A DNA stretch of 64,000 bases from a virus: positions 88,666 to 152,665 of the IMG/VR virus record IMGVR_UViG_3300028283_000002, one strand, 5' to 3'. Below the pieces are notes generated by a model. The model was not told where the DNA came from and searched no databases. It saw only the letters and a list, made by a program, of their open reading frames with translations. The position numbers and the translations under genes were made by a program. How positions within the stretch are numbered: position 1 is the first letter of the stretch; each line of letters starts with the position of its first letter. Shown here in pieces: positions 1 to 64,000 of this stretch.

Positions 1-620
1 TTATGTTGTGATACCTGCCAGGAATAAGGTTTATAAGGTTCGTCGTAATCCTTAATTTCATTTCTTCTATCTGGATTATTTCTATTATATTCTGTTTGTT
101 TTACAAATTCTTTATATCTCTCCCTATTTTCTGTTTCAGTTAAACCATGATCAGGTTTATAAATACCACTTCTGAAATCTTCTTTTGGTTTTTGTGTCGC
201 CGTTATGAACGGTCTTCCCTGACTGACTATGTTATCAGCCAATTTTCTCACTTCGTCGTGGGTTAATTCTTTACCGTCAACATAATACTTATTATCTTTT
301 CTTGTAACTGCTGGATTTTGTAAAGAAAAATGAGATTTACTCGAATATGTTTTCTCACCTTCCGAATTCCACACTTCTGTTATAGGAACAAAAGGTTCTA
401 ATCTAGAAACTTCCTTTTCATATTCTTTTGCTACATCTTTTATGGACACAAAAGGTTTTTTTTCTTGGTTTTCCTTTTCCTTCAATTCCTCGTAATGGAA
501 TACATTATTTCGTGCATCAGGTTCGGAAGAAGAAACATCTTTATTTAAATGTAAAGTTTCTTGCCACCATCTTACACCAGACTCATTTGGATCGTATTCA
601 CCATCTTTATTTCTTGCCAT
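1..620 (-). CDS. Hypothetical protein, N-terminal part (runs off the window)
   Basis: An open frame starts at ATG 618-620 on the minus strand and runs without a stop to base 1, giving at least 206 residues. It begins MARNKDGEYDPNESG. The product is hydrophilic and rich in K, E, N and Y, with no membrane segment or signal peptide, and I recognise no family. The start overlaps the 3' end of the preceding gene by 14 nt, so it is probably translated as part of the same minus-strand operon (genes from about 2202 downward). The C-terminus lies outside the window. Confidence 0.7.
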   Translation of the reverse strand, partial: MARNKDGEYDPNESGVRWWQETLHLNKDVSSSEPDARNNVFHYEELKEKENQEKKPFVSIKDVAKEYEKEVSRLEPFVPITEVWNSEGEKTYSSKSHFSLQNPAVTRKDNKYYVDGKELTHDEVRKLADNIVSQGRPFITATQKPKEDFRSGIYKPDHGLTETENRERYKEFVKQTEYNRNNPDRRNEIKDYDEPYKPYSWQVSQH

Positions 621-1128
621 CACTCATATCTTTAATCTTTTTAACAATCTCTTTTTGTATAGTTTTAGTCAATTCATCTACCATCATCTGCTCAAATTCT
701 TTCATATGCTCTTCATACGTTTTCTTTTTTGTAGACTCAGGTGAATCTGGAAAAGTCTTAGGTAATTCTATATCAACGTCGTAATAATCACCTAACATTT
801 TTAATTTATTCCAATCATTTTTGTGAATAGAATTTCTGTACCATTTAACGTAAAAAACACATAAAGAATTAACAATTAATCCATTCTGTAACAGATAATC
901 GTGACTATCAGAATCTTCCCCACAATCTGTTTCGTGCCATCCTCGCCACCCGTCATCGTTGAATTTTTCTGGTTTGTCTATATCTGAATAATTTGCTGAT
1001 CCTCTTTTAGCAAAGCTAAAAGCAGTCTCTATTAGAAGAGTCAATTCATCGTTGATAGGATCTTTTAACTTTTCTTCTTTCTTAGGTTCCATATATAGAA
1101 GAAACCTAGATGTATCATTCCTGTGCAT
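607..1128 (-). CDS. Hypothetical protein, 173 aa
   Basis: Soluble, charged protein of up to 173 residues, ending in a lysine-rich helix (KKIKDMSDGKK). The middle has a Trp/Cys/Asp-rich stretch (GWRGWHETDCGEDSDSHDYLL) followed by a segment rich in Trp, Tyr and Val that looks like a compact folded domain. The start at 1128 overlaps the upstream membrane-protein gene by 14 nt. An in-frame ATG at 1092 (MEPKKEEKL) is an alternative start that avoids the overlap. It sits in a tightly overlapping minus-strand cluster. I do not recognise the family. Confidence 0.65.
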   Translation of the reverse strand: MHRNDTSRFLLYMEPKKEEKLKDPINDELTLLIETAFSFAKRGSANYSDIDKPEKFNDDGWRGWHETDCGEDSDSHDYLLQNGLIVNSLCVFYVKWYRNSIHKNDWNKLKMLGDYYDVDIELPKTFPDSPESTKKKTYEEHMKEFEQMMVDELTKTIQKEIVKKIKDMSDGKK

Positions 1129-1297
1129 TTTTATCTTTTTTAAACCATCCTTTAAATTCTTTCCACGATATAGAATCTGGATTATCTTTCATATCAAACA
1201 TTCCAAAACGAATAGCCAATACAAAAGCTGCACCCATCATCACAAACACCATACAAAATATTAAAAAACAATATAATAAAATCGCTAATCCCATCAT
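1115..1297 (-). CDS. Small single-pass membrane protein, 60 aa
   Basis: Sixty residues. Residues 1-30 form a strongly hydrophobic segment (MMGLAILLYCFLIFCMVFVM), followed by a short basic and acidic cytoplasmic-type tail containing WKEFKGWFKKDK. This predicts an N-terminal membrane anchor. Its ATG (1295-1297) overlaps the TGA (1294-1296) of the broken reading frame upstream in an ATGA arrangement, which indicates translational coupling. The function is unknown; size and topology would suit a small inner-membrane phage protein, but lysis or superinfection roles are only guesses. Confidence 0.6.
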   Translation of the reverse strand: MMGLAILLYCFLIFCMVFVMMGAAFVLAIRFGMFDMKDNPDSISWKEFKGWFKKDKNAQE

Positions 1298-1571
1298 AAC
1301 TTTATAGTTAATAAAAATTTACTACTTTCTTTTAATTCATCTAATTTAGTAAATCCGTCTTTTCTAGCCATATCAATCAAAACATTTACAGCTACATCTT
1401 CCTATTAATTTTATTAAAACTCTTTCTAATCTTTTAGCTGATTCAACTGTTATATTTTCGTATAATTTAAATCTTATTGGTTCTTCTTTATCATTTAGAA
1501 TTTCAGCAACTACTCTATCAACGTCTTTAATGTTTTTTTTATAATTCACTTTTATAAACGTAATATTTCAT
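1294..1571 (-). pseudogene. Small gene with frame broken by apparent +1 shifts
   Basis: Three frames on the minus strand join into one plausible protein. ATG 1569-1571 (overlapping the upstream TGA) gives MKYYVYKSEL and then TAA. A second frame from GTG 1549 reads NYKKNIKDVDRVVAEILN and continues for 58 codons. A third frame gives DVAVNVLIDMARKDGF and ends at TGA 1294-1296, which overlaps the next ATG. Removing one base near 1541 and one near 1404 would give a continuous frame of about 90 codons. Both ends keep ATGA-type coupling with the neighbours, so this was, or is, a real gene. It may be decayed, recoded, or carry sequence errors. The product family is not recognised. Confidence 0.55.
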
Positions 1572-1873
1572 TTAGTTTTTAATTCTCTTTTTCTGTTAAT
1601 AATGATTTCCTCAGCCCTGTAAGCGTCCTGAATATTCATTTTCTTAACGACTATATCTTCACCACCGAAACTTGATATAATCAGTGTAGTCCCCCAGAGA
1701 GAAGTATCTACTTTCACTGCAGCTACATTAAGTATATCCATACTCATACTATCTTTATTCAAAAGACTTTTGTTCCTTTTACTAAATCTAATAATGTCGT
1801 TATCTATCTCTAACACGTAAGGTGTAAAGATAGGACCAAGACGAGTAATATCAGATGTGAATTTATTGTACAT
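1568..1873 (-). CDS. Hypothetical protein with PH-like beta-rich fold, 101 aa
   Basis: The protein has about 100 residues. Its alternating hydrophobic pattern (YVLEIDNDIIRFSKRN, then an Asn/Ala/Val-rich strand, then WGTTLIISSFGGEDIVVKKM) and final helix (DAYRAEEIIINRKRE) resemble the bacterial pleckstrin-homology-like arrangement of several strands plus a C-terminal helix. That is a fold guess from pattern only. The ATG at 1871-1873 shares one base with the upstream stop (TAATG), and its TGA overlaps the next ATG, so it lies inside a coupled operon. No catalytic motif is seen. Confidence 0.6.
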   Translation of the reverse strand: MYNKFTSDITRLGPIFTPYVLEIDNDIIRFSKRNKSLLNKDSMSMDILNVAAVKVDTSLWGTTLIISSFGGEDIVVKKMNIQDAYRAEEIIINRKRELKTK

Positions 1874-2202
1874 TAGGTAAAAATTATAAGATTGTTTTTT
1901 GTAGAAATAGCAGATAATTTATTCAAAAGATTTCTGAATTTTACGTGATAATTTCCAGATTGTGTCCAATCATCAATAAAAAAATCAATCCTATCAAAGA
2001 TAACCACAGTGTTTTTAGCCCTATCTAAGACTTCAAACAATTTATCGTTAGATTTATCTTTGAAAGAAATGAGAGTAGTTTTATCAGACAACGGGTACAT
2101 AACAGCCATTGTTTCAATCACTATGACGTCTTCGTCTTTAAAATGTTCGAGGAACTTATTTATTTTTTCGTAATACATAATTAGTGATTTTATTTTTAAC
2201 AT
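1873..2202 (-). CDS. Hypothetical protein, 109 aa
   Basis: First gene of the leftward operon. It contains a hydrophobic strand followed by acidic residues (NTVVIFDRIDFFIDDW), which looks like the Walker B strand of a P-loop ATPase, but no Walker A is present, so this could be an ATPase-derived fragment or chance. An in-frame ATG at 2178 (MYYEKINKF) is an alternative start. The gene faces the glycosyltransferase at 2292 across a divergent AT-rich gap containing TATATTG-type boxes. Confidence 0.55.
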   Translation of the reverse strand: MLKIKSLIMYYEKINKFLEHFKDEDVIVIETMAVMYPLSDKTTLISFKDKSNDKLFEVLDRAKNTVVIFDRIDFFIDDWTQSGNYHVKFRNLLNKLSAISTKNNLIIFT

Positions 2203-2291
2203 ACAAATATAATAATAAATTTTGGAATAAAAAATATATTGAAAAATAAACTTCTATCTAATTTTCATTTATATAAAAGAAAAGCTATACT

Positions 2292-2921
2292 ATGAAGATT
2301 TCCGTAATAATGGCGAGTTTCCTCAACATGCCTGGAAGAACACAGTTAGACGCTAAATTCAAAAGAGCAGTCACATCCTTCCTTAAACAATCACACGAAG
2401 ATAAAGAACTTATCATCGTCGCAGACGGCTGCGAGAAAACAATGCAAATATACAACGATAATTTTATAAATTACGATAATATTAAATTAATTCCTATTCC
2501 TAAACAACCACTATACTCCGGTGTTATGAGAAATATAGCATACGAAGTGGCTGAAGGTGATATAGTTACATATCTTGACGCTGATGATGTTATAGGCAAA
2601 AATCATTTATCTAGTATATTAAATCAATTTGATACAGAAAAATACGATTGGATTTATTACGATGATTATATGACTCTTGATAAAGACTTTAAGAAGTTAC
2701 ATGTTAGGGTAGTTGAGCCACGATACGCTTCTATTGGAACTAGTAGTATATCACATAAGAATCCAAAATTATTAAAAGACGGACAGTATCTTAAATTTTC
2801 TACGGGATATGGACACGATTTTGTTTTCGTGATGAAATTAGCTTCTTTGGGATATAGATTTAAGAAACTGGAAAAGATGCCTGAATATATTGTGTGTCAC
2901 TACCAAGGAATGGACGTGTAA
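2292..2921 (+). CDS. Family 2 glycosyltransferase
   Basis: GT-A fold glycosyltransferase of 209 residues. The N-terminus MKISVIMASFLNMPGR is the typical GT2 first strand. HEDKELIIVADGC follows, and the nucleotide-sugar/metal motif is YLDADD at about residues 93-98. It would transfer a sugar from a nucleotide donor to an unidentified acceptor such as a virion protein, DNA base or host envelope glycan. It is short for the family but has the whole catalytic core. It is transcribed opposite to its neighbours. Its last 22 nt overlap the 3' end of the convergent homing-nuclease gene, so that nuclease may have inserted right at its tail. Confidence 0.85.
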   Translation: MKISVIMASFLNMPGRTQLDAKFKRAVTSFLKQSHEDKELIIVADGCEKTMQIYNDNFINYDNIKLIPIPKQPLYSGVMRNIAYEVAEGDIVTYLDADDVIGKNHLSSILNQFDTEKYDWIYYDDYMTLDKDFKKLHVRVVEPRYASIGTSSISHKNPKLLKDGQYLKFSTGYGHDFVFVMKLASLGYRFKKLEKMPEYIVCHYQGMDV

Positions 2922-3736
2922 TTTATCAATTTATCAAATTCGTCATAATTCTTATTGATTATAATAATATATTTATATTGTTTCTCAACTTCTTCTTTTT
3001 GATATTTAATTCTACTGGCAAATTTATCCTTCCAATAAGATGATTTTATCTCGACTATAAGATTAAGTTCACTGATATAGAAATCTGAATGATATACTTT
3101 ATTTATACTATCACATAAGTATTTAATAGATGGTCCTCTTTCAATTTTAATTCTATCATAGTATTTTTCTAAAAAATCTAATTCGTAAGAACCTTGATAA
3201 TAAATGTCTGTGTTTCTAAAATTTTTAATTTTATTACCGGTTGAAAATGATTTAATTAAAATATCATGATTTTGTGTTGGATTATCACATCCATAATTTT
3301 TTCTATATGTTTCTATTCTATCTTCTAAACATTTCTGTGTCTGCATATTATGCTCCACTCCATATTTTTCAACCATAGTGTGTTTGATTTTATTTATCTT
3401 ATCACTACTTTGGAAACAGTTTTTAACCCCGTATAATTTCATATTAGTTTCTTCCCTTTTAATGTTAGAGCATATACCTTTACATAAATACATTTCAGTT
3501 TTGTTTTTTGTAGAATCTATATAAGTTGAATGAAGTATTTCCCTTTCTGTTCCACAAAAATCACATTTAACTCTTATTTTAGATTTACCTGGCGCTAATT
3601 CAATAGGCACATCTATTATGTCACCCAACTTGGTATTATAGAATTGTTCATGTTGTTTATAATGAGGAATATTTCCTCTATTCAATCTAATTTTCACTAT
3701 TTTTGTTAGTATCATCTTTTTTCTTATTTTTATCAA
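2900..3736 (-). CDS. Homing-endonuclease-like protein (Vsr/PD-(D/E)XK type)
   Basis: The N-terminal module (MILTKIVKIRLNRGN) resembles that of the nuclease at 16141. It is followed by a CxxC zinc-binding region (VKCDFCGTERE), two YGVxN-type DNA-binding repeats (KLYGVKNCFQS, EKYGVEHNMQ) and a C-terminal nuclease-like region (YHSDFYISELNLIVEIKSSYW). That pattern (D...E-I-K-S) fits the PD-(D/E)XK/Vsr-like homing endonucleases of phages. ATG 3713-3715 is an alternative start that reduces overlap with the upstream ribbon-helix-helix gene. It is convergent with, and slightly overlaps, the GT2 gene. It is a selfish element by family, and its target is not known. Confidence 0.75.
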   Translation of the reverse strand: MIKIRKKMILTKIVKIRLNRGNIPHYKQHEQFYNTKLGDIIDVPIELAPGKSKIRVKCDFCGTEREILHSTYIDSTKNKTEMYLCKGICSNIKREETNMKLYGVKNCFQSSDKINKIKHTMVEKYGVEHNMQTQKCLEDRIETYRKNYGCDNPTQNHDILIKSFSTGNKIKNFRNTDIYYQGSYELDFLEKYYDRIKIERGPSIKYLCDSINKVYHSDFYISELNLIVEIKSSYWKDKFASRIKYQKEEVEKQYKYIIIINKNYDEFDKLINYTSIPW

Positions 3737-3854
3737 TATAATCTTTTATTATCTTATTAACCAATTTGGATTTAGTTATAAGTCCATCCTCGCAGAAATC
3801 ATCGAGTTCTTTAATAACTTCTTCATCTAATGTAAAACTAAAAACTTTCTTCAT
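3687..3854 (-). CDS. Ribbon-helix-helix DNA-binding protein, 55 aa
   Basis: Starts at ATG 3852-3854 and reads MKKVFSFTLDEEVIKELDDF, with a second helix after GLITKSKLVNKIIKDYIDK and a hydrophilic tail. One beta strand followed by two helices is the CopG/Arc/MetJ ribbon-helix-helix layout. The protein is a probable dimeric transcription repressor. It overlaps the start of the downstream homing-nuclease gene by about 50 nt, so it probably controls, or hitch-hikes with, that nuclease. The longer frame back to 3929 would include terminator sequence and is less likely. Confidence 0.75.
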   Translation of the reverse strand: MKKVFSFTLDEEVIKELDDFCEDGLITKSKLVNKIIKDYIDKNKKKDDTNKNSEN

Positions 3855-3898
3855 ATTATATCTTATTATTTTATAATATATATTAAAAACTAAAAACG

Positions 3899-3926
3899 AA
3901 AAAAGATCCCACTGGGGATCTTTTTT
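3899..3926. terminator. Bidirectional intrinsic terminator
   Basis: GATCCC and GGGATC arms around ACT, flanked by an A-run on one side and T6 on the other. It works on either strand. It lies downstream of the 3962-4618 gene (minus strand) and upstream of the ribbon-helix-helix gene. Confidence 0.85.
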
Positions 3927-3961
3927 CACAATTTAGCAGGTAAAGTTTTAACCAATGGTGG

Positions 3962-4618
3962 TCATCCAACATTTGTAGCTGGCAAAGTTTGTACCACAGG
4001 TAAAGCTGCAGGTGTAATAAAAGTCATATCTTCACCGTAGGCGGTTCCAACACTATTAGTAGCCTTTATTCTAAAATGATATAAAGTGCCAGGAATAAGA
4101 ACTGAAGTACTATTATACCCACCAGAACTTAATTGTAGTGAGCACATCACTGTTTCATTTCCGTTAACAACTCCAAATGAAGCTTCGTAATCGTAAGTGG
4201 TTCCTGTGCCGTAATCAAAATAAACGTGTGTAGATTCACCCAGTGGGTTACAACTACCATTGAGAGTAGCGAATGGTGGTGATACAGCGTTCCAATTAGC
4301 ACCACCTCTAACTTCTTGTGGTCCTTCCGGTGGAGGTGTACTATCCCATCCAACTAACCCGTAAACCCCAGGTGGTAAATCTTCTATAATGCAGTTATAA
4401 TCTTCTGCAGCTAAGATCATTTCCTCGGGTGTATGAGCAGTAATTTGTGGAGCTGGTATGTTCTCAATTGTGCGATACATATTGTTATTAATTTTCAGAT
4501 CCACCTTAAACGGGGCGATGCCGTCTTGTATGTGTATTTTTATCATACCATCAGCCAATCCGTAGCCTGATACAGGTAATACACAACCCCAAAATTTTAA
4601 ATTGTAATTTTCTTCCAT
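3962..4618 (-). CDS. Fibronectin type III/SprB-like repeat protein (probable fibre or adhesin)
   Basis: 218 residues with no signal peptide. The N-terminal part (IKIHIQDGIAPFKVDLKI, then LPPGVYGLVGWDS) resembles SprB/gliding-type beta repeats of Bacteroidota. The C-terminal part (ATLNGSCNPLGESTHVYF ... LYHFRIKATNSVGTAYGED) is a fibronectin III-like module. Such modules decorate phage tail fibres and capsids and bind glycans. It is a single-gene unit: a terminator lies after it and a structured leader before it, and the large structural gene upstream ends in its own terminator. A virion decoration or fibre role is inferred. Confidence 0.65.
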   Translation of the reverse strand: MEENYNLKFWGCVLPVSGYGLADGMIKIHIQDGIAPFKVDLKINNNMYRTIENIPAPQITAHTPEEMILAAEDYNCIIEDLPPGVYGLVGWDSTPPPEGPQEVRGGANWNAVSPPFATLNGSCNPLGESTHVYFDYGTGTTYDYEASFGVVNGNETVMCSLQLSSGGYNSTSVLIPGTLYHFRIKATNSVGTAYGEDMTFITPAALPVVQTLPATNVG

Positions 4619-4845
4619 AGTAATAATTACTTTTTGTCCCTAATAAGAGATTAAGAAAAATTGTTTCGAGTATAATTTAATCTTAACGGGTATCGTATTC
4701 TTCCGAAAAGCATCCTATGAGGATAGGCGTAGATAACCTAATTATTAATATGTCCCTATACGGGTGAGGCTTGTAGCACGTGTAAACACGTATGGTTATT
4801 TAACTGACTAGTCAGTATTTGTTATTCGTCCGTGATATATATAAT
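4619..4845 (-). other. Unexplained structured leader or small-RNA candidate
   Basis: About 225 nt without a reading frame, upstream of the FN3-like gene and downstream of the terminator at 4846. It is less AT-rich than its surroundings. It holds several hairpins: CCTAT/ATAGG around 4712-4726, ACGTGT/ACACGT around 4779-4792, and a perfect 14-bp palindrome ACTGACTAGTCAGT at 4803-4816. It could be a long 5' leader, a small RNA or an operator region. No known riboswitch is recognised. Confidence 0.35.
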
Positions 4846-4878
4846 AAAAAAAGATCCTCTTTTGGAGGATCTTAAAAA
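4846..4878. terminator. Bidirectional intrinsic terminator
   Basis: AAGATCCTC and GAGGATCTT form a 9-bp stem with an A-run on one side and, on the minus strand, T7 after the stem. It ends the large structural gene that stops at 4949. The 70 nt between 4878 and 4949 are 3' untranslated sequence with nothing recognisable. Confidence 0.85.
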
Positions 4879-4948
4879 GGTGGACCCAGTGTATTGTATA
4901 GTGAAGTGGCACAACTTAACCAAAATCACTGGAAATTACCCACCAAAG

Positions 4949-7660
4949 TTATGAAGGACCTATATAGGTCGTAGGAGAATATTGAACATTCTGAATCTCC
5001 TCGTTTATAAAGTCCTTAGTTACTAAGTACCTGTGATTTATATCACTAGTATCACTGGCGTCTATTCTCACAACACTTAGTTTAATTCCTTTATAATAAT
5101 GAGCCTTTGGAGTACCTCTTAATTTAACCGACCAACCACTTGTGTCCCAGTCTAATATTGCCTGAATACCGATTAGTCCCACTATTTTATACAATCCTGA
5201 CCAGTCTGTATATGTGTTACCACTCAATAGATATAAATCTTCAATATAAATCCAGTCATTAACGTAGAATAAATCTTCTTTTAAATCTATTGTTGTTCCT
5301 GTTCCCCAAGTTGCACCTGTTGTTAATCTATCAATGAATGTACTTAATTTCATATAATATGAATTGTTAAATGTCGAACCTGTTGGGTTTGTTGGAACGT
5401 AAGTTGAAATATCCACTGGTAAATCTATCGGGCCTATTAATAATTGTTCAGTTTTAGCATTAGGTGTACCGTCATTGAACATTACATTAATATTCAATTC
5501 ATTGGAATATAAAGCTATATCAGGTCTTAATATAAAATCCACTGATTGTTTAAACGCTAGATCTTGATCAAGAGCCACTTGTAAAACCAAACCTTTATTC
5601 TCTACAACCATATCGTTAAATATATTTACCAAGAACTTACCTGTGTTTGGCACAGTAATTAGTTGTGATATTGTAGTAGTTATACCAGTTTGACCAGAAT
5701 GTGCTATATTATAATTTGCTATGTCTGTTGAAAACATATTATAAATTTCACTATAATCAACATTAACAGCGTTAAAACTTAAAGCTGGATAATTTTTAGT
5801 ATAATCAATTCCAATTTTAACAGTATCAGAATCAACAAATTGATTGGTTTGATATAATTTTAATATATCTTCCATATTTCTGAGTCTGTTTTTAATTTCA
5901 CTAACATCTGTTTGTGAATAGATTAGGCTTTTAAGTCTAACTATATCGTCGTTCATTGTTATAAATTCAGTAATAATAGTTGAGAACTGTTCGGATAAGA
6001 GAACGTAATTGCTCATAACTTTATTGTAGAGATCGAATCCAAATATATTATAAATCGAAGTTGGATCGTACCTTAATGGTAACATATCGTTATCAACTTT
6101 AAAATCCAAATTCAAGTTATAGATATAAGAATATCCGTCTTGATTAGAGTTAGTAACAAGTTTTTTTGTTAAAGTGATCATTCTGTCGCCAGATGTTCCA
6201 AAGTCGTTATCTGGGTTATCAAGAAATTCAATACCGTAAAGATTTGTATAGACTTTATTTGTACCGTGATCGTGTACTTGGTAGTACCAAAGAATTGCGT
6301 TAAAATCAAAATCTTCAGGTGGATTACCGTTTTGTGAAATAGAATTGAATTCGTCAAAATTTAAAACATTTGAAGCTGCAGTTTGAGCTTTATAATAATG
6401 TTTTAAATTGAAATCCATACATACACCGTCAATATTAGCATCGTCGAAATCATTTAAGAATTCAAAAGCGTCGTCTGCTGCTAATCCAACGTTATTAACT
6501 CTAAGTACACCAAAGTAATCTCCACTATATCTAATAGGATCACCAGTACTCATTTTATACGTTTTATCGTATGTATCAAAATATCCAAAATAAGAACCTG
6601 GATAATCATTAGGATTACTTCTTATAGGAGAACTTAAATTTTCTGAACCTATAATTTCGTCTTGAATCTGGTCATCGAGAATTGGAATAGATAAACCAGG
6701 ATAATAATTTGTATTAGTCTGTGTTTCAAATAAAACTGTTGGGGTCATTCCAGCGTGTGCTGGTATCATCGCTGTAAACTCTGTGAAAGTTTGTTGTGAA
6801 GATTGTACTTTACTAGTAGCTTGAATTTCACCGATATACTGTACTAATTTATGATAACTTAAATAACATATTGTATCTGTAGCGCCGAAAGCAGATGGCG
6901 TTAAAGTGTTGAATAAAGTTATAATTGTTTGATTTGTTGGGGGATTTTGTTCTATCAATGTGATTTCACAAGTTATACCTGTTAATTCAGCGGGTGTAGT
7001 TGAGCCAGAAAAAAGAATATTATCACCAACTCTGAATTTAGAGTAACTATTTATTGTAACTACGGCGTAGCCCAGTGAACCATCAACAGAACAAGCGTAA
7101 TTTTTAACTTCTCTTTCTTTCCAAAGATATTTTCTAAAATAATCTTGATTAGTAACAGTTGAAGCGTTATTGTTATCAAAATCAGAAAGATTTTTATCCC
7201 AATCTATTTTATGTTCAGCTGGTTCCAAGTCTATAATATTGTGTAATCTACACCATTTCCAGAATATTTCTTCTGTTGGTGTTTTTCTTTCCATAGGATT
7301 ATAGAAATCTTTATTAGCAGTAATTCTTGTCTCTCTGAAACAAGCGTCTTGGTTTGCTATGTAGTTTCTAATAGATTCAACTAATTGGTCAGAGTATTTT
7401 GTTGGATTACCAGCGTTTGGATCAAAATTATATGTATTTATACCGCGTGTAGGATCAACAACGTCTTGTTTTGAAAAGTTCAAAACTGGACCAGTGGTTG
7501 GATCGTTGCTTGATGGTATATTTAACAAAACGAATTTTGTAACTTGAACATCAAATGCCTCTTGAAATGGGTAAACATTGAAATCATTTGCTGCTGAAGG
7601 AAATGCTAAGAACGTCGTGCCACGTGTTCTTAAGCTTTTATAAAGGGGACAACTTGCCAT
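4949..7660 (-). CDS. Large virion structural protein, probably baseplate-associated
   Basis: 903 residues, beginning MASCPLYKSLRTRGTTFLAFP. There is no signal peptide or membrane segment. The composition is rich in Asn, Asp, Thr, Tyr and Ser with long beta-prone stretches, as in phage tail and baseplate proteins. Part of the N-terminal half (FRVGDNILFSGSTTPAEL) reads like an inserted beta barrel. A coiled-coil-like helix lies around the middle (DDIVRLKSLIYSQTDVSEIKNRL region). A TTTTAATATATA box precedes the gene on the minus strand at about 7684-7695. I cannot match it to a specific T4 protein; gp7-type baseplate wedge is one possibility by size and context only. Confidence 0.6.
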   Translation of the reverse strand: MASCPLYKSLRTRGTTFLAFPSAANDFNVYPFQEAFDVQVTKFVLLNIPSSNDPTTGPVLNFSKQDVVDPTRGINTYNFDPNAGNPTKYSDQLVESIRNYIANQDACFRETRITANKDFYNPMERKTPTEEIFWKWCRLHNIIDLEPAEHKIDWDKNLSDFDNNNASTVTNQDYFRKYLWKEREVKNYACSVDGSLGYAVVTINSYSKFRVGDNILFSGSTTPAELTGITCEITLIEQNPPTNQTIITLFNTLTPSAFGATDTICYLSYHKLVQYIGEIQATSKVQSSQQTFTEFTAMIPAHAGMTPTVLFETQTNTNYYPGLSIPILDDQIQDEIIGSENLSSPIRSNPNDYPGSYFGYFDTYDKTYKMSTGDPIRYSGDYFGVLRVNNVGLAADDAFEFLNDFDDANIDGVCMDFNLKHYYKAQTAASNVLNFDEFNSISQNGNPPEDFDFNAILWYYQVHDHGTNKVYTNLYGIEFLDNPDNDFGTSGDRMITLTKKLVTNSNQDGYSYIYNLNLDFKVDNDMLPLRYDPTSIYNIFGFDLYNKVMSNYVLLSEQFSTIITEFITMNDDIVRLKSLIYSQTDVSEIKNRLRNMEDILKLYQTNQFVDSDTVKIGIDYTKNYPALSFNAVNVDYSEIYNMFSTDIANYNIAHSGQTGITTTISQLITVPNTGKFLVNIFNDMVVENKGLVLQVALDQDLAFKQSVDFILRPDIALYSNELNINVMFNDGTPNAKTEQLLIGPIDLPVDISTYVPTNPTGSTFNNSYYMKLSTFIDRLTTGATWGTGTTIDLKEDLFYVNDWIYIEDLYLLSGNTYTDWSGLYKIVGLIGIQAILDWDTSGWSVKLRGTPKAHYYKGIKLSVVRIDASDTSDINHRYLVTKDFINEEIQNVQYSPTTYIGPS

Positions 7661-7683
7661 TATCTATATGTTTTTTCTTTTAT

Positions 7684-7695
7684 ATATTAAAAATG
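7684..7695 (-). promoter_or_regulatory. Promoter-like TTTTAATATATA box
   Basis: On the minus strand the sequence reads TTTTTAATATATAAAAG, about 24-35 nt upstream of the ATG at 7660. It matches the box found before many genes in this window and is similar to the T4 late promoter core (TATAAATA). Confidence 0.5.
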
Positions 7696-7745
7696 GCGTG
7701 TTACATTTATTTTTTTATTTAGAAGATTTTGATTAATTTTGTACT

Positions 7746-7937
7746 ATGAAACGGGAAATGCGATATATCGTGGAAGTGCCATCTGGCGAGATTATATGGG
7801 TACCTTATAGTATCTTTAACATTCTTGCTGCCTATAACATGCTTGGTTACGATAAAAGAGGATTTCATTTCTTTGTTAACTCTAAAAGAAAAGAAGTTAA
7901 TGAGATTATAAAATACGAAAGTAAAATGGTATCGTAA
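7746..7937 (+). CDS. Hypothetical protein, 63 aa
   Basis: Begins MKREMRYIVEVPSGEIIWVP and ends with a basic helix. It has no membrane span long enough to be convincing and no known motif. It is a single gene facing left-running genes on both sides, closed by the terminator at 7936-7976. A second ATG four codons in (MRYIVEV) is possible. Intergenic spacing and the terminator support a real gene. Confidence 0.5.
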   Translation: MKREMRYIVEVPSGEIIWVPYSIFNILAAYNMLGYDKRGFHFFVNSKRKEVNEIIKYESKMVS

Positions 7938-7976
7938 AAAAAGAAGAGTCACTTGGACTCTTCTTTTTCTTTTTTC
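7936..7976. terminator. Bidirectional intrinsic terminator
   Basis: AAGAAGAGTC (7941-7950) pairs with GACTCTTCTT (7956-7965), a 10-bp stem with an ACTTG loop, with A-run and T-run flanks. It serves the plus-strand gene at 7746 and the minus-strand operon ending at 7949, whose last codons lie inside the stem. Confidence 0.85.
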
Positions 7977-8179
7977 TTCATACCTAGTATTTCCTGGTCT
8001 TTATCATCAATTTCCATCCATATTCTAAAGCCATCGTCATGATTAAACATAAATAATATATTCACGTCTAACCATAACATAATATCTACAAGAATGTCGT
8101 AAAACCAATTTCTGCCTTTTATATCTTCGTTACAAGGGTTGTAATAAATGGGTATTCCTCTATAATAGGCTTTTTTCAT
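7949..8179 (-). CDS. Hypothetical protein, 76 aa
   Basis: Small protein starting MKKAYYRGIPIYYNPCNED. The middle is hydrophobic (WFYDILVDIMLWLDVNILFMF) and could be a membrane segment or an amphipathic core; the tail is acidic and lysine-rich. Its ATG overlaps the stop of the upstream acidic-protein gene (ATGA), so the two are translationally coupled. No family recognised. Confidence 0.6.
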   Translation of the reverse strand: MKKAYYRGIPIYYNPCNEDIKGRNWFYDILVDIMLWLDVNILFMFNHDDGFRIWMEIDDKDQEILGMKKKEKEESK

Positions 8180-9111
8180 TCGTATTCACCGTTTATTTTT
8201 ATAGTATCGTCTTTGTCTTTCTTTGGATCGTAATCGTCTGCTCTCATACAAAATGCGTCTTTTTCATCTTCTTCTGGAAATTCTTCTTTAATAATTTCAA
8301 CTAAATTTTCTAACTGTTTCTTTGTTGGTTTTTTACCGTCTGTTGTGTGCACAAATAAAGGGAGTTTGTCTAAGTACGCTGGTCTCTTCTTTTTCTTTTT
8401 ATCTTCTTCATTAGAATTAATAAAGGCTCCACCATTTTCCTCTTCTATTTCGTCAATTAGTTTTTCCTTTTTCTTTTTATCAATCCATTCTTTATTCAAT
8501 CTTGATTCTTCCATGATTTCTTCTTCATCAGTTACTTCAATATAATCAATATCCTGAACATCCTTTTCCATGTAATCAGCGTATTTAATAGGTGGTTCTG
8601 TAACATCACCAAATTCAGAGTAATCTATTTCGTCTTTACCTAGATCTTCGAATTCTATATCAATCTTGAGAAAATCTTTTAATTTATCACTTAACGTAGA
8701 GTCTTCTATTTCATCGTTTGTTTCCATATAATCTAAGATGACGTCGTCTTCTGAAGCGAAGACATCTTCGTCTTCTACGTATTCTTTATTATACATTCTT
8801 TCTTCGTAATCGTCGTCATCGTCGTCTGATTCTTCAAGAGTTTCGTCTTCGTAGTTGAGTATCATTTCCTCTATCTCTTCCATATTTTCTTCTTCGGCGT
8901 AGATTTTCAGTCTTTCCATAAATGCGTCATAGTGATCATCATCTTCAAAATCAGACTCATCGTCTCTATAACTTAGAATATACTCTTTGAGTTCGTCAAT
9001 ATAATCGTCTTTACCCATGATATATCTAATAACATAGATATAAGGTTTTGTTTGATTATAGTGTGGTTTATCACCACCTACGAAATCGCTAAAACTCGTT
9101 AACTTTGCCAT
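8176..9111 (-). CDS. Highly acidic protein with capsid-targeting-like N-terminus, 311 aa
   Basis: The N-terminus MAKLTSFSDFVGGDK fits the recurring tag of this phage (hydrophobic, F/S-x-x-F). The rest is extremely acidic, with long Asp/Glu runs, short lysine clusters (KKKKKR) and a more ordered C-terminal part (PLFVHTTDGKKPTKKQLENL). Acidic, DNA-mimic-like internal or scaffold proteins are common in phage heads, but nothing here proves that role. Its stop overlaps the next ATG. Confidence 0.6.
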   Translation of the reverse strand: MAKLTSFSDFVGGDKPHYNQTKPYIYVIRYIMGKDDYIDELKEYILSYRDDESDFEDDDHYDAFMERLKIYAEEENMEEIEEMILNYEDETLEESDDDDDDYEERMYNKEYVEDEDVFASEDDVILDYMETNDEIEDSTLSDKLKDFLKIDIEFEDLGKDEIDYSEFGDVTEPPIKYADYMEKDVQDIDYIEVTDEEEIMEESRLNKEWIDKKKKEKLIDEIEEENGGAFINSNEEDKKKKKRPAYLDKLPLFVHTTDGKKPTKKQLENLVEIIKEEFPEEDEKDAFCMRADDYDPKKDKDDTIKINGEYE

Positions 9112-9120
9112 TTTGTTTAG

Positions 9121-9375
9121 TTATTTTTTAACAAATGTTTTTGTATATAAATCGTATTTTATATAAAATAATAGATTATATATTCCACTTTTTTCACATT
9201 TAGTGGCTCCAATTAATTGTGCACCATTTTCTAAATCATCTAATTGTCCAACTTCACCCATAGTCTCATCTAAATCAACATATGCTTTTTGTTCATTTTT
9301 AATATCTTCTATGGCTATTTCCATTCCACGAATAACTTTATTTGTTCTCTCAATAAATTCTTCTTTAGTTATCAT
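9121..9375 (-). CDS. Hypothetical protein, 84 aa
   Basis: Begins MITKEEFIERTNKVIRGM, a helical N-terminus with an acidic middle (DLDETMGEVGQLDDLENG). The C-terminus is hydrophobic and aromatic (GIYNLLFYIKYDLYTKTF). The first residues weakly resemble the phage's N-terminal tag. It lies 9 nt upstream of the acidic-protein gene in the same operon. Function unknown. Confidence 0.55.
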   Translation of the reverse strand: MITKEEFIERTNKVIRGMEIAIEDIKNEQKAYVDLDETMGEVGQLDDLENGAQLIGATKCEKSGIYNLLFYIKYDLYTKTFVKK

Positions 9376-9389
9376 AATATTATCTTTTT

Positions 9390-9578
9390 TTATTCGACAC
9401 TATAATAAGAAGTCATTACCATAACGTTAGGACCAAAACTGTTGGGTTCAATATCAATTGAACTGATCATTTTTGTTAGATATAATGTATCTCCTTTTTC
9501 TAATTCGTTATTTACTTTATTAACTAATTCATTCATTAATACTGATTCACAATGTTGAATAGTTTTATCGGTGCCCAT
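9390..9578 (-). CDS. Hypothetical protein, 62 aa
   Basis: First gene of the leftward operon that ends at 7949. It is short, with a helical N-terminal half and beta-prone C-terminal half (GPNVMVMTSYYSVE). No motif recognised. The 120-nt divergent gap to 9698 contains AT-rich promoter-like boxes on both strands. Confidence 0.5.
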   Translation of the reverse strand: MGTDKTIQHCESVLMNELVNKVNNELEKGDTLYLTKMISSIDIEPNSFGPNVMVMTSYYSVE

Positions 9579-9659
9579 TTTATTTTATATATTATTCTAT
9601 AATGGTCCTTATATTATATTTTATATTCAAAGTTTAAATTGGAAAAATATGACTTTAAC

Positions 9660-9673
9660 ATATTAATATATAG
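9660..9673 (+). promoter_or_regulatory. Promoter-like ATTAATATATAG box
   Basis: CATATTAATATATAG ends about 25 nt upstream of the ATG at 9698, the first gene of the rightward operon through 12794. It is a variant of the recurring TTTTAATATATA box. Confidence 0.45.
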
Positions 9674-9697
9674 GCTTAACCAAAATAATTTTAAAAT

Positions 9698-9868
9698 ATG
9701 AATAACGTAATAACAACATATGACGACTTCTTAAATGAAGGATTGTTAGATGATACTAAAGCTAAGATTTTGAAATGGTGGAACAACTTTCAGAATAGAG
9801 ATAATGTAATAAGAAAGATTCATATGTATCTTAACGCTGGTTCGTGGGGAGTCTTTTCATTTTCATAG
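9698..9868 (+). CDS. Tagged N-terminal reading frame, probably the start of the next gene
   Basis: Fifty-six codons beginning MNNVITTYDDFLNEGLLDD. The segment TTYDDFLNE matches the T4 capsid-targeting/prohead-protease peptide pattern, ending in the cleavage-type tripeptide L-N-E. The frame ends at TAG 9866-9868 just as the next frame starts a membrane segment. One extra G in the run GGGG at 9847-9850 would fuse it to the 9844-10935 frame as ...NAGSWGSLFIFIATLIAMW. I think the two are one gene, split by a homopolymer indel or joined by ribosomal frameshifting; translation as a separate 56-residue peptide is the alternative. Confidence 0.6.
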   Translation: MNNVITTYDDFLNEGLLDDTKAKILKWWNNFQNRDNVIRKIHMYLNAGSWGVFSFS

Positions 9869-10935
9869 CCACTCTTATAGCAATGTGGACACCTACTGAT
9901 ATTGGTAGAACTATACAGTCTTTAATTACAAATAACAAGTTAATGTATTGGGCTATTTTTGTCATGTTGAGTAATGTAAATACTGGCGATAAACAATTAA
10001 TGAAAAAAAGAAAAGAATTAGTAGAAAAGAAAATGAAAGAACTCAGAGATATGTTCGCTGAGAAAAATTATACTAGTCATTATTACGTTGTTTTGGGTGA
10101 TAAAAAAGATATTAAATCAGTACTGGATAAACTTAAAGCAGATGATCTTATTACTGATGCAAATATTATTGACGTTGCTGATGTAACATTGGTTGATTTT
10201 TCAAAAACTTATAACATTAAAGATCCAGATAAATCTGTAGATCCTTATGGCGAAGAAGATTGGGCTGATAAAGATGTTGATGAGAGAGAGGCTTTACAAA
10301 TATCAAACGCTGCAAAGAATTTAGAAGATAAATATAAAGTCAATTTCAGAAAAGTAGAAGACGTGGTAGATTATATGGATAATAAATGGGAAGATTTTTC
10401 TGTAGCCAAGAAATTAACAAAATTTGGTAAAACTACATCTAAAATGTGGGACAGAGAATATCAAAGAGGTATAGATAGAGTAAAACAAAGAAGAGAAGAA
10501 AGAAATAGACCACCAGAACCAGTCTTCTTCGATGATGAAGATGATATTCCAGATGATCCTATGGGTGATTATTATTTTAATGAAATGCCAAACGATTTAG
10601 AATATAATAAAGTGCCTTTGACTGACGCCGAAGCAAAAAATTATAATGTCGGTGACGTAATACCAATTGGAGGTGAAGACTATACTATAACTAGAATAGA
10701 TCCAGAAGAAGATGAAGCCTTCGCATATCCAAACAGATTATTACCAAATAATTGGTTAGAAGAAGAAAGAGCTAAAGGCAACGTAAAAGATTTACCAGAT
10801 GGTAATCGTGACGGTCATAATTATCCAAGAGTAGCTGTTAAAATTGAACCACCAAAGAAAAGATTTATGGATAGATTCAAGGACTTTGTAGTTCCTGGAT
10901 TCGATGTAAAACCACCAGAAGTAATGGAAAGATAA
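9844..10935 (+). CDS. Membrane-anchored acidic protein with DPYGEEDW motif
   Basis: A GTG start at 9844 gives 363 residues, but the true N-terminus is probably the tagged frame at 9698. Two hydrophobic segments lie at residues 2-15 (GSLFIFIATLIAMW) and about 33-45 (LMYWAIFVMLSNV). A helical charged region follows, and DPYGEEDW at 10240-10263 is the octapeptide shared with six other proteins here. The C-terminal half is acidic and Pro/Asp-rich. It is first in a tight rightward operon of tagged proteins. Function unknown; I infer a virion-internal or envelope-inserting protein. Confidence 0.65.
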   Translation: MGSLFIFIATLIAMWTPTDIGRTIQSLITNNKLMYWAIFVMLSNVNTGDKQLMKKRKELVEKKMKELRDMFAEKNYTSHYYVVLGDKKDIKSVLDKLKADDLITDANIIDVADVTLVDFSKTYNIKDPDKSVDPYGEEDWADKDVDEREALQISNAAKNLEDKYKVNFRKVEDVVDYMDNKWEDFSVAKKLTKFGKTTSKMWDREYQRGIDRVKQRREERNRPPEPVFFDDEDDIPDDPMGDYYFNEMPNDLEYNKVPLTDAEAKNYNVGDVIPIGGEDYTITRIDPEEDEAFAYPNRLLPNNWLEEERAKGNVKDLPDGNRDGHNYPRVAVKIEPPKKRFMDRFKDFVVPGFDVKPPEVMER

Positions 10936-10936
10936 T

Positions 10937-11305
10937 ATGATAAAAGATTTTCAATTATTTATCGAAGCGATTCGTTGGTACGAAAAAGGAAAACTAGGCG
11001 AAAAAGAAGTTAAAGAAGTCACAGAAGAAGTCTTTAGAGTCGGTGATAACGTTGGGCCTATAGATGCATTTAATATTCATAAATGGCACGATGGATACGA
11101 AGTAAAACACCCAGCTCCAGGTGAAAACGGATTTTGGGAAGAATCTAGGGCTTTTAGCAATGAGCCATTAAATCAATATTGGGAAGTTAATGCGGTCTGT
11201 GATTTTAACAGAGATGGATACGATGGTCAATTAATTCAATTAACAGATAAATACCCTTGGTACCAAGCAATGGGTTTTAAAAAAGTAAATAAATATGGCG
11301 AATAA
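10937..11305 (+). CDS. Small tagged protein, 122 aa
   Basis: The N-terminus MIKDFQLFIEAIRWYEKGK closely resembles the T4 internal-protein targeting peptide (M-K-T-Y-Q-E-F-I-A-E-A). After it comes a Trp-rich, acidic domain (VGDNVGPIDAFNIHKWHDGY and later NQYWEVNAVCDFNRDGYDG) that may be a small beta barrel. It starts 1 nt after the previous stop and overlaps the next gene by 11 nt. The tag predicts packaging in the head; the cargo function is unknown. Confidence 0.65.
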   Translation: MIKDFQLFIEAIRWYEKGKLGEKEVKEVTEEVFRVGDNVGPIDAFNIHKWHDGYEVKHPAPGENGFWEESRAFSNEPLNQYWEVNAVCDFNRDGYDGQLIQLTDKYPWYQAMGFKKVNKYGE

Positions 11306-11966
11306 AATATCAATTAGAGACATAGAAGCAGCCATCAAAGAATCAATGAAAGGCAGTGAAATACAATTTTCAGATTCAGTCTACGAAGAAAAATCTGGCA
11401 AACTTCGCCTCATAATCTTCTTCAATAAACTTTTTACTAGCACCAACGTGGTCCTCTATACTAAACTTCTTTTCGAAGTTGATAAAAATAAAGAATATCT
11501 TGTAGAAAATAGCAGTGGGCAAAATTTCTTTAAATATTTATATGATATTAATTGCCAATATAATATGAAAATTATTGATGATATAAATGATTTTAAGACA
11601 CAATGGAAGAAGATTATAGATAGTAATGAATTTGGTCCAAATTTAAAAGTGTTATCTGAGTTTATAAAGCAACCTTCATTCATCGTTAATGAGTGGTTTA
11701 ATAAGAATGATGTGAAGGATATATCTATGACTGGGTTTAAATATGAACCTAAGATGAAGATAATGCCTTGTAAGATATTATCGTTTCATTTTGTAATGAA
11801 TGTGAATAATTCGGAAGAAGTGGAATTATTTATAAAGAAAGAGGGTAAGAATGATTTTATGTTAACTTTTACTATTAATGGTAAGAAAGTAGATGTAGAG
11901 AAACCAGATTTAAGTGCTTTGGTGCAAACTATTGGAGAAACTCTAAAAGATAATATGGGACAATGA
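11295..11966 (+). CDS. Hypothetical protein, 223 aa
   Basis: Begins MANKISIRDIEAAIKESMKG, without the F/Y-x-x-F tag. It has mixed alpha/beta composition, no membrane segment and no recognised motif. The C-terminal helix (PDLSALVQTIGETLKDNM) may support oligomerisation. It lies inside the tagged-protein operon, overlapping the genes on both sides (11 nt and 4 nt), so it is probably co-expressed and functionally linked to them. Confidence 0.6.
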   Translation: MANKISIRDIEAAIKESMKGSEIQFSDSVYEEKSGKLRLIIFFNKLFTSTNVVLYTKLLFEVDKNKEYLVENSSGQNFFKYLYDINCQYNMKIIDDINDFKTQWKKIIDSNEFGPNLKVLSEFIKQPSFIVNEWFNKNDVKDISMTGFKYEPKMKIMPCKILSFHFVMNVNNSEEVELFIKKEGKNDFMLTFTINGKKVDVEKPDLSALVQTIGETLKDNMGQ

Positions 11967-12379
11967 TTAAGTTATTTGAAGCATATAAAAAGAATTTTTC
12001 ATTTGGACATGAAATTGAAAATTTCAAAGATTTCTACGTTGTTGAAAACGTTGGTAAATTATTTGATATGTGCGATAAGAATGGCAACGAAGTTGTAAGA
12101 TACATGACTCTTCTATGTGATAGTAATAAAGTGAAAATAGAAAAGCAAGACGGTAACATTATAAAATTTAGAGGGTACACTTCAACTGATAATATGTCTT
12201 CTGCTTTTTTAAAAACCTTCTGGGACGTGAATATTGAAAAATGGAGATATATAATTTATTTAGTTGATAGTAAAGGTGGGGAATATAGAACATCTGTAAA
12301 CGATAAAATAACCTTTTATAGATCAAAGGGAATAATATCACCTTTAGATCCATATGGAGAGGAGGTTTGGGATGATTAA
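11963..12379 (+). CDS. Small tagged protein with C-terminal DPYGEEVW motif, 138 aa
   Basis: The N-terminus MIKLFEAYKKNFSFG carries an L-F-E tripeptide in the recurring tag. The C-terminus ends PLDPYGEEVWDD, with the shared octapeptide at 12347-12370 only two residues from the stop. The middle is a beta-rich domain (VKIEKQDGNIIKFRGYTST). The codons for GEE (GGAGAGGAGG) also form an unusually strong ribosome-binding site for the next gene, whose ATG overlaps this gene by 8 nt. A head-packaged protein is inferred. Confidence 0.7.
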   Translation: MIKLFEAYKKNFSFGHEIENFKDFYVVENVGKLFDMCDKNGNEVVRYMTLLCDSNKVKIEKQDGNIIKFRGYTSTDNMSSAFLKTFWDVNIEKWRYIIYLVDSKGGEYRTSVNDKITFYRSKGIISPLDPYGEEVWDD

Positions 12380-12794
12380 AAATTACCTAACATATATAAG
12401 AGAAAATGTTGAATTTGATGAACCCCCTATTAATTTAAAGGATTTCACTCCTAAATACGTTTTTGATTATTATAAAGAAAAATATTGTGAAAAAGATAAG
12501 ATGTTCAGGTACTGTGAATGGACTAAAATGTATGTAGATTTCATATTAAAAACATTAGAAATAGATAAATATATTATATTTAATGGTAATTCGCCAGGTG
12601 AAAGTAATGAACTACATAGTGGTTATATTAAAAAAGTTTTACAACCAGATAATCAAAAAGCTATAATTCATATTATTTTAGATGACGGTATTGAGTACGG
12701 TATGTACCCAGGTGAAACGGTTAGAATATTTGATAAAGAACCAGAAAAGATATATAGAGAAGAAGATCCGTACGGTGAAGAAGAATGGTATTAA
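12372..12794 (+). CDS. Small tagged protein with C-terminal DPYGEEEW motif, 140 aa
   Basis: I chose the ATG at 12372, just after the strong GGAGAGGAGG site, rather than a longer frame from 12354. It then starts MIKNYLTYIRENVEFDE, a good match to the tag with I-R-E. It ends EEDPYGEEEWY with the octapeptide at the extreme C-terminus (12765-12788). The central domain is beta-rich (KAIIHIILDDGIEYGMYPGE). Together with the preceding gene it forms a pair with the same layout (tag, small domain, DPYGEE-x-W), and no other obvious similarity. Confidence 0.7.
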   Translation: MIKNYLTYIRENVEFDEPPINLKDFTPKYVFDYYKEKYCEKDKMFRYCEWTKMYVDFILKTLEIDKYIIFNGNSPGESNELHSGYIKKVLQPDNQKAIIHIILDDGIEYGMYPGETVRIFDKEPEKIYREEDPYGEEEWY

Positions 12795-12804
12795 GCAGAG
12801 CCAA

Positions 12805-12816
12805 TTTTAATATATA
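12805..12816 (+). promoter_or_regulatory. Promoter-like TTTTAATATATA box
   Basis: Exact TTTTAATATATA, 21 nt before the ATG of the baseplate wedge gene. This is the clearest copy of the recurring box before a late structural gene. Confidence 0.6.
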
Positions 12817-12837
12817 AAAGAAAAAAGACATCCGCAA

Positions 12838-14676
12838 ATGCAAATAATAAATTTCATAGAACTCCAATATGATAAACTTAGCGAACAAATAAAAAACTGG
12901 TTGCAAGTAACTTATTCTAAATCAGATATAAACTTCAGCGAAGCGTCAACATACGGACAAATACTTAAAGTTGATAAAGAACTTTTTACTCACAATATTA
13001 TTTATAATAAGAACTCTGTTAATCAAATTGCTATAGACTACGCTACTGATGATAGAATCATAGGTAATTTAGCTCGTATAAGTGGACATAATCCAACACG
13101 TCCTATATCAGCAACTGGGACAATCAATCTCAAACTTAAAACAGGTATTGATATTGAAAGCCAAATTGGTGGTTCGAAAATCAAAATAAATAATAGAACT
13201 CTCCTTAAAAATAAATCAAATAGCCTTTATTATAACATAGTTCTAGGTACAGATTACGTTCTATACGACGTTACAGCAGACATGACTATTCAACTTAACG
13301 TTATACAAGGTCAATACGAATCACAACAATTCACAGGACAAGGAGTTAAAAATCAATCATTTAGTGTTAATGTTGATGGTATAACCAACATTGAGAATTT
13401 CAATTTTGCTGTATTTTATAATGGGTTGTTGTTAAGTCCTAAGGTTGGTATGGTTGATATGTTACCTAATGAATTTGCTTTCTTTTCAAGAACTGGTTTT
13501 CAAGGTGGTTTAGATATTTATTTTGGAACTGGTGATTTTGGATTTGTGCCAGGTATTGGTTCTATAATTGAGTGTAGATATTTATTATCAGACGGTAAGA
13601 ATGGTAATATTCTTAATAATAAAGTAAATGATTTCACATTTATTGATTCAGTATATGACGGTAACGGTGATATATTATCAATGGAAACTTTGTTTGATAT
13701 AACAGTAGAAAATGATATAACTTTTGGTGCAGATAAAGAGAACAAAGTTTTCACAAAGAATGTTGTACCTTTTGTATCTAGAAATTTTGTTCTAGCTACA
13801 CCTGATCAATTTATTTACACATTAAAAAAATTAAATATGTTTTCGCTTATCAATGCTTATAATACTCTCGATGAGAACAACGTAAATAATAACACTTATA
13901 TTGATCAATTTATCACTGCTACATTTGGACAGAACGTTCCAAACAGGGATAAAATAAGAGAAAGTTTAAAAGACTTTTTTCCTAACATTTATGATAACGT
14001 TATTTATTTATATTTAATACCAAACGTTAAAAATTATTTTGTTAGTGATTATAATTACTTCACAATACCTTTTGACGCTTTTTATCTTGATGCTAACGAA
14101 AAGAAAAAAGTAATGGATTATCTAAGACAAATGGGAACTTTATCTATTACAACCAATGTTAAGATAGTTGATCCTGTTATCTCAAGATATGTTATAAATG
14201 TTTACGTAAGAAGATTTAGTGACGACTTTGAAGATAATATTAGAAATAAAATAATTGGTATTGTATCTGATTATTTTATCAATGTAAATAGATATGATAG
14301 AATAGTTAAAGCTGATTTAATTACAAAAATAAAAGAGCAAGTGTCTGGCGTTGATAGTGTTAACTTAGATTTTATTTGTAAAAAGAACGAAGATTATCAC
14401 AGAGATCGTAATATTAATGTAGTTAACGCAAATGTAGCGAACACGAACGATCCGACTTTGTTAGCTCCTCCGACCCCAGTGAATCCAGATAGGTATGACC
14501 CAAATAAAGTTTTGGGATTAGATCCAGTTCAAGGAGATATAGTAGCTGATAAGACTGAGTTTGCTGTATTAAGAGGTGGTTGGTACGATAGAAATGGCAT
14601 TTATTATAACGATGTGCCAATTATAAATGGTTTATCTACAATAAATATTGTTTGGACTGGTGTAAGTGTAAAATAA
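12838..14676 (+). CDS. Baseplate wedge protein, gp6/J-like
   Basis: 612 residues starting MQIINFIELQYDKLSEQIKNW. The overall layout fits T4 gp6/baseplate J-type proteins. The N-terminal helical segment is followed by the conserved 'not yet folded at start, then IDYATDDRIIGNLARISGHNP' region near residues 60-85. Beta domains form the middle. The C-terminal part (VVDPVISRYVINVYVRRFSDDF, then IRNKIIGIVSDYFINVNRYDRIVKADLITKIKEQVSGVDSV) has the typical helix-strand ending. It would form the inner wedge ring of the baseplate. It is followed by a tagged small gene rather than other baseplate genes, showing the scattered order of this genome. Confidence 0.8.
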   Translation: MQIINFIELQYDKLSEQIKNWLQVTYSKSDINFSEASTYGQILKVDKELFTHNIIYNKNSVNQIAIDYATDDRIIGNLARISGHNPTRPISATGTINLKLKTGIDIESQIGGSKIKINNRTLLKNKSNSLYYNIVLGTDYVLYDVTADMTIQLNVIQGQYESQQFTGQGVKNQSFSVNVDGITNIENFNFAVFYNGLLLSPKVGMVDMLPNEFAFFSRTGFQGGLDIYFGTGDFGFVPGIGSIIECRYLLSDGKNGNILNNKVNDFTFIDSVYDGNGDILSMETLFDITVENDITFGADKENKVFTKNVVPFVSRNFVLATPDQFIYTLKKLNMFSLINAYNTLDENNVNNNTYIDQFITATFGQNVPNRDKIRESLKDFFPNIYDNVIYLYLIPNVKNYFVSDYNYFTIPFDAFYLDANEKKKVMDYLRQMGTLSITTNVKIVDPVISRYVINVYVRRFSDDFEDNIRNKIIGIVSDYFINVNRYDRIVKADLITKIKEQVSGVDSVNLDFICKKNEDYHRDRNINVVNANVANTNDPTLLAPPTPVNPDRYDPNKVLGLDPVQGDIVADKTEFAVLRGGWYDRNGIYYNDVPIINGLSTINIVWTGVSVK

Positions 14677-14689
14677 AATAGAATTAAAA

Positions 14690-14701
14690 TTTTATATATA
14701 G
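14690..14701 (+). promoter_or_regulatory. Promoter box immediately before ATG (leaderless candidate)
   Basis: TTTTATATATAG ends 4-5 nt before the ATG at 14706. A promoter core at this distance would place the transcription start at or next to the start codon. Confidence 0.45.
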
Positions 14702-14705
14702 CTTT

Positions 14706-15215
14706 ATGTTGAAAATATATCAAGAATTCTTAGCAGTAAATGAAGAGATGGCAGCATTTGATCCGTCAGATAGATTAAGATGGGCTGTTCATGAAATTAT
14801 GATGCGTCTTAAAGACGGTGCTATTATAAAATTTGCTGATATGAGTAAAGTTTTAAAATCTGATTTTAAAATTGATATCTCAGAAGGAATACTTAAAGAT
14901 ATATTCGACTCGTGGGACAGATACAACGATCCAGATTATAGTTTCTTTAAAAAAGAAGATAAAAACTGGATGGATGCTTTTTGTTTCCAAGGACACGTTA
15001 AACGTAAATGTAGAGATAAACAAAGTTTCGGTAAACATAGAAAGAAAGAAGTAACATATTCAACTGGCAACGCATATGGTTATTGGCGAGGTAATAAATG
15101 GATACCATATAACACTGGTGTAAGTAGAACAGTAAAGGGCACAACTGCTTTTGATGATCTAGAGGATGATAGATGGACGAACCCTTACGGTAAGGGTGTT
15201 TATTATGGTGATTAA
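14706..15215 (+). CDS. Small tagged protein, 169 aa, degenerate NPYGKGVYY C-terminus
   Basis: The N-terminus MLKIYQEFLAVNEEMAAFD is very close to the T4 internal-protein tag (Y-Q-E-F-I/L-A). The C-terminus WTNPYGKGVYYGD looks like a diverged DPYGEE-x-W motif. The middle contains a helical region (DRLRWAVHEIMMRLKDG), a Cys/His/Lys/Arg-rich stretch (FCFQGHVKRKCRDKQSFGKH) that might bind nucleic acid or zinc, and a Gly/Tyr/Trp-rich segment. A packaged head protein is inferred; the biochemical role is unknown. Confidence 0.65.
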   Translation: MLKIYQEFLAVNEEMAAFDPSDRLRWAVHEIMMRLKDGAIIKFADMSKVLKSDFKIDISEGILKDIFDSWDRYNDPDYSFFKKEDKNWMDAFCFQGHVKRKCRDKQSFGKHRKKEVTYSTGNAYGYWRGNKWIPYNTGVSRTVKGTTAFDDLEDDRWTNPYGKGVYYGD

Positions 15216-15227
15216 AAAATTTATAAA

Positions 15228-15809
15228 ATGGTGAAGAAATATAAGCAATTTCTGTTTGAATGGGGATACGGAGGTGAAGGTGGTGCAGCTTCTAAAGATC
15301 CTATTAAAGTTAGAAGTGCTATGCTTACAGAAATAGATCCATTAGAAGCCAAAGAAGAAGAAGAAGAGGAAGAAGATAATAGTGATATTCCTATCCTATC
15401 AGATACTAACGAATCAGTTGATAATGAAGAATTAGATCCTTACGGGGAAGAAGTTTGGGACGGTGATTTACCGAGTTATAGTTATAGAGAATGGAATGAC
15501 GGTATATATAGTTTCTTAAAACAATTAAAAAATACATTCATAGATGAATGTCTTGCTGGTCTAGAAAGAGTAGAGCAAAAAGACGCGGAAGAATGGTTAG
15601 ATGATATATTGAATGAAATAGAAGACGGTGATTACGATTTTAGTTCAGATGATATTAGAGCCATACGTGACGATATAGACGATTTACTTGAATTATGTGT
15701 GGATAATGAAGATGATGATAGAGTCGAAGGTCCTGATCCAGATGAGTACTACGATAGAAAACGTGAAGAAGAATACGAAAGATTCGAAAGGGAGTACGAG
15801 GATAAATAA
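15228..15809 (+). CDS. Acidic tagged protein with internal DPYGEEVW, 193 aa
   Basis: The N-terminus MVKKYKQFLFEWGYGGEGG fits the tag (F-L-F-E). An acidic run (KEEEEEEEDNSD) precedes DPYGEEVWDGDLPSYSYREW (octapeptide at 15435-15458). The C-terminal half is a helical, strongly acidic domain ending in mixed-charge helices (EEEYERFEREYEDK). Its arrangement (tag, acidic linker, octapeptide, domain) parallels the 9844 gene. It follows the previous gene by 12 nt. Confidence 0.65.
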   Translation: MVKKYKQFLFEWGYGGEGGAASKDPIKVRSAMLTEIDPLEAKEEEEEEEDNSDIPILSDTNESVDNEELDPYGEEVWDGDLPSYSYREWNDGIYSFLKQLKNTFIDECLAGLERVEQKDAEEWLDDILNEIEDGDYDFSSDDIRAIRDDIDDLLELCVDNEDDDRVEGPDPDEYYDRKREEEYERFEREYEDK

Positions 15810-15820
15810 TATATACACGT

Positions 15821-16078
15821 ATGATAGAAAGAGAATCCCAAATAAAAGAGTTGTTCGACCTTAAACATAGAAAAGATAATGAAATACATCAACATTTCGA
15901 TTACGAGAACGAGTTGATGAATAAGATGATGCCAGAGTACGCCAGAAGAAATGATACAGTAAATGAATTCGTTTTAAGAATTCAAAAATTATTTGTTTGG
16001 GGAATTGAAGCTCAATTAACAATTCGTAATTTTTATAACTATAGCGTGAATAAGTACTACTCCCGTCATTCAAATTAA
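15821..16078 (+). CDS. Hypothetical protein, 85 aa
   Basis: Helical, His- and Asn-rich small protein starting MIERESQIKELFDLKHRKD, with an aromatic C-terminal helix (WGIEAQLTIRNFYNYSVNKYY). It lies 11 nt after the acidic tagged gene, so it is probably the last gene of that unit. A promoter-like box and the homing endonuclease follow. Not recognised. Confidence 0.55.
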   Translation: MIERESQIKELFDLKHRKDNEIHQHFDYENELMNKMMPEYARRNDTVNEFVLRIQKLFVWGIEAQLTIRNFYNYSVNKYYSRHSN

Positions 16079-16140
16079 TTATAGAAATTACTAAACTTCA
16101 ATATAAAATATTTATATATAGTATAAAAGAAATACTATTT

Positions 16141-17700
16141 ATGATATTATCTGAAGAAGTTAAAATAAGATTAAATTATAAAAATAAAGAACATTTTAAA
16201 AATTTAGGTTATGATATTGATAATAAGTTTATCAATGTCAGGGTTGAACATTTAAATAAAGGTTCTCATGTTATAGTCAAAATTAAATGTGATGAATGTG
16301 AAATAGAAAAAGAAATACAATATTTTGCTTATATAAAATATTTATCAAGAAGTAAGGATAGTAAATATCGTTGTGGTAAATGTAATCAAATAGATAGAAA
16401 AAGCACCAATATTGAAAGATATGGAGAAGATTCTCCTATAAAAATCAAAGAGTTTAGAGATAATAGAAATAAAACCATTATTGATAAATATGGAACTGAT
16501 CACCCTTGCAAAAATAAAGATGTTAAAAATAAGATATTTAATACTAATTTAGAAAGATATGGAGTAAAATATGTCCCTTTAAATGAAGAAATTCGAGATA
16601 AAATTATAAAAACAAATTATATAAAATATGGGGGAGTTAGTAATTTATCTTCGCGAATAGAAAGAGATAAAATAGAAGATATAATGCTAGATAGATACGG
16701 GTTCAAATATTCTTTACAAATAAAATCTATAAGAGACGTTATAGTTGAAAGAGGATTAATTACAAGAAAAAATAAAATCAAAGATGATTATAAGAATATA
16801 ATAGACATTATAGGAACAGATTATACTGTCAAATGTGATTGTGGCAATGATCATGATTTTGTTATAAATTCTTATAATTTTTATCAAAGAATAAAATATG
16901 GTACTACTATATGTACAATATGTAATCCGATTGATAAACATATTTCTGGTTTGGAAATAGATTTTGTTAATTTCATTAAGGATGAGTATAGAGGAGATAT
17001 ATTGATTAATAATAGAGATATAATACCACCACAAGAAATTGATGTTTATTTTCCAGATTTAAAAGTTGGTTTCGAGTTTAATGGATTATATTGGCATAGT
17101 GATGAATATAAGGAAATTGAATATCATAAAAACAAAATAGAAATTGCCAATAAAAAAGGCATTAAACTCTTACATGTTTATGATGATGATTGGAGATATA
17201 AGAAAGATATAATAAAAAATGATATAAGAAGAATAATAAATCCGAATAAAAGTGACATAGAAGAAATATTTGAAGTGAATAATAGTATAGCTGAAATATA
17301 TAACTACAATAATAATTTATACGGGTATTCAACGTCAAGTATAAATATATGTGGAACAAAAGACAATAATGTTGTTAGTATGATGAACATTAAAAAGAGT
17401 AAGAACGATTATGAGATAGTGAGATTGACAGGCGATGATAATTTTGATCAATTATTTAAATATTTTCTAAATAAATATAAACCAAAGAGGGTGGTTGGAT
17501 TTGTAAATAAAGATTGGAGTATTTATAATTTTTATGAAAGAAATGACTTCATGGTGGAAAATGAAACAGAACCAGATTTTCACTATATAATAGATAATAA
17601 AAGGATGAAAAATATTGAAGGAACATTATTCGAAAATCAAATACAGAAAATATATGATTCTGGTAAAATATTTTACAAATTGGAAATACGAGACAAATAA
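16141..17700 (+). CDS. Homing endonuclease, Vsr-like EDxHD type
   Basis: 519 residues. The N-terminal module (MILSEEVKIRLNYKNKEHFK) is related to the nuclease at 2900. CxxC zinc-binding (KIKCDECEIEKE; YRCGKCNQ) and several YG-x-D/Y DNA-binding repeats follow. A second zinc segment (KCDCGNDHDF ... CTICNPIDKH) leads into the catalytic part: EIDVYFPDLKVGFEFNGLYW, then HS, YHKNK and LLHVYDDDW. This is the E-D-x-H-D-like arrangement known in nucleases of fractured, split-intein phage genes. The C-terminal domain has LYGYSTSSINICG-type strands. It is a free-standing selfish gene with its own promoter box upstream. Confidence 0.8.
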   Translation: MILSEEVKIRLNYKNKEHFKNLGYDIDNKFINVRVEHLNKGSHVIVKIKCDECEIEKEIQYFAYIKYLSRSKDSKYRCGKCNQIDRKSTNIERYGEDSPIKIKEFRDNRNKTIIDKYGTDHPCKNKDVKNKIFNTNLERYGVKYVPLNEEIRDKIIKTNYIKYGGVSNLSSRIERDKIEDIMLDRYGFKYSLQIKSIRDVIVERGLITRKNKIKDDYKNIIDIIGTDYTVKCDCGNDHDFVINSYNFYQRIKYGTTICTICNPIDKHISGLEIDFVNFIKDEYRGDILINNRDIIPPQEIDVYFPDLKVGFEFNGLYWHSDEYKEIEYHKNKIEIANKKGIKLLHVYDDDWRYKKDIIKNDIRRIINPNKSDIEEIFEVNNSIAEIYNYNNNLYGYSTSSINICGTKDNNVVSMMNIKKSKNDYEIVRLTGDDNFDQLFKYFLNKYKPKRVVGFVNKDWSIYNFYERNDFMVENETEPDFHYIIDNKRMKNIEGTLFENQIQKIYDSGKIFYKLEIRDK

Positions 17701-17732
17701 TATTCTATATATAAAAACAAAAGTTAAACCTA

Positions 17733-18119
17733 ATGGTTGAAGAAATAAAAGACGATAATATACATTTTTACGGCAAAGTAGCAAAAATGCCTAAAAATTC
17801 TAAAGCTGCCCAATCTTATACCTTCTTGGAGAAAATAAAAATATCCAAACAGAAGTTGTGGTATATCTTGATCGAAAAGCAAGATAACGAACTTCAAATG
17901 ATCAAGTATAATAATAAAAAGGGATTCAATTTGAGGGCTTTCGTCGATGGTTTAAAAAATTATTACGCTACTAACGAATCTATGAAACAATATATAGATA
18001 GATTAGAAATAGATGGAAACGATAAATTCTCTATCATAAAGAATATTCCCAACGTTGAAATAGACGGGAAGAAATTGATTTCTATCTTAGCGGAAGACCT
18101 TATCAAATTACTTAAATAA
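17733..18119 (+). CDS. Hypothetical protein, paralogue of the 54505-55302 C-terminal domain
   Basis: 128 residues. Residues 30-128 (KISKQKLWYILIEKQDNELQ ... DGNDKFSIIKNIPNVEIDGK) align by eye with the C-terminal domain of the protein at 54505 (LLSKEDYWYLLTEKQGEIHV ... SGNNNFSVVTNIPQNIHKQ). The shared pattern is W-Y-x-L-x-E-K-Q, then I-x-x-N-N/D, F-S-x-x-x-N-I-P. This is therefore a stand-alone copy of a domain that is fused to a Pro-rich linker elsewhere. The function is unknown; a virion or head-assembly role would fit the other copy's neighbours. Confidence 0.6.
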   Translation: MVEEIKDDNIHFYGKVAKMPKNSKAAQSYTFLEKIKISKQKLWYILIEKQDNELQMIKYNNKKGFNLRAFVDGLKNYYATNESMKQYIDRLEIDGNDKFSIIKNIPNVEIDGKKLISILAEDLIKLLK

Positions 18120-18121
18120 TG

Positions 18122-18931
18122 TTAGGATTTAATTCTTATAAATTCACAGTTTAGAAGAGACTTTATTTCCATCTCTTTTATGATGTCCTTCGATTTTAAT
18201 TTTCCCATTCCATCGTAGTGATGTTTTTCATCATATTCATACGCGACATTATTTTCAGCATCATAACCGTCTAACCAATATCCCAATTCATTTATATGAA
18301 ATTCCCCACCATTTTCAGCATGTTGTATATAACACCCATTTATTTTCATTAAATTGTTAAAATATTGACACGCTATTGGATTATAGTTTGGTATAATTTG
18401 ACCAAATTTGGATTCTATCTCTTTAATTCTAGATAACCTCATTTTCATTTTACTTTCGGTTGTATGAAATTGACCTGTTTTAGTCGATGATATTTTTTCC
18501 TTATGTTCGTTAGTTAAAATTTTTCCTTTATTTCCTTTTGATATTTTCAATTTTGTTTCATCAGACACTTTTCTCCCTTTTTGAGATTTTGACATTTTCT
18601 TTCTTGTTTCTTCTGACGCTTTTTTCCCAAAATTAGGAGACATTTCACCAGTTAATTGTGTTAATTTACCTATTAAAGACATCTTTTTCTTATATTCCAA
18701 AGATTTTTTCTTTCCAGTTTGAGATTTTGACATTTTTAAAAGTGTTTCATTTGAAAATTTTCTACCTTTCAATAATCCACTTATTCTATTTTTAGATTCA
18801 ATTGATAAAGTTTTACCAATATGAGAGCAGGATAAACATTTTCTATTTTTCAATTCAGCTATCGTATAACTCGATTTTCTAGAATAACTAATTTTTTTTC
18901 CGCACATTGGACATTTTCTTATGAGATTCAT
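18122..18931 (-). CDS. Homing endonuclease with NUMOD3 repeats and C-terminal nuclease domain
   Basis: 269 residues. The N-terminal zinc ribbon (CPMCGKKISYSR ... KCLSCSH) is followed by about five NUMOD3-type repeats of the form SEETRKKMSKSQKGRK, which contact DNA in intron-associated nucleases. The C-terminal region (GYWLDGYDAENNVAYEYDEK, then HHYDGMGKLKSKD) resembles a small Vsr/DUF559-like nuclease (D...E-Y-D-E-K-H-H). It lies downstream of, and on the same strand as, the large glycosyltransferase gene. Its termination codon is next to the convergent 17733 gene. Confidence 0.75.
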   Translation of the reverse strand: MNLIRKCPMCGKKISYSRKSSYTIAELKNRKCLSCSHIGKTLSIESKNRISGLLKGRKFSNETLLKMSKSQTGKKKSLEYKKKMSLIGKLTQLTGEMSPNFGKKASEETRKKMSKSQKGRKVSDETKLKISKGNKGKILTNEHKEKISSTKTGQFHTTESKMKMRLSRIKEIESKFGQIIPNYNPIACQYFNNLMKINGCYIQHAENGGEFHINELGYWLDGYDAENNVAYEYDEKHHYDGMGKLKSKDIIKEMEIKSLLNCEFIRIKS

Positions 18932-18955
18932 AATTATATATATTAATAATTAAAT

Positions 18956-21121
18956 CTAAATTTCGTTTAAAAGTGGTTTTATCTTATTTATAACATCTTC
19001 TGGTGTGATAGTTTTACTACACTCGAATTGTCTATCAGTCCCCTTATGTGCTGGACACCAATCCCAATCCCCTCTATCAAATTCGTATCTCAAATCGTTA
19101 AAACAACCGTTACAAACTTTTTCATTTATAACTCTTACACAATTTTCTTGAAATTCGCAGAATGGTTTACTAAATCCACTGATCATAACAACTTTCTTAC
19201 CGACAGCCCAAGCTACCCATGCTAGACCACTACCAATAGTTACCATAAACTCAGCGTGTCTTATTTGATTTATTCTTCTCTCAATAGATTGATCACCTGT
19301 CTCATTTATAATATTTTTTAAAACAGTTCCTTGTTTACTAATAATAACAACTTTAAGTCCTTGTTTATTAAGATAATCTACAACAGTTTGCCACCCTTTT
19401 GGGTAATGCCAATGTTTAGCGTTGGCTGTAGAATGCTCTGCTATAACCACATATTTATCTTTATAAGGTCTTTCTTTGTTAGGAATAGCAATTTTAGGTA
19501 TAATCTCTTTATATGGTAATCCAAGTATATCAGTAATAGTTTGTTGTAAAGGTACAATTCTATAATCATGTGGTTGTTGATTTCTATCTCCTCCCCAAGG
19601 TGGTGAAAACCAACCTATGTTATAAGTGGCGTATAAATTGTCTGGAGTAGTATCTGGCTTTATGAAGATAATATTCCCGTAAACGCTCTCAAATAAATGA
19701 TTTTGATGAGTAGAGCAATACATTATACATTCATGCTTCTTTCTAAATTCTTCTACAAATGGTATCCAGGCAATTGAGTCACCAAGAGAACTACTATGAA
19801 AAGCTATTAAAATATTTTTACCTTTTGGTTCAAAATCAAATTGTTGTGTATCGTCGCCGCTCACTTTTATTCTCCATTTTCTATAATAAGATGTATTAGG
19901 TTTTGCCCATCTATTAGAAGTCATATCTAATCCGTAAACTGATTTATCAGACCCTTCTGTCATGTCTATAAAATCAACATGGATGTTCTTCTCTGTTAAA
20001 CATTTCATTTCGAAATGTGCCCCGCTAACTCCATCTCTACCATTAAAATGAACGTTATAAGTCATTTTTGGATCGGTATGTGGTTTGGCTATAACTTCAC
20101 TATTAGAGTATGCTTCTATAACATGTTGACGCATGTCTTCACGTGTGAAATTATTTTTAACAGAAATAACAAAATTATAAAAATCATTTAGTTCTTTAAC
20201 TACAACACTCCAATCATATAATTTAGTCGTTTCGTGTACAGCGTCTTTGAAGGCATCGTAATTATTAATTACATTCTTTATTTTACTGGTAACATCAATT
20301 GTATTCCTTATACATTTTTCTAATCCAAGTAATGGTCTCTTACCGTCGTAAGTTCCAACAACTGGTAATCCACAAGCCATAGCCTCAACCAGTGTTAAAT
20401 TAGGATGACCAGCCTCTAATTCAGACGGATGCATGAATATAGTATGATCGTTATAAATATCAACTAATTCTGCTTCACTTGGATCTTTAATAAAATTAAT
20501 TTTCTTGTATTCTAAAAGATCTGGATTAGCGTTAAAAAAGTTTTTATTGTTGTCTGGACCAACTATTGTTATCTCTAAATCTAACTCTTTTGCAGCCTCA
20601 ATAGCGTAACGAAAACCTTTTCTATCAACTGATGGTTCACTAGCGTAACCATTATTAGCCACACAAAGTAATTTATGTTTTTCGTGTTTAATACCTTTAT
20701 CGTAATATATTGAAGTATCTGCACCGTGTTGTATATAAAACAATTTATCAGTTGTATCGAAATAGTCAACAAGAAAATCAGCGTAAGTTATTGAAGCTAC
20801 TGACTTTTTCATAGCCAATAAGTTAGTAGAGTAAAGAGTAGATAGTTTACCGTACCTCACAACGTGATGATCGTGTAAAGAAAAGACGTAAGGAATATTT
20901 CTATCGTTCCACGCCTCAACAGCTTGATTAGCAGCGTGAAAATGTACAATATCGTATTTTAATTTACCGTGTTCGTCATACAGTTCCCAAGGAAAAACTA
21001 CGTCAACTGTATGTCCAAGTTTTTCTAGTTGGAGTTTATAATTCCAAATGACTTTTTCTATTGCCCCCCAACTCTTGGGTGGTATTTCAATGGCACCGAG
21101 ATTTATTTGTGCTATTTTCAT
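18956..21121 (-). CDS. Fused glycosyltransferase: GT4 plus TibC/Aah-like heptosyltransferase
   Basis: 721 residues, two enzymes in one chain. Residues 1 to about 320 are GT-B family 4: MKIAQINLGAIEIPPKSWGA at the start, DIVHFHAA, and the donor-site E-x7-E motif in SELEAGHPNLTLVEAMACGL. The C-terminal half (ILIAFHSSSLGDSIAWIPF, EHSTANAKHWHYPKGWQ, IGSGLAWVAWAVGKKVVMI) is GT9-like. It carries the four-cysteine pattern C-N-G-C ... D-W-D-W-C-P ... F-E-C-S-K of autotransporter heptosyltransferases (TibC/Aah), which hold iron or zinc. It is coupled to the small Cys-rich gene upstream (ATGA). Likely role: glycosylating a virion or host surface protein; the substrate is unknown. Confidence 0.8.
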   Translation of the reverse strand: MKIAQINLGAIEIPPKSWGAIEKVIWNYKLQLEKLGHTVDVVFPWELYDEHGKLKYDIVHFHAANQAVEAWNDRNIPYVFSLHDHHVVRYGKLSTLYSTNLLAMKKSVASITYADFLVDYFDTTDKLFYIQHGADTSIYYDKGIKHEKHKLLCVANNGYASEPSVDRKGFRYAIEAAKELDLEITIVGPDNNKNFFNANPDLLEYKKINFIKDPSEAELVDIYNDHTIFMHPSELEAGHPNLTLVEAMACGLPVVGTYDGKRPLLGLEKCIRNTIDVTSKIKNVINNYDAFKDAVHETTKLYDWSVVVKELNDFYNFVISVKNNFTREDMRQHVIEAYSNSEVIAKPHTDPKMTYNVHFNGRDGVSGAHFEMKCLTEKNIHVDFIDMTEGSDKSVYGLDMTSNRWAKPNTSYYRKWRIKVSGDDTQQFDFEPKGKNILIAFHSSSLGDSIAWIPFVEEFRKKHECIMYCSTHQNHLFESVYGNIIFIKPDTTPDNLYATYNIGWFSPPWGGDRNQQPHDYRIVPLQQTITDILGLPYKEIIPKIAIPNKERPYKDKYVVIAEHSTANAKHWHYPKGWQTVVDYLNKQGLKVVIISKQGTVLKNIINETGDQSIERRINQIRHAEFMVTIGSGLAWVAWAVGKKVVMISGFSKPFCEFQENCVRVINEKVCNGCFNDLRYEFDRGDWDWCPAHKGTDRQFECSKTITPEDVINKIKPLLNEI

Positions 21122-21312
21122 ATTGTTTCCTCCTTTTTATAATTTTCTAGTGGGCACCAATGTGGTATTACCATATCGGCTTCCAATATTTTATTTGCGA
21201 ATTCACAAGTATATTCGTAAATTGGTAAATCGTCATCTAAAGGTTTGCCTTTTATAGAATGAGGACAATAGAAACAATCTTTATCTATTAAGTAACCATC
21301 TGTTATTTTCAT
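21118..21312 (-). CDS. Small Cys-rich protein, 64 aa
   Basis: The sequence begins MKITDGYLIDKDCFYCPHSI and contains CFYC, a central Cys in YEYTCEFAN and HWC near the C-terminus: four cysteines and two histidines that could hold one zinc. It has no membrane segment. Its stop overlaps the ATG of the fused glycosyltransferase (ATGA), so the two are made together; an accessory role in the glycosylation locus is plausible but not shown. Confidence 0.6.
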   Translation of the reverse strand: MKITDGYLIDKDCFYCPHSIKGKPLDDDLPIYEYTCEFANKILEADMVIPHWCPLENYKKEETI

Positions 21313-21349
21313 TTATAACTTTTTCTTTTTTAGATGTTTTTAACATCTT

Positions 21350-24300
21350 TCACTCCACTTCGGTGTCCCTTTCTGTGAATAATCCATTTTCCACAATATC
21401 TTTATAGTTATTCATATTTACATTGAATTTTTGTACATCTAAAACAGTATTTGTTGTAGAATCTAAAAATGTCGCTGTTATATTATAATTATCTGTATTA
21501 GACATAATTACTTTTCTCAAGTAATAACTTCTTTCTTTTACGTAGTGAGTACTAGTTTCAATTTTTCCGTTATTTTCAAATAAGAATTCTATTCTTCTAT
21601 TATCTTTATTATTGGAAGAATTAAACCAAACAATAAAACTATTACCTTGATTTTTAACTGGTAATATTGCTAAATATTCAACTCCCGAAAATATATTAAT
21701 ATTTGAATTATTGAATAATTTTTCTTCGTTAGTTTCTTCAATTATTAGATTTTTGGAGTGCTTTGATAATTTCATATAGAAATAATTTTCCAAGAAATTA
21801 TGTGAACCGTTATTTTCGCATTCTGAATTATAATCCCAAGGAGTTCTTATTACTTTATCAAATACACTAGTGTAAAATTCAGTATTCACTATGAAAAATA
21901 CACTCTTATATAATTTCATATCTCCTTCGTTATAAGACATAAAATATCCTTTTTTATTCTCTTTATCCATCCTATCACATAATTTGTTAATAGTATCTAT
22001 ATTAGATTGATTAAGAATAAAATCGTAACTCACACTTATAACTTTATCGTAACCTGCGGATTTAGCGAATTTTATAGAATTCTCAATGTTATTAAAAACT
22101 GTTAACGATTGATTAAGATCTGAATTCTTTTGTAATCTATCAAGTCTTATTTCCACTTTACCTTGTTGTATAGTTGACCAATATAAATTATATAAAGAGT
22201 GACCAATTAAAGGATTATAAGCGTCATAAATGTAATAATCTACTTTATCTTGTAAATTTTTATTAACTGGATAATGAGAAGCCAATATAATTTTATTACC
22301 AGTCGATTTTAAACTGTCTATGCATAATTCAGTAGTGTCCTCTTTTATCTTAGTGTCTGGATAAGTGAGTACAAGATATATATTTCCTTTTGGTTCAGAT
22401 ACAGGTGATTGAGTCTCAGTAATTATTTCTTTAGATTCTATATCAATTATTTTTGGTTTGGAGTCTTTTGTTAATCTAAGTTCTTTTACGAATAAGAGTT
22501 GATCCTTTATCATATAATCAGCACTAAATCCAATAAAATTTGGATCTGTTTTATAGTAATTTACCCCAGGTGAAACCCAGTTACAATAACCACCGTTATT
22601 GAAAACTAAATTTTCAGCAGTATAAACAATATCACCTGTTTCTATATTCCTAATCAAAACATTCAATTTAACGTCTTTGAGAGGTCCGTTATAAGGTAGA
22701 TATAATCTATTCTCTTCTGGTTTAAAATCTAAATCAAAATCATCTTTAACTGGATATATCGATGTGTCTTTATTGTCATCAATGAGTTCATTTATTTCTT
22801 TCCTAACTTTATCTGAGTCTGGAACTATATCTAACTTTAAAGTTTTTGTAAATAGAAAAGTTCCGTTATGACTCACATCGAAAGAAAATTCTTTATATTT
22901 TTGATGTCCATATATCATTACCCAAATTGGATTATAAGGAGATAAAGAAGACTTAGCAGTATAAATATTTTTAGATTCACCAGCATTAACAACAATTGAG
23001 AAATCCGCTATATCCTGTTGGAAAAAATCACTTAAACAAAAATAAAATTTCTGGTCTTCTTTGTTATACTCAATTATAATATCATCTGGATTTTTATCCT
23101 TTAACAACGTATCAACATTTTTTTTTAAAAAATGTTCAACATTTTCGCCCTGAATAGTTGAAACACCCTCTATTTGAGTGGTCAATCTTGGAGCAATTGC
23201 TTTAGTTCTCCTTTTAAACATATCATTGAACATCAAATCTGAAACGTCCCATAATATAGTATCGTAAGATCTTTTTATATAATCAAAAGCAAATTTTGGA
23301 AACATAATTGACTGAATACCAATTATTTTATTTGTTATATACATCCAATCATTTATATCACCGTGTTTATCAGATACCATTTCTCCTGTTCTTAGATTTC
23401 TATTATCACCAAAAGACATGTAATATATTCCTCTTTCGTTTATATGATCACACGATTGGAACACTTTATCTACAAATTCTTCGATTGGCACAGCCAATTT
23501 ACAATCAGACTCAAATATCATAAGAAAATCTACGTCATCTGTTGCCTCTGTTAAAACAGCTTTTTTAAATGACTGGTAATTTCCGTAATGTGGTCCCTTT
23601 AATGAGTAAGCACCAATTCTACCAACGTCATTTGGCCTGGCGCAAAATTCTCTTGGTGGAGTTTCAGTATATCTCTGATTAATATGTTGAACGTAATCTA
23701 TGCCGTAATCTTTTAATTTTTCTAATTGTTTTATAGAATCGCTTTTTCTATTATCTTCTTCCAATAAAAGATGTACTGCTCTAATTTTATATTTTCTATC
23801 GGTCTTAATATCTCTAGGAAACAAAAAATTCTTAACTAAACCAGCGTCAATATCTTCGTTACCATTAAGATAATGTATTGTTTCTTCTGTATCATACTTC
23901 CTATTATAAACGTCAAGTGGGAATAAGAACTGATGTATTTGATGCTCTAAAGCTTCTTTAATTACAAGTGGATTTAATTCTTTATTCCAACGAAATCCTC
24001 TTGACGTAAAAAGAAATAAATCACAAGCGTCTAACCAATCATCAATATCATCTCTTTCACCGAGAATATTACAATTTTTTGGTTTTATCTTCATTAAAGG
24101 TCTCCAATAATCTTGGAAGTTATCCGCCTGATTACCAATAAAATGGAATTGGATTTTTTCGTTTTTAAGTTTCCTGGCTATTTCGAAGGAGTAGGCTTGA
24201 TTTTTTCTTGGTGTGAACAGACCAACGTTAACAACGTGTTTAAGTTTTGGATCTAGACCGAGTTTTTTCATTGCCTCAGCTTTTCTTTCGGGTGTTGGTA

Positions 24301-24784
24301 TAGATTTTTCAACGGGATATTCTATTACTTCTGTTGGTATTCCGAATTTATTAAATTTGAAGCAGTTATATTGTGATACAAATAAAAATTTATCGGGGAA
24401 CCATATTTTATCGTCAACGTTATAGTCAGATGAATGAGTTGTTTCGAAGATTTTATATTTTCTGTCCAGTTTATAAATGTCTTTAGCTAGATTGAAATCT
24501 ATATTAAATAGTTCTGGTATTTCTTCGAAATGAATGTAATCTGGTTGAACTTTTTCAATTATGTCTAACAATTCTCTTTTATTATCGCCTAGGGTCCAGA
24601 AATGTTCTGGGGCAAGAAGTTTTTTAAGTCTATTTTTTTGAATAATAAAATCGTTTGAGTAATTATTAAATTCTACTACGTAAATATCAATATCATCTTT
24701 AACTAATTCTACTCTTTTAACAAGCACTTGAGGACCACCTCCCGTGGAAAAATGTGGGGAAATTGATAATAATTTTTTCTTCAT
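21350..24784 (-). CDS. Giant multidomain glycosyltransferase, 1144 aa
   Basis: The N-terminus (MKKKLLSISPHFSTGGGPQ) and the region HVVNVGLFTPRKNQAYSFEI with FHFIGNQADN form a GT-B family 4-like module (about residues 1-320). Next comes a GT25/LPS-type module: YKIRAVHLLLEEDNRKSD, GRIGAYSLKGPHYGNYQSFK and an E-S-D motif in LMIFESDCKL (about 330-580). The rest has two beta-sandwich-like segments and a C-terminal segment with another sugar-enzyme flavour (GNIYLVLTYPDTKIKEDTTE, ASHYPVNKN). It probably builds a glycan in several steps. It overlaps the GIY-YIG nuclease gene upstream by 4 nt and leads the glycosylation operon. Confidence 0.75.
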   Translation of the reverse strand: MKKKLLSISPHFSTGGGPQVLVKRVELVKDDIDIYVVEFNNYSNDFIIQKNRLKKLLAPEHFWTLGDNKRELLDIIEKVQPDYIHFEEIPELFNIDFNLAKDIYKLDRKYKIFETTHSSDYNVDDKIWFPDKFLFVSQYNCFKFNKFGIPTEVIEYPVEKSIPTPERKAEAMKKLGLDPKLKHVVNVGLFTPRKNQAYSFEIARKLKNEKIQFHFIGNQADNFQDYWRPLMKIKPKNCNILGERDDIDDWLDACDLFLFTSRGFRWNKELNPLVIKEALEHQIHQFLFPLDVYNRKYDTEETIHYLNGNEDIDAGLVKNFLFPRDIKTDRKYKIRAVHLLLEEDNRKSDSIKQLEKLKDYGIDYVQHINQRYTETPPREFCARPNDVGRIGAYSLKGPHYGNYQSFKKAVLTEATDDVDFLMIFESDCKLAVPIEEFVDKVFQSCDHINERGIYYMSFGDNRNLRTGEMVSDKHGDINDWMYITNKIIGIQSIMFPKFAFDYIKRSYDTILWDVSDLMFNDMFKRRTKAIAPRLTTQIEGVSTIQGENVEHFLKKNVDTLLKDKNPDDIIIEYNKEDQKFYFCLSDFFQQDIADFSIVVNAGESKNIYTAKSSLSPYNPIWVMIYGHQKYKEFSFDVSHNGTFLFTKTLKLDIVPDSDKVRKEINELIDDNKDTSIYPVKDDFDLDFKPEENRLYLPYNGPLKDVKLNVLIRNIETGDIVYTAENLVFNNGGYCNWVSPGVNYYKTDPNFIGFSADYMIKDQLLFVKELRLTKDSKPKIIDIESKEIITETQSPVSEPKGNIYLVLTYPDTKIKEDTTELCIDSLKSTGNKIILASHYPVNKNLQDKVDYYIYDAYNPLIGHSLYNLYWSTIQQGKVEIRLDRLQKNSDLNQSLTVFNNIENSIKFAKSAGYDKVISVSYDFILNQSNIDTINKLCDRMDKENKKGYFMSYNEGDMKLYKSVFFIVNTEFYTSVFDKVIRTPWDYNSECENNGSHNFLENYFYMKLSKHSKNLIIEETNEEKLFNNSNINIFSGVEYLAILPVKNQGNSFIVWFNSSNNKDNRRIEFLFENNGKIETSTHYVKERSYYLRKVIMSNTDNYNITATFLDSTTNTVLDVQKFNVNMNNYKDIVENGLFTERDTEVE

Positions 24785-25515
24785 CTATTAATTTTTTCTT
24801 TTTTGATTAATTTAAATTTTTTACATTCGTATCTAGTGAAAAAAGACATGCTACATCCGATATGTTCGATAACTTCTTTTCTACTATTGAATACTAATTC
24901 TTCACCATTTGGCGTTTCTATATAATATCTAGTCGCGTCTGGATTAGTTAAACCTGTGTTTTTACCTTTTCTTATTTCACTCCAATGTTTTTTAGTTTCG
25001 TCTGAATGATGTTTTCCAAACATAGGATGCTCTTCACCAACGCATTTTCCTTTTCTGCTTTCTGAAATTTTTTCTATTGTTTCTTTTGATTTATTTTTAC
25101 CAGGATTTTCATCACCTAACCATTTTATTCTTAATTGTTCTTTTTGTTCTTCGGTCATTTTTTGAAGTTTCCTTTTCTCTCTTATTTTCTCTTTTGTTTC
25201 TTCTGGTAAATGTTTACCAAACATAGGGTTATTTTCACCCTTCATTGATCTGAAGGTTCTACCCCCTTCACAAATATTATATCCTATTTTCCAGTTCGTA
25301 GAATTGAGTTCTTTAATCCAGTGGATTTCTCTTTCATCCATGTGTTTTTCATCTGAACAAATTTCCAATGTTTCTTTTTTAAAGTTTTCCTTACCATATT
25401 TTTTGATGGCTAATTTTATTGACGTGCCAGATCCAAAGTACTTAGGATTATCTTTAATGTCTTGGCCAACATATATTTTATCGTTGATCAGATTTGTAAT
25501 TTTATAAATTATCAT
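24781..25515 (-). CDS. GIY-YIG homing endonuclease (SegA-like)
   Basis: The catalytic N-terminus IIYKITNLINDKIYVGQDI is the GIY-YIG motif (Y-K-I ... Y-V-G). It is followed by the conserved Arg/Glu helix region (DEREIHWIKELNSTNWKIGY, N-I-C-E-G-G). NUMOD3 DNA-binding repeats then occur three times (HPMFGKHHSDETKKHWSEIR is one), with a C-terminal segment like a NUMOD1/HTH module (NSRKEVIEHIGCSMSFF). This layout is typical of T4 Seg-type free-standing nucleases. Its stop overlaps the start of the giant glycosyltransferase (ATGA), so it probably drives inheritance of this glycosylation locus. Confidence 0.85.
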   Translation of the reverse strand: MIIYKITNLINDKIYVGQDIKDNPKYFGSGTSIKLAIKKYGKENFKKETLEICSDEKHMDEREIHWIKELNSTNWKIGYNICEGGRTFRSMKGENNPMFGKHLPEETKEKIREKRKLQKMTEEQKEQLRIKWLGDENPGKNKSKETIEKISESRKGKCVGEEHPMFGKHHSDETKKHWSEIRKGKNTGLTNPDATRYYIETPNGEELVFNSRKEVIEHIGCSMSFFTRYECKKFKLIKKEKINR

Positions 25516-25671
25516 TGTTTTTTATTGTTATATATTAAAAATTAACCGCCTGTTCTTAAATAGGGTGATATATTTTCTATGATATATAATAATTTATATA
25601 TCGTGCAATGGTGGGCAGGTTTAAATTTTCGTTGTTTAATTTTTTAATATATAGAATAAAAATCTGCCACC
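25516..25671 (+). promoter_or_regulatory. Divergent promoter region
   Basis: About 155 nt of very AT-rich DNA with boxes on both strands. On the minus strand TTTTTAATATATAAC lies before the GIY-YIG gene. On the plus strand TTTTTTAATATATAGAAT ends about 17 nt before the GTG of the collagen-like gene. A further TATATATCG box lies at about 25593-25602. Nothing else recognisable. Confidence 0.5.
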
Positions 25672-27993
25672 GTGAGTTTCAAAAAATTCCAAATTATTAG
25701 TCCAGATACCATAGGTAGTCCTGATCCAGGGCACATTTATCTTGGTAGAGATAATATAGGGCTTTGGGAAAAATATCCAGACGGTGAATGGGTTTATATT
25801 GTAACTGGCGGTACAACAGGTGCTGGCACTAGTGGTACATCTGGTGAAGCAGGATCATCTGGTAAAGACGGATCATTTATAGGATCATCTGGAATAAGTG
25901 GAAGCTCAGGCATTTCAAGTAGCTCAGGTATTAGTGGTAGTTCAGGTAAATCTGGAACAGACGGAACATCTGGCACTAGTGGATATACAGGATCATCAGG
26001 CACGACAGGCACATCAGGCAAAACTGGTACATCTGGATCAAGTGGAACTAGTGGTAAAACTGGTTCAAGTGGATCATCTGGTAAGGATGGAAATTTTTGG
26101 GGATCTAGCGGCACATCAGCTACATCAGGTATAAACGGAGGATACGGGGGATCATCAAGAAAATGGAGATTTACTACATCAGCAACCCCAGTAACACCTG
26201 GTTATTTTAACGCGACTGGAACAACTTTCAACTTAAATGATATAAACTGTATTAGAATAAATGGTCAAGATTTTGATAACCAGAGTGTTAATTCGTGGTT
26301 AAGTTCCTGGGTTAATGGTGTATTAAAAATAGAGGAGTGGGGTAATGCTCAAAATTTTGGAATATATTCGATAATAAGTGGTATTACTACAAATATTTAC
26401 AATATTATAGGCGATTTTTACGAAATAAGTGGAATAACAACATTTAGCGCAGATGGCACTTTAACCAATGGAATAGATTATTTAATATCTTATGTACCTG
26501 GTTCTATGGTGTCTAGTAGTGGAAAAAATGGAACTAGTGGTTCTTCAGGTATTGGGGTGGATTATTTAGATATAACTATTATAACGGCTTATACATATAC
26601 AATATTACCAAGTGATAAATTTTTAATAGTCAATACATTTTCACTTATAGATGGTGAAATAATATTACCCCCTTGTAATGGCAGTGGGAGAGTTATAAAA
26701 ATAAAAAGCGATAATCATAAACCTATAAATATAGTTCCAAATACATTTCTTTGGTATATTGTAGATACTGGTTATACTATATCTGATTATATAGATACTG
26801 AGTTTTTCGCTCCTTGGGCTGGAAATTCAATAGGAAATCCAAAATATTTATTGAGTCAGGGAGTTATAGATCTTGTAGATGTTGTATCGCAAGATCAAAG
26901 CTTGGGAAATGGTGGATTATGGAACATTTTAAATGAAGAAAATAGAAGTGTGACAATATTAACAGGTTATACTGAACTACATGGTAACGATTTAATTCCA
27001 AGATATCTAGTGTGCTCTGGTGGAACTTATAATATATTATTACCTGAAGCTAATAGAACTGGTGTAATTTTCAATTTTAAAAACGCGAGTACAGGTGTGA
27101 TCACAATTAACGCACAACCAAGTGAATATATAGATGGATTATCCACTTTAGTATTACCTTCTTATGTCTCTTTAGTTGACTCTGGTTATTACAATTGGAG
27201 CATATTCGAAGATATAGATGAAGGTGGAGCTGGATCTAGTGGAACTAGTGGACATAGTGGATCATCTGGATCTAGTGGATTTGGCAGTCCTGGTGACTCT
27301 GGTTCAAGTGGCACTAGTGGATATGGTGGAACATCTGGATCTAGTGGGTTTGGCAGTCCTGGTGACTCTGGATCTTCAGGAACAACCGGCACTTCAGGTA
27401 CGTCTGGAATATCTGGCACAAGTGGATCTTCTGGTACAACAGGTACATCAGGTAGTTCCGGGATAGGTAGTTCTGGAACAAGCGGTAGTTCAGGTTGGAG
27501 TGGTGGGAGTTCAGGTACTAGTGGTTGGAGTGGTGGGAGTTCAGGTACTAGTGGTTGGAGTGGTGGGAGTTCAGGTACTAGTGGTTGGAGTGGTGGGAGT
27601 TCAGGTACTAGTGGTTCATCAGGTTCATCAGGGACAAGTGGATCTTCAGGATCATCTGGTATATATATAATTGATATAGAAGAATTGAATTTTAATGTGG
27701 AAGTTTCAGGTGAAACAAATATTTTTTTGGACGATTATGCTTGGTACCCATATGAAGTCAGTGGATTAACGTTGAGAACACCAAATGGAACTTGTTATGT
27801 TGATATGATGATAAGTGGAACTAGTGTTTTAAGTATAAGCGGAATGACTAATATAACAGGAAGTACAAATTTAAATATTTATTATTCAACTGAAAATTAC
27901 ACAGTAAATATTGGAAATAAATTCTATATTAAAATTAATAATAATATTAATGCTGTATATCTAATTGGATCAACTAAAATTAGAAGAATTTAA
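25672..27993 (+). CDS. Collagen-like tail fibre protein
   Basis: 773 residues from a GTG start. The N-terminal segment (residues 1-45) resembles phage fibre attachment regions (GHIYLGRDNIGLWEKYPDGE). Two long Gly-x-y tracts of GTS/GSS triplets follow, at about residues 45-160 and 520-663. They are separated by beta domains and followed by a C-terminal beta domain of about 110 residues. Such triplets predict a collagen-like triple helix, so the fibre is probably a trimer. A perfect 30-bp tandem repeat (27493-27612, four copies) encodes GWSGGSSGTS units and could vary fibre length. The next gene starts at its stop codon. Confidence 0.8.
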   Translation: MSFKKFQIISPDTIGSPDPGHIYLGRDNIGLWEKYPDGEWVYIVTGGTTGAGTSGTSGEAGSSGKDGSFIGSSGISGSSGISSSSGISGSSGKSGTDGTSGTSGYTGSSGTTGTSGKTGTSGSSGTSGKTGSSGSSGKDGNFWGSSGTSATSGINGGYGGSSRKWRFTTSATPVTPGYFNATGTTFNLNDINCIRINGQDFDNQSVNSWLSSWVNGVLKIEEWGNAQNFGIYSIISGITTNIYNIIGDFYEISGITTFSADGTLTNGIDYLISYVPGSMVSSSGKNGTSGSSGIGVDYLDITIITAYTYTILPSDKFLIVNTFSLIDGEIILPPCNGSGRVIKIKSDNHKPINIVPNTFLWYIVDTGYTISDYIDTEFFAPWAGNSIGNPKYLLSQGVIDLVDVVSQDQSLGNGGLWNILNEENRSVTILTGYTELHGNDLIPRYLVCSGGTYNILLPEANRTGVIFNFKNASTGVITINAQPSEYIDGLSTLVLPSYVSLVDSGYYNWSIFEDIDEGGAGSSGTSGHSGSSGSSGFGSPGDSGSSGTSGYGGTSGSSGFGSPGDSGSSGTTGTSGTSGISGTSGSSGTTGTSGSSGIGSSGTSGSSGWSGGSSGTSGWSGGSSGTSGWSGGSSGTSGWSGGSSGTSGSSGSSGTSGSSGSSGIYIIDIEELNFNVEVSGETNIFLDDYAWYPYEVSGLTLRTPNGTCYVDMMISGTSVLSISGMTNITGSTNLNIYYSTENYTVNIGNKFYIKINNNINAVYLIGSTKIRRI
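27493..27612 (+). repeat. Four perfect 30-bp tandem repeats in the fibre gene
   Basis: Four identical copies of a 30-nt unit beginning GGTTGGAGTGGTGGGAG, in frame, each encoding GWSGGSSGTS. Identity at the nucleotide level means recent expansion or ongoing slippage. Confidence 0.95.
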
Positions 27994-28646
27994 TGAAAAG
28001 AAGATTTGTTTATAAGCGTAGCAGATACATACCTTATGATAAATTAGACTACGGATATTTGTATAATTGGTATGTTGTATCAGATGTTAGAAATATAACT
28101 AACATCGGTTGGCATGTACCGAGCTTGGCTGAATGGGAAACATTAAGATTTGCTGTAGGATCTTACCCAAGTGGTCTAGGATCAGGGTACCCCCTAATAG
28201 AAACTGGTTCAACTTATTGGCAACCACCTATCACAAACGCTACAAACTCAACTGGATTTAATGGGAGACCAAATGGTACAAGATTAGTTAATGGATCATT
28301 TTCTGGCGGGCACACTTATGGTCACTGGTGGTCAAGTACAGATGTTTTTGGCACTAATGCATATGAAAAATATTTATTCGATTCAAATTATCTTAATCAA
28401 ACAAATCCAGATAAAAAAACAGGATCAAGCTTACGTCTCATAAAAGATGTAACATCAGTAATACCTGGTGGATATACTGGAAACAACGGACTGCAGTACA
28501 CTTCTGTTATAATAGACACCCAAGAATGGTTATCGGAAAATCTTACTGAGACTCAATATAGAAACGGTGATTCTATCCCAAATGTAACAAATAATACAGA
28601 TTGGTCCCTTTTATCAACTGGTGCTATTTGTACCTATTTATTTTAA
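27993..28646 (+). CDS. FISUMP-domain protein, apparently circularly permuted
   Basis: 217 residues. Residues 19-150 carry the core of the Fibrobacter succinogenes major paralogous domain: YGYLYNWYVV, GWHVPSLAEWETL, NSTGFNGRPNGTR, WWSSTDV and GSSLRLIKD. The segment normally found before this core (YTSVIIDTQEWLSENLTETQ, then DSIPNVTNNTDWSLLSTGA) comes instead at the C-terminus. The fold is C-type-lectin-like. It directly follows the collagen-like fibre gene (ATG shares a base with its TAA), so it is a good candidate for the receptor-binding tip. The domain is characteristic of Bacteroidota/Fibrobacterota. Confidence 0.75.
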   Translation: MKRRFVYKRSRYIPYDKLDYGYLYNWYVVSDVRNITNIGWHVPSLAEWETLRFAVGSYPSGLGSGYPLIETGSTYWQPPITNATNSTGFNGRPNGTRLVNGSFSGGHTYGHWWSSTDVFGTNAYEKYLFDSNYLNQTNPDKKTGSSLRLIKDVTSVIPGGYTGNNGLQYTSVIIDTQEWLSENLTETQYRNGDSIPNVTNNTDWSLLSTGAICTYLF

Positions 28647-30868
28647 TCTTGTGAATTATTGTTATTAATACTAGATTTATTTGTTATAGCAGACTGTACC
28701 AGTCTTGTTGTACCTCCGAATGACGTGAAATTAATAGTTTTATCGGTACTCTTAGTCCAACCAAAATCAAGAGCCAGATCCTTAACATTAACAATATTAG
28801 GTATAGCTATAATACTTTGCAATTTAGCTATTTCTACTCTTTCTAAAAGAATAACAGTATTACCAACTGTAGCTGGTGTCTGGTAAGCGTAATTTATCTG
28901 AACACCAAGATTCGTCAAACTGGATACAACAGCGTCTATTTGAGCGTTTGTTATTCCGCCCTTTATCCAAACTATAACATTTCTATAAGAATCAAGAGTG
29001 CCTCTCGCTCCAGGTTGTAATAAAGGAATACCATCGGCATTAAATTGTGGTGGTATAATATCATTTATTCCACCACTTCTTTCCGCTGCCACCTGTGCTG
29101 ATGCTTTTGCGTCCGCTGAAGTTACACCACCAGTTGCATTCGGTACATCTTTTAAAGCTAGATCAGCACTAGTATTACCAGATGAAATTGATGGCGTTGT
29201 TTTAACATCTAAGAATTTAAGATTTTCAAATATTTTAAATTTACCTGAATAAAGTAATGTTTTTGTTTTATAATTACTGGCGTTTAAAATAATATAGAAG
29301 TTATCTGACTTTTCTTTAGTCATTTGTTTCAAGATAGGTATATCTTCTTGATTAACTTTAAAGACAACTACACCAATATCAAATTTATTTTCATCTGTCT
29401 GGAAATAAATTTCTTTTTCTACTGTTTTAGTATCAGATTTAAAAACTAAATTTAATTTAGAATTAAGCAACACTTTACTTAAATTATAAGGAGTTATTGG
29501 GGAAGTAGGTGTATCTTGTTTTGCCATTTGAAATTTGATAATATTATCAAAGGGGGTTAATATTATATTTAATAATCCCATACCTTTGTAATCACTATCT
29601 GTTCCAGGATTCCAATTATTCGCTAATATTTTATAATTGTTTATAAGAATAGGGAAAGGAACTTTAACTAGATTAATATCAACATTTGTAGTAGTAGTTT
29701 TCAAATCATACACCTTATCGTATTTGTAATTATAAATCTTAGGTTTAGATAAATTATCAACAGTTAATCTCGCTAACGTCTTACCATATTTTAATAAATT
29801 ATTCGTAAGCCCAATACTAGCAAATCTACTAAATGAACTACTATCCACTAAATCTATAACCTTCATTTCTACATCAATGGCGGCAGTTGTATTAGAATAT
29901 TTAATAATAGGTCTATATTCAATCTTTTGTGCAAAATTTTCTGTTACTAAAAATGTAATCGGAAACCCACTTATTAAATTTTCTTCGTATAAAGTTACGA
30001 CGTATTCGATATTTATCTTTCTTCCCTGTGATTCAAGATTATTAACGAAGTTATCCATGTTCTCATTTGAGTTATCGTAAACTCCATATATTTCAAAGAA
30101 ATCCCCTTGTGTAGATTCTTCAACCATTACACCTAATGTTTGGTACTCTGGTTGTATAGATAAAGAAGTTTTATAAGTATCACCTAGATAATAATAAGGA
30201 ACACTAAAAACTGTCTGTTTAGATGATATAAACGAAAACTCTAAATAAATAGGAGCACTCATATTTAATCCAACACTATCTGTTAAATGATCGTTAACAC
30301 TATCTGGTGTTACAACATTTGTTGTTGGATTTATATTTCTTTGATTAGCAGTGTCTTGTACGCTAGGAACATAGAATGTTAAATATTTACCCCATTCTTT
30401 TTGGTTGTATGTAAATGGAGTGGCTAGGTCCATTAATTGATCGGCGTATTCAATAACGCCACTAACACTTTGTGCTTGTGTTTTATCAAAATAGAAATTG
30501 GAAAGTGGGTATTGTTTTTTACCTAAATAATCAAGGGCTTGAATTTTTAAATAGAAACCGTAATATACACCAAAATTATAACTAGACGGAAAGTATAATG
30601 TTACTTTATCGTAAAGCATCGGAGCAGTAGAATAATTCTGTAACTTTAAGAAGTTGAATTTAGTAGGATCTACTTTTGAATATTTTTTAGTTGTTGCGTC
30701 TATTACGAATAAGTTATGATCAATATCATTGATATTAGTTGTAGATAAGAAGTTTCGAGTATTTTTTGTAAGGTCTGACCATACAATATAATTTTCTGTT
30801 ACGTTTAAACTACTGTAATCCCATTCTAATAAAACATTTTGGTCTAGATTTAAATATTTTTTAGCCAT
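28643..30868 (-). CDS. Virion structural protein (tail/baseplate), about 741 aa
   Basis: I chose the ATG at 30868 (MAKKYLNLDQNVLLEWDYSS); the longer frame to 30964 would read through a promoter box and a terminator. The protein is Asn-, Tyr- and Lys-rich and beta-prone (LYFPSSYNFGVYYGFYLKIQ), with no signal peptide. Near the C-terminus there is a low-complexity Ala/Gly/Ser linker. It ends in an alpha/beta domain with alternating helices and strands (YRNVIVWIKGGITNAQIDAV ... QSIIAIPNIVNVKDLAL). It is convergent with the FISUMP gene, overlapping 4 nt. No specific T4 counterpart is identified. Confidence 0.55.
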   Translation of the reverse strand: MAKKYLNLDQNVLLEWDYSSLNVTENYIVWSDLTKNTRNFLSTTNINDIDHNLFVIDATTKKYSKVDPTKFNFLKLQNYSTAPMLYDKVTLYFPSSYNFGVYYGFYLKIQALDYLGKKQYPLSNFYFDKTQAQSVSGVIEYADQLMDLATPFTYNQKEWGKYLTFYVPSVQDTANQRNINPTTNVVTPDSVNDHLTDSVGLNMSAPIYLEFSFISSKQTVFSVPYYYLGDTYKTSLSIQPEYQTLGVMVEESTQGDFFEIYGVYDNSNENMDNFVNNLESQGRKINIEYVVTLYEENLISGFPITFLVTENFAQKIEYRPIIKYSNTTAAIDVEMKVIDLVDSSSFSRFASIGLTNNLLKYGKTLARLTVDNLSKPKIYNYKYDKVYDLKTTTTNVDINLVKVPFPILINNYKILANNWNPGTDSDYKGMGLLNIILTPFDNIIKFQMAKQDTPTSPITPYNLSKVLLNSKLNLVFKSDTKTVEKEIYFQTDENKFDIGVVVFKVNQEDIPILKQMTKEKSDNFYIILNASNYKTKTLLYSGKFKIFENLKFLDVKTTPSISSGNTSADLALKDVPNATGGVTSADAKASAQVAAERSGGINDIIPPQFNADGIPLLQPGARGTLDSYRNVIVWIKGGITNAQIDAVVSSLTNLGVQINYAYQTPATVGNTVILLERVEIAKLQSIIAIPNIVNVKDLALDFGWTKSTDKTINFTSFGGTTRLVQSAITNKSSINNNNSQD

Positions 30869-30917
30869 TGTTGCACATTTCTTTTTCGTTATATATAAAA
30901 AATGGCAACACACAAAA

Positions 30918-30956
30918 ACAAAAAACCCCAACAAAAATTGCTGGGGTTTCTTTTTT
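30918..30956. terminator. Bidirectional intrinsic terminator
   Basis: AAACCCCA (30923-30930) pairs with TGGGGTTT (30942-30949), with A-rich and T-rich flanks. It ends the 30955-31170 gene on the minus strand. Confidence 0.85.
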
Positions 30957-31170
30957 ACATCCACTTTTTACGTTTCTCATCAAACTCTTTTTCAAGTTTG
31001 GTTAAACTGTAACTCCATGTTTCAGGAAAATCAAGTAACCTGTACTTTTGATTCCTTACTTCTTGGTGAATGTTTCTAGGTTCTGCTTCAATAAAGTAAT
31101 ATTGAGCACGGTAACCTCTTCGGTTTACCATATCGACTCTCCAAAGTCGAAGTTTATCATTTGTTTTCAT
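30955..31170 (-). CDS. Hypothetical basic protein, 71 aa
   Basis: Small, positively charged, Trp/Tyr/Arg-rich protein starting MKTNDKLRLWRVDMVNRRGY and ending in a Lys/Arg helix (LTKLEKEFDEKRKKWM). No known motif. Its start codon lies inside an 11-bp hairpin (31168-31194), so translation may be regulated. Terminators on its 3' side make it a single-gene unit. Confidence 0.55.
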   Translation of the reverse strand: MKTNDKLRLWRVDMVNRRGYRAQYYFIEAEPRNIHQEVRNQKYRLLDFPETWSYSLTKLEKEFDEKRKKWM

Positions 31171-31194
31171 AACTCAAGATCTACTTGAGTTATG
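31168..31194 (-). promoter_or_regulatory. Hairpin occluding a start codon
   Basis: CATAACTCAAG (31168-31178) and CTTGAGTTATG (31184-31194) form a perfect 11-bp stem with a 5-nt loop. On the minus strand, the last three bases of the stem are the ATG of the 71-residue gene. It may be an operator or an RNA structure that controls initiation. Confidence 0.6.
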
Positions 31195-31254
31195 ATGAGT
31201 TATATTTTTTCATATTACTATATATACAATATTTTTAGTGTAGTTTGGACAATT

Positions 31255-32298
31255 TTAACGTCTTCCACCGCCACCACCGCCACCACGCATTCCACCACCT
31301 CCGCCACTAGAGCCACCACGCATCCCACTACCACTTGATCCACCACTTCTACCTGCTGGTGAGTAAGAACCACCTCCTCTAGATGGAGTTGAATAACTAC
31401 CACTACTTCTGGTAGGTGAAGAATAATTACCAGTTCCTCTTTGTTGTGAAGGAGAATTATAACCCCTATTATAACCAGGATTTTGTCTCTGTGAAGGAGA
31501 ATTATATCCTCTATTATTAGGAGTTTGTGAAGGAGATCTATATCCAGGATTTACTGTCCTAGTACGAGGACTCACATATTCTTGGCTAGACCTAGCTTGA
31601 CGATACTGAGCAGGATAATAACTCTTAGCGTTATTATATCTTTGTTGCTGATTATTTCTTTGTTGTGTACTAACACCCCTATTAACAGGTTGCCTACTTT
31701 GTAAAGCTCTATTACTTGGTGTTCTAGTATTTATTCCACTCCTTGTATTCACAACAGTTCTTGGGTTCACGCCAGTTGTTCTGGTATTCCTATACATATC
31801 ATTTCTTTTACCATTATAGTTGTTACGACCGTAACCAACATCCCTGTGTCTTCCCATATATGTATTATAATGAGCACCATAGTTACCGTAACCGTAATAA
31901 CCGTAATACCCACCGTAATATCCCCATCCGTAATAAGGATAACCCCAGTAACCACCGTACCAATAAGGATTGTACCATCCGAACCCGTAGTAATATGGTG
32001 AGTAATAAGGAGCATATCCCCAACTATATCCCATATAGTAATAAGGACTATAAACGGACACGTAGAAAGGATCTGGATCAAATATATTAACGTAGAGATT
32101 CTTTTCCGCGTTATACACTGTACCAAAACCAAACTTGTTCTCGTCGTAATACTTTGTAGTATCTACCGAAGTTGAATCTGGAGGTGAAGTATATGATAAA
32201 TCATCGGTGTAATATGATTGTGGGTTAACTGTAGCGTTACGCGTAGCAGTACAACCGACAAAGATCAATAAAATCAGAAATAAGAAAATCTTTTTCAT
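31255..32298 (-). CDS. Tyr/Gly-rich lipoprotein
   Basis: 347 residues. The N-terminus MKKIFLFLILLIFVGCTATR is a lipoprotein signal with a lipobox-type Cys at residue 16. A linker leads to a Tyr/Gly/Trp-rich tract of about 60 residues (repeats such as YYGGYYGYYGYGNYG), then an Arg/Gln/Asn-rich low-complexity region (NPGYRSPSQTPNNRGYNSPS repeats), and a Gly/Arg-rich tail. This composition is known from Bacteroidota cell-envelope lipoproteins. In a phage it is probably a moron gene altering the host surface, for example in superinfection exclusion. This is inference only. Confidence 0.75.
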   Translation of the reverse strand: MKKIFLFLILLIFVGCTATRNATVNPQSYYTDDLSYTSPPDSTSVDTTKYYDENKFGFGTVYNAEKNLYVNIFDPDPFYVSVYSPYYYMGYSWGYAPYYSPYYYGFGWYNPYWYGGYWGYPYYGWGYYGGYYGYYGYGNYGAHYNTYMGRHRDVGYGRNNYNGKRNDMYRNTRTTGVNPRTVVNTRSGINTRTPSNRALQSRQPVNRGVSTQQRNNQQQRYNNAKSYYPAQYRQARSSQEYVSPRTRTVNPGYRSPSQTPNNRGYNSPSQRQNPGYNRGYNSPSQQRGTGNYSSPTRSSGSYSTPSRGGGSYSPAGRSGGSSGSGMRGGSSGGGGGMRGGGGGGGRR

Positions 32299-32331
32299 AA
32301 TTATTTGATTATTTTATATATTATATAACAA

Positions 32332-32961
32332 TTATTGTGACAAAGGTTTTAATTCGTTCGGAGTTATCTTTTGGAACATCCAATGATCATCCGTTGTAAC
32401 ATGTCCTTTTCTAACATATTTAGCGATAGATTTTTCAAACTCTTCAAATGAAAAACTAGAAGCCAATCTAATAACAAACCCCTCTTGTATTTCAGTATTT
32501 ATTTTGAAATTCTCAATAAACTCTTTGTTATAAATACCTCTCCATAAAACTGGGACGTGTTCTAATCCAAGAAATTTACTAAAAGTAACTGTATCATCCC
32601 ACGATAAACAAGTATCATCTTCGTCCCAAATAGAAAATACCATAAAATAAGAAGGAAGACTTTTATATGATAATGAATGTTGAGCGTAAAGATTTTCACC
32701 ACAAATTTTCCAATCATCTGGAATATTATATTTGATATTCCCCCAAAGTCCTTTAACCCAGTGTCTTGAAGGATGATCAGCACTATCTAACGAACGGGCG
32801 TGAATACAATCATTCATAAGAGTCGTATTTTCACCATCTAACTTCTCGCTTATTACTATTTCCTTTCCATTAAAAAAATCAATGTTTTTATGTATTCTAT
32901 CGTCACTTGTGGCTCCAGGGCTCCAGGGAACGTGCGCCGTGCGCGGGTATTTACGTTTCAT
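32332..32961 (-). CDS. RNA ligase family protein
   Basis: 209 residues with the nucleotidyltransferase motifs in order. Motif I is EKLDGENT, with the Lys that takes AMP; a PSYFMVFSIWDE segment is motif III-like; motif IV is IQEGFVIR and motif V is AKYVRKGH. The size is that of minimal RNA ligases. It would repair RNA breaks, for example tRNAs cut by host defence nucleases as T4 Rnl1 does, though no tRNA gene or kinase (Pnkp) is seen here. I chose the ATG at 32961; the gene overlaps the upstream homing-nuclease remnant by 11 nt. Confidence 0.8.
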   Translation of the reverse strand: MKRKYPRTAHVPWSPGATSDDRIHKNIDFFNGKEIVISEKLDGENTTLMNDCIHARSLDSADHPSRHWVKGLWGNIKYNIPDDWKICGENLYAQHSLSYKSLPSYFMVFSIWDEDDTCLSWDDTVTFSKFLGLEHVPVLWRGIYNKEFIENFKINTEIQEGFVIRLASSFSFEEFEKSIAKYVRKGHVTTDDHWMFQKITPNELKPLSQ

Positions 32962-33250
32962 CACTTTTAATTTTTTTAATTATAAAATTTATTAAATCAT
33001 TTTTATATTCTTTTAATTCTTTCTCCCATATATATATTATTTTATATCCTTTACTTTCAGCTAATAATTTTTTATTTAAATCCTTTTCCCACAATTCTTT
33101 AGCTATAGCACTTTTAAACGGGTGTGGTAAAATATCAGTTTCTTTATAAATTAAAGGGTTAGCGTGCCAAAAATCTCCATTTATTTCTATTAATAAGTTC
33201 GTATTGGTAATTCTAATATCATATGAATTTTTATTTATCCAATATTGTTT
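32951..33250 (-). pseudogene. C-terminal remnant of a homing endonuclease
   Basis: A minus-strand frame of about 100 codons reads SYDIRITNTNLLIEINGDFW, HANPLIY, then LWEKDLNKKLLAESKGYKII, YIWEKELKEYKNDLIN and stops at 32951-32953. It aligns closely with the C-terminus of the nuclease at 35896 (KFFDIKIKNTLIDVNSDLWH, ANPVLY, RRDLNKKVLAESFGYKVFYI, WEND). No start codon or N-terminal domain is present. It begins at the edge of the 37-bp foldback repeat, so it was joined to the neighbouring gene by rearrangement. Confidence 0.75.
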
Positions 33251-33593
33251 TGACTACTTGTAATGATTGTGGGACACAGTATATAAGACATCTACCATCA
33301 CTTATATACTGTGTCCCACAATCATTACAAGTAGTCAGAGGTTTCAATGGTGTTGTTTTCTTACCTTTTATAAAATTACTCCACTGTTTATGATATTTCT
33401 TTTTATAATGTTCACAATTTCTTTCAGATTGTGATAAATAACATTCTGAATCACAAGCCATTCCAGCGTCACTACCAGGATATAAATAATCTAAAAAACA
33501 AGAACCTTCTGGGCATTCACAGATTTCCCAATTCTCTTCACCGTAAGGATCAAGTTCTTTTTTAGAATCAAACATTTTAAATTTTTTTATCAT
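33231..33593 (-). CDS. Cys-rich tagged protein with DPYGEENW near the N-terminus; 3' end altered
   Basis: The N-terminus MIKKFKMFDSKKELDPYGEE combines the recurring tag with the DPYGEE-x-W octapeptide (33528-33551) in its first 25 residues. Many Cys follow (CECPEGSCF, CDSECYLSQSERNCEHY, TTCNDCGTQY), a likely zinc-binding protein. The last 22 or so codons are abnormal: they are the reverse complement of the codons for TTCNDCGTQYI, because of a perfect 37-bp inverted repeat (33251-33337). The natural C-terminus has therefore been replaced by a foldback copy. Confidence 0.65.
   Translation of the reverse strand: MIKKFKMFDSKKELDPYGEENWEICECPEGSCFLDYLYPGSDAGMACDSECYLSQSERNCEHYKKKYHKQWSNFIKGKKTTPLKPLTTCNDCGTQYISDGRCLIYCVPQSLQVVKTILDK
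33251..33337. repeat. Perfect 37-bp inverted repeat (foldback)
   Basis: Left arm 33251-33287 and right arm 33301-33337 are exact reverse complements over 37 bases, separated by 13 nt. They start TGACTACTTGTAATG and end CATTACAAGTAGTCA. It is too long and not U-tailed enough to be a normal terminator, and it lies in coding sequence at the junction with a nuclease remnant. Confidence 0.95.
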
Positions 33594-33712
33594 TACAAAT
33601 ATACTTATTTTTGTCCACTTAAAAAAATTAATTTAAACTAACATTTATATTGATATATATTAAAAATAACAACAATAAAAAAGATATATAAGGAGAAAAA
33701 TTTAATTCAATT

Positions 33713-34621
33713 ATGAGAAACCAGAAGATAAGGACTTTCTACAAAAAAGAAATGGCTTTAAATGATATAGTCGCAGAAAACTACTCAATGTCCCCCAACA
33801 AACCAAAGTTGTTCATGGATCACGTAGAAAAGAAAGACAAGAAAGACCTCCTTATCGTTGACGAAGACTTTGACCCCTTCAGCCGTGAAGATTTCTATAT
33901 CGCTCATACAAAAGAATACGTTGACGCTTTTTTCGATAATATTCCAAACCTTAACGTTAGTAATAAATTAAAATGGACACCAGAATTTGCTGATACTGTA
34001 AGATACACAAACTCATCACTTTACGCTGCTATTAAACATAGTATTGATTATCCTGATATAGTTAGTTTATCCCCGACTGCTGGATTTCACCACGCTATGC
34101 CACATAGAGGATTTGATTTCTGTACTTTTTCTGGTCAAGTTATAGCTTCTGCTAAAATATACCAACAATACAAATTGGCTGGTGCTTACATAGATTTAGA
34201 TGCCCATTTTGGTAACTCCATTGGAGATAGTATGAACTTTGTTAAAGATTTAGATAAGGCTATTGTGATGAACATTAACCCAGAAGATTACCACGATTGG
34301 TACATTAAAAATCTAAACAGAGATCTTAAAATTCTAGAAAATAAGATATTAAATAAAGAAGTAGATTATTTAGTGTTTGCTCACGGTGCTGATAGCACAG
34401 AAGATGATGATCTTGGCGACGGTCAATTAACTGATAAGGGTTGGGTTAGAGTTAGTGAAATAGTTTATAATTTCATTAACGAAATTGATTTAAAATTAGG
34501 AAGACCTATCCCATTAACTCTATCTTTATTTGGCGGATACAGAAGACATGACTTCGATAGTGTGTTGGACTTGCATTTAACGGATATAGAAAAATGCCAC
34601 AGTATCCTCTGTAAAAATTAA
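33713..34621 (+). CDS. Histone-deacetylase-superfamily protein
   Basis: 302 residues in the arginase-like deacetylase fold of HDACs and acetylpolyamine amidohydrolases. The catalytic signature is complete: HH at residues 126-127 (AGFHHAMPHRGFDFCTF), the zinc ligands D161-L-D163-A-H165 (AYIDLDAHFGNS), the third zinc Asp in HGADSTEDDDLG (about 232-233) and the catalytic Tyr in FGGY (276). It should remove acyl groups from lysine, polyamine or a similar amine; the substrate is unknown. It is followed after 24 nt by a GNAT-like gene under its own promoter box. A purine-rich AAGGAG lies 18 nt before the ATG. Confidence 0.85.
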   Translation: MRNQKIRTFYKKEMALNDIVAENYSMSPNKPKLFMDHVEKKDKKDLLIVDEDFDPFSREDFYIAHTKEYVDAFFDNIPNLNVSNKLKWTPEFADTVRYTNSSLYAAIKHSIDYPDIVSLSPTAGFHHAMPHRGFDFCTFSGQVIASAKIYQQYKLAGAYIDLDAHFGNSIGDSMNFVKDLDKAIVMNINPEDYHDWYIKNLNRDLKILENKILNKEVDYLVFAHGADSTEDDDLGDGQLTDKGWVRVSEIVYNFINEIDLKLGRPIPLTLSLFGGYRRHDFDSVLDLHLTDIEKCHSILCKN

Positions 34622-34629
34622 TTCTAAAA

Positions 34630-34641
34630 TTTAATATATAG
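34630..34641 (+). promoter_or_regulatory. Promoter box immediately before ATG (leaderless candidate)
   Basis: TTTAATATATAG ends 4 nt before the ATG at 34646, so the transcript would start essentially at the start codon. Confidence 0.5.
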
Positions 34642-34645
34642 TGGC

Positions 34646-35923
34646 ATGAAATACCTTGGTACTATATTAGAAGAATTGGGTGTTAAATCATTACCAGTTT
34701 CGTCTTATTTAAATTGGAGTGATTTAGAATTCGATAAGATTAGAAAAACTAGGGGCGATAAATATAAAAAATATGGAGGTAAAGAATTAGCAGATGAAAG
34801 AAGATCTTTAAAGAAGAAAATTAAAGCTGATATAGATGAAATAAAAAAATTAAAAGATACTGGCATTTTCTTTATCGAGAAAGAGTCTTTTCTAATGCAA
34901 TTTTTCACTCTTTACTTCTACAACGTTAGGTACAAAAAACCAATATCTGATATATTTAAAAAATGGGGAATCGATCCACTCGCAGCTAAAACACATTTCA
35001 GTTTAGAAGATAGATTAAACAGAATGCACTTTCTTAAAGGCGTTGATCCTCAGTTGAGGGGGACGGGTCTGGCGGAATTACTTTACAAAGAATTTATACA
35101 TTATATAGGATGGGCTACATCAAATGCTGACGCCAAACCAGGTGTTAAAGTTATATGGTCAAAATTAGCTAAGGACGATGATTTTTATACTGTTGTAACT
35201 TATTTTGATGTATTGGCTATAAGTAAGAAAAAAGGATATACAGAAGAAGAAATAAGACAAATTGTAAATAGATTTTTAGAATCTAAAGTTGAAGACGTTT
35301 ATAAATATAAGGGCAAGACAGTCATAGACGACGAACTTCTTGAAATGTTCCCCGAACTAAAAGATAAATATTACAGAAAAGGTAAAGTAGTTAAAAGATA
35401 TGAGAACATTATAAAGAAAGAATTGAAATATCTTCCTTTTATAAACGATTCATTAATTATAGACGTCAAGGGGAACGAAGAATATTGTTTGATTAGAGAT
35501 GTATATTTCACACACGGTAAAATATATTACTGGGGTGTGGTTAGATCAGGCGATATAATCATCTCACCTTATATCGAAGACGGGGAAATAGGGTTCAGTA
35601 AAGTTCTTTGGAAAGAAGTAGATGGTTACGATAAATATACTATATTACAACAAGACGTTGATGTAGTTGGCATCATACCAAACTCTAATGATATAAGATT
35701 AACTAGGAGAAATGTTAGTGTGCAAGATATGATAGATGGTGTAAGATTATCATACATACCTAGGAGAGTTGTATATAGTGGTGAGGAGTTAGATAGATTA
35801 GTCTTTTCGAGAACAAGAGTTAAAAACGCCATTGAAGTAAGAATATCTTATAAAGACGAAAGAAGAAAATTACAACTCATTAAGAATCACGAGTATTATA
35901 AAAGAATGTTCATCGCTAGATAA
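34646..35923 (+). CDS. GNAT-like N-acetyltransferase-fold protein, 425 aa
   Basis: The N-terminal half contains FLKGVDPQLRGTGLAELLYK at about residues 129-148, the acetyl-CoA-binding loop of GNAT enzymes (V-D-P-x-x-R-G-x-G-L-x-x-x-L). The rest is alpha/beta with no recognised domain, and the C-terminus is Arg/Lys-rich. It is much longer than a simple GNAT, so it may be a fusion. It lies directly downstream of the deacetylase-like gene, an acyl-transfer/acyl-removal pair. The 3' end overlaps the convergent homing-nuclease gene by 28 nt. Activity is not proven. Confidence 0.6.
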   Translation: MKYLGTILEELGVKSLPVSSYLNWSDLEFDKIRKTRGDKYKKYGGKELADERRSLKKKIKADIDEIKKLKDTGIFFIEKESFLMQFFTLYFYNVRYKKPISDIFKKWGIDPLAAKTHFSLEDRLNRMHFLKGVDPQLRGTGLAELLYKEFIHYIGWATSNADAKPGVKVIWSKLAKDDDFYTVVTYFDVLAISKKKGYTEEEIRQIVNRFLESKVEDVYKYKGKTVIDDELLEMFPELKDKYYRKGKVVKRYENIIKKELKYLPFINDSLIIDVKGNEEYCLIRDVYFTHGKIYYWGVVRSGDIIISPYIEDGEIGFSKVLWKEVDGYDKYTILQQDVDVVGIIPNSNDIRLTRRNVSVQDMIDGVRLSYIPRRVVYSGEELDRLVFSRTRVKNAIEVRISYKDERRKLQLIKNHEYYKRMFIAR

Positions 35924-36819
35924 TTGATTAGATTATCGTCGTTCAAATCCTTTATATCATTTTCCCAAATATAAAACACCTTATAACCAAAGGATTCTGC
36001 TAATACCTTTTTATTTAAATCCCTTCTCCATATAGTTTTTACTCTTTCTTTTTTAAATGGGAATTTCAAAACGTCGTTCTCGTTATAAAGAACAGGATTA
36101 GCGTGCCATAGATCGCTATTAACATCTATCAGAGTATTCTTTATCTTTATATCAAAGAACTTCCTTCCAACCATGAATCTCTTAGTGTATGTTATATTCA
36201 ATTTATCAAGACAGTTTGTAACCTTAGACTCTATTGAAGAATATATTTTATCAAGAAGAAAGTCTTTTTGCTCATCTGATAAGTTAATCCAATGATTATA
36301 ACATATTTTATATAAACTCTTTAATTCATTTTGTACTTCTTCGTCTATGGTATCATTTTTCATATCTAACGTTTTAGATATGAATAGATCACGTAGATTT
36401 ATGAAATTCTGTATGTTTTTAGAAGCATTTAGATTTTTTAAACGTTTCTTATTTTTAACAGATTGGAGTTTAGATACGTTATCCACTCCGTATTTGGTCA
36501 TACAAGTTTTTTTGTATTTCTTGGTTGATATTTGTTTGGAACTTACTTTCATAGTTCTTCTTTTGATATTGTAATAATCTAGAAGAAATATTATGTTATT
36601 GTAACTTATGAGATGATCTTTTCTGATCTCAGGAAGACTTTTAAGTTTGACGACGTATTCATCGAAGAGAGTATTTTTAGTACTTATCATGGGGAAGTTA
36701 TAAGATAGAAATTCAATTTTGATTCCTTCTTTTGTCCATACTTTCATGTTCTTGTTACACCTATAAATATGGCGACCGTCGTAGCGATTGATTCTATTTT
36801 TACAAAAAGGACAGTGCAT
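35896..36819 (-). CDS. Homing endonuclease, Vsr-like
   Basis: 307 residues. It starts with a zinc ribbon (MHCPFCKNRINRYDGRHIYR, C-N-K). The middle contains a YGVDN DNA-binding repeat (KKTCMTKYGVDNVSKLQSVK). The C-terminal nuclease domain reads FFDIKIKNTLIDVNSDLWHA, then NPVLYNENDVLKFPF and RRDLNKKVLAESFGYKVFYI, W-E-N-D (D ... D-V-N ... H ... W). This matches the remnant at 32951, so the locus between 32.9 and 36.8 kb holds two copies of one nuclease family flanking the deacetylase/GNAT pair. Confidence 0.75.
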   Translation of the reverse strand: MHCPFCKNRINRYDGRHIYRCNKNMKVWTKEGIKIEFLSYNFPMISTKNTLFDEYVVKLKSLPEIRKDHLISYNNIIFLLDYYNIKRRTMKVSSKQISTKKYKKTCMTKYGVDNVSKLQSVKNKKRLKNLNASKNIQNFINLRDLFISKTLDMKNDTIDEEVQNELKSLYKICYNHWINLSDEQKDFLLDKIYSSIESKVTNCLDKLNITYTKRFMVGRKFFDIKIKNTLIDVNSDLWHANPVLYNENDVLKFPFKKERVKTIWRRDLNKKVLAESFGYKVFYIWENDIKDLNDDNLINYLAMNILL

Positions 36820-36828
36820 CTTCTCACG

Positions 36829-36858
36829 TATATATAAATAGTGAGAAGTTGGATAACT
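36829..36858 (+). promoter_or_regulatory. TATAAATA box inside an inverted repeat upstream of tail sheath
   Basis: CTTCTCAC and GTGAGAAG (8-bp arms) enclose GTATATATAAATA, which contains the exact T4 late promoter core TATAAATA. A further TATAATATATATAG box lies at about 36900-36915. The tail sheath ATG is at 36979. It could be an operator-controlled late promoter. Confidence 0.45.
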
Positions 36859-36978
36859 TCATATTTTTCAGTTGGAAAACTATCGAAAAATGAGAAAAAT
36901 TATAATATATATAGTATTAAACGTATTAAATTGTATGTGAGTCGTGGGACAAACATAGTAAAAAATAATTAAAAAAAT

Positions 36979-39900
36979 ATGCCAATAAGTAACAAAGATT
37001 TAGGAAAGTACAAACGTCCAGGTATTTTCATCGAAGAGATAGATCTATCGATGATTGAACGTCCAATTCAGGAAGTACTAATCAACTTAGTGCCTGGCTT
37101 CTCTAAGAAGGGTCCTTTCAATAAGCCTGTTAGGGTTAATAGCCCACAGGAATTTGAGGACATTTTTGGACCAGTGGACAAAAACCTTGAAAACAAAGGT
37201 TCATACTTCCACAGATTTGTAGAGGATATGTTGACTGTGGGTCCCGTTTGGGCACTCAATTTATTGAAGACTGATCCTACTAGAGATCAATTGGAATGGG
37301 AATCTATCTCAGTTTCAGCTCAGTACGATAACGGTCCTAAGAACTCTTCGCCTTACGAAAGATTTTTCAATAGACAAGATTTCTGGGAAAGAGATGTAGA
37401 ATCCTTTATGGATATCGTTGATCTAGAATTTATTGATCACCCTACAACTCAACCAAATCCAGCACATGATTTGTTCAGTATAACAAACATGGGGGATAAG
37501 AAAATTACATTGTTCACGTTCAAATCTTCAATTACTGGATTTGACGTATCAGCCGAAAGTTGGTACGGTGGAGCTGATAAAGTTCCTTTATTCATGAACG
37601 CAAAAGATTACATCTCAGATTATATGATTAGTGTGTTATCAGTTGTTGGTGATTATACAGATTACGCAACTTTGAGTGTTGACCCATATTGGGGTAAATA
37701 TTTCAACGCTAATGGTTTAATCAAAGGACAAGTTCAAAACTTTGTTAGTGATAGATTAACAACAGTTAACGCTTATTATGATGTGTGTTTAATTCCAAAT
37801 TTTAGAGATACATCTGGAAGAGATATGTATATCAAGAATGTTATTAACGTAGCGACCGAACAAACTGGTTTATTCTGTTATTACAACGAAGAATATCTGT
37901 TAAATTCAGATTTCTACAAAGGTAACATTGATACAATCGGTGCAACTTTAGTTCTCACAGAAGACGTTATTAATAATGTTATTCCAAAGACTTCAATTGA
38001 TTTTATGTCTTATAAAACCAATTTAAGTGAAAGTGTTGGTTACGCTGAAAGAGGATTAGATTACGTTGGAAATCCATTCGGAAACTACAGCGAAGATATG
38101 ATAACATCATGGGTTAGTGGCAGAACAGGTCAATATACAAACTGGTACACTAACATAGCTCCAACAGCAGTAACTAATATGTATTCTACTGTTATAACAG
38201 GCGTTGTTTCATCAGCCATTACTTTAACAAGTATAACTGGTGTTGAAGTTGACGATACTATTTATTTCAGTAAATCATTCGGTATCTTAGAAAAAGATTT
38301 ACCATATTATGTTTTAACAATTGATGGTGCTAATATTACAATATCTAAAACCAAAGGTGGCCCAATTTTAACAGGACTTTCTTCTGGAACAAATGTTTTC
38401 GCTTATAGTTTAAAACAAAAATTCTACGACGCTATTGGAAGTTTATCTTATAATATCAACACTGGATATACATTATCTGATAGTGTATTATTCTTGGAAC
38501 CATTTGTTGTAAACAATAGTGCACAAACATATAGTAGATATGATATTGTATATTTAAGTACAGATTATACAACTATTCATACAGTAAAAGGAAATCAAGT
38601 AACTGGTACATCACCAAGTAAACCAAACTTCCTTTTAAGTAACGCTAATACAATTATCCTAGGATATATGAAAATTCAATATGATTTAGTTTCCAGTGTA
38701 ACACCAACTTTCACAAAAACTTGGTACCCTGTTACAGTAGATGAAACTAAATATTTAGTTTTAGTAGATGGTACAGACGTTTCAGCAGTATCTGGTGTAA
38801 CAGTCGCTGGTATCAAATATTTAGATCTATATTTCTTAGGAACATCTGGATCAACAGACTATACCAATTATCTCAAATTAAGAAAATCAAAAATTTTCAC
38901 TGAGATTTATACCAATTTATTGACTGGTAGATCTGTTATAATTAATAAATTAGATGGAAGTAAATATTCTGTAACAGCTACAGTATTTGAAGCTACAACT
39001 ACATCAGATGCTCACGTCATCATATACTTCGATAGTTTAACAGCTACAAATCCATTTAATTATTACGTAAGTGGTAGTTTCTTAATCTATTACATAGACT
39101 ATGAATTAGATTTCTATTTAAGATCAAATAGTCTTTCGAGTATAATTACAACAACTGGAGTAGTAAATGGATTAGCCGCAGATACAGGTATAGTTGCTAA
39201 ATACTCAACATTATATCAAGATTATTACAATGGTATAATAAATAACGGTGATTACATTTATCAAAACAACGATAGTGGAACAACAGTAAAAATTTATTTG
39301 AAAATGTTCTTAAATTCAGATAAGAACTTAACAATTAAATTTGCTAGTGCACCAGAAGGTGATCCAGATACTACATTAACTAACGTTAGTGTAAATTATC
39401 GAGACGCTGATGGTAACATAGCTTTAATAATTTATTCAAATAAATCAAGTTACAAACAATCACTTGAAATTGAAAACACAAGTTATATCACAGACTTTAA
39501 TAACGTAAACTATGTTTATGTTGATAAGACTAGATATGCAGAAATAACAAAAGGCTGGTACTTAGAAGCATATTACGACACTTCGTATTATGATTCTCCA
39601 GGTGAAGGTTATATCTTAGGAGCAGTTCCAAGAAAACTTGTTCGTATAACAAAGACAGCTATTGATACTGTAGATCCAATGTTAAAAATCTTATACGCTG
39701 ACGGCCCAATTAGAATTTTAAGTAACCCAACAGGTTCTACTTACGATTATTACACCTCAGCCTATATGTCGATTGATAACTATGTTGGTGAATACAATGG
39801 TTTAACATTAAAACCGTTCACAGTACATCCAGATTCAATGCCAAATAACACAGACGCTAGATTAGATAGCATAATGAGTGTGTTAGACAAATCAACAAAC

Positions 39901-40836
39901 TTAGCAAAAGGTTTGGCTAATAAGAACAGAATCACATGGAGATACTTAGTAGACTCCTTCGGATTAGGTCTTACCGCCTTATCAAAACAAGAATTCGTTG
40001 ATCTCTGCGGTATGAAACTCAACTGTCTTGGTTTCATCAATATGCCAAGTGCAAGACAATTTAAAACATCAATCAACCCAAGTTTTATCAATGATGATAG
40101 AACAATAAATACTACATATATCAAAGAAGGTGGAAATCCAGATCTTAATCCAAGCTTCGAATATAGTTTTGGTAACGGTGTTGGTATGAGTTGTGTAGGT
40201 TATTTCTTCCCTTATGTTAAGGACGTAAATGATACTACCAAGTTTATACCACCTGCAGCTAAAATCTGTAAAACCTACATGAAGAAATTCACTGGTGGTT
40301 TAGGAAACGCTTATCCATGGCAAATCATAGCAGGTCCACAGTTCTCATTAATAACAGACATTTCAACAACTGAAATGAGATTTACTAATGAAGATCTTGA
40401 AAACTTCTACGCAATGGGAGCCAATCCAATTGTTTACTCACTCAACAGAGGGTACAATATCAACTCAGAAAGCTCAGCACAGGTTTATCCACTTAGCTCA
40501 CTAAGTTATATTCACTCAAGAGAAGTTCTCATAGAACTTGAAAATAGACTCTACGATATGTTACTTAACTATCATTGGAGATTTAACACTCCTGAAATTA
40601 GAGCTGAAATCAAGTTCAGAGCAGACCAAATCTGTAAAGAACTTCTAGACTCAAATGCACTCTATGACTTCAAGAACGTTTGTGATAAAACAAACAATAC
40701 TGACTATATCATAGACCTACAAATGGGTGTGTTAGATACCTACATAGAAATTATCAAAGGAATGGGTATCATTGTGAATAACATTACAATTCTCAAAAAG
40801 GGAACCATCGAATCTGGTGGTTTCTTACCTCAATAA
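36979..40836 (+). CDS. Tail sheath protein, gp18-like
   Basis: 1285 residues, about twice T4 gp18. The N-terminus KYKRPGIFIEEIDLSMIERP is the classic sheath start, followed by INLVPGFSKKGPFNKPVRVN, the sheath core. The C-terminus has the conserved helical ending (IRAEIKFRADQICKELLDSN ... LDTYIEIIKGMGIIVNNITI). The middle (about residues 380-960) is a long Ser/Thr/Tyr-rich beta region with repeats of Thr-Val-Thr-rich strands, probably surface-exposed insertions. The sheath contracts to drive the tube through the host envelope. A strong terminator follows, and a homing nuclease separates it from the tail tube gene. Confidence 0.9.
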   Translation: MPISNKDLGKYKRPGIFIEEIDLSMIERPIQEVLINLVPGFSKKGPFNKPVRVNSPQEFEDIFGPVDKNLENKGSYFHRFVEDMLTVGPVWALNLLKTDPTRDQLEWESISVSAQYDNGPKNSSPYERFFNRQDFWERDVESFMDIVDLEFIDHPTTQPNPAHDLFSITNMGDKKITLFTFKSSITGFDVSAESWYGGADKVPLFMNAKDYISDYMISVLSVVGDYTDYATLSVDPYWGKYFNANGLIKGQVQNFVSDRLTTVNAYYDVCLIPNFRDTSGRDMYIKNVINVATEQTGLFCYYNEEYLLNSDFYKGNIDTIGATLVLTEDVINNVIPKTSIDFMSYKTNLSESVGYAERGLDYVGNPFGNYSEDMITSWVSGRTGQYTNWYTNIAPTAVTNMYSTVITGVVSSAITLTSITGVEVDDTIYFSKSFGILEKDLPYYVLTIDGANITISKTKGGPILTGLSSGTNVFAYSLKQKFYDAIGSLSYNINTGYTLSDSVLFLEPFVVNNSAQTYSRYDIVYLSTDYTTIHTVKGNQVTGTSPSKPNFLLSNANTIILGYMKIQYDLVSSVTPTFTKTWYPVTVDETKYLVLVDGTDVSAVSGVTVAGIKYLDLYFLGTSGSTDYTNYLKLRKSKIFTEIYTNLLTGRSVIINKLDGSKYSVTATVFEATTTSDAHVIIYFDSLTATNPFNYYVSGSFLIYYIDYELDFYLRSNSLSSIITTTGVVNGLAADTGIVAKYSTLYQDYYNGIINNGDYIYQNNDSGTTVKIYLKMFLNSDKNLTIKFASAPEGDPDTTLTNVSVNYRDADGNIALIIYSNKSSYKQSLEIENTSYITDFNNVNYVYVDKTRYAEITKGWYLEAYYDTSYYDSPGEGYILGAVPRKLVRITKTAIDTVDPMLKILYADGPIRILSNPTGSTYDYYTSAYMSIDNYVGEYNGLTLKPFTVHPDSMPNNTDARLDSIMSVLDKSTNLAKGLANKNRITWRYLVDSFGLGLTALSKQEFVDLCGMKLNCLGFINMPSARQFKTSINPSFINDDRTINTTYIKEGGNPDLNPSFEYSFGNGVGMSCVGYFFPYVKDVNDTTKFIPPAAKICKTYMKKFTGGLGNAYPWQIIAGPQFSLITDISTTEMRFTNEDLENFYAMGANPIVYSLNRGYNINSESSAQVYPLSSLSYIHSREVLIELENRLYDMLLNYHWRFNTPEIRAEIKFRADQICKELLDSNALYDFKNVCDKTNNTDYIIDLQMGVLDTYIEIIKGMGIIVNNITILKKGTIESGGFLPQ

Positions 40837-40850
40837 ATTAAATTGGGAAT

Positions 40851-40884
40851 AAAAAAAGGAGGAAATTTATTCCTCCTTTTTTTT
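40851..40884. terminator. Bidirectional intrinsic terminator
   Basis: A7GGAGGAA and TTCCTCCT7 pair over 14 bp with an ATTTA loop, between the sheath gene and the convergent homing endonuclease. One of the strongest terminators in the window. Confidence 0.9.
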
Positions 40885-42396
40885 ATAAATATATTTCAGA
40901 TGTCCTGAATCATATATTCTATATATTTTACGTTCTAACATTATTTCGTGTTCGGTTTTATTTGGATCTGCTCCATTTTTAATCAGAACATCTTTTCTAA
41001 ATCCGAATCTATGTTTTCTGAATCCGTCGAATACATAATAATAATTAGGCTTAGTTTTATGAACCAGTTTAAATCCTAATTTCTCATATAAATCACCAGA
41101 TGACCAACTTCTATCGGCATAACTTATAACTTCGTTCGGACTATAATGATCAATAAAATATTTAAATAATCTACTAGCTCCTCCTATAACATTAGTGTTC
41201 AATTTATTACAAAATCTAATCATTTCATATGACCCCTCTATTGATTTAGTTCCCATAGATTTTCTTTGGAAACCGAATGTCATCAGAGAAACTAGTTCTT
41301 CTTGATAAAATAGTCCAATTTTAAATTGTGAACCAATAAATCCTTGTAGATGATTTTGATTTAGAAAATCTCTAATGATTTTATTATCTGTTATTTCTCT
41401 GATTTCACATTTTCTAGCGTATATTTTTTTAGATTTTCCAAGTAAATTTAATATTCTGGATTTAATAATATCTTGTTTAAACATCCAATCATCTTGATAC
41501 ACATGAATTAATTTAATATCATTTTTTTCTGATAGTTCGGTTTTTTCTAAGTGATAATTAGGAGATTTATATAGTTCATTATGCCAATATACACCATTGA
41601 ATTCAAATGATATTTTCAATTCTGGTATATAAATATCTAATTCGGAACCTATAATATTTCTATTATTTAATAATATTTCACCATTATAATTATTTTTAAT
41701 AAAGTTTTGAAGTTGAATTTCTTGACCACTATTACTAAAAGAATTTATAGGATTACATATCGTACATATTTCAGTGTTAATTTTTTTTCTATTTCTAAAA
41801 GAATACATATCTATTTCAAAATCATGACCTTTATTACAATGAAATCTAAAAGATTTTTTATTATAATCCACTTCAAATAAATTCAAATGTTTATATTTTT
41901 CTAAATTTTTTTTTATTTTTGTTTTAATGAAAGATGATGTGGATTTTTTTATAATTTCAAAATTATTTTTAGGGCTATTCCCGCCATATCTTTCATTGTT
42001 TGTTTTGATCATCTTAGCTTTAATATCGATGTTCATTCCCGGTGTTTTGGTTCCAAACTTTTCATAAGATTTTTTTTCTTTTATATCTTTAATCTTTGGA
42101 TCACTACTTATACATGGTATGGAGCAATAATCATAATATCCTAAAGTTGAATTACGATATTTAGTTTCATTGTTACAATTTGGATTTTTACATGATGTTT
42201 TTTCTTTTATATCATGCACATAATGATACATCTTTTCTTTAAATAGAATATCATTTAATTTTTCACTACAATAATTAATAACATCAACATATATTTCTGG
42301 ATAATTTTTTTTAACATATCTTTCATTATACATTCTTCCGGAATTTCCATTATGATTTTTTATAAAATCCTTGATTTCATTGTCATTCATATTCAT
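40867..42396 (-). CDS. Homing endonuclease, EDxHD/Vsr-like, between sheath and tube genes
   Basis: 509 residues. The N-terminal half has zinc-binding Cys (CKNPNCNN, CSIPC) and YGGNSP-type repeats. The catalytic block is SELDIYIPELKISFEFNGVY, then WHNE, YHLEKTELSEK and LIHVYQDDW. A further domain (GLFYQEELVSLMTFGFQRKS ... NVIGGASRLFKYFIDHYSPN) resembles GNAT-like tails of these nucleases. It ends KPNYYYVFDGFRKHRFGFRK ... IYRIYDSGHLKY, a tail also found fused to the radical SAM protein at 52719. It lies inside the tail sheath-tube pair on the opposite strand. Confidence 0.85.
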   Translation of the reverse strand: MNMNDNEIKDFIKNHNGNSGRMYNERYVKKNYPEIYVDVINYCSEKLNDILFKEKMYHYVHDIKEKTSCKNPNCNNETKYRNSTLGYYDYCSIPCISSDPKIKDIKEKKSYEKFGTKTPGMNIDIKAKMIKTNNERYGGNSPKNNFEIIKKSTSSFIKTKIKKNLEKYKHLNLFEVDYNKKSFRFHCNKGHDFEIDMYSFRNRKKINTEICTICNPINSFSNSGQEIQLQNFIKNNYNGEILLNNRNIIGSELDIYIPELKISFEFNGVYWHNELYKSPNYHLEKTELSEKNDIKLIHVYQDDWMFKQDIIKSRILNLLGKSKKIYARKCEIREITDNKIIRDFLNQNHLQGFIGSQFKIGLFYQEELVSLMTFGFQRKSMGTKSIEGSYEMIRFCNKLNTNVIGGASRLFKYFIDHYSPNEVISYADRSWSSGDLYEKLGFKLVHKTKPNYYYVFDGFRKHRFGFRKDVLIKNGADPNKTEHEIMLERKIYRIYDSGHLKYIYKKKEE

Positions 42397-42445
42397 ATGT
42401 TTCTTTTATCCCTTATATATAAAAGAAAAAATATGAAGTTTTAAT

Positions 42446-42457
42446 ATTAATATATAG
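42446..42457 (+). promoter_or_regulatory. Promoter box immediately before ATG (leaderless candidate)
   Basis: ATTAATATATAG ends 4 nt before the ATG at 42462. Confidence 0.45.
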
Positions 42458-42461
42458 TTAT

Positions 42462-42765
42462 ATGAAACTTTCAATAGAAGAATATGATGTACTTTATAAG
42501 AAACTAGAATATAAATTTAAGGAATCTGGTGATGAACTAGTTGATAAAATTAAAGATCAGAAAGATCTATCACTGGATGATATTATAATATACTTTTAGA
42601 AAAAGCGATAATGATATAATAAAAAAGTTGGCTGATATGGCTGGACTTAAGGATTATGCTCCTGTTAAATATGGTAATATTAAAGCCAAAAAACAAAGAG
42701 ATTTAAGAGAATTAAAAGAAGAATATGTAGTCAAATTTGATAATTTTATGAAAAATTTAATTTAA
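42462..42765 (+). pseudogene. Small helical gene with a +1 frame break
   Basis: The ATG at 42462 opens MKLSIEEYDVLYKKLEYKFK and stops at TAG 42597-42599 after 45 codons. The frame one base later continues RKSDNDIIKKLADMAGLKDY and ends at TAA 42763-42765. Removing one T from TTTT at 42594-42597 gives a continuous protein of about 100 residues with uniform charged-helix character. It is a recently broken gene, a sequence error in a homopolymer, or a frameshift site. It lies between the homing nuclease and the tail tube gene. Family not recognised. Confidence 0.6.
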
Positions 42766-42873
42766 TATATATTGATATATAAAAAAATAACAAAATAATA
42801 TCAATATATATCTGAGGAACAATAGCAATATTAATATATACTAGAAAAGATATAAAAAAATAATAATAAAAAC
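42766..42873 (+). promoter_or_regulatory. Promoter-rich leader of the tail tube gene
   Basis: About 108 nt with three related AT boxes (TTTAATATATATTGATATATA at 42760-42780, AATATCAATATATATC and ATATTAATATATAC). Two of them form an imperfect inverted repeat (TTGATATAT/ATATCAA). Multiple promoters would suit a highly expressed tube gene. Confidence 0.45.
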
Positions 42874-43467
42874 ATGGGATTAGGACATTTTACCAACGTA
42901 GCAACAGCAACAAATATGTGGGAACCAGTATTTAAGAGTTTGTTTGAAATTCAAATTGACTTACCCCCACTTATCAATTTAGGGCCTGATATCAAATCAA
43001 TTTTAATAGAGAACGCCACAAGCGTACCTTTACCATCATACCCAAAAATTGAAGTAAAACCACAAAGGTTTAAATACTCAACTCGTATCTACCCAACACT
43101 ACCAGGTCAAACTCACTTAACAGAACAACAAATTAAATTCAATTTGAACGAATCTGTAAACGTGAGACAAAACGTAAGTGGTGTAGTAGCAGGTAGAGTT
43201 CCAGTATTTAGAGCAATAAAAGACTGGTACGACCTCATTTGGAACAACGAAACAGGACAACTAAATTATAAAGGAAACTTAGTAGGCACTGTTACAATCG
43301 ACCAACACGATAAGGAAGGACTAGTCGTAAGACGTGTTATATGGCATAACGCTTTTATAACAGGATTCTCAGGTTGGGACGAAGGTCTCTCATGGGAATC
43401 AGTAACAGAAATCCACGATCTAACTGCTTCATTTGCAGTGGACTATTTTGAGGACTTCTATTATTAA
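42874..43467 (+). CDS. Tail tube protein, gp19-like
   Basis: 197 residues. It reads NMWEPVFKSLFEIQIDLPPL near the N-terminus and ends LSWESVTEIHDLTASFAVDY. The beta-barrel pattern and the length (T4 gp19 is 163 residues) fit the T4-type tube protein, including the exposed loop with basic residues. It polymerises into the inner tail tube inside the sheath. The sheath-then-tube order is as in T4, interrupted here by a nuclease and a broken small gene. A terminator follows at 43493-43525. Confidence 0.85.
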   Translation: MGLGHFTNVATATNMWEPVFKSLFEIQIDLPPLINLGPDIKSILIENATSVPLPSYPKIEVKPQRFKYSTRIYPTLPGQTHLTEQQIKFNLNESVNVRQNVSGVVAGRVPVFRAIKDWYDLIWNNETGQLNYKGNLVGTVTIDQHDKEGLVVRRVIWHNAFITGFSGWDEGLSWESVTEIHDLTASFAVDYFEDFYY

Positions 43468-43492
43468 GATTTAATCTAAATAAATATAAGAT

Positions 43493-43525
43493 AAAAATAT
43501 AAGGCTTTAAGTCTTATATTTTTGC
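43493..43525 (+). terminator. Terminator after tail tube gene
   Basis: AAAAATATAAG and CTTATATTTTT form an 11-bp AT-rich stem with a 9-nt loop, ending in T5. Confidence 0.65.
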
Positions 43526-43568
43526 CAAAAAATAGCTCTGATTACTGAGAAGAAAAAATAAAAAGAAT

Positions 43569-44393
43569 ATGGAAAAGTTGTGTAGAGTTTGTGGAAAATT
43601 GAAAGAGATTAACAATTTTGTTAAAAACGATAAAATGGCTGATGGTTATCGAAATGAGTGTAAAGAGTGTTTGAATGGATTATACAAAGATAAAGATAAA
43701 ATAAGAGAACGTAATTTAGAAAAGGAAATCAAACTTGATGGAAATAAAGTCTGTCGAATTTGTAAAATTGAAAAATCTTTGAATGAATTTCATATAAAAA
43801 GAGGCACACCAGATGGACATCGTCATGAATGTAAAGAATGTGTTAAAAGTATTCAAAAGAAATATAAAGAAATTCCTAATTATAAAGAAAAAGAAAAAGA
43901 ATACGATAAAAAAAGATACGATAAAATAAAAGATAAAATCCTTGAAAGAAAAAAAGAACATTATCAAGAAAATAAAGCTAAATTATTAGCTTATAAAGAA
44001 GAATATAGAAATACCCCAGAATATAAAATTCAATATAAAAACTGGAGATCCGAAAACAAAGAACTCTTAGCTAGACTCCAAGCAAATTATCGTAAAAAAT
44101 ATCCTCACATTATAGCATGGCGATCAGTCCTTTATTCAACTCTTAAACGTCTCGATACTCCAAAAGAAGGACACACAATAGATATGTTAGGTTATTCAGC
44201 GTTAGAATTAAAAGAACATATTGAAAAACAATTTCTTGATGGTATGACTTGGGATAATCACTGTGAATGGCATATTGATCATATAAAGGCTGTTGTTAAT
44301 TTTGATAATAACGCTGATATAAGAGAAGTCTGTGCTTTAGAAAATTTACAACCTTTGTGGGCTTTTGATAATTTAAGTAAAAACAGGTATTAA
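43569..44393 (+). CDS. HNH homing endonuclease with tandem zinc fingers
   Basis: 274 residues. Two similar zinc fingers (CRVCGKLKEINNF ... CKECL and CRICKIEKSLNEF ... CKECV) are followed by a long Lys/Glu-rich helical linker. The C-terminal catalytic motif is CEWHIDHIKAVVNFDN ... CALENLQPLWAFDNLSKNRY (H-I-D-H ... N-L-Q-P-L ... N-x-x-K), a His-Me/HNH nuclease as in phage homing genes. It is free-standing, immediately downstream of the tail tube terminator. One more selfish element among the tail genes. Confidence 0.8.
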   Translation: MEKLCRVCGKLKEINNFVKNDKMADGYRNECKECLNGLYKDKDKIRERNLEKEIKLDGNKVCRICKIEKSLNEFHIKRGTPDGHRHECKECVKSIQKKYKEIPNYKEKEKEYDKKRYDKIKDKILERKKEHYQENKAKLLAYKEEYRNTPEYKIQYKNWRSENKELLARLQANYRKKYPHIIAWRSVLYSTLKRLDTPKEGHTIDMLGYSALELKEHIEKQFLDGMTWDNHCEWHIDHIKAVVNFDNNADIREVCALENLQPLWAFDNLSKNRY

Positions 44394-44418
44394 ACTTTTT
44401 TAATCTTTTACTATATAA

Positions 44419-44565
44419 ATGTTTATGAGAAAAATCATATACTTCTTTATATTCATTTTCCTTTTATCCTTATTGGTTTCATGTATGCCGAAATATAATT
44501 GTTCTGCTTACGGTGAGAAACAGAGGTACCAAAGGCCGCCTGCTTATTGGAATCAAAAAAGATGA
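44419..44565 (+). CDS. Very small lipoprotein, 48 aa
   Basis: Reads MFMRKIIYFFIFIFLLSLLV then SCMPKYNCSAYGEKQ and ends at TGA 44563-44565. It has a strongly hydrophobic signal with a lipobox (L-V-S-C), and the mature peptide starts C-M-P-K-Y-N-C-S-A-Y-G, like the short N-C-P/S-A-Y-G lipoproteins of Bacteroidota. The second ATG at 44425 may be the true start. A promoter-like box (ACTATATAAAT) precedes it. Likely a host-derived envelope gene; function unknown. Confidence 0.65.
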   Translation: MFMRKIIYFFIFIFLLSLLVSCMPKYNCSAYGEKQRYQRPPAYWNQKR

Positions 44566-44650
44566 TTTCTAAATAAACTTTAGACAGGCCGCCGCTCCTT
44601 TAATATATAATATTGAAAGGAACAACCTATAAAAAAAAAGTAAACAAAAA

Positions 44651-45580
44651 ATGGAAGAAAAAAAGGACGCATTAGAGAAATTTATTTCCGAATCAACAAA
44701 ACCAACACAAACACAAATTATTCAAGAAGAGCCCCTAGTTGGAGGCGGTAATACACTAAATTATATTACAGTAGATTTGAGTGTACTCCCAGCGGGAGCA
44801 TTTTACAAACCAGGTACAGTAGTTATGATTAGAGCCGCTTCAGTATCAGAAGTACAAGCTTATTCCGCTGTAGATGATCAAAATTTTCTTGATGTTACAG
44901 ACAAGATGAATGAAATGCTTGGAAGATGTGTTAGAATTAAACATCCAGGTGGACTAGTAGGAACATATAAAGATCTGAAAGATAATGATAGATTATTCTT
45001 AATCTTTATGATTAGAGAATTAACATTCCAAAAGAATAGTAATTTAGCTAAAGACGTTACTTGTGGAAACTGTAAACACGAATTTAAAATTCAGTTTAGA
45101 TCAACACCAGGACCAGATAGTCCAAAAACATTTTCAAATTACGAAATGGACCCAGAACTCGAGCCATATTTCAACAAACAAGATAGAACATTTGATTTTG
45201 CTTTAGGTGAAAAATTATGGAAATTGGCTCCACCATGTATCAGTCTTCAAGAAATTTTCTTTAAGAATATTAAAGAGAAGGTAACTGCTGATAAGACACC
45301 AAATGTATCATTCTTGAAAATTATACCATTTACTCTCTGGGATAGAAAATCTATTACAGAAGACGGTATTAAAGCCAAGGAAGAAGAATTTAAGAACTTA
45401 GATATGGACACCTTCTTATTTTTAGATGAAGTAGTAAGTAAGATGTTATTTGGTATCAAGGAATTGAAAATGAGTTGTCCAGTGTGTGGTGAGGAGGTCC
45501 ACACGGACATGACGTTTCCCAAGGGGGCCTCAAGTATTTTCAAACCAGGTATTAAGTTACTCGATAGATTCAAGAAGTAA
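44651..45580 (+). CDS. Baseplate protein, gp26-like (T4 baseplate family)
   Basis: 309 residues. The core reads YITVDLSVLPAGAFYKPGTV, MIRAASVSEVQAYSAVDDQN and CVRIKHPGGL, close to the T4-type gp26/base-plate family pattern (L-P-S/A-x-G-x-F-Y-x-x-G-T, I-R-A-A-x-V-x-E-V). Two CxxC pairs (CGNCKHEF; CPVCGEEV) suggest zinc binding. The gene follows a TTTAATATATAATA box at 44589-44603. Coding character continues past the TAA (45578-45580) in the +1 frame into the next entry, which may mean a frameshifted extension. Confidence 0.7.
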   Translation: MEEKKDALEKFISESTKPTQTQIIQEEPLVGGGNTLNYITVDLSVLPAGAFYKPGTVVMIRAASVSEVQAYSAVDDQNFLDVTDKMNEMLGRCVRIKHPGGLVGTYKDLKDNDRLFLIFMIRELTFQKNSNLAKDVTCGNCKHEFKIQFRSTPGPDSPKTFSNYEMDPELEPYFNKQDRTFDFALGEKLWKLAPPCISLQEIFFKNIKEKVTADKTPNVSFLKIIPFTLWDRKSITEDGIKAKEEEFKNLDMDTFLFLDEVVSKMLFGIKELKMSCPVCGEEVHTDMTFPKGASSIFKPGIKLLDRFKK

Positions 45581-45659
45581 AATAGAAGATTTCGAAAAAT
45601 CTGTATTCTCAGTCTTTACAGTTTCTTGGGAAAATTTAACAGGTAATAAATTCGAATTC

Positions 45660-45884
45660 ATGAACCAACTTCAAATGCCTACAATTGTTGTAGATGGTTG
45701 GCCTTATTACGAATTTGAAAGATATATTAAGTTGTTAAATGAAAAGAACGAAAACGAAAAGAAACGACACGAAGATAGTGAAAAGAATCAACCTAATATG
45801 CCTAATATGAATAGTATAGGCAATCTAGCTAAAAGCTTTAATCCATCAAATTATAAGCTACCTAATTTTAACTCCCCATTCTAA
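45660..45884 (+). CDS. Hypothetical protein or frameshifted C-terminal extension of the gp26-like protein
   Basis: From the ATG at 45660 it encodes 74 residues (MNQLQMPTIVVDGWPYYEFE). The same frame is open upstream to the stop of the gp26-like gene and looks coding there too (KIEDFEKSVFSVFTVSWENL, then TGNKFEF) but has no start codon. So either a +1 frameshift at AAG-TAA-A (45575-45581) adds about 100 residues to gp26, an indel separates the two, or the short ATG form is used. The tail is Asn/Pro-rich and ends in a terminator. Confidence 0.55.
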   Translation: MNQLQMPTIVVDGWPYYEFERYIKLLNEKNENEKKRHEDSEKNQPNMPNMNSIGNLAKSFNPSNYKLPNFNSPF

Positions 45885-45899
45885 AAATGGGGATTTTTT
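45873..45899. terminator. Bidirectional intrinsic terminator
   Basis: TCCCCAT and ATGGGGA pair with a short A-rich loop and T6 after. It separates the rightward gp26-like unit from the leftward coaD-coaE unit and overlaps the last codons of both. Confidence 0.8.
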
Positions 45900-46492
45900 A
45901 TTTTATTAACAATATCATTTACTTCAGCTTTCCAGTCTTCTTCTGTATTAATAATAAAATCTGAATTTTTTATTTTATAATCCTGACTCATAAGTTTACT
46001 TAACCTATTATCTATTTCATCGTCAGTATAATTATTCCTGTGTTTTAATCTTTTTCTAATTGTGTCCATATTAGCGTAAGCACAAATAATATAATCATAA
46101 TCCTTTTCCACTTTATGCTCAAAAATTAAAGCTGATTCGTAAAATATCATTTTACCGTTATGTCTCGAGACGAAGTCGTACCAATCTTGTCTTAAATGAA
46201 TTTTGAATATCTTATTTAATTTCTCTAATTCTCTCTTATCGTTAAAGACTATGTTAGCAATATATTTAGTATTATAAATTCCGTCTTTATAAGATTCTTC
46301 ACCAAACTCTTTAATTATTTCTTTTTTTAGTTCAGCATTTGTATTAGCTATTTTCTTAGCCTCAACGTCACTATAATAAACTGAGTAACCTTTATCTTCT
46401 AAATATTTACAGACTGTTGATTTACCTGAAGCAATTCCACCAGTTACGGCTACAGTTATAGGTTTGATAAAAGATTCGAATGTTATTATCAT
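45881..46492 (-). CDS. coaE: Dephospho-CoA kinase with N-terminal extension
   Basis: 203 residues; catalyses ATP-dependent 3'-phosphorylation of dephospho-CoA, the last step of CoA synthesis. The P-loop GGIASGKSTV lies at residues 18-27 and the substrate motif YYSDVEAKKIA at about 39-49. The LID and the IICAYANMDTIRKRLKHRNN segment match CoaE. E. coli CoaE begins almost at the P-loop strand; here about 11 extra residues (MIITFESFIKP) resemble the phage's recurring capsid-type tag. Its ATG overlaps the coaD stop (ATGA), so the two are made together. Confidence 0.88.
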   Translation of the reverse strand: MIITFESFIKPITVAVTGGIASGKSTVCKYLEDKGYSVYYSDVEAKKIANTNAELKKEIIKEFGEESYKDGIYNTKYIANIVFNDKRELEKLNKIFKIHLRQDWYDFVSRHNGKMIFYESALIFEHKVEKDYDYIICAYANMDTIRKRLKHRNNYTDDEIDNRLSKLMSQDYKIKNSDFIINTEEDWKAEVNDIVNKIKNPHF

Positions 46493-46938
46493 AATCCTTT
46501 TCTGATTTGAGTTGAGCTTATATCTTCAACGTCTTTTGTAGCAATCATATATATTGTTTCTATATCTGGGGCAACGCCTTTATTATAATTATCTACAGCT
46601 TTCTCCCATTCAAAATCTTTTGGATTTCTCATACCCCTTAACATATATTTAGCACCTATCTTCTTACAAAAATCAACTGTTAAACCATTGTAAGAATCGA
46701 CTACAATCTTAGGATTGTTAATCTTACTTTTTATAATCTCTTTTCTTTCTTCAATAGTATAATGACCTTTCTTATCTTCATTTATACCTATTGCTATCAC
46801 AATCTTATCGAAGAGTGGAAGAAATCTTTCAACTAATTGAATATGACCATCATGTATTGGGTCGAAAGATCCTGGAAATACAGCAATTCTATCACCGTAT
46901 TTAAATTTTTCGTTATATGATTTTATTCTCATAGACAT
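46489..46938 (-). CDS. coaD: Phosphopantetheine adenylyltransferase with N-terminal extension
   Basis: 149 residues; joins ATP and 4'-phosphopantetheine to make dephospho-CoA. Class motifs: GSFDPIHDGH at 23-32 (T/H-x-G-H), LRGMRNPKDFEWE at 100-112, and ISSTQIR at 140-146. It is about 10 residues shorter than E. coli CoaD because the C-terminal helix after ISST is missing. The first 14 residues (MSMRIKSYNEKFKY) are extra relative to the bacterial enzyme and resemble the phage tag. ATG at 46932 is an alternative start. First gene of a two-gene leftward operon with coaE. Confidence 0.88.
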   Translation of the reverse strand: MSMRIKSYNEKFKYGDRIAVFPGSFDPIHDGHIQLVERFLPLFDKIVIAIGINEDKKGHYTIEERKEIIKSKINNPKIVVDSYNGLTVDFCKKIGAKYMLRGMRNPKDFEWEKAVDNYNKGVAPDIETIYMIATKDVEDISSTQIRKGL

Positions 46939-47029
46939 TATATATAAATTTACGAATTTAGATTTTAAAAATGGAGAATTTTATTTTTATATATAGCCCT
47001 ATATACTAAAAAATAATAACAAAAGTGAG

Positions 47030-47284
47030 ATGGGAACGATCGTCAAGACATACGAAGAGTGGGGATTTTTTAAAAAGGAATTAACCCCAGATGAAGAATA
47101 TCAAAAACAAAAGAAACAAGCTTTAAGAGATAAGGTAAAACCAGGAAACGCCCCAGAAGTAGAACCAGGTGAAGAAGAAGATGACGATAAGCCATCTACT
47201 AAAAAAGTTAACGATCAAGATGATTACGGTGAAGAATTTTGGGAGGATGAAGCAGGAGATAAAAATAGAAAATCACCTTGTTAA
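47030..47284 (+). CDS. Small tagged protein with DDYGEEFW motif, 84 aa
   Basis: The N-terminus MGTIVKTYEEWGFFKKELTP carries the tag (K-T-Y-E-E-W). KELTPDEEYQKQ is shared with the gene at 47684 (KELTPDEEYRRQ), so the two are paralogues. A Pro/Glu/Asp/Lys-rich middle leads to DDYGEEFWED (47219-47242), a variant of DPYGEE-x-W, near the C-terminus. It is disordered in appearance, with no catalytic motif. It is first in a rightward operon (47030-49295) behind a TTTTTATATATAG box; head-packaged protein inferred. Confidence 0.65.
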   Translation: MGTIVKTYEEWGFFKKELTPDEEYQKQKKQALRDKVKPGNAPEVEPGEEEDDDKPSTKKVNDQDDYGEEFWEDEAGDKNRKSPC

Positions 47285-47302
47285 AAAATTAATTAAAAAG
47301 TT

Positions 47303-47668
47303 ATGGCAGATTTAAAAAAATTCGAAGATTTCGAATATAATGAAGAAGAAGATGACGACGCAGTTCAATTCAAAGAGGGAGACAAAGTTGTATATCTTAG
47401 ACCTGGTTATAAACACGATAATGAAGTAGGTACAATTAGACGTATTCGTAAAGACGGTAGATATAGTATTTTATTAGACGATGATACCCATTTCGCTGCT
47501 AGTGCTGAATATGTTTTCCCATCTTCAAAGAAAAGAAAAGTAAAAAAGAACGATAGGCATTATAACTATTACGATGATTGCGGGCAAGGTGGCGGTGGTT
47601 GTGGCGGTGGTTATGGACCAGTTGACTACGGCGGTTGTGGTGGTGGTGGAAATAATAATCACTGTTAA
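47303..47668 (+). CDS. Tagged protein with KOW/SH3-like domain and Gly/Cys-rich tail
   Basis: The N-terminus MADLKKFEDFEYNEEEDDD fits the tag. Residues 23-70 (VQFKEGDKVVYLRPGYKHDN, EVGTIRRIRKDGRYSILLDD) look like a KOW/SH3-like beta barrel, which binds RNA, DNA or protein. A basic linker (SSKKRKVKKND) and a Gly/Cys-rich tail (GQGGGGCGGGYG repeats) follow. It begins 18 nt after the previous gene. A tagged nucleic-acid-binding virion protein is inferred. Confidence 0.65.
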   Translation: MADLKKFEDFEYNEEEDDDAVQFKEGDKVVYLRPGYKHDNEVGTIRRIRKDGRYSILLDDDTHFAASAEYVFPSSKKRKVKKNDRHYNYYDDCGQGGGGCGGGYGPVDYGGCGGGGNNNHC

Positions 47669-47683
47669 AAATAAATAATTACT

Positions 47684-47896
47684 ATGGAAAACTTAACTAC
47701 ATTCGAAGAATTTTCCTTTTTCAGAAAGAAAGAGTTAACTCCAGATGAGGAATATAGAAGACAGTCTAAAGAAGCTGAAAGAAATAGACCCAGAAATCCT
47801 GATACGAAATATTCTAAATTTTGGGGTATTTACGATGACGGTATGGAGGAAGAGGAAGAAGAGGAAGAAGAACAAATTGAATACGATACACCATGA
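47684..47896 (+). CDS. Small tagged acidic protein, 70 aa
   Basis: Begins MENLTTFEEFSFFRKKELTP, with the tag (T-T-F-E-E-F) and the KELTPDEEYRRQ segment shared with the 47030 gene. It ends in an unbroken Glu run and no DPYGEE motif. It appears to be a shortened paralogue of the 47030 protein. Its TGA overlaps the start of the HAD gene (ATGA), so those two are coupled. Confidence 0.6.
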   Translation: MENLTTFEEFSFFRKKELTPDEEYRRQSKEAERNRPRNPDTKYSKFWGIYDDGMEEEEEEEEEQIEYDTP

Positions 47897-48756
47897 ACAA
47901 CGAAATAGCATTTTTTGATTTAGATGGAACCTTGTGGAATATCAAGAATGACGACATATGGATAATAGATAAAGAAAAACCATTTAGACCAGTTATCATT
48001 CTTAATCATCTTGATTTTTCCTTGATCAAAGCAGGAAGATATAGAAAAGATGAATTACCATTAGATTACAACGGTCAAATATATTACATTAGTAAAGATT
48101 TATTTGAAAAAATTAAAAAGAAATCTGGAAGTGAAAATATCGAAAGATTCGGTATTTCTTTTATACCTATGCTTAGAAAAGAAATTCTCGATAAAAGAGA
48201 AGTTGATATACTTAGCCATAACATTGAGCATCTTAGGTATAATAAGTTCGTAGATATTGGTTTACTTACAGCTAGATCAAATCAAAGGAACCATTCAGAT
48301 CTTGTTAATAAACTTAGATTAGAATTAAAGAAAATAGGAATAGAAATAAGTAAAATATTCTTTGTTGGTAGTGGAGTTCATAGTGGAGTAGATCCTAAAT
48401 TGAAAAGTTTCGTTCTACTGGAACATCTTTTAGGACTTAAAATTAAAGATGGTAGATTTATATCTGTTAAACAAGACTGGTATAAGAAAGTTAGTTTCTA
48501 CGACGACGATAGTAAAAACATTGATTACGCCAACGATATTCAAGATTGTTTTGAAGAACTTTTAAGAAAGACAGACGACGAACTTTTTAGAATTATAATA
48601 GATAGAATTGAGACATTCGAATTAACACTTGATACTTATCTTGTAAGTGATAATGAAGTAAATAGATTTAAGAAGAGTTCTGTAACGTTAAGACCACCTT
48701 TAAGATTTCCTATAAAAGAAAGTCTAAAAAATTATAATGATTTTTTAAGGAAATGA
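47893..48756 (+). CDS. HAD-superfamily hydrolase
   Basis: 287 residues. HAD motif I is FFDLDGTLW at residues 7-15 (nucleophile and acid/base Asp), motif II is LLTARSN (Thr), a Lys follows, and motif IV is SFYDDDSKN. A hydrophilic insertion of about 80 residues lies between motifs I and II (a cap). The C-terminus (RFPIKESLKNYNDFLRK) resembles the tag pattern but at the wrong end. Substrate unknown: nucleotide, sugar phosphate or polynucleotide 3'-phosphate. It is overlapped by coupled genes on both sides. Confidence 0.75.
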   Translation: MNNEIAFFDLDGTLWNIKNDDIWIIDKEKPFRPVIILNHLDFSLIKAGRYRKDELPLDYNGQIYYISKDLFEKIKKKSGSENIERFGISFIPMLRKEILDKREVDILSHNIEHLRYNKFVDIGLLTARSNQRNHSDLVNKLRLELKKIGIEISKIFFVGSGVHSGVDPKLKSFVLLEHLLGLKIKDGRFISVKQDWYKKVSFYDDDSKNIDYANDIQDCFEELLRKTDDELFRIIIDRIETFELTLDTYLVSDNEVNRFKKSSVTLRPPLRFPIKESLKNYNDFLRK

Positions 48757-49295
48757 TAACTAAATTCAAATTAAAAAACTGCATTCTTTTATGTAAAAAT
48801 TGTCATAATAAATTACATTATAGTATTAATTCTAATGTAGATAAAAAAGATAAAAAGATATTTTTAGAATATAAAGGTGTAAATGGTTGTATAATATGTG
48901 GATATAACGAATGTGTAGCATCTTTAGAATTTCATCATAAAGACCCAAAAGATAAATTATTTCTTATATCAAATAAAAGTCATTACTATAAATCAATAGA
49001 AAGTTTAAAAATTGAAATAGAAAAAGAAATAAATAAATGTGATGTTTTATGTTCAAATTGTCATGCTGAATCTCACCTCAACGATGGATTTTATGCATCA
49101 CACGAAGAAGAAATAATAAAGAAATCTAAAAATATGATTGAAAAAATGATGAAAATAGATAGAGATATCATTTTATATCTTTTCAAGAATGGTTATAGAC
49201 AAATTGATATATCGAATGAATTGGGGATTAAAAGAGGAATAGTATCATCTATTTTCAAAGAATTAGGGCTTCCTAAAAAAACCATTGAACATTGA
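48753..49295 (+). CDS. HNH endonuclease with HTH tail
   Basis: 180 residues. The nuclease core is CIICGYNECVASLEFHHKDP, then KDK ... CDVLCSNCHAESH, a CxxC/HH/CxxCH HNH module. A partial duplicate of the second half (ILLCKNCHNKLHY) opens the protein, which suggests that an older HNH gene was overwritten or tandemly recombined. The C-terminus (ILYLFKNGYRQIDISNELGI) is a helix-turn-helix. It is coupled to the HAD gene by ATGA and followed by a terminator. Homing or mobile role by family. Confidence 0.75.
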   Translation: MITKFKLKNCILLCKNCHNKLHYSINSNVDKKDKKIFLEYKGVNGCIICGYNECVASLEFHHKDPKDKLFLISNKSHYYKSIESLKIEIEKEINKCDVLCSNCHAESHLNDGFYASHEEEIIKKSKNMIEKMMKIDRDIILYLFKNGYRQIDISNELGIKRGIVSSIFKELGLPKKTIEH

Positions 49296-49323
49296 AAAAC
49301 CAGACTAAAAAGTCTGGTTTTTC
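49296..49323. terminator. Bidirectional intrinsic terminator
   Basis: AAAACCAGACT pairs with AGTCTGGTTTTT around an AAAA loop. It ends the rightward operon and, on the minus strand, would mark the 3' end of the structured non-coding region. Confidence 0.85.
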
Positions 49324-49329
49324 ACACTT

Positions 49330-50280
49330 ACCTCATTACCTGTCTTCCTCCAGGATTGACTTTCGTCTTATCGGATTCATATTTGGACTTTTATTTTGTG
49401 AATGTTACCATTCACGAGATAAGTTTTTTGCTCTTAAACTAAATGGTGGTTAAAACTCTTGAAAATTTAATCCCTTTTCGGCTTTCTGAAGGCCTACTTC
49501 GGTTTGGATTATCTGTCCCATTGCTGGGTCAAACCATTTAAAGATTGAAACTTTGAAGAAGTAAAGATGAGTTCAGAATACTCAAAATTATTTTTTCAAA
49601 CTTTCAAAGAACTTTTAAAAAACTAAAAGAACTGGTCATTATCTGCGCAATATCCTCTCTAGGAGGAATAGACAGGATGAGCCTTGGATATATCTTTCAG
49701 CGTTTCAAAGAACTATAAGAACTAAGTCGTAATAGCTGTTACATTTCACAGTAACAAATTAAGTGCGAAGGGCCTCCACCTTTCGGTCATACACAGTCTC
49801 ACTTTCCTCACACACTATTACAGCCGACTGAACCTAAACTTGTACTCAGTCCTATAAGAGCTTAAAAATGGAAGCGAGTGCCCTACTCGCAAATGAGGGA
49901 AAATAAAGCCTAGTATATAGGGAATTTAAGCCTCATATAACTATCCATATCATTACCCAATTAAGGGCTACTTGGAATCGTTTACCATTTATATTCAAAG
50001 AACTTGCTTCGAATTCTTATACAAAGATAAGAAGTCTTGTTGAGATAAAAAAATCTTTTGAAAGAATTTTTATCAAATTTTAAAATACCTACTTGTGGGT
50101 TGAATGGTTATCTCGCCTTTCAGTATTCAGTCAGTCTGTGGACTGAAAATTTGATTATCTCATTTTGACTATACAAAGATACGCCACTTTCACGAGATAA
50201 AAAAATTATTTGATAAATTTTTTAAAACAACACTAAACAAAGAGCTTTTACTAAATCGTCAGTAATAACAGATTTTATAT
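49330..50280 (-). ncRNA. Candidate large structured non-coding RNA, about 0.95 kb
   Basis: Nearly 1 kb without a credible reading frame, less AT-rich than its surroundings. On the minus strand it forms many hairpins. These include CCCA-GCAA-TGGG closed by GGTTTG/CAAACC (49501-49535), ACC-GAAA-GGT (49778-49787), GCGAGT/ACTCGC (49874-49890), TGTTAC/GTAACA (49737-49756) and a 6-bp TCAGTC/GACTGA hairpin (50131-50146) inside an 8-bp long-range stem (50108-50115 with 50193-50200). The GNRA loops point to the minus strand. AGTTCTTTGAA occurs three times and TTATCTCGTGAA twice. Size and structure recall the large phage RNAs GOLLD and ROOL, but I cannot confirm membership. Confidence 0.5.
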
Positions 50281-50337
50281 ATTATATATACCTGAGAAAT
50301 TCCTTTGTTTTAAAAAAATTCAAGAAAATATAAAACT

Positions 50338-50505
50338 TTGAAAGACAAACCTTTAGATAAAAAAGAGACTATTTGGCTTTGTCCAGACTGTGATGGGAAA
50401 GGTTATATTGAAAAAGGACAATGTCCATTATGTAAAGGTAAAGGTGAACTTAGATTTACCACTTCCTCTCAAAAGGATTTCGAAGATCCCCAGCCTTCTG
50501 ATTAA
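50338..50505 (+). CDS. Small DnaJ-type zinc-finger protein, 55 aa
   Basis: A TTG start at 50338 gives LKDKPLDKKETIWLCPDCDG, KGYIEKGQCPLCKGKGEL and an acidic tail ending at TAA 50503-50505. The two C-x-x-C-x-G-K-G elements are the zinc-finger signature of DnaJ/Hsp40 proteins, which bind unfolded polypeptides. It has no J-domain. It converges on the terminase gene and overlaps its 3' end by 50 nt, so the natural C-terminus may be shorter or altered. The non-ATG start is uncertain. Confidence 0.5.
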   Translation: MKDKPLDKKETIWLCPDCDGKGYIEKGQCPLCKGKGELRFTTSSQKDFEDPQPSD

Positions 50506-52726
50506 ATGGTGATAAGAAAGGTATAGGTTTTATATCAGGCTTAACTTTAGGATAAAATCTTTTATACGCTCCACTAAATGATTGAAAATCAACCATTGAT
50601 CCGTCGTCTTTACTACCTAAGAATTTAAGTATAACTTGTTTCTCTTTTTCGGTTATATCGTAATCTGAATAAGTATCTACCATATTTCTGTAATAGTTAT
50701 TATCAAATAAACTACTTAAATTTATAAGAGACATTACACAATCATCGTTGCCTGTTTCTGAACGATAAGTTATATCCCCTCCTGGTGTTTCTTTCTTAGA
50801 GAAAGATTTTAATTCTATGATATTCTTTTCGTTATGAAGAACTAAATTATCTTTCTTAACAGCGTCTTGAAAATCTTTTAAAAGTAATTTCTTATTATAA
50901 CCTATAAGTAATCCTATCTTTGGTTTCTGATCTGTTTCTCTATGTTTATATCTGGCAAATATAGCGTCCATAAAATCATTATTATCATTGAATACGTGGC
51001 GCATGTTATTAACCAAATCGTTACCTAAATTTTTATTCATTTCCACTACTATCTTAACTTTCTCTGGGTCAAAGATTTCAAAAACTAAAAGGTATAATAT
51101 ATGAGCAACTTCATTTATAGAGTAAACGTTATTTCTAAATAAACCTATTTGTTCTAGTTTAAATAAGTCATATTTATTTGAATAAAAGTCTTTCTTTTTT
51201 TCTATGAGTTTTTCGTCCTTCATCATTAATCTAAAGATATTGAATACAGTATAATCTAAACCTAATCCTTCAGCCAAATCTATACCTATCGTGATATAAT
51301 AGTCTTTAGCTTTGGCTAAATCAAATATTTCTGGATGATCTAACATGAAAGTTAGACTGTCGTATGGAAGAGTTAATTTCTTTTCAAAATTTTCTAAATG
51401 AGGAGTTCCAAATTCGTACTGTTCGTTCATGAAACTTTCAAACATAACACTATCGAATAACAATTTATCATCTGTAATGAACTGAATCTCGTACTCCTGA
51501 TTGAACATCGCTTTACCACCAATAAGAGATGTTTGTTCTTCTTGCCAGTTAGTTATTCTTACGACTTCGGGTAAAGGTATGACCTCATTTATTCTTATTG
51601 TTCTAATTTCGTCGATTCTACAATTTTCCCTAACTGTTTTACCATCGTCTTCAAAGAATTTAATGAAATACCAAGTTTCTTGTTCAAGTCTTTTACTATA
51701 CATTTCGTAACCTAGTTCTTGTAATCTATTTAATATTTCATCTTGTGTAACGTTATATTGACGCATTTTATGTTCAAGAAACATAAACTTTGTATCTCTT
51801 CTACCTTTAACTTGATGCCAGTAGACACGCATAGCCTCGTATTTATTCCATCTTGGGTCTTCTTTTGGTCTTTCAGCGTCTACTAATAATTCCCAGAATA
51901 AATTATAACCGTCAGGTGTTGATGTTATAATAATTTTAGAATTTTCTACCTGTACAACAGTAGGTACAACAGCACCGTAGTACTGACGTACAATATTCTC
52001 AGGAACTTTCGCGAACTCATCGAGATACAACAAGTCAATGGTAAAACCGATAGATGGATCTTTAGATCTCGCCTGACTTTGAATTCTACTATTATTATCA
52101 AAGGCTATCTGTTTTTCGTTCCAGTTTGTTACACCTGTCTTTAAGAAGAAAGGTAACAATTTATAAATATCCTTTATCTTTCTGATAATTTCTTTTACTG
52201 TATCACCTTTATTAGCCACGATCATAACACCTTTATCATCATTAAACATCACAAGATGTAGAATAACAATGGATGCTGAAACCGTATTTAAACTTAATAT
52301 ATCGTTTGTATAATAACTATGTTCATTTGAACTAATGGACAGATCGAACATTGAAACATTATGTTTTAATTTTTTGATAGATTTAACTTTAGAAGGGCCT
52401 AGCTTAGTTAGAACGATATCGTTAGTTGTTAGATCTTTAACAAATTTGATCATGTGTCCTTCGCAAAAAATAGTATGTATATCGGCACATTCTAGTTTTA
52501 GTCCATTTTCGAGTTCTAGTTCGTGTATAGCGTATGGTTGAGTAAAATTTATTTCTTCGATTGGAACAAAGCCGTAGTCTGTTTCGACCAATAAATTTTT
52601 AATTGGTAGAATATTGATCACTTTTTTCAAAGGATCATCTTCGTCAAATTTAGTATTTTTATATTCGTATTTTTCAATTAGTTCTATTAACCAGTATATT
52701 ATATTTTTTAAAAAATTTTTAAACAT
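50456..52726 (-). CDS. Large terminase C-terminal part with split-intein C-fragment
   Basis: 756 residues. Residues 1-147 are a Hint/intein C-part: NLLVETDYGFVPIEEI, LECADIHTIF and the ending EHSYYTNDILSLN, followed by T148 as +1 residue. From T148 (TVSASIVILHLV) the chain aligns with T4 gp17 just after the Walker A Lys. Walker B is LLYLDEF (about 232-238), the coupling motif is IIITSTPDG, and the nuclease has IGIDLAEGLG, VVEMNKN and DDCVMSL. The ATPase N-part with Walker A and the intein N-part are not in this window. Trans-splicing is needed for function. The stop-start overlap with the upstream radical SAM gene is 8 nt. Confidence 0.85.
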   Translation of the reverse strand: MFKNFLKNIIYWLIELIEKYEYKNTKFDEDDPLKKVINILPIKNLLVETDYGFVPIEEINFTQPYAIHELELENGLKLECADIHTIFCEGHMIKFVKDLTTNDIVLTKLGPSKVKSIKKLKHNVSMFDLSISSNEHSYYTNDILSLNTVSASIVILHLVMFNDDKGVMIVANKGDTVKEIIRKIKDIYKLLPFFLKTGVTNWNEKQIAFDNNSRIQSQARSKDPSIGFTIDLLYLDEFAKVPENIVRQYYGAVVPTVVQVENSKIIITSTPDGYNLFWELLVDAERPKEDPRWNKYEAMRVYWHQVKGRRDTKFMFLEHKMRQYNVTQDEILNRLQELGYEMYSKRLEQETWYFIKFFEDDGKTVRENCRIDEIRTIRINEVIPLPEVVRITNWQEEQTSLIGGKAMFNQEYEIQFITDDKLLFDSVMFESFMNEQYEFGTPHLENFEKKLTLPYDSLTFMLDHPEIFDLAKAKDYYITIGIDLAEGLGLDYTVFNIFRLMMKDEKLIEKKKDFYSNKYDLFKLEQIGLFRNNVYSINEVAHILYLLVFEIFDPEKVKIVVEMNKNLGNDLVNNMRHVFNDNNDFMDAIFARYKHRETDQKPKIGLLIGYNKKLLLKDFQDAVKKDNLVLHNEKNIIELKSFSKKETPGGDITYRSETGNDDCVMSLINLSSLFDNNYYRNMVDTYSDYDITEKEKQVILKFLGSKDDGSMVDFQSFSGAYKRFYPKVKPDIKPIPFLSPFNQKAGDLRNPFERKW

Positions 52727-53720
52727 AATTTATTTTATATTTTAAATGACCTGAATCATATATTCTATATATATTTTTTTCTATCATTATTTCGTGTTCG
52801 GTTTTATTAGGATCGGCCCCGTTTTTAACCAATATGTCTTTTCTGAATCCGAATCTATATTTTCTAATTCCGTCTATTACATAATAATAATTAGGCTTAG
52901 TTTTATGAATCAACTTAAATCCGTTATTTTCTATATATTCTATAACTCTGTAAGTATCAAATATAGAAGGTAAATAATGCCCAGCGTATATTAATTTTTC
53001 ATTAATACCTTTTTTCTTTAAAGCTTCTCTATTATCGTCACAAATAGAAAGTTCATGTAGATTGAGATAATCTAATCCTATTTCATTTAATCTTGGAAGC
53101 ACTGATATAAGTTTATCCACTTGCCAGAATTCAGATGGCACTTCGACACAAATCTTATCAAATATTTTTTTACAATATACAAGTTTATCAATTATATCTT
53201 CTCTATATCCTGTGGCAGCTAGATCAAATCTAATTTCATTTATACCGTGTTCTTTTAATTTAATACAATCTTCTTCTGTAACAAGAGTACCATTAGTATA
53301 AATCCATTTATAAAGATTGAGCTGTTCAAAATTTTCGTTGATGAAATCCAACCATTCATATACTTTATCAAGGTACATAAAAGGTTCTCCTCCAGAAAAT
53401 GATATACCTGTTATTCTAGGATTTTTATAAATAACTCTTTTTAAATCATCCAATGAATGTATATCATCGTTACCACCGTTTGCCCATATAAATTCATCAA
53501 CTCCGTGTCTTGATATTTGTGGACAAGAAGCGCATTTAAGGTTACAACTAACACCTATATAAACACAAATCCATTGTCCACTTTTACAAGCGTAGCAACC
53601 TTCTGATAATTTTTTTCCAACTGGTACTATGGTGGCTCCAGAGTTTGATATTTCAATTTTATCTATAATTCTCTGTCTTAATGAGTCTGATATATTCCTG
53701 GCATCTACATATTCTATCAT
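52719..53720 (-). CDS. Radical SAM protein with C-terminus replaced by homing-endonuclease tail
   Basis: 333 residues. Residues 1 to about 266 are a radical SAM enzyme: the cluster motif GVSCNLKCASCP (C-x3-C-x2-C), SFSGGEPFMY (GGEP, SAM binding) and the later IYTNGTLV and IRFDLAATG strands. Residues 267-333 (GFKLIHKTKPNYYYVIDGIR ... IYRIYDSGHLKY) are almost the same as the last part of the homing endonuclease at 40867, also at DNA level. The enzyme has therefore lost its own C-terminus. QueE-like or SPASM-like roles are possible, but the substrate is unknown. It is coupled to the phosphoesterase-like gene upstream (ATGA). Confidence 0.8.
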   Translation of the reverse strand: MIEYVDARNISDSLRQRIIDKIEISNSGATIVPVGKKLSEGCYACKSGQWICVYIGVSCNLKCASCPQISRHGVDEFIWANGGNDDIHSLDDLKRVIYKNPRITGISFSGGEPFMYLDKVYEWLDFINENFEQLNLYKWIYTNGTLVTEEDCIKLKEHGINEIRFDLAATGYREDIIDKLVYCKKIFDKICVEVPSEFWQVDKLISVLPRLNEIGLDYLNLHELSICDDNREALKKKGINEKLIYAGHYLPSIFDTYRVIEYIENNGFKLIHKTKPNYYYVIDGIRKYRFGFRKDILVKNGADPNKTEHEIMIEKNIYRIYDSGHLKYKINYV

Positions 53721-54439
53721 ATTGAGTTATTATTTTTTTCATCGTATATAACAAATATTTCCCCTAATTCATCTTTCAGTTCTTCTTCAATGTTATTAAC
53801 AAGTATATTTCTTATATTTATATTTTTACTATCTAATTTAACTTTATTATCAACCTTATTATTCTCAGTATAAAAAACGTTGTTAAACTGATTATTATTT
53901 AAGAAGATATCGATTTTATTTTTATATTCAGCTTTATCTAACAACTCACTATTTATTGTAATATCTATAAAATCTTTAGTTAGATTAATTTTTTCAATAT
54001 CATCAATTTCTTTTATTATATATTCTACGAACCTGGGGCTAAACTTGTTTGGAATGAATTTAATTTTATTATCTTTTATTATATTATAACCAATCTGATC
54101 TGTACTATCTTTGTTCAGTTGAAATAATGATATGTCTTTAATTTCGTAATTCAGTTTATCAACTACTTTGATGTATTCGTTAAATAAAGGATAGCAGTAA
54201 TCATTACCAATCATAAATACATTTGAAAACTGAGTCAGAACACCAAGAATTCTTTTTACTTCGTTAATAAGAGAGAAAGTGGTGTGTTTATTATTATAAA
54301 AGAAATCCCCATTAATAATGACTTCGTGCTCTTTCGAACCAGATTTCATTAATGTTTGTATGAAATCTCGGAAGAAATCTAATTGAGATTTAGATAATTT
54401 TGGGTGTCCAAATTTTATATTGGTGAGTATAAAAATCAT
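53717..54439 (-). CDS. Degenerate calcineurin-like phosphoesterase
   Basis: 240 residues. The first half follows the metallophosphoesterase plan: a first strand (MIFILTNIKFGHPKLS), VIINGDFF at the D-motif position and VFMIGNDY at the GNHD/E position. Key ligands are changed: there is no D-x-H in the first motif and the His of GNHD is missing. It may be an inactive relative of T4 gp47/Mre11-type or UDP-sugar phosphoesterases. The rest is Asn/Lys/Ile-rich. It is first in the leftward unit with radical SAM and terminase genes. Confidence 0.5.
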   Translation of the reverse strand: MIFILTNIKFGHPKLSKSQLDFFRDFIQTLMKSGSKEHEVIINGDFFYNNKHTTFSLINEVKRILGVLTQFSNVFMIGNDYCYPLFNEYIKVVDKLNYEIKDISLFQLNKDSTDQIGYNIIKDNKIKFIPNKFSPRFVEYIIKEIDDIEKINLTKDFIDITINSELLDKAEYKNKIDIFLNNNQFNNVFYTENNKVDNKVKLDSKNINIRNILVNNIEEELKDELGEIFVIYDEKNNNSI

Positions 54440-54473
54440 AAACTATTTATGAGAAATGTGGTTAAAAGTTTAA

Positions 54474-54503
54474 TAAAAAACCCAGTCGTTTGGCTGGGTT
54501 AGA
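54474..54503 (-). terminator. Intrinsic terminator
   Basis: AACCCAG (54479-54485) and CTGGGTT (54494-54500) with a T-run on the minus strand, directly after the stop of the gene at 54505. Confidence 0.8.
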
Positions 54504-54504
54504 T

Positions 54505-55302
54505 TTACTTTTTAATTCCTGATAGTAAGGCAATTAAACTATTTAATAGTTGTTTATGAATATTTTGTGGTATATTAGTTACAACTGAGAAATTATTATT
54601 ACCTGATATTTTAATTTGTCCAAAACTTTCATTTAATAATCTATCTTGTTTCGTGTTTTTCAAAAAATGTCCTACAAGTGCATTCATAAATGGTTGTATT
54701 TCAAAAGCTTTATCGTTATTCCTTATGACATGAATTTCACCTTGCTTTTCTGTTAAAAGGTACCAGTAATCTTCTTTAGATAAAAGTCTTTTTTCAAACA
54801 TTGTATTTATTTCTGAAAATTTAACGTCTTTATAATAAATTAATTTACCAATGGTTTTAATTCTTTCAATGGTTAAATCTACTTGATTATCAGGTGTATT
54901 TTTTTCAGTTTCTTCTTCTTCGTCTTCGATTACTGTTTTCTTTTTCTGTTGCACTCTTTCTACTGGCTTTTCAGTTTTTTGTGGCGGAGGTGTTTGTGTT
55001 GATGGTACTGGAGCGATAGCAGCCTCTGTAAATTTTCTTATTGTAGTTTTATTTTCAAACGCTCTATTTTTTGGATAATGCTCTGTAACATCATCAATAG
55101 TAATTTTAACAGCCCCTCCATTTTTACCTTTTATAAGGAAGTAGTTTTCATATACACCAGATACTTCGCCTCTAATTTCTCTGTTGTTATAGACAGCAAC
55201 AAGAATATCACCTACTTTAACTGAGTTTACGTTCTCAGTAATAGGCAAATCTTCCACTTTTATATTAGCGTTATATAAGTTATATAATTCGTGCAATTCC
55301 AT
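54505..55302 (-). CDS. Probable head-associated protein with duplicated domain, 265 aa
   Basis: The N-terminal region MELHELYNLYNANIKVEDLP is followed by ITEN. I-T-E fits the (L/I)-x-E cleavage pattern of T4-type prohead proteases, so residues 1-23 may be a propeptide. A small beta domain (VGDILVAVYNNREIRGEVSG) follows, then a Pro/Thr/Glu-rich linker (PSTQTPPPQKTEKPVERVQQ). The C-terminal domain of about 100 residues is homologous to the 17733 protein. It is a neighbour of another protein with a very similar N-terminal ending (TPLTENVQAVDD), suggesting joint processing. Confidence 0.6.
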   Translation of the reverse strand: MELHELYNLYNANIKVEDLPITENVNSVKVGDILVAVYNNREIRGEVSGVYENYFLIKGKNGGAVKITIDDVTEHYPKNRAFENKTTIRKFTEAAIAPVPSTQTPPPQKTEKPVERVQQKKKTVIEDEEEETEKNTPDNQVDLTIERIKTIGKLIYYKDVKFSEINTMFEKRLLSKEDYWYLLTEKQGEIHVIRNNDKAFEIQPFMNALVGHFLKNTKQDRLLNESFGQIKISGNNNFSVVTNIPQNIHKQLLNSLIALLSGIKK

Positions 55303-55317
55303 ATTTCTTTCTAAAAA

Positions 55318-55360
55318 TAAAGGTCTATCATCATTGGAGAGGTAGATAGACCCTTATTCG
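55318..55360 (-). terminator. Possible terminator or leader hairpin
   Basis: GGTCTATC (55322-55329) pairs with GATAGACC (55345-55352), with a 15-nt loop. It lies between the Gln/Ala/Pro-rich gene and the following gene on the minus strand. Confidence 0.5.
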
Positions 55361-55380
55361 TATTATTTTTTTATTTTATA

Positions 55381-55899
55381 TTATATAGCCTGTCCACCAC
55401 CTTGTGCTGGAGGTATCTGAGCTGCTGTCTGTTGTGCTCCCTGTGCGGGAACTTGTGCTTGTCCGCCTTGTGGCACTTGTGCTTGTGGTTGTGCTCCTGG
55501 TTGTCCTTGTGCCTGTGGTTGAGCAGGTAATTGAGCTTGAGCAGGTTGTGTTTCGTCAAGATCTTCTGTTTGTGATTGTGGACCTTGTGCTTGAGCACCT
55601 TGAGCCTTTGCGTATTGATCACCCAAGATTAAGTTAACAGGAAGGTTTTCGATGCTAACATAAGATGTGATGATATAATCTGCAATTTCTTCTGATAATT
55701 CAACGTCAGAATAGAACTGGCTGATGTTTTTACCACTTTCGTCTTTTACTTTCTTTTTGAAAGCGTTAACGAGAGACATAGGAATATCAATACGTTTTCT
55801 AACTCTATAAACGTCGTCGACAGCTTGAACGTTTTCAGTCAAAGGTGTGATATTTCTTTTACCTTGAAATTCTCCAAATTCGTATAAATTCTTGTTCAT
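55381..55899 (-). CDS. Tagged protein with Gln/Ala/Pro-rich repeat tail, 172 aa
   Basis: Starts MNKNLYEFGEFQGKRNITPL then TENVQAVDD: both the tag (L-Y-E-F-G-E-F) and an L-T-E possible prohead-protease site. A folded helical domain of about 75 residues follows (RVRKRIDIPMSLVNAFKKKV ...). The last 75 residues are low-complexity A/Q/P/G repeats (AQGQPGAQPQAQVPQGG). Such tails act as flexible spacers. A scaffold or internal core protein is inferred. The reverse strand of the repeat gives an artefactual His/Lys-rich frame. Confidence 0.6.
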   Translation of the reverse strand: MNKNLYEFGEFQGKRNITPLTENVQAVDDVYRVRKRIDIPMSLVNAFKKKVKDESGKNISQFYSDVELSEEIADYIITSYVSIENLPVNLILGDQYAKAQGAQAQGPQSQTEDLDETQPAQAQLPAQPQAQGQPGAQPQAQVPQGGQAQVPAQGAQQTAAQIPPAQGGGQAI

Positions 55900-55949
55900 A
55901 ATTTTAACTTTATTTTTTATGTATATATTAATATTTTATTCTGTTTTTT

Positions 55950-56261
55950 TTAATATTTGTTTCTTTTACTTCTTTTACTTACTTTTAAGTAATGTTTCAT
56001 TTCACCGTTCTTTTCTATTGAAGTTACATCCATTATTATATAACCCAAAGGCGTAATCAAATTTGTAATTCTATCCATAATTAGATCTTCGTCGTTATCG
56101 TATTCGTCTTTATCTTTATTATTTTCAATCTTATCTAATATATCTAAAATTTCTTTTTTATAATTTTTTGGGAAACATTTGGCAAATTTCTTAACTGATA
56201 TAAATATGTTTAATGGTACATCAATAGAAATTTCTTCAAACAATTTAATGTATTCTCCCAT
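55950..56261 (-). CDS. Small tagged protein, 103 aa
   Basis: The N-terminus MGEYIKLFEEISIDVPLNIF carries the tag with L-F-E. It is a helical protein with acidic middle (DKIENNKDKDEYDNDEDLIM) and basic tail (KHYLKVSKRSKRNKY). No known domain. It lies in the leftward series of probable head genes, between the Gln-rich protein and the membrane protein. Confidence 0.6.
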   Translation of the reverse strand: MGEYIKLFEEISIDVPLNIFISVKKFAKCFPKNYKKEILDILDKIENNKDKDEYDNDEDLIMDRITNLITPLGYIIMDVTSIEKNGEMKHYLKVSKRSKRNKY

Positions 56262-56290
56262 AATACTATATATTGAAGTTTAAAACTGGT

Positions 56291-57109
56291 TTATTTTCCC
56301 CATCTCCAATTCCATATATCGTAATGTACTGAAACACCCACACTCCAACCAAATCTCGGATTAGCTAAATTGTAATCAGTATTCAATCCAAACCCAACAT
56401 AAGGACCAAATCCAAAATTAGGTCTTGGCTTAGGTGGTTTTTCGGGTTGTTTTTCAATTATATACGCTCCTTCCAATCCAGTTATTTTTAATAAAGGAGA
56501 TTTATTAATAATAAACACTTCATATTTATCTTTGTATTCTCTAAACCCATATATTAAATTCATTGTTGTTAAGTTAGTACAAAACAATGTTGTATCTGGT
56601 TTTAATATCCATTTTTTAGTTACGTCATCAGGATAAGCAAAAAATCTACTTTCACCGTCAAGTTTTTGTGAAAAACTGGAGTCAGCGTAATTAAAATCAA
56701 ACTTTAACCCATATTTATTTGTTTGTTTATCAACTATAATTAATTGATTACCAGCGGTTATACCAGCCAGATTAGCGCTCACTTTAGCGTCGATAGCAGC
56801 GATTACGTCGCCTTTAACTTTACTTAATTGATTATAAAGATATTCATTATATTTTTTTAAATCTTTAAGTTCGTTAACAACGTAATTATCTTTGGATATT
56901 TCGTAAGCGTTTAATTTCTTATTAAATTCAGATGTTATGCTATCTCTCATAGCGCTCCAATTTTGAGCATCTTGCTTTTGTTGATATTCCCACGTAGCTC
57001 TTTCATTTCTTAGAGTACTACATGTAGTGAAGAATAAAGTAAATCCTATAATACAAAGCACAAAAAGTGCTATAGGATAATATTTTTTAATAATTTCCAG
57101 TGTAGTCAT
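56291..57109 (-). CDS. Membrane-anchored coiled-coil protein with beta-barrel-like C-terminus
   Basis: 272 residues. A membrane segment lies at about residues 12-31 (PIALFVLCIIGFTLFFTTCS). A periplasmic helical/coiled-coil region follows (DAQNWSAMRDSITSEFNKKL ... LKDLKKYNEYLYNQLSKVKG). The C-terminal part (FGFGPYVGFGLNTDYNLANP, RFGWSVGVSVHYDIW) has alternating residues and a terminal aromatic, like outer-membrane beta strands. Spanning inner and outer membranes in this way suggests a spanin-like lysis protein, an inference from topology only. Proteins of this shape are common in Bacteroidota phages. Confidence 0.55.
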   Translation of the reverse strand: MTTLEIIKKYYPIALFVLCIIGFTLFFTTCSTLRNERATWEYQQKQDAQNWSAMRDSITSEFNKKLNAYEISKDNYVVNELKDLKKYNEYLYNQLSKVKGDVIAAIDAKVSANLAGITAGNQLIIVDKQTNKYGLKFDFNYADSSFSQKLDGESRFFAYPDDVTKKWILKPDTTLFCTNLTTMNLIYGFREYKDKYEVFIINKSPLLKITGLEGAYIIEKQPEKPPKPRPNFGFGPYVGFGLNTDYNLANPRFGWSVGVSVHYDIWNWRWGK

Positions 57110-57149
57110 AATTAATTTTTATTTTATATATTAAAAGGTTTTAGTCCTA

Positions 57150-59213
57150 TCAGAGATTACTCATATTTTGTTGAGGAGCCTTTAACGGTAATTCTCCGTA
57201 TTTTTTAGTTATTACTCTAGTATTTATATAATTGGTTTTCACCGTTCTATTAGTTAATATAGAAGTCTTATTACATCCACCAAAGATACCTGTTACCCAT
57301 ACTCCGCTCCAAAATACACCGTAGAAATTACCTTCGTGGAATGTGCCACCATAAAATCCGCCGAACCAAGGACCAGTTACACAGTCAACGTATCCGTTAT
57401 AAAAATTACCACCGTAAAAATCACCACCGTACCAATTTATATATGAAGACGCCGCTGGATGTCCAAATGTACCATTGTTAAAAGTTCCACCGCTCCAATT
57501 TATAGATGGTTCTATGCTATTTATTTGAACACCTAATGTACCACTATTCCAAATACCAGTTTCCCAATAAACGTTATGAAAATAAGAATTATTAACTATT
57601 CCGTTTTTAAATGTTCCATTTAACCAATTACTATTTGTAAATGTACCGTACCTAAATGTACCATCGTACCAGAGACTACCATCTGTGAAAGTGCCGTCGT
57701 TAAATGTTCCACCACTCCATACACTATTACTAAACATACCACCATTAAAAGTTCCAGATTTCCACCCTTTACTGTTGTTGGAATAATTTACAGTTTCTCC
57801 TGATATACTAATGGCATTATTACCAGAATTAAATATTCCGCCATTAAATGTGCCACCACTCCAATAAGAATTAGATATTTTCCCACCGTTAAATACACCG
57901 TTATTCCAATTTATATCTATAAGATTTCCATCGTAACAAGTGCCATTAATCCAGTTGGTGTTCAATAGAGTTCCACCATTACAGGTGCCGTTGTACCAAT
58001 TACATTGGGTCATGTTACCACCGTTAAATTTACCATCAGCCCATTCAGTATTAATAATATTTCCACCACTAAATGTGCCTCCACTCCAAATACTGTTACT
58101 CATAGTGCCTCCTTGAAACAAGCCAGTTCTCCAAGTTGATCCAGAGAAAATTCCGTCGTTGAAAACCCCATCCCTCCATTCTTTACCTATAAAACTACCA
58201 CCATTCCAAATTCCGTTGTACCATACATCTTGTGTAAAAGTACCTCCACTCCATATACCGTTAAACCAATAACAATCAGAGTCGAGGGGAGTATTATAAA
58301 AAATACCACCGTTTATAGTTGAGTTTTTTATTTCAGAATTTGTAAATAATCCACCATTTATAGTACATTCAGTTAAAACACAATTTTCATAATGACCATT
58401 ATCAATTTGACAATTATGTAGATGATTATAATATATGTAATTATAACCGTAACTATTATTATTATTCGTGTAATAAGAAGAAACAGGAGTAGGATCTTGA
58501 TTTAATGTGTCTGTTCCTTTATACACATAAGGTTTATAAACTGATGCTGTATTACCTGTATTTGTAGATGAATTTGTGGTAATATATAAATTATCATATT
58601 TATCTTTATATCGCATAAAGAAAGATACTCCACTAAAGACAACAGCTTGAACTAAATTTATATCTATAGCAGCGTCAGTTGGTGTATTAAAAATAGCATT
58701 AATTATTTCAGCTCCATTTATTTCACCTCCAGTTAAAGTTATATTTTTTATGTAAATTTCACTTATATAATGATCATATATTTTTTTATTAACAAATCTA
58801 TCATCGTAATATCTATCAATTGTTATTTCATTATTCTTATCATTTATTTCAATCACTTTATAACCTTGTAACTGTGGGAGATATATAAAATTTGTACATC
58901 CAGAAAATTCCAAATAATTATCTATAATCATACTATCTGTCATTCCTGTGTTTGATCCATTTTTATTAAACATTATAAATATTTTATCACCAACTCTTAT
59001 ATTTGAATTTATTTCAGTATATAATTTTATTTTTCCACCGTTGTTAGTAATCACAGGTAATAATTTTACGGCGTTTGGTGCCTGTGAATAATTGGTATTA
59101 TTGAATACATTGATCTTTTCTTGTTGTGGCACGGTTTGCACTACTTCTTGAACAGTTTGTGTTCCAGTTGTTGTTATTACTAAATCTTGTGAAAAAATAT
59201 CAGCCGTTGGCAT
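57150..59213 (-). CDS. Repeat adhesin or tail-spike with W-x-GGTF-NGG repeats
   Basis: 687 residues. From about residue 270 to 640 it is made of about 25 repeats of the type NSxWSGGTFNGGxF or WYNGTFNGGxL, predicting a right-handed beta-helix or beta-solenoid. The N-terminal part (VKLLPVITNNGGKIKLYTEI) is a different beta domain, probably for attachment; the C-terminus is short and basic. It is a likely receptor-binding spike or surface fibre. The protein at 59791 has one copy of the same repeat (KWYDGVFSSGTT). A TTTAATATATAGAG box precedes the gene. Confidence 0.75.
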   Translation of the reverse strand: MPTADIFSQDLVITTTGTQTVQEVVQTVPQQEKINVFNNTNYSQAPNAVKLLPVITNNGGKIKLYTEINSNIRVGDKIFIMFNKNGSNTGMTDSMIIDNYLEFSGCTNFIYLPQLQGYKVIEINDKNNEITIDRYYDDRFVNKKIYDHYISEIYIKNITLTGGEINGAEIINAIFNTPTDAAIDINLVQAVVFSGVSFFMRYKDKYDNLYITTNSSTNTGNTASVYKPYVYKGTDTLNQDPTPVSSYYTNNNNSYGYNYIYYNHLHNCQIDNGHYENCVLTECTINGGLFTNSEIKNSTINGGIFYNTPLDSDCYWFNGIWSGGTFTQDVWYNGIWNGGSFIGKEWRDGVFNDGIFSGSTWRTGLFQGGTMSNSIWSGGTFSGGNIINTEWADGKFNGGNMTQCNWYNGTCNGGTLLNTNWINGTCYDGNLIDINWNNGVFNGGKISNSYWSGGTFNGGIFNSGNNAISISGETVNYSNNSKGWKSGTFNGGMFSNSVWSGGTFNDGTFTDGSLWYDGTFRYGTFTNSNWLNGTFKNGIVNNSYFHNVYWETGIWNSGTLGVQINSIEPSINWSGGTFNNGTFGHPAASSYINWYGGDFYGGNFYNGYVDCVTGPWFGGFYGGTFHEGNFYGVFWSGVWVTGIFGGCNKTSILTNRTVKTNYINTRVITKKYGELPLKAPQQNMSNL

Positions 59214-59302
59214 TTATAAGGTTTTATTTTACTCTATATATTAAATTTTGAAAACTAAATCACAAAAAAATAATATAATTTAAAAATAAGTGAATAAGTA
59301 GC

Positions 59303-59638
59303 ATGAATGACGATGTAGAAAGTAAAAAGAAAGAACTGAAAGAAAGACTTGAAAGTGACCTATACGTTGATAGGTACAGCTCTTTCAGAGAGTCTGTTGA
59401 ACTCATTAACAAAGCACTTGAGTCTTTTAATATTAATTATCAATACACTTATAACGAATTTTGTTCTGACTTTACAAATGAATGTTTAAAATACATTGAC
59501 GAACACCCAAAAGTGGATATGACAGATCCACAACAAATGATGGTATATACTTTCCCGATAGTTATGTCGATAGTGGATCGTGCAAAAAATAAATACGGAA
59601 TTAAAGATGATAAATCTAATAGTACGCCTATTGAATAA
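59303..59638 (+). CDS. Hypothetical protein, 111 aa
   Basis: Helical, charged protein starting MNDDVESKKKELKERLESDL. It contains YTYNEFCSDFTNECLKYIDE, similar to FTFNEFCAMLINNFEGVDED in the 60408 protein, so the two are probably distant paralogues. No known domain. It begins the rightward cluster 59303-60728. Confidence 0.6.
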   Translation: MNDDVESKKKELKERLESDLYVDRYSSFRESVELINKALESFNINYQYTYNEFCSDFTNECLKYIDEHPKVDMTDPQQMMVYTFPIVMSIVDRAKNKYGIKDDKSNSTPIE

Positions 59639-59654
59639 TAGGTTCAAAAAGAAG

Positions 59655-59774
59655 ATGGATAAATACAATAAACCTTTGACTAAAAAGAAATTAGTCAAAA
59701 AGAAATTAATGCCTCTTGTTTATGGAGGTATTCCAAAACCACCAATTCCTAAAATTAGAACAGTTGGTGAGTAA
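59655..59774 (+). CDS. Very small basic protein, 39 aa
   Basis: Starts MDKYNKPLTKKKLVKKKLMP and ends GGIPKPPIPKIRTVGE. It is highly basic with Pro-rich tail and may bind nucleic acid. It lies between two genes with close spacing (16 nt on each side). The longer frame from 59580 overlaps the previous gene and is less likely. Moderately confident that it is real. Confidence 0.45.
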   Translation: MDKYNKPLTKKKLVKKKLMPLVYGGIPKPPIPKIRTVGE

Positions 59775-59790
59775 AAAGTAATTGACGAAC

Positions 59791-60411
59791 ATGATTAATT
59801 TTATAGCAAACAAACTAAATGATAGATATAAAAGGCTTTTAGAAAGAGATATAGAAAGACAAATAGCTGAAGACGAAAGAAAAAAAGCTGAAGAAGAAAG
59901 ATTAGCAAATATACCACTAAATATTCCAGATAATAAATGGTGGATTAGCGATAACCCAATAGAAGAAGATAAGTGGTACGACGGTGTATTCTCAAGTGGT
60001 ACCACAATACCATCTAGTAAATGGTCAAACGGAACTTGGTTAGGAGTGTCTGGATCATCTGGTTACGGAGTATCAGGGAGCGCAGGAGTATCAGGCAGTG
60101 CTGGTGTATCAGGAACAAGAGGATTAAGTGGTTCATCTGGATTTTGTGGGACTTCCAGTTATTCCGATCCAGGTATAAAGTACGCTGAATATTTAGCCGA
60201 ACAAATTAATAAATCGATAAATTATCAAGAATATATAGCAGAACAACTTGATAAAAGTATCCAATATAGTGAATATGTGGCAGAACATCTTGATGTAACA
60301 AATTACACAAATTGGAAGAACGGTTACGCAGCACACACTAAACCAAAAAAAGAAGTTAAAAGGGTTTATAGTGAAGAAGATCCTTACGGAGAAGAAGATT
60401 GGTCAGTATGA
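59791..60411 (+). CDS. Collagen-like/three-repeat protein with C-terminal DPYGEEDW
   Basis: About 206 residues from the ATG at 59791 (MINFIANKLNDRYKRLLERD). Order: basic/acidic helix, WYDGVFSSGTT spike-type repeat (as in the 57150 adhesin), Gly-x-y tract (GVSGSAGVSGSAGVSG) and three repeats of the form YxEYxAEQxDKSI (KYAEYLAEQINKSIN; YQEYIAEQLDKSIQ; YSEYVAEHLD). A basic linker then leads to SEEDPYGEEDWSV at the extreme C-terminus (octapeptide 60379-60402). It links fibre-type modules with the DPYGEE-x-W set. The GGAGAAGAAG codons act as ribosome-binding site for the next gene. Confidence 0.7.
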   Translation: MINFIANKLNDRYKRLLERDIERQIAEDERKKAEEERLANIPLNIPDNKWWISDNPIEEDKWYDGVFSSGTTIPSSKWSNGTWLGVSGSSGYGVSGSAGVSGSAGVSGTRGLSGSSGFCGTSSYSDPGIKYAEYLAEQINKSINYQEYIAEQLDKSIQYSEYVAEHLDVTNYTNWKNGYAAHTKPKKEVKRVYSEEDPYGEEDWSV

Positions 60412-60728
60412 TGAAAATAAGAAACGTTATTGAGAACGATATAGTTGAAGATATATCAGTTTATAAAAATATATATCAAGACTTCATAAATTTGATCAAA
60501 ACAGAGATAGACGAAAACTACGTTCCTAGTTTCACTTTTAACGAATTTTGTGCTATGTTGATAAATAATTTCGAAGGTGTCGACGAAGATATAAATGATT
60601 ATTCAGAAACTAAAGGTAAACCGTTGACTACTAAGTTATTAAACTCACTTATGAAGATAACAATTGATGAGTTTAAAAATGATGAGGATGCTAGTGAAAA
60701 AATAGCTAAAATTATCAAAAATATCTAA
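60408..60728 (+). CDS. Hypothetical protein, 106 aa
   Basis: Starts MMKIRNVIENDIVEDISVYK; the ATG overlaps the preceding TGA. It is a helical acidic protein with FTFNEFCAML, related in pattern to the 59303 protein. No known domain. Probably made with the 59791 protein by translational coupling. Confidence 0.6.
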   Translation: MMKIRNVIENDIVEDISVYKNIYQDFINLIKTEIDENYVPSFTFNEFCAMLINNFEGVDEDINDYSETKGKPLTTKLLNSLMKITIDEFKNDEDASEKIAKIIKNI

Positions 60729-60905
60729 CGAATTAAGTGTTTCGGACCGCATTTTTTTAATATATAATGTGTATTAAATTTTCAAACTTTAACGAGAGTT
60801 TAGTATAGAATAAATGTGGTTCTGCAGAACACTAAAGGCTTTTTCAGGCATTAAATGGAGTAATGGGAGTTATGGCTTTCATTGATAAAAAAAATCGTAT
60901 GCATT
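60729..60905 (+). promoter_or_regulatory. Leader of the gp32-like gene with palindrome
   Basis: 177 nt without a longer gene. It has a TTTTTTTAATATATAATG box at 60750-60768, a perfect 12-bp palindrome GTTCTGCAGAAC at 60819-60830 and a short out-of-frame reading frame (MGVMAFIDKKNRMHYGRVQRQ) that overlaps the gp32 start. T4 gene 32 is autoregulated through a leader structure; a similar control here is only inferred. Confidence 0.45.
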
Positions 60906-61937
60906 ATGGCAGAGTACAAAGACAAAGATGAAAATTGGATGTTTGATTCATCAAGTGATGACCAAAACCAAGAATTGGCTTTCTTAAACAAAGAAACCAA
61001 AAACCAAGACGGTATTTATCGTCCAAACGTAAAAGACGCAGCAGACCCTAAGGGTGCTGGTTACAAAGCAACAATCAGATTTCTTAGAAACGTATTTTTA
61101 GATGGCACTGGAACAGGTCCAGCAGCTATTACAAAGCACGTTCACTATGTTAAACCAGAAGGTTCTTTAGAGGACTATCCAGATTTAGCAGGTTATTATG
61201 ATTGTGAAAAGAATGTTTCTCAACAAACACCATGTCCATTGTGTCAGACTTATTGGAAACTTTTTAAATCCAATAATCAGGCAGATGTTATTAAGTCAAG
61301 TTTAATCAAGAGGAGTACTAAATTTTATTCCTATATTATGGTTATCGAAGACGAACAACACCCAGAGTTGGTTGGTAAAATTTTAGTTTATCCTTACGGT
61401 GCTAAGATCAAGGGAAAAATCAATTCAGAAATTAACGGTGATGTTAGTGGTGAAAAATGTAACATTTTCGACTTCGTAACAGGTAAGGATTTTAGACTTA
61501 TTATTAAAATAGTCAAGACTCCAAATCCAAACGGTAGTGGCACAGTTGATATGCCAAACTACGACACCAGTACATTCTTACCATCTTCACCTATAAAGAT
61601 TTGGAACGAGAAAACAAATAAATTTGTTACTCCTCCAACAACAGAGGACGAAAACGGTAAAATTATGCTCACAGACAAGAAATGGCAGGCTAAGATCAGA
61701 GAAATCATTTTAGCTCGTCCAGCTAACGTAAATCTTGACGACCATACACCTTCCAAGGATGGATGGGACGACGCTAAGAGATCAAATGTGGAGAAAATTG
61801 TTCAGGTTCTTAACGGAAACAGTGTTCAATATGCTGAATCGTCAGTAAAGAAATCTAGTGTGAAAACACCAGCGGCAGAAGTAATTGAAGAGGAATCTTT
61901 CGACGATCTCTTTGATTTCGAAGCAGATGATAAGTAA
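60906..61937 (+). CDS. Single-stranded DNA-binding protein, gp32-like
   Basis: 343 residues from the ATG at 60906 (MAEYKDKDENWMFDSS); the track back to a TTG at 60882 is less likely. The core contains the zinc-binding H/C pattern (HVHYVKPEG ... CPLCQTYWKL), RSTKFYSYIMVIEDEQHPEL, GKILVYPYGAKIKGKIN and NIFDFVTGKDFRLIIKIVKT, all matching T4 gp32. The acidic tail (EEESFDDLFDFEADDK) is the usual protein-interaction tail. It coats ssDNA in replication and recombination. A strong terminator follows. Confidence 0.9.
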   Translation: MAEYKDKDENWMFDSSSDDQNQELAFLNKETKNQDGIYRPNVKDAADPKGAGYKATIRFLRNVFLDGTGTGPAAITKHVHYVKPEGSLEDYPDLAGYYDCEKNVSQQTPCPLCQTYWKLFKSNNQADVIKSSLIKRSTKFYSYIMVIEDEQHPELVGKILVYPYGAKIKGKINSEINGDVSGEKCNIFDFVTGKDFRLIIKIVKTPNPNGSGTVDMPNYDTSTFLPSSPIKIWNEKTNKFVTPPTTEDENGKIMLTDKKWQAKIREIILARPANVNLDDHTPSKDGWDDAKRSNVEKIVQVLNGNSVQYAESSVKKSSVKTPAAEVIEEESFDDLFDFEADDK

Positions 61938-61956
61938 TCTAATTTTCATTTGAAAA

Positions 61957-61991
61957 GAAAAGCCCTCAAAAAAATTGAGGGCTTTTTTTTA
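61957..61991 (+). terminator. Strong intrinsic terminator after gp32
   Basis: AAAAGCCCTCAA and TTGAGGGCTTTT form a 12-bp stem with an A-rich loop, followed by T8. Confidence 0.9.
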
Positions 61992-61997
61992 TATATA
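61988..61997 (+). promoter_or_regulatory. Promoter box immediately before ATG (leaderless candidate)
   Basis: TTTATATATAG overlaps the T-run of the gp32 terminator and ends 5 nt before the ATG at 62003. Confidence 0.45.
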
Positions 61998-62002
61998 GTG
62001 TT

Positions 62003-62260
62003 ATGGAAAAATATATTAAAAAATTCGAACAAGTTAGCGAAGAATCTGATAGAATAAAACTATTAGAAGAGGAGATAATAAAAAGAGATGAATTGATTTA
62101 TTCAATGATGAGAAATCTATCTCACGGTTATATGAATTTTATGGCTGATAAAACCATAGATATAGATGAAATGCGTAGAAGATTCAAAACGGAAGAAGTT
62201 GTAAATAGACCAATAGTGAGAGAAAGAATTGACCTCTTACATAAAGATATTATAGGATAA
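62003..62260 (+). CDS. Small tagged protein, 85 aa
   Basis: The N-terminus MEKYIKKFEQVSEESDRIKL fits the tag (Y-x-x-K-F-E-x-V-S-E). The rest is one or two charged amphipathic helices with coiled-coil potential (LLEEEIIKRDELIYSMMRNL). No DPYGEE motif. It ends at the base that begins the next gene (TAATG). Confidence 0.6.
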   Translation: MEKYIKKFEQVSEESDRIKLLEEEIIKRDELIYSMMRNLSHGYMNFMADKTIDIDEMRRRFKTEEVVNRPIVRERIDLLHKDIIG

Positions 62261-62802
62261 TGAAAGTATTTAAAGTCAACGAGTTATTCGAAATGAGTCA
62301 GACTTATGAATATAAACCTGTTTCTGAAAAGAGGAGTGGTTTCAAAAACATGACTACTTATGTTTATAATTTTGTTTCAGACGACGGCACTGAATACATG
62401 GTAGATATAGTATTATATTCAAAAACTGTTCTTAACGTGAAAACAAATAAATTAAAAACTAAAGTTTTTGCGACCACTTGTTTTGCTAATAAGGAAAACT
62501 ATAACAGAGGTAAAAGATTTAAATGGAAATACAAATTAACTAATAAACATGATGCTATTAAAGTTTTAAATACTGTTATAAAGATTATAAAAGATTTTTC
62601 AGATAGTCATAATATGGATGAATTTGGAATTAATACATCGAAAGATAGGTTAGAAACATATAAATATATTTTCAACAAATATTTTAAAGGTTGGAAAGTA
62701 TTTGTTTCTATTGATGATTCGTATTATTTAGATACAAGATTTAATATAATCTGCTCAAAAGAGACTAAAGAAGATAATCCAGATAATTTTAGAGTGGATT
62801 AA
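62260..62802 (+). CDS. Tagged protein, 180 aa
   Basis: The N-terminus MKVFKVNELFEMSQTYEYKP carries a tag-like L-F-E-M. The remainder is a Lys- and Thr-rich alpha/beta domain (MTTYVYNFVSDDGTEYMVDI, VFATTCFANKENYNRGKRFK) with basic character that would suit nucleic-acid binding. Not recognised. Translationally coupled to the previous gene by TAATG, and convergent with the next one (4-nt overlap). Confidence 0.6.
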   Translation: MKVFKVNELFEMSQTYEYKPVSEKRSGFKNMTTYVYNFVSDDGTEYMVDIVLYSKTVLNVKTNKLKTKVFATTCFANKENYNRGKRFKWKYKLTNKHDAIKVLNTVIKIIKDFSDSHNMDEFGINTSKDRLETYKYIFNKYFKGWKVFVSIDDSYYLDTRFNIICSKETKEDNPDNFRVD

Positions 62803-63029
62803 AAATTATTACTTACAATAAAATTCGCTAATTCTCTAACACTTGATATTTCATAATCATTTATTTCCAATCCAGTTATAGACGTGTCACCTACTAATTC
62901 TGGCTTAATGGTGTTATTGAATAATACGACACTATGATAATCCACTCCTTCTTTACCCAGCACCATTATAAATTTTTGTTCTGTATCTGATCCATTTATC
63001 AATTTTAAAATATCACCCAAATTATACAT
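62799..63029 (-). CDS. Hypothetical protein, 76 aa
   Basis: Starts MYNLGDILKLINGSDTEQKF and has beta-rich character (FIMVLGKEGVDYHSVVLFNN) with a C-terminal helix, like a small barrel domain. No known family. It follows the methyltransferase gene by about 10 nt, so it is in the same leftward unit. Confidence 0.55.
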   Translation of the reverse strand: MYNLGDILKLINGSDTEQKFIMVLGKEGVDYHSVVLFNNTIKPELVGDTSITGLEINDYEISSVRELANFIVSNNF

Positions 63030-63038
63030 TTTTTCTTA

Positions 63039-63890
63039 TTATTTTTTCAAAGGCATTGTCGGTCCAGTTATAACAAACTCTCTTTTCACCTTTTCCACCA
63101 TTTTTTCACCCGTTTTTATTCCTATAAATGTTCCTCTACTACTTATATAATAATAACCCTTGGTCATTGATTCGTGTACGTTATCACCTATATTATCAAA
63201 TTGTTCAAAAACCAAATCAAATCCGGATTCTTTTAAACTATGCAATATCCACTCTCTCGTTATCCAAAACGACCTAACCCATCCTTGACTAGTATTAGCG
63301 TTTTCCCACCCAGCGAAGTTATGTGACTCTTTTGTTTCTAATGGTATATTCTCTGGATATTCCCAAAACCATCTACCATCTACACCGTTTTCCTTAGTCA
63401 TATCTTTCAAATTCCAATTTATACTTTCTTCAAAATCAGGATCTAAAGGTCTTTCCGTAGCGAAATGTGTTTGTATTATTAATACCTTTTTTGTGATTTT
63501 AGAAATCATATTTATAAACTCTCTTGGTTTATCTAAATGATATAACAATCCACCACAATATACAGCGTCAAATTCACCATATTTTTTAGAATTCCAAACG
63601 TCATCTTTATAAAATTCAACGTTATCAAGTTTATATCTTCTCTTGTTTTCCAAACATTGTTGATAATTAATGTTTCTCACTTCTACTCCAACAGATTTAA
63701 ACCCCATTTTTACAAATTCGATAGCGTATCCTCCATCCAGACACCCCAAGTCTAAAATGTTATAGTCTTGCTTATCTTTCGGAAAAACGACGTCTAAAAC
63801 TCTTTTAGTTGATTTAAACCAAGGCTTGTTGGCTGTAATCTTTTCGTCTATTTTTACTTCTACCCCGTTCTCAATTAGTGCGTGTTTCAT
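63039..63890 (-). CDS. Class I SAM-dependent methyltransferase
   Basis: 283 residues. Motif I is YNILDLGCLDGGYAIEF (residues about 43-59), followed by SVGVEVRN (acidic end of strand 2), VEFYKDDV and FDAVYCGGLLYHL (motif IV-like). This is a Rossmann methyltransferase similar to those found beside phage glycosyltransferases; the substrate (sugar, small molecule or tRNA-type) is unknown. The C-terminal part has a Trp-rich region (WFWEYPENIPLETKESHNFA) typical of sugar/lipid methylases. It follows a probable glycosyltransferase tail at 63893. Confidence 0.75.
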   Translation of the reverse strand: MKHALIENGVEVKIDEKITANKPWFKSTKRVLDVVFPKDKQDYNILDLGCLDGGYAIEFVKMGFKSVGVEVRNINYQQCLENKRRYKLDNVEFYKDDVWNSKKYGEFDAVYCGGLLYHLDKPREFINMISKITKKVLIIQTHFATERPLDPDFEESINWNLKDMTKENGVDGRWFWEYPENIPLETKESHNFAGWENANTSQGWVRSFWITREWILHSLKESGFDLVFEQFDNIGDNVHESMTKGYYYISSRGTFIGIKTGEKMVEKVKREFVITGPTMPLKK

Positions 63891-63892
63891 AT

Positions 63893-64000
63893 TTAATCTA
63901 ATTTTTCTAACAACTTATATAAGAATATTTTAACTTTTTCTATTGTTGTTAATTTTCTATGTTTAGATAGTGTTTGGTAATATAATTTACCTATATTTAT
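63893..64000 (-). CDS. C-terminal end of another gene (runs off the window)
   Basis: The frame is open from 64000 to TAA 63893-63895 and gives 35 residues ending KLTTIEKVKIFLYKLLEKLD. This basic/hydrophobic helical ending is common at the C-terminus of glycosyltransferases, but that is weak evidence. It stops 2 nt before the methyltransferase ATG, so they are in one operon. Confidence 0.5.
   Translation of the reverse strand: MNIGKLYYQTLSKHRKLTTIEKVKIFLYKLLEKLD

What the first reader, a model, noticed from the sequence alone, without database searches (positions are those of the whole stretch)
10240..60402. Octapeptide DPYGEE-x-W shared by seven proteins that otherwise do not match
DPYGEEDW (10240-10263), DPYGEEVW (12347-12370), DPYGEEEW (12765-12788), DPYGEEVW (15435-15458), DPYGEENW (33528-33551, minus strand), DDYGEEFW (47219-47242) and DPYGEEDW (60379-60402), plus a degenerate NPYGKGVY at 15215. 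Codons differ between copies (CCT/CCA/CCG, TAT/TAC, GGC/GGA/GGT/GGG, GAA/GAG), so selection is on the peptide. Position varies: extreme C-terminus, middle, or directly after the N-terminal tag. Most carriers also have the tag. A short linear motif like this normally means a common binding partner, for example a head, portal or packaging protein. I know of no description of it.
Basis: seen in the sequence. Interest (0 to 1): 0.85.

Follow-up and report, generated by a model that had tools for sequence, protein, structure and literature searches.

The report
One peptide tag on ninety phage proteins
A family of giant phages, including the 735-kb phage that was the largest known when described, carries the same seven fixed amino acids (DPYGEE-x-W) in about ninety otherwise unrelated proteins, evidently an address tag that lets many fast-changing accessory proteins dock on one shared, still unidentified partner.

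Summary
All seven window copies are in frame at the stated places; the "degenerate" NPYGKGVY is not a copy. The window lies in a 152-kb fragment of a near relative of LR756503, the 735-kb "huge phage". The motif occurs 36 times in the fragment and 103 times in LR756503 (reversed-pattern control 0). There 88 carriers fall into 87 unrelated families. Between the two genomes the seven fixed codons show 36 synonymous and 0 amino-acid changes, while the rest of the same proteins changes freely; window carriers keep the motif at 32% and 40% overall identity. It is absent from six related phages; in 84,980 cellular genomes the pattern searched (x = D/N) matches only enolase plus three phage-like contigs. 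Best reading: a docking peptide joining lineage-specific accessory proteins, many probably packaged in the virion, to one phage-encoded partner, still unknown. A phage homologue of the eukaryotic major vault protein is a tempting candidate, but its link with such tags failed in two of three prospective checks.

The parts
10240..10263 (+). DPYGEEDW, internal copy in ORF 9844-10935
   Evidence: kept in a 32%-identical homologue in L085; LR756503 orthologue at 572243-573487
9698..9868 (+). N-terminal part of the same carrier with CTS-like tag MNNVITTYDDFLNE, in another frame (apparent frameshift)
   Evidence: LR756503 orthologue starts MNNVITTYDEFLNE in one frame
11963..12379 (+). carrier ORF with N-terminal MIKLFEAY and C-terminal DPYGEEVWDD
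12347..12370 (+). DPYGEEVW, C-terminal copy; its DNA (GGAGAGGAG) lies just before the ATG of the next gene
12372..12794 (+). carrier ORF (MIKNYLTYIRE..., CTS-like start overlapping the previous stop) with C-terminal DPYGEEEWY
12765..12788 (+). DPYGEEEW, C-terminal copy
15228..15809 (+). carrier ORF with CTS-like MVKKYKQFLFE
   Evidence: homologue in L056 40% identical
15435..15458 (+). DPYGEEVW, internal copy in an acidic stretch
33231..33593 (-). carrier ORF with CTS-like MIKKFKMFDS directly before the motif
33528..33551 (-). DPYGEENW, N-terminal copy
47030..47284 (+). carrier ORF with CTS-like MGTIVKTYEEWGF
47219..47242 (+). DDYGEEFW, rare variant, also present in the LR756503 orthologue
59782..60411 (+). 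carrier ORF without CTS; contains the YxEYxAExxDKSI repeats of the phage's protease-scaffold protein and collagen-like GSSG repeats
60379..60402 (+). DPYGEEDW, C-terminal copy
15180..15203 (+). NPYGKGVY, judged NOT a copy of the motif
   Evidence: homologue has NPLYGGEYYGD

Best explanation
DPYGEE-x-W (clade-wide consensus D-P-[YFL]-[GNDS]-E-E-x-W, usually followed by acidic residues) is a portable docking peptide. It is added at the C-terminus, in linkers, or just behind the capsid-targeting sequence of about 90 lineage-specific accessory proteins, and it binds one conserved partner in the cytosol. D-P-aromatic-[G/N/D] looks like a beta-turn that would put Y/F/L and W on one face with acidic residues around it. 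The favoured partner is a phage protein of the assembling head or its internal-protein core, so that a fast-evolving arsenal like the T4 internal proteins is gathered in one place; membrane-bound carriers would hold that partner at the membrane. Shown: peptide-level selection, unrelated carriers, CTS association, clade restriction. Inferred: one partner, that it is phage-encoded, and that it belongs to the head.
For: 103 sites in LR756503 and 36 in the window's record, control 0. 88 carriers in 87 families. 36 synonymous and 0 non-synonymous changes. Motif kept at 32% and 40% overall identity. Positions vary: 40 of 88 carriers C-terminal, 17 within 30 residues of the start, the rest internal, up to seven copies in one protein. 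CTS on 37/88 carriers against 99/947 others, p=9e-13; 27/48 for carriers whose copy is not C-terminal. The CTS pattern recognises T4 IPII and IPIII. Pieces of portal, protease-scaffold, capsid or sheath protein in 8/88 carriers against 11/937, p=7e-5. Carriers evolve faster and are depleted among genes shared with LR756502, 5/88 against 174/947, p=0.0017. In the clearest membrane carriers the motif lies on the side I expect to be cytosolic (sequences).
Against: No partner found and no binding test possible. About half the carriers lack a CTS and 9 of 50 of these look membrane-bound, which is odd for virion contents. LR756502 and LR756504 have many CTS proteins but no motif, so packaging does not need it. 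A host partner is not excluded. CTS calls rest on a sequence pattern that I wrote and that misses T4 IPI.
Confidence: 0.55

Rival explanations
1. Vault cargo tag. LR756503 encodes a homologue of the eukaryotic major vault protein; the peptide loads accessory proteins into a phage-made vault-like shell, as the INT domain of PARP4 does in animal vaults or targeting peptides do in encapsulins (both from my own knowledge).
For: LR756503 17182-19608 matches MVP_shoulder E=1e-28 and PDB major vault protein E=6e-20; a model of its 84%-identical homologue has vault proteins as the top 12 Foldseek hits, E down to 8e-27. Among 50,697 phage records only LR756501/LR756503 and LR756500 carry it, and LR756500 has its own C-terminal tag NADDFG (10 proteins in 5 families, most with CTS). 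Two further vault-bearing contigs have K[FY]N[IL] end tags. The five motif-less relatives without such a tag lack the gene.
Against: The link was noticed after the fact among 34 genes with the same presence pattern. Prospective check: of three further vault-bearing phages two have no C-terminal tag and the third an ambiguous one. Two vault-less phages have a different, helical C-terminal tag class. One carrier has four copies between enzyme domains, and membrane carriers are hard to encapsulate.
Confidence: 0.12
2. Bait-and-tag adaptors: variable domains, among them fragments of the phage's own portal, capsid, protease, sheath and polymerase, engage host defence sensors, and the common tag brings in one phage effector or sequesters the complex.
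For: Carriers include scrambled or truncated copies of portal (48028-48549), prohead protease (11314-11850), capsid protein (three) and sheath (two). T-even internal proteins are described as a diverse anti-defence set sharing only a CTS (PMC3012670).
Against: 11 similar fragments carry no tag; many recognisable carriers are enzymes (CCA-adding enzyme with deaminase, acetyltransferase, methyltransferase); no defence target shown.
Confidence: 0.1
3. Degradation or processing signal: the motif is recognised by a protease, or marks a cleavage site for the prohead protease.
For: The copy often follows a hydrophobic-S-E/D stretch resembling T4 prohead cleavage sites (logo), and some big proteins have copies between domains.
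Against: The upstream stretch is not universal (E at -2 in 28 of 102); copies at the extreme C-terminus would release almost nothing; use at the N-terminus, in linkers and at the C-terminus does not suit a terminal degron.
Confidence: 0.08
4. The conserved element is DNA or RNA, for example a ribosome-binding site or a spreading cassette, and the peptide is a by-product.
For: C-terminal copies prefer GAG/GGA codons (14/42 against 1/63, p=6e-6), and some junctions share long identical DNA overlapping the next ATG.
Against: All changes at fixed codons are synonymous; internal and N-terminal copies have no start codon behind them; these phages show little Shine-Dalgarno signal at other starts.
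Confidence: 0.03
5. Ordinary homology: the carriers share a small domain of which only the core is recognisable.
For: A few window carriers align weakly over their length (25-29%); the flank before the motif has a mild consensus.
Against: 87 families among 88 carriers; the motif sits in different places beside enzymes, membrane helices and coiled coils; gain and loss by gene fusion is seen.
Confidence: 0.04

Closest known systems
Capsid-targeting sequence (CTS) of T4 internal proteins IPI-IPIII and Alt
   Same: One short peptide shared by many unrelated, fast-evolving phage proteins; the same giant-phage proteins often carry a CTS at the N-terminus.
   Different: Other sequence (DPYGEExW against MKTYQEFIAE), not bound to the N-terminus, present without CTS on half the carriers, several copies per protein, far more carriers.
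Encapsulin cargo-loading peptides and the vault INT domain (own knowledge)
   Same: A common element on diverse proteins that docks inside a protein shell; the phage has a vault-protein homologue.
   Different: No shell-peptide interaction shown; the motif is often internal; INT is a folded domain of over 100 residues.
Sorting tags read by a dedicated enzyme (PEP-CTERM, GlyGly-CTERM, LPXTG; own knowledge)
   Same: Dozens of unrelated proteins in one genome end in the same short signature.
   Different: No membrane helix plus basic tail; not confined to the C-terminus; carriers mostly soluble; no sorting enzyme found.
SSB C-terminal tail, clamp-binding QLxLF and other bacterial docking motifs (own knowledge)
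   Same: Short acidic/aromatic peptide that binds one hub.
   Different: Sequence and scale; here about a tenth of the phage's proteins carry it with a seven-residue core that hardly varies.

Membership tests
T4-type capsid-targeting sequence | N-terminal position directly after the start Met | tested here: not met
   Only 17 of 88 carriers have the motif within 30 residues of the start; 40 have it at the C-terminus
T4-type capsid-targeting sequence | Sequence M-K-x-[YF]-x-x-F-[IL]-x-E | tested here: not met
   DPYGEExW differs; the CTS pattern is a separate element on some of the same proteins and is met by T4 IPII and IPIII
T4-type capsid-targeting sequence | Removed by the prohead protease after packaging | not testable with these tools
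   needs virion proteomics
Cargo tag of a vault-like shell | Shell protein encoded by the same phage | tested here: met
   MVP homologue in LR756503 and in a motif-bearing contig
Cargo tag of a vault-like shell | Tags and shell gene occur together across phages | tested here: inconclusive
   Three tag-bearing lineages have it and five relatives without such a tag lack it, but two further vault-bearing phages have no tag
Cargo tag of a vault-like shell | Peptide binds the shell protein | not testable with these tools
   no complex prediction available
Short linear motif | Short conserved core in otherwise unrelated proteins | tested here: met
   87 families for 88 carriers; no amino-acid change at fixed positions
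Short linear motif | Lies in disordered or terminal regions | tested here: inconclusive
   Terminal or acidic linker positions by sequence; the one carrier model has low confidence throughout, tail coil
PEP-CTERM-like sorting signal | C-terminal motif followed by membrane helix and basic residues | tested here: not met
   C-terminal copies end within a few, mostly acidic, residues of the stop

The most novel reading that the evidence does not exclude
DPYGEExW is the cargo-loading peptide of a phage-encoded vault-like compartment: giant phages build a shell from a major-vault-protein homologue and address dozens of accessory proteins to it with a lineage-specific peptide tag.
Probability: 0.1. 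Interest if true: 0.97.

Novelty: new variant of a known kind. Interest (0 to 1): 0.82.

Why it matters
About a tenth of the proteins of one of the largest phages known, nearly all otherwise unannotated, share one address. Finding the partner would place them in one process at a stroke and show how giant phages organise their accessory proteome. The tag is also a direct handle: one synthetic peptide can fish for the partner. Other giant phages have their own end tags (NADDFG, K[FY]N[IL], helical RxxKLxxIL), so such addressing may be a general habit of giant phages that has been overlooked because it lies below the reach of homology searches.

Tried and rejected
(1) DNA or RNA element: rejected by the synonymous-only pattern; the codon bias at C-terminal copies is real, but these phages show little Shine-Dalgarno signal elsewhere. 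(2) NPYGKGVY as a degenerate copy: rejected. (3) CTS swapped for the motif between LR756503 and LR756502 orthologues: too few orthologues (5) to test. (4) Finding the receptor as a gene shared by LR756503 and LR756500 but absent from LR756502 and the sampled part of LR756504: 34 candidates, only the vault protein attractive. (5) Prospective test of the vault link: two further vault phages have no tag, one an ambiguous AFKLxW ending that may be a small domain. (6) Prohead cleavage site before the motif: not universal. (7) Solved structures containing a similar peptide: none meaningful. (8) Literature: no description of the motif; the single text match to DPYGEE is in a paper on yeast peptides. 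(9) Structure of a window carrier: pLDDT 40, uninformative. (10) Tag-only genes do not lie next to CTS-only genes more than expected (7 against 5.5), but do cluster with each other (26 against 4).
Full report
The observation. A six-frame scan finds all seven copies at the stated coordinates and in frame. The eighth, NPYGKGVY, lies at 15180-15203 and is not related: the homologue in L056 ends NPLYGGEYYGD. The carrier at 9844-10935 is probably split by a frameshift; an ORF at 9698 supplies its expected N-terminus.

Where the window comes from. The window is part of a 152,665-base virus record. Its tail-sheath protein is 95% identical to that of LR756501/LR756503, the 735,411-base uncultured phage, and 42-45% identical to that of LR756504 and LR756502. 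The huge-phage paper reports a 735-kb genome as the largest then known and places the largest genomes in the Mahaphage clade with predicted Bacteroidetes hosts (PMC7162821); that LR756503 is that genome is inferred from its length.

Scale and chance. The back-translated motif occurs 36 times in the record and 103 times in LR756503, with 0 for the reversed pattern, and 0 times in LR756504, LR756502, LR756500, LR745206, Lak-A2 and Flavobacterium phage MaF61. Shuffled proteomes give none. DPYGEE is by far the commonest six-residue peptide of LR756503, in 91 of 1,035 called ORFs. In the viral collection nearly all of the 80 listed stretches are relatives of LR756503, several with 5-15 copies on a few kilobases. 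With the fetched contigs I counted 322 copies in 271 carriers of 145 families, and a wider consensus DP[YFL][GNDS]EExW in the more distant members. In 84,980 cellular genomes the variant with x = D/N gives 17 contigs: 14 are enolase, where IISIEDPYGEEDW is part of the protein, and 3 are short contigs binned with Bacteroidetes whose ORF ends PKRIFSEIDPYGEEDWEN, as phage copies do.

Unrelated carriers, selected peptide. With the motif masked, the 88 LR756503 carriers fall into 87 families at E 1e-3. Orthologues in the window's record and LR756503 (198 pairs, median 91% identity) show 36 synonymous and 0 amino-acid changes in the seven fixed codons; the rest of the carriers shows 930 and 703, and non-carriers 7,020 and 2,789. 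Carriers thus evolve faster than other genes while the motif does not change. Two window carriers keep it in homologues 32% and 40% identical overall. Tags are gained and lost: an HNH protein ends in the tag in one genome and not in the other.

Position and company. In LR756503, 40 of 88 carriers have the motif at the C-terminus, 17 within 30 residues of the start, and the others inside, some with up to four copies. It is on 136 of 1,035 LR756503 proteins, against about 0.5% at internal positions, and on 37 of 88 carriers against 99 of 947 others, p=9e-13. The association is strongest for copies that are not C-terminal, 27 of 48. A review of T4 describes the internal proteins as a highly diverse set of defence proteins sharing only the CTS (PMC3012670); the carriers have just this character: accessory, fast-evolving, and depleted among genes shared with LR756502. 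But nine of the 50 carriers without CTS look membrane-bound, at about the genome's normal rate, whereas CTS proteins almost never do (4 of 145). The motif therefore also serves proteins that can hardly be packaged.

What the carriers are. Recognisable ones include a 1,233-residue protein with a deaminase domain and a CCA-adding enzyme and four copies between or before domains, another nucleotidyltransferase, an acetyltransferase and a methyltransferase. Eight carriers contain pieces of the phage's own portal, protease-scaffold, capsid or sheath protein, against 11 of 937 non-carriers, p=7e-5.

A DNA-level side effect. C-terminal copies use GAG and GGA more than internal ones, and the DNA often runs straight into the next ATG. 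These phages otherwise show little Shine-Dalgarno signal (20 of 701 starts, but 4 of 10 behind the tag). This explains some codon choice, not the motif.

Other tags and a vault protein. LR756500 has its own C-terminal tag NADDFG on ten proteins in five families, most with CTS. Two other large contigs have K[FY]N[IL] endings on 27 and 34 proteins, mostly unrelated. LR756502, LR756504 and, more weakly, LR756503 have a further, helical ending R[DTK]xK[LI]xx[IL]L on 9-28 families. LR756503 and LR756500 (with LR756501, which has the same length as LR756503 and an identical vault protein) are the only genomes among 50,697 phage records with a homologue of major vault protein, and a profile finds 73 such loci in the viral collection. 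Foldseek ranks vault proteins first for the model of the homologue in contig L238, though that model is of moderate quality, pLDDT 64, pTM 0.33. I therefore tested whether vault-bearing phages have tags: of three more, two have none and one is ambiguous. The link is a lead, not a result.

Judgement. Shown: a peptide motif under extreme conservation in about ninety unrelated accessory proteins of one phage clade, associated with CTS. Inferred: a common docking partner, probably phage-encoded, most likely in head or internal-protein assembly. The partner, and hence the mechanism, remains to be found. ORFs were called mechanically, family counts depend on phmmer thresholds, CTS calls depend on my own pattern, and the tag classes in other phages were defined after looking.

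Noticed in passing
LR756503 17182-19608 (L105, minus); L237, L238-L311: A phage-encoded homologue of major vault protein, with at least 73 relatives in viral contigs, many of them very large. I found no published description of phage vault proteins in the library searched.
   Followed up: partly
LR756503 48028-48549, 11314-11850, 145891-146127, 552409-552918, 497197-498567, 553796-554236, 554941-555297, 276342-276932, 542326-542892 and others; window's record 23891-25213: About 19 small proteins are truncated or mosaic copies of the phage's own portal, protease-scaffold, capsid and sheath proteins, some joining pieces of two or more of them; their role is unknown.
   Followed up: partly
LR756500 11601-15898, 180972, 198758, 313382, 322613, 331856: Ten proteins end in NADDFG[FLM], most with a CTS; five of them lie 5-9 kb from the vault gene.
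   Followed up: partly
G025 and G023 contigs (L312-L331): C-terminal K[FY]N[IL] endings on 34 of 235 and 27 of 449 proteins; in G025 25 of the 34 also have a CTS.
   Followed up: partly
LR756502 (25 proteins), LR756504, LR756503 216191-223500: A helical C-terminal signature R[DTK]xK[LI][DNE]x[ILM]L on unrelated small proteins, independent of vault and CTS.
   Followed up: partly
LR756502, e.g. 10332-79818: Around a hundred proteins carry CTS-like starts such as MKHLKxYNES or MKYLKxYKIFES, an unusually large set.
   Followed up: no
window 12347-12379, 60379-60402; LR756503 501262 and 44461: The DNA of C-terminal motif copies doubles as a purine-rich stretch before the next ATG, with a shared junction GATCCATATGGAGAGGAGGnnTGGGATGATTAA in several places.
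   Followed up: yes
L219-L235: Lactobacillales enolases contain IISIEDPYGEEDW, closely resembling the tag and its flank (RVFSELDPYGEEDW); probably coincidence.
   Followed up: partly
window's record 30931-31244 (outside the window): A small membrane protein whose LR756503 orthologue ends in the tag; here the tag DNA lies just past the stop, probably a frameshift or sequencing error.
   Followed up: no

What the first reader, a model, noticed from the sequence alone, without database searches (positions are those of the whole stretch)
49330..50280. About 1 kb of non-coding, hairpin-rich DNA that may encode a giant ornate RNA
In a window where genes usually touch or overlap, 950 nt without a frame is exceptional. 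It is less AT-rich, and its minus strand has GNRA-capped hairpins (GCAA at 49521-49524, GAAA at 49781-49784), a long-range 8-bp stem (50108-50115/50193-50200) around another hairpin, and repeated sequence elements. A terminator at 49296-49323 would end the transcript. Phages are known to carry very large structured RNAs (GOLLD, ROOL) of similar length. This could be one of these or a new class.
Basis: partly seen in the sequence, partly recalled or inferred. Interest (0 to 1): 0.78.

Follow-up and report, generated by a model that had tools for sequence, protein, structure and literature searches.

The report
Huge-phage cluster of structured noncoding RNAs
The 1-kb gap in this giant-phage genome is a conserved cluster of several small structured RNA genes carrying the antitermination signal of host ribosomal RNA operons; one of the RNAs recurs in an unrelated phage's tRNA cluster, and another, deleted here, recurs in many giant phages and matches no catalogued RNA family except faintly one from cyanobacterial phages.

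Summary
Window 49296-50337 is ORF-free, the longest gap in the window; it is conserved in other huge phages and read on the minus strand. It is not GOLLD or ROOL, and probably not one giant RNA. It looks like an operon of separate structured RNAs: two Bacteroidota-type promoters, three copies of the boxA-like element of Bacteroidales rRNA operons, and a terminator. Module B (49724-49838) is the best-supported part. It recurs at the head of a tRNA array in an unrelated phage contig, and its helices covary. Relatives, including the 735-kb phage LR756501, carry a further ~320-nt RNA (C). C is also found in Lak-phage tRNA arrays, other large phage contigs and three Bacteroidales MAGs. It has 52 of 75 pairs with compensatory changes and no Rfam 15 hit above threshold. 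It resembles cyanophage manA RNA faintly but specifically. This window has lost C: segment 48753-49717, an HNH gene plus the 3' half of the cluster, was replaced, leaving at most one degenerate hairpin. Best reading: trans-acting stable RNAs of infection, transcribed and processed like rRNA; their targets are unknown. New variant of a known kind (phage tRNA-island structured RNAs).

The parts
50172..50204 (-). promoter P1 (TTTTTTAT ... TATCTTTGTA; Bacteroidota -7 box TAnnTTTG)
   Evidence: exact copy of the P2 motif; only these two exact matches in 64 kb; -7 box conserved in L002, L003, L008 (variant in L006)
50072..50155 (-). module A: ~85-nt structured RNA (closing helix AUCAAAUUUU/AAAAUUUGAU, hairpin, conserved CUGAAAGGCGAGAUAA..CAACCCA)
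   Evidence: conserved next to terL in L002, L003, L006, L008; covariation weak with 4 sequences
50020..50052 (-). promoter P2, followed about 17 nt later by boxA1
   Evidence: 77% identical over 73 nt to an intergenic stretch 31 nt upstream of a CDS in a Riemerella phage
49994..50003 (-). boxA-like element 1, GTTCTTTGAA
   Evidence: same element in Bacteroidales rRNA leaders and 16S-23S spacers
49851..49993 (-). module A2: conserved RNA-like segment after boxA1, structure not settled
   Evidence: homologous segments in L002, L003, L008 and probably L006
49724..49838 (-). module B: ~115-nt structured RNA, three helices, possible CAGUC/GACUG pseudoknot
   Evidence: R2 142.7 bits here; also L002, L008 and tRNA-array contigs L185/L186; 97.5% pairs kept, 4 pairs with changes on both sides, covariation 0.317 vs <=0.10 slid
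49704..49713 (-). boxA-like element 2
49613..49703 (-). module X: segment found only in this phage
   Evidence: no counterpart in LR756501, which has other sequence here
49603..49612 (-). boxA-like element 3 (leader of module C in relatives)
   Evidence: 30-nt element around it 88-97% conserved in L002, L003, L006, L008
49566..49590 (-). probable remnant of module C (last hairpin, TTGAGTATTCTGAACTCATC), the rest deleted
   Evidence: direct comparison with L002/L003/L008; no R1 match in window or own contig
49337..49415 (-). module D: hairpin with GGUAAC loop (49398-49415) and conserved CCGAUAAGACGAAAGUCAAUCCUGGAGGAAGACAGG (within 49337-49384)
   Evidence: 48-60 nt stretch 83-92% conserved in L002, L003, L004 and related in L008; covarying hairpin stem visible
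49293..49324 (.). bidirectional intrinsic terminator closing the RNA cluster and the HNH gene
   Evidence: perfect 14-bp inverted repeat
48753..49295 (+). HNH endonuclease gene; left part of the segment 48753-49717 that is absent from LR756501
   Evidence: PHROG HNH E=1e-21; identity with LR756501 stops at 48752 and resumes at 49718 except for short conserved islands

Best explanation
The region is a stable-RNA operon of a huge Bacteroidota phage. Two host-type promoters transcribe the minus strand. boxA-like elements copied from the host rRNA design recruit the Nus antitermination machinery, so that untranslated RNA can be made without premature termination. The transcript ends at 49296-49324 and is probably cut into separate structured RNAs (A, A2, B, X, D; in relatives also C) that act in trans during infection. 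Shown: conservation, structure of B and C, promoter/boxA/terminator sequences, portability of B and C between terL-side clusters and tRNA arrays. Inferred: transcription, antitermination, processing, trans action. Least certain: the target. I favour protecting or supporting translation or tRNA function against host attack, because B and C otherwise live in phage tRNA arrays.
For: Promoters and boxA. In L017, L020, L142 and L144 a boxA-like element directly precedes or lies shortly before C, after a recognisable TAnnTTTG box in L017 and L020. Module B. Module C; 96% of cells paired, 52 of 75 pairs with compensatory changes, covariation 0.654 vs at most 0.134 when slid. tRNA-array context. Modules reorder and swap (B lies before A in L008; L003 has another unit; L008 has a methyltransferase gene between terL and the cluster). 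Mahaphages over 634 kb are predicted to infect Bacteroidetes, as Lak phages do (PMC7162821).
Against: No transcript data. Modules A, A2 and D are known only beside terL in five loci, with weak or untested covariation; they could be cis elements. Folding energy of 49718-50175 is not exceptional. This phage lost module C, so at least that RNA is dispensable or replaceable. Module X has no relatives.
Confidence: 0.6

Rival explanations
1. One ~0.85-kb giant RNA that folds as a unit, as the first reader proposed (works like GOLLD/ROOL).
For: Whole-region minus-strand z = -5.2; single terminator; similar length; module B and C kin lie in tRNA arrays, as ROOL and GOLLD often do (PMC12286853).
Against: Second internal promoter and internal boxA elements; modules occur alone elsewhere (B in L185/L186, C in Lak phages and others); modules are reordered between relatives; no Rfam GOLLD/ROOL hit in the window.
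Confidence: 0.12
2. A cis-acting region of the terminase gene: packaging (pac) site, 3' UTR or regulator of terL.
For: In all clusters of this phage group it lies downstream of terL.
Against: Its own promoters; L008 has a methyltransferase gene inserted between terL and the cluster; B and C occur far from terL in other phages.
Confidence: 0.13
3. Decaying noncoding DNA: a recombination hot spot around an HNH homing endonuclease, with RNA remnants and no present function in this phage.
For: Segment 48753-49717 was replaced, module C was lost, HNH gene sits at the breakpoint.
Against: Promoters, all boxA copies, modules A and B and the D core are intact; 49718-50500 is about 96% identical to LR756501; B pairs intact.
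Confidence: 0.1

Closest known systems
manA RNA (Rfam RF01745), cyanophages and marine metagenomes
   Same: Module C gives the best manA match in all six records where manA matched anything (12-25 bits), while cobalamin and ROOL models put to the same test gave none. Shared: closing helix P1, GUGACUGAAUAA-type motif after its 5' strand, final hairpin with a UAnnCAGGAAU loop. In S-CREM1 manA lies inside a tRNA array.
   Different: C is far below the gathering score of 55.2; it is ~320 nt against 192 and has its own central domain (GGUUGGCCAACC, GACGUAAGAA, GACAAAUCG). C is usually preceded by boxA. This window no longer has C.
ROOL and GOLLD RNAs
   Same: Structured phage RNAs, often near tRNA islands, no known function (PMC12286853).
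   Different: No gathering-score match; the modules here are 85-320 nt each, with unrelated sequence and structure.
Bacterial rRNA operons and their boxA antitermination element
   Same: GTTCTTTGAAAGNTTGAAA-type elements are nearly identical to Bacteroidales rRNA leader and 16S-23S spacer elements.
   Different: The RNAs downstream are not rRNA (no SSU match in the own contig).

Membership tests
ROOL (RF03087) | Rfam covariance model score of at least 99.1 bits | tested here: not met
   no window match at gathering score; no match in 9 related phage records, window's own included; one 24.5-bit match on L017 C only
GOLLD | Rfam covariance model gathering score | tested here: not met
   no match in window or loci
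ROOL/GOLLD | homo-oligomeric nanocage assembly | not testable with these tools
   needs cryo-EM
manA RNA (RF01745), for module C of relatives | gathering score 55.2 bits | tested here: not met
   12-25 bits
manA RNA (RF01745), for module C of relatives | P1, GUGACUGAAUAA motif, 3' hairpin with UAnnCAGGAAU loop | tested here: inconclusive
   visible in direct comparison with P-SSM2, P-SSM4 and S-CREM1 manA, not statistically tested beyond
boxA-led stable RNA operon | host-type promoter followed by boxA before untranslated RNA | tested here: met
   P2 then boxA1; boxA same as in Bacteroidales rRNA
boxA-led stable RNA operon | NusB/NusE-dependent antitermination | not testable with these tools
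   needs experiment
C RNA (new family described here) | R1 covariance model match | tested here: not met
   no R1 match in window or own contig: the window lost it
B RNA (new family described here) | conserved core with P1-P3 paired | tested here: met
   142.7 bits, all helices paired; the window is one of the four sequences the model was built from

The most novel reading that the evidence does not exclude
Huge Bacteroidota phages carry modular, swappable arrays of structured noncoding RNAs run as mimics of rRNA operons (host promoter, boxA, terminator). The unit RNAs, including two undescribed families (B and C), form a large phage RNA superfamily that also includes cyanophage manA, now filed as a cis-regulator, and act in trans alongside phage tRNAs.
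Probability: 0.4. Interest if true: 0.82.

Novelty: new variant of a known kind. Interest (0 to 1): 0.66.

Why it matters
Phage tRNA islands hold abundant structured RNAs whose function is an open question (ROOL, GOLLD). This locus adds a portable ~115-nt RNA (B) and links to a ~320-nt RNA (C) found in the 735-kb phage and in Lak phages, with an rRNA-type antitermination signal that explains how such RNAs could be made in quantity. It also suggests that manA RNA is a stand-alone phage RNA and not a riboswitch, which is directly testable.

Tried and rejected
GOLLD/ROOL, tRNA, tmRNA and any other Rfam family. Recoded protein gene. Reverse transcriptase partner: C sits upstream of a UG39 DRT gene in L144, but the phage records with C have no RT hit and other UG39 genes have no C. 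Ro60 partner: C lies next to a TROVE gene and tRNAs in L142, and one phage (G003) has a TROVE gene elsewhere, but LR756501 and Lak phages have none. C as a normal bacterial RNA: 1 of 393 Bacteroidales genomes. The 8-bp long-range stem: not conserved. A pattern scan for module D was too loose and only returned chance-level hits. HNH relatives gave no second copy of the neighbourhood. BTnc231/BTnc060 terminator-region matches: judged chance.

Full report
What is there. Window 49296-50337 has no gene and is the longest ORF-free stretch of the window. The window is 64 kb of a 152,665-base IMG/VR contig. Downstream of a terminase large-subunit gene (50456-52726, minus), the minus strand carries, in order: promoter P1, module A, promoter P2, boxA1, module A2, module B, boxA2, module X, boxA3, a remnant of module C, module D and a terminator (parts list). 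No Rfam 15 family and no tRNA is found in the window.

Promoters and boxA. A 55-nt repeat holds TATCTTTGTA, the TAnnTTTG -7 box known from Bacteroidota (own knowledge). The full motif occurs exactly twice in 64 kb, both here. The P2 region resembles an intergenic stretch just upstream of a CDS in Riemerella phages. GTTCTTTGAA occurs three times in 64 kb, all here and all on the minus strand, 0.46 expected. Bacteroidales 16S leaders and 16S-23S spacers carry AGTTCTTTGAAAGAATGAA, GTTCTTTGACATAATGAAAG and similar; that this is their boxA is my reading of position and sequence.

Relatives. LR756501.1, the 735-kb phage, is about 96% identical over 49718-50500. Further IMG/VR terL contigs (L003/L004, nearly identical to each other, L006 and L008) carry versions of the cluster. 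Between them modules are gained, lost and reordered: B precedes A in L008, L003 has another unit, and L008 carries a methyltransferase gene between terL and the cluster.

Module C. After boxA3 the relatives carry a ~320-nt RNA. It was found again in Lak megaphages, in contigs L017, L018, L019 and L020, L184 and three Bacteroidales MAG contigs, often in tRNA arrays. On 12 sequences 96% of cells pair, 52 of 75 pairs show changes on both sides, and the covariation score is 0.654 against at most 0.134 for slid controls. P4 is capped by a GNRA loop (GAAA, once GUAA). It has no match above threshold in Rfam 15. In whole records the manA model (RF01745) has its best match inside C in all six that gave any; the cobalamin and ROOL models gave none. 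Real manA RNAs share the outer architecture, and S-CREM1 manA lies within a tRNA array.

Loss in this window. Identity with LR756501 ends at 48752 and resumes at 49718, apart from short islands. The segment between holds an HNH endonuclease gene and the 3' half of the cluster, with module X in place of LR756501 sequence and C reduced to at most one hairpin. No R1 match exists in the window or contig. Replacement by homing-type co-conversion is my inference.

Module B. This is the strongest evidence inside the window. A pattern scan found it in L185/L186, after a Bacteroidota-type promoter and followed by tRNA genes. With four sequences, 97.5% of cells pair, four pairs change on both sides and the covariation score is 0.317 against at most 0.10 slid; three pair types occur at the first pair of helix 2 and the second of helix 3. 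A CAGUC/GACUG pseudoknot is possible in all four. The model finds B in the window, L002, L008, L185 and L186 only.

Modules A, A2, D. They are conserved beside terL; their structure is suggested but not proven.

Mechanism. See best explanation. Shown: sequence signals, conservation, structure of B (here) and C (relatives). Inferred: transcription, antitermination, processing, trans action and target.

Noticed in passing
window 50456-52726 (-): The terminase large subunit starts with an intein-like segment ending SLN|TVSAS and aligns to T4 gp17 only from its residue ~148 on; the N-terminal half is not adjacent. It looks like an atypically split TerL intein (AceL-TerL type, from memory), trans-spliced.
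   Followed up: partly
L144 (CACWTU010000010.1) 1018-3859: C RNA, preceded by boxA, lies upstream of a UG39 (DRT) reverse transcriptase gene on a bacterial-looking contig; the pairing is not seen at other UG39 genes.
   Followed up: yes
L142 (CAJOLJ010000044.1) 4295-6797: C RNA, tRNA-Met and tRNA-Lys stand next to a Ro60/TROVE gene.
   Followed up: partly
L012/L014 about 4300-4410 and 4500-4625: Lak-phage tRNA arrays hold further conserved, unannotated RNA-like segments between tRNAs.
   Followed up: no
L017 and L020, just after C: A second shared RNA-like element, ATTATGAMACACTAGGTTAA...AGTTCCACCYTAAYGG, follows C.
   Followed up: no
L185/L186 after module B: More hairpin-rich noncoding sequence between B and tRNA-Met, possibly further RNAs of the same array.
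   Followed up: no
window 50338-50505 (+): A 55-aa DnaJ-like zinc-ribbon ORF overlaps the 3' end of terL; the DNA is conserved in relatives.
   Followed up: partly
L150 946-1022 (-): Sub-threshold YrlA (Y RNA-like) match of 38 bits spanning two tRNA-like pieces in the same array as C.
   Followed up: no
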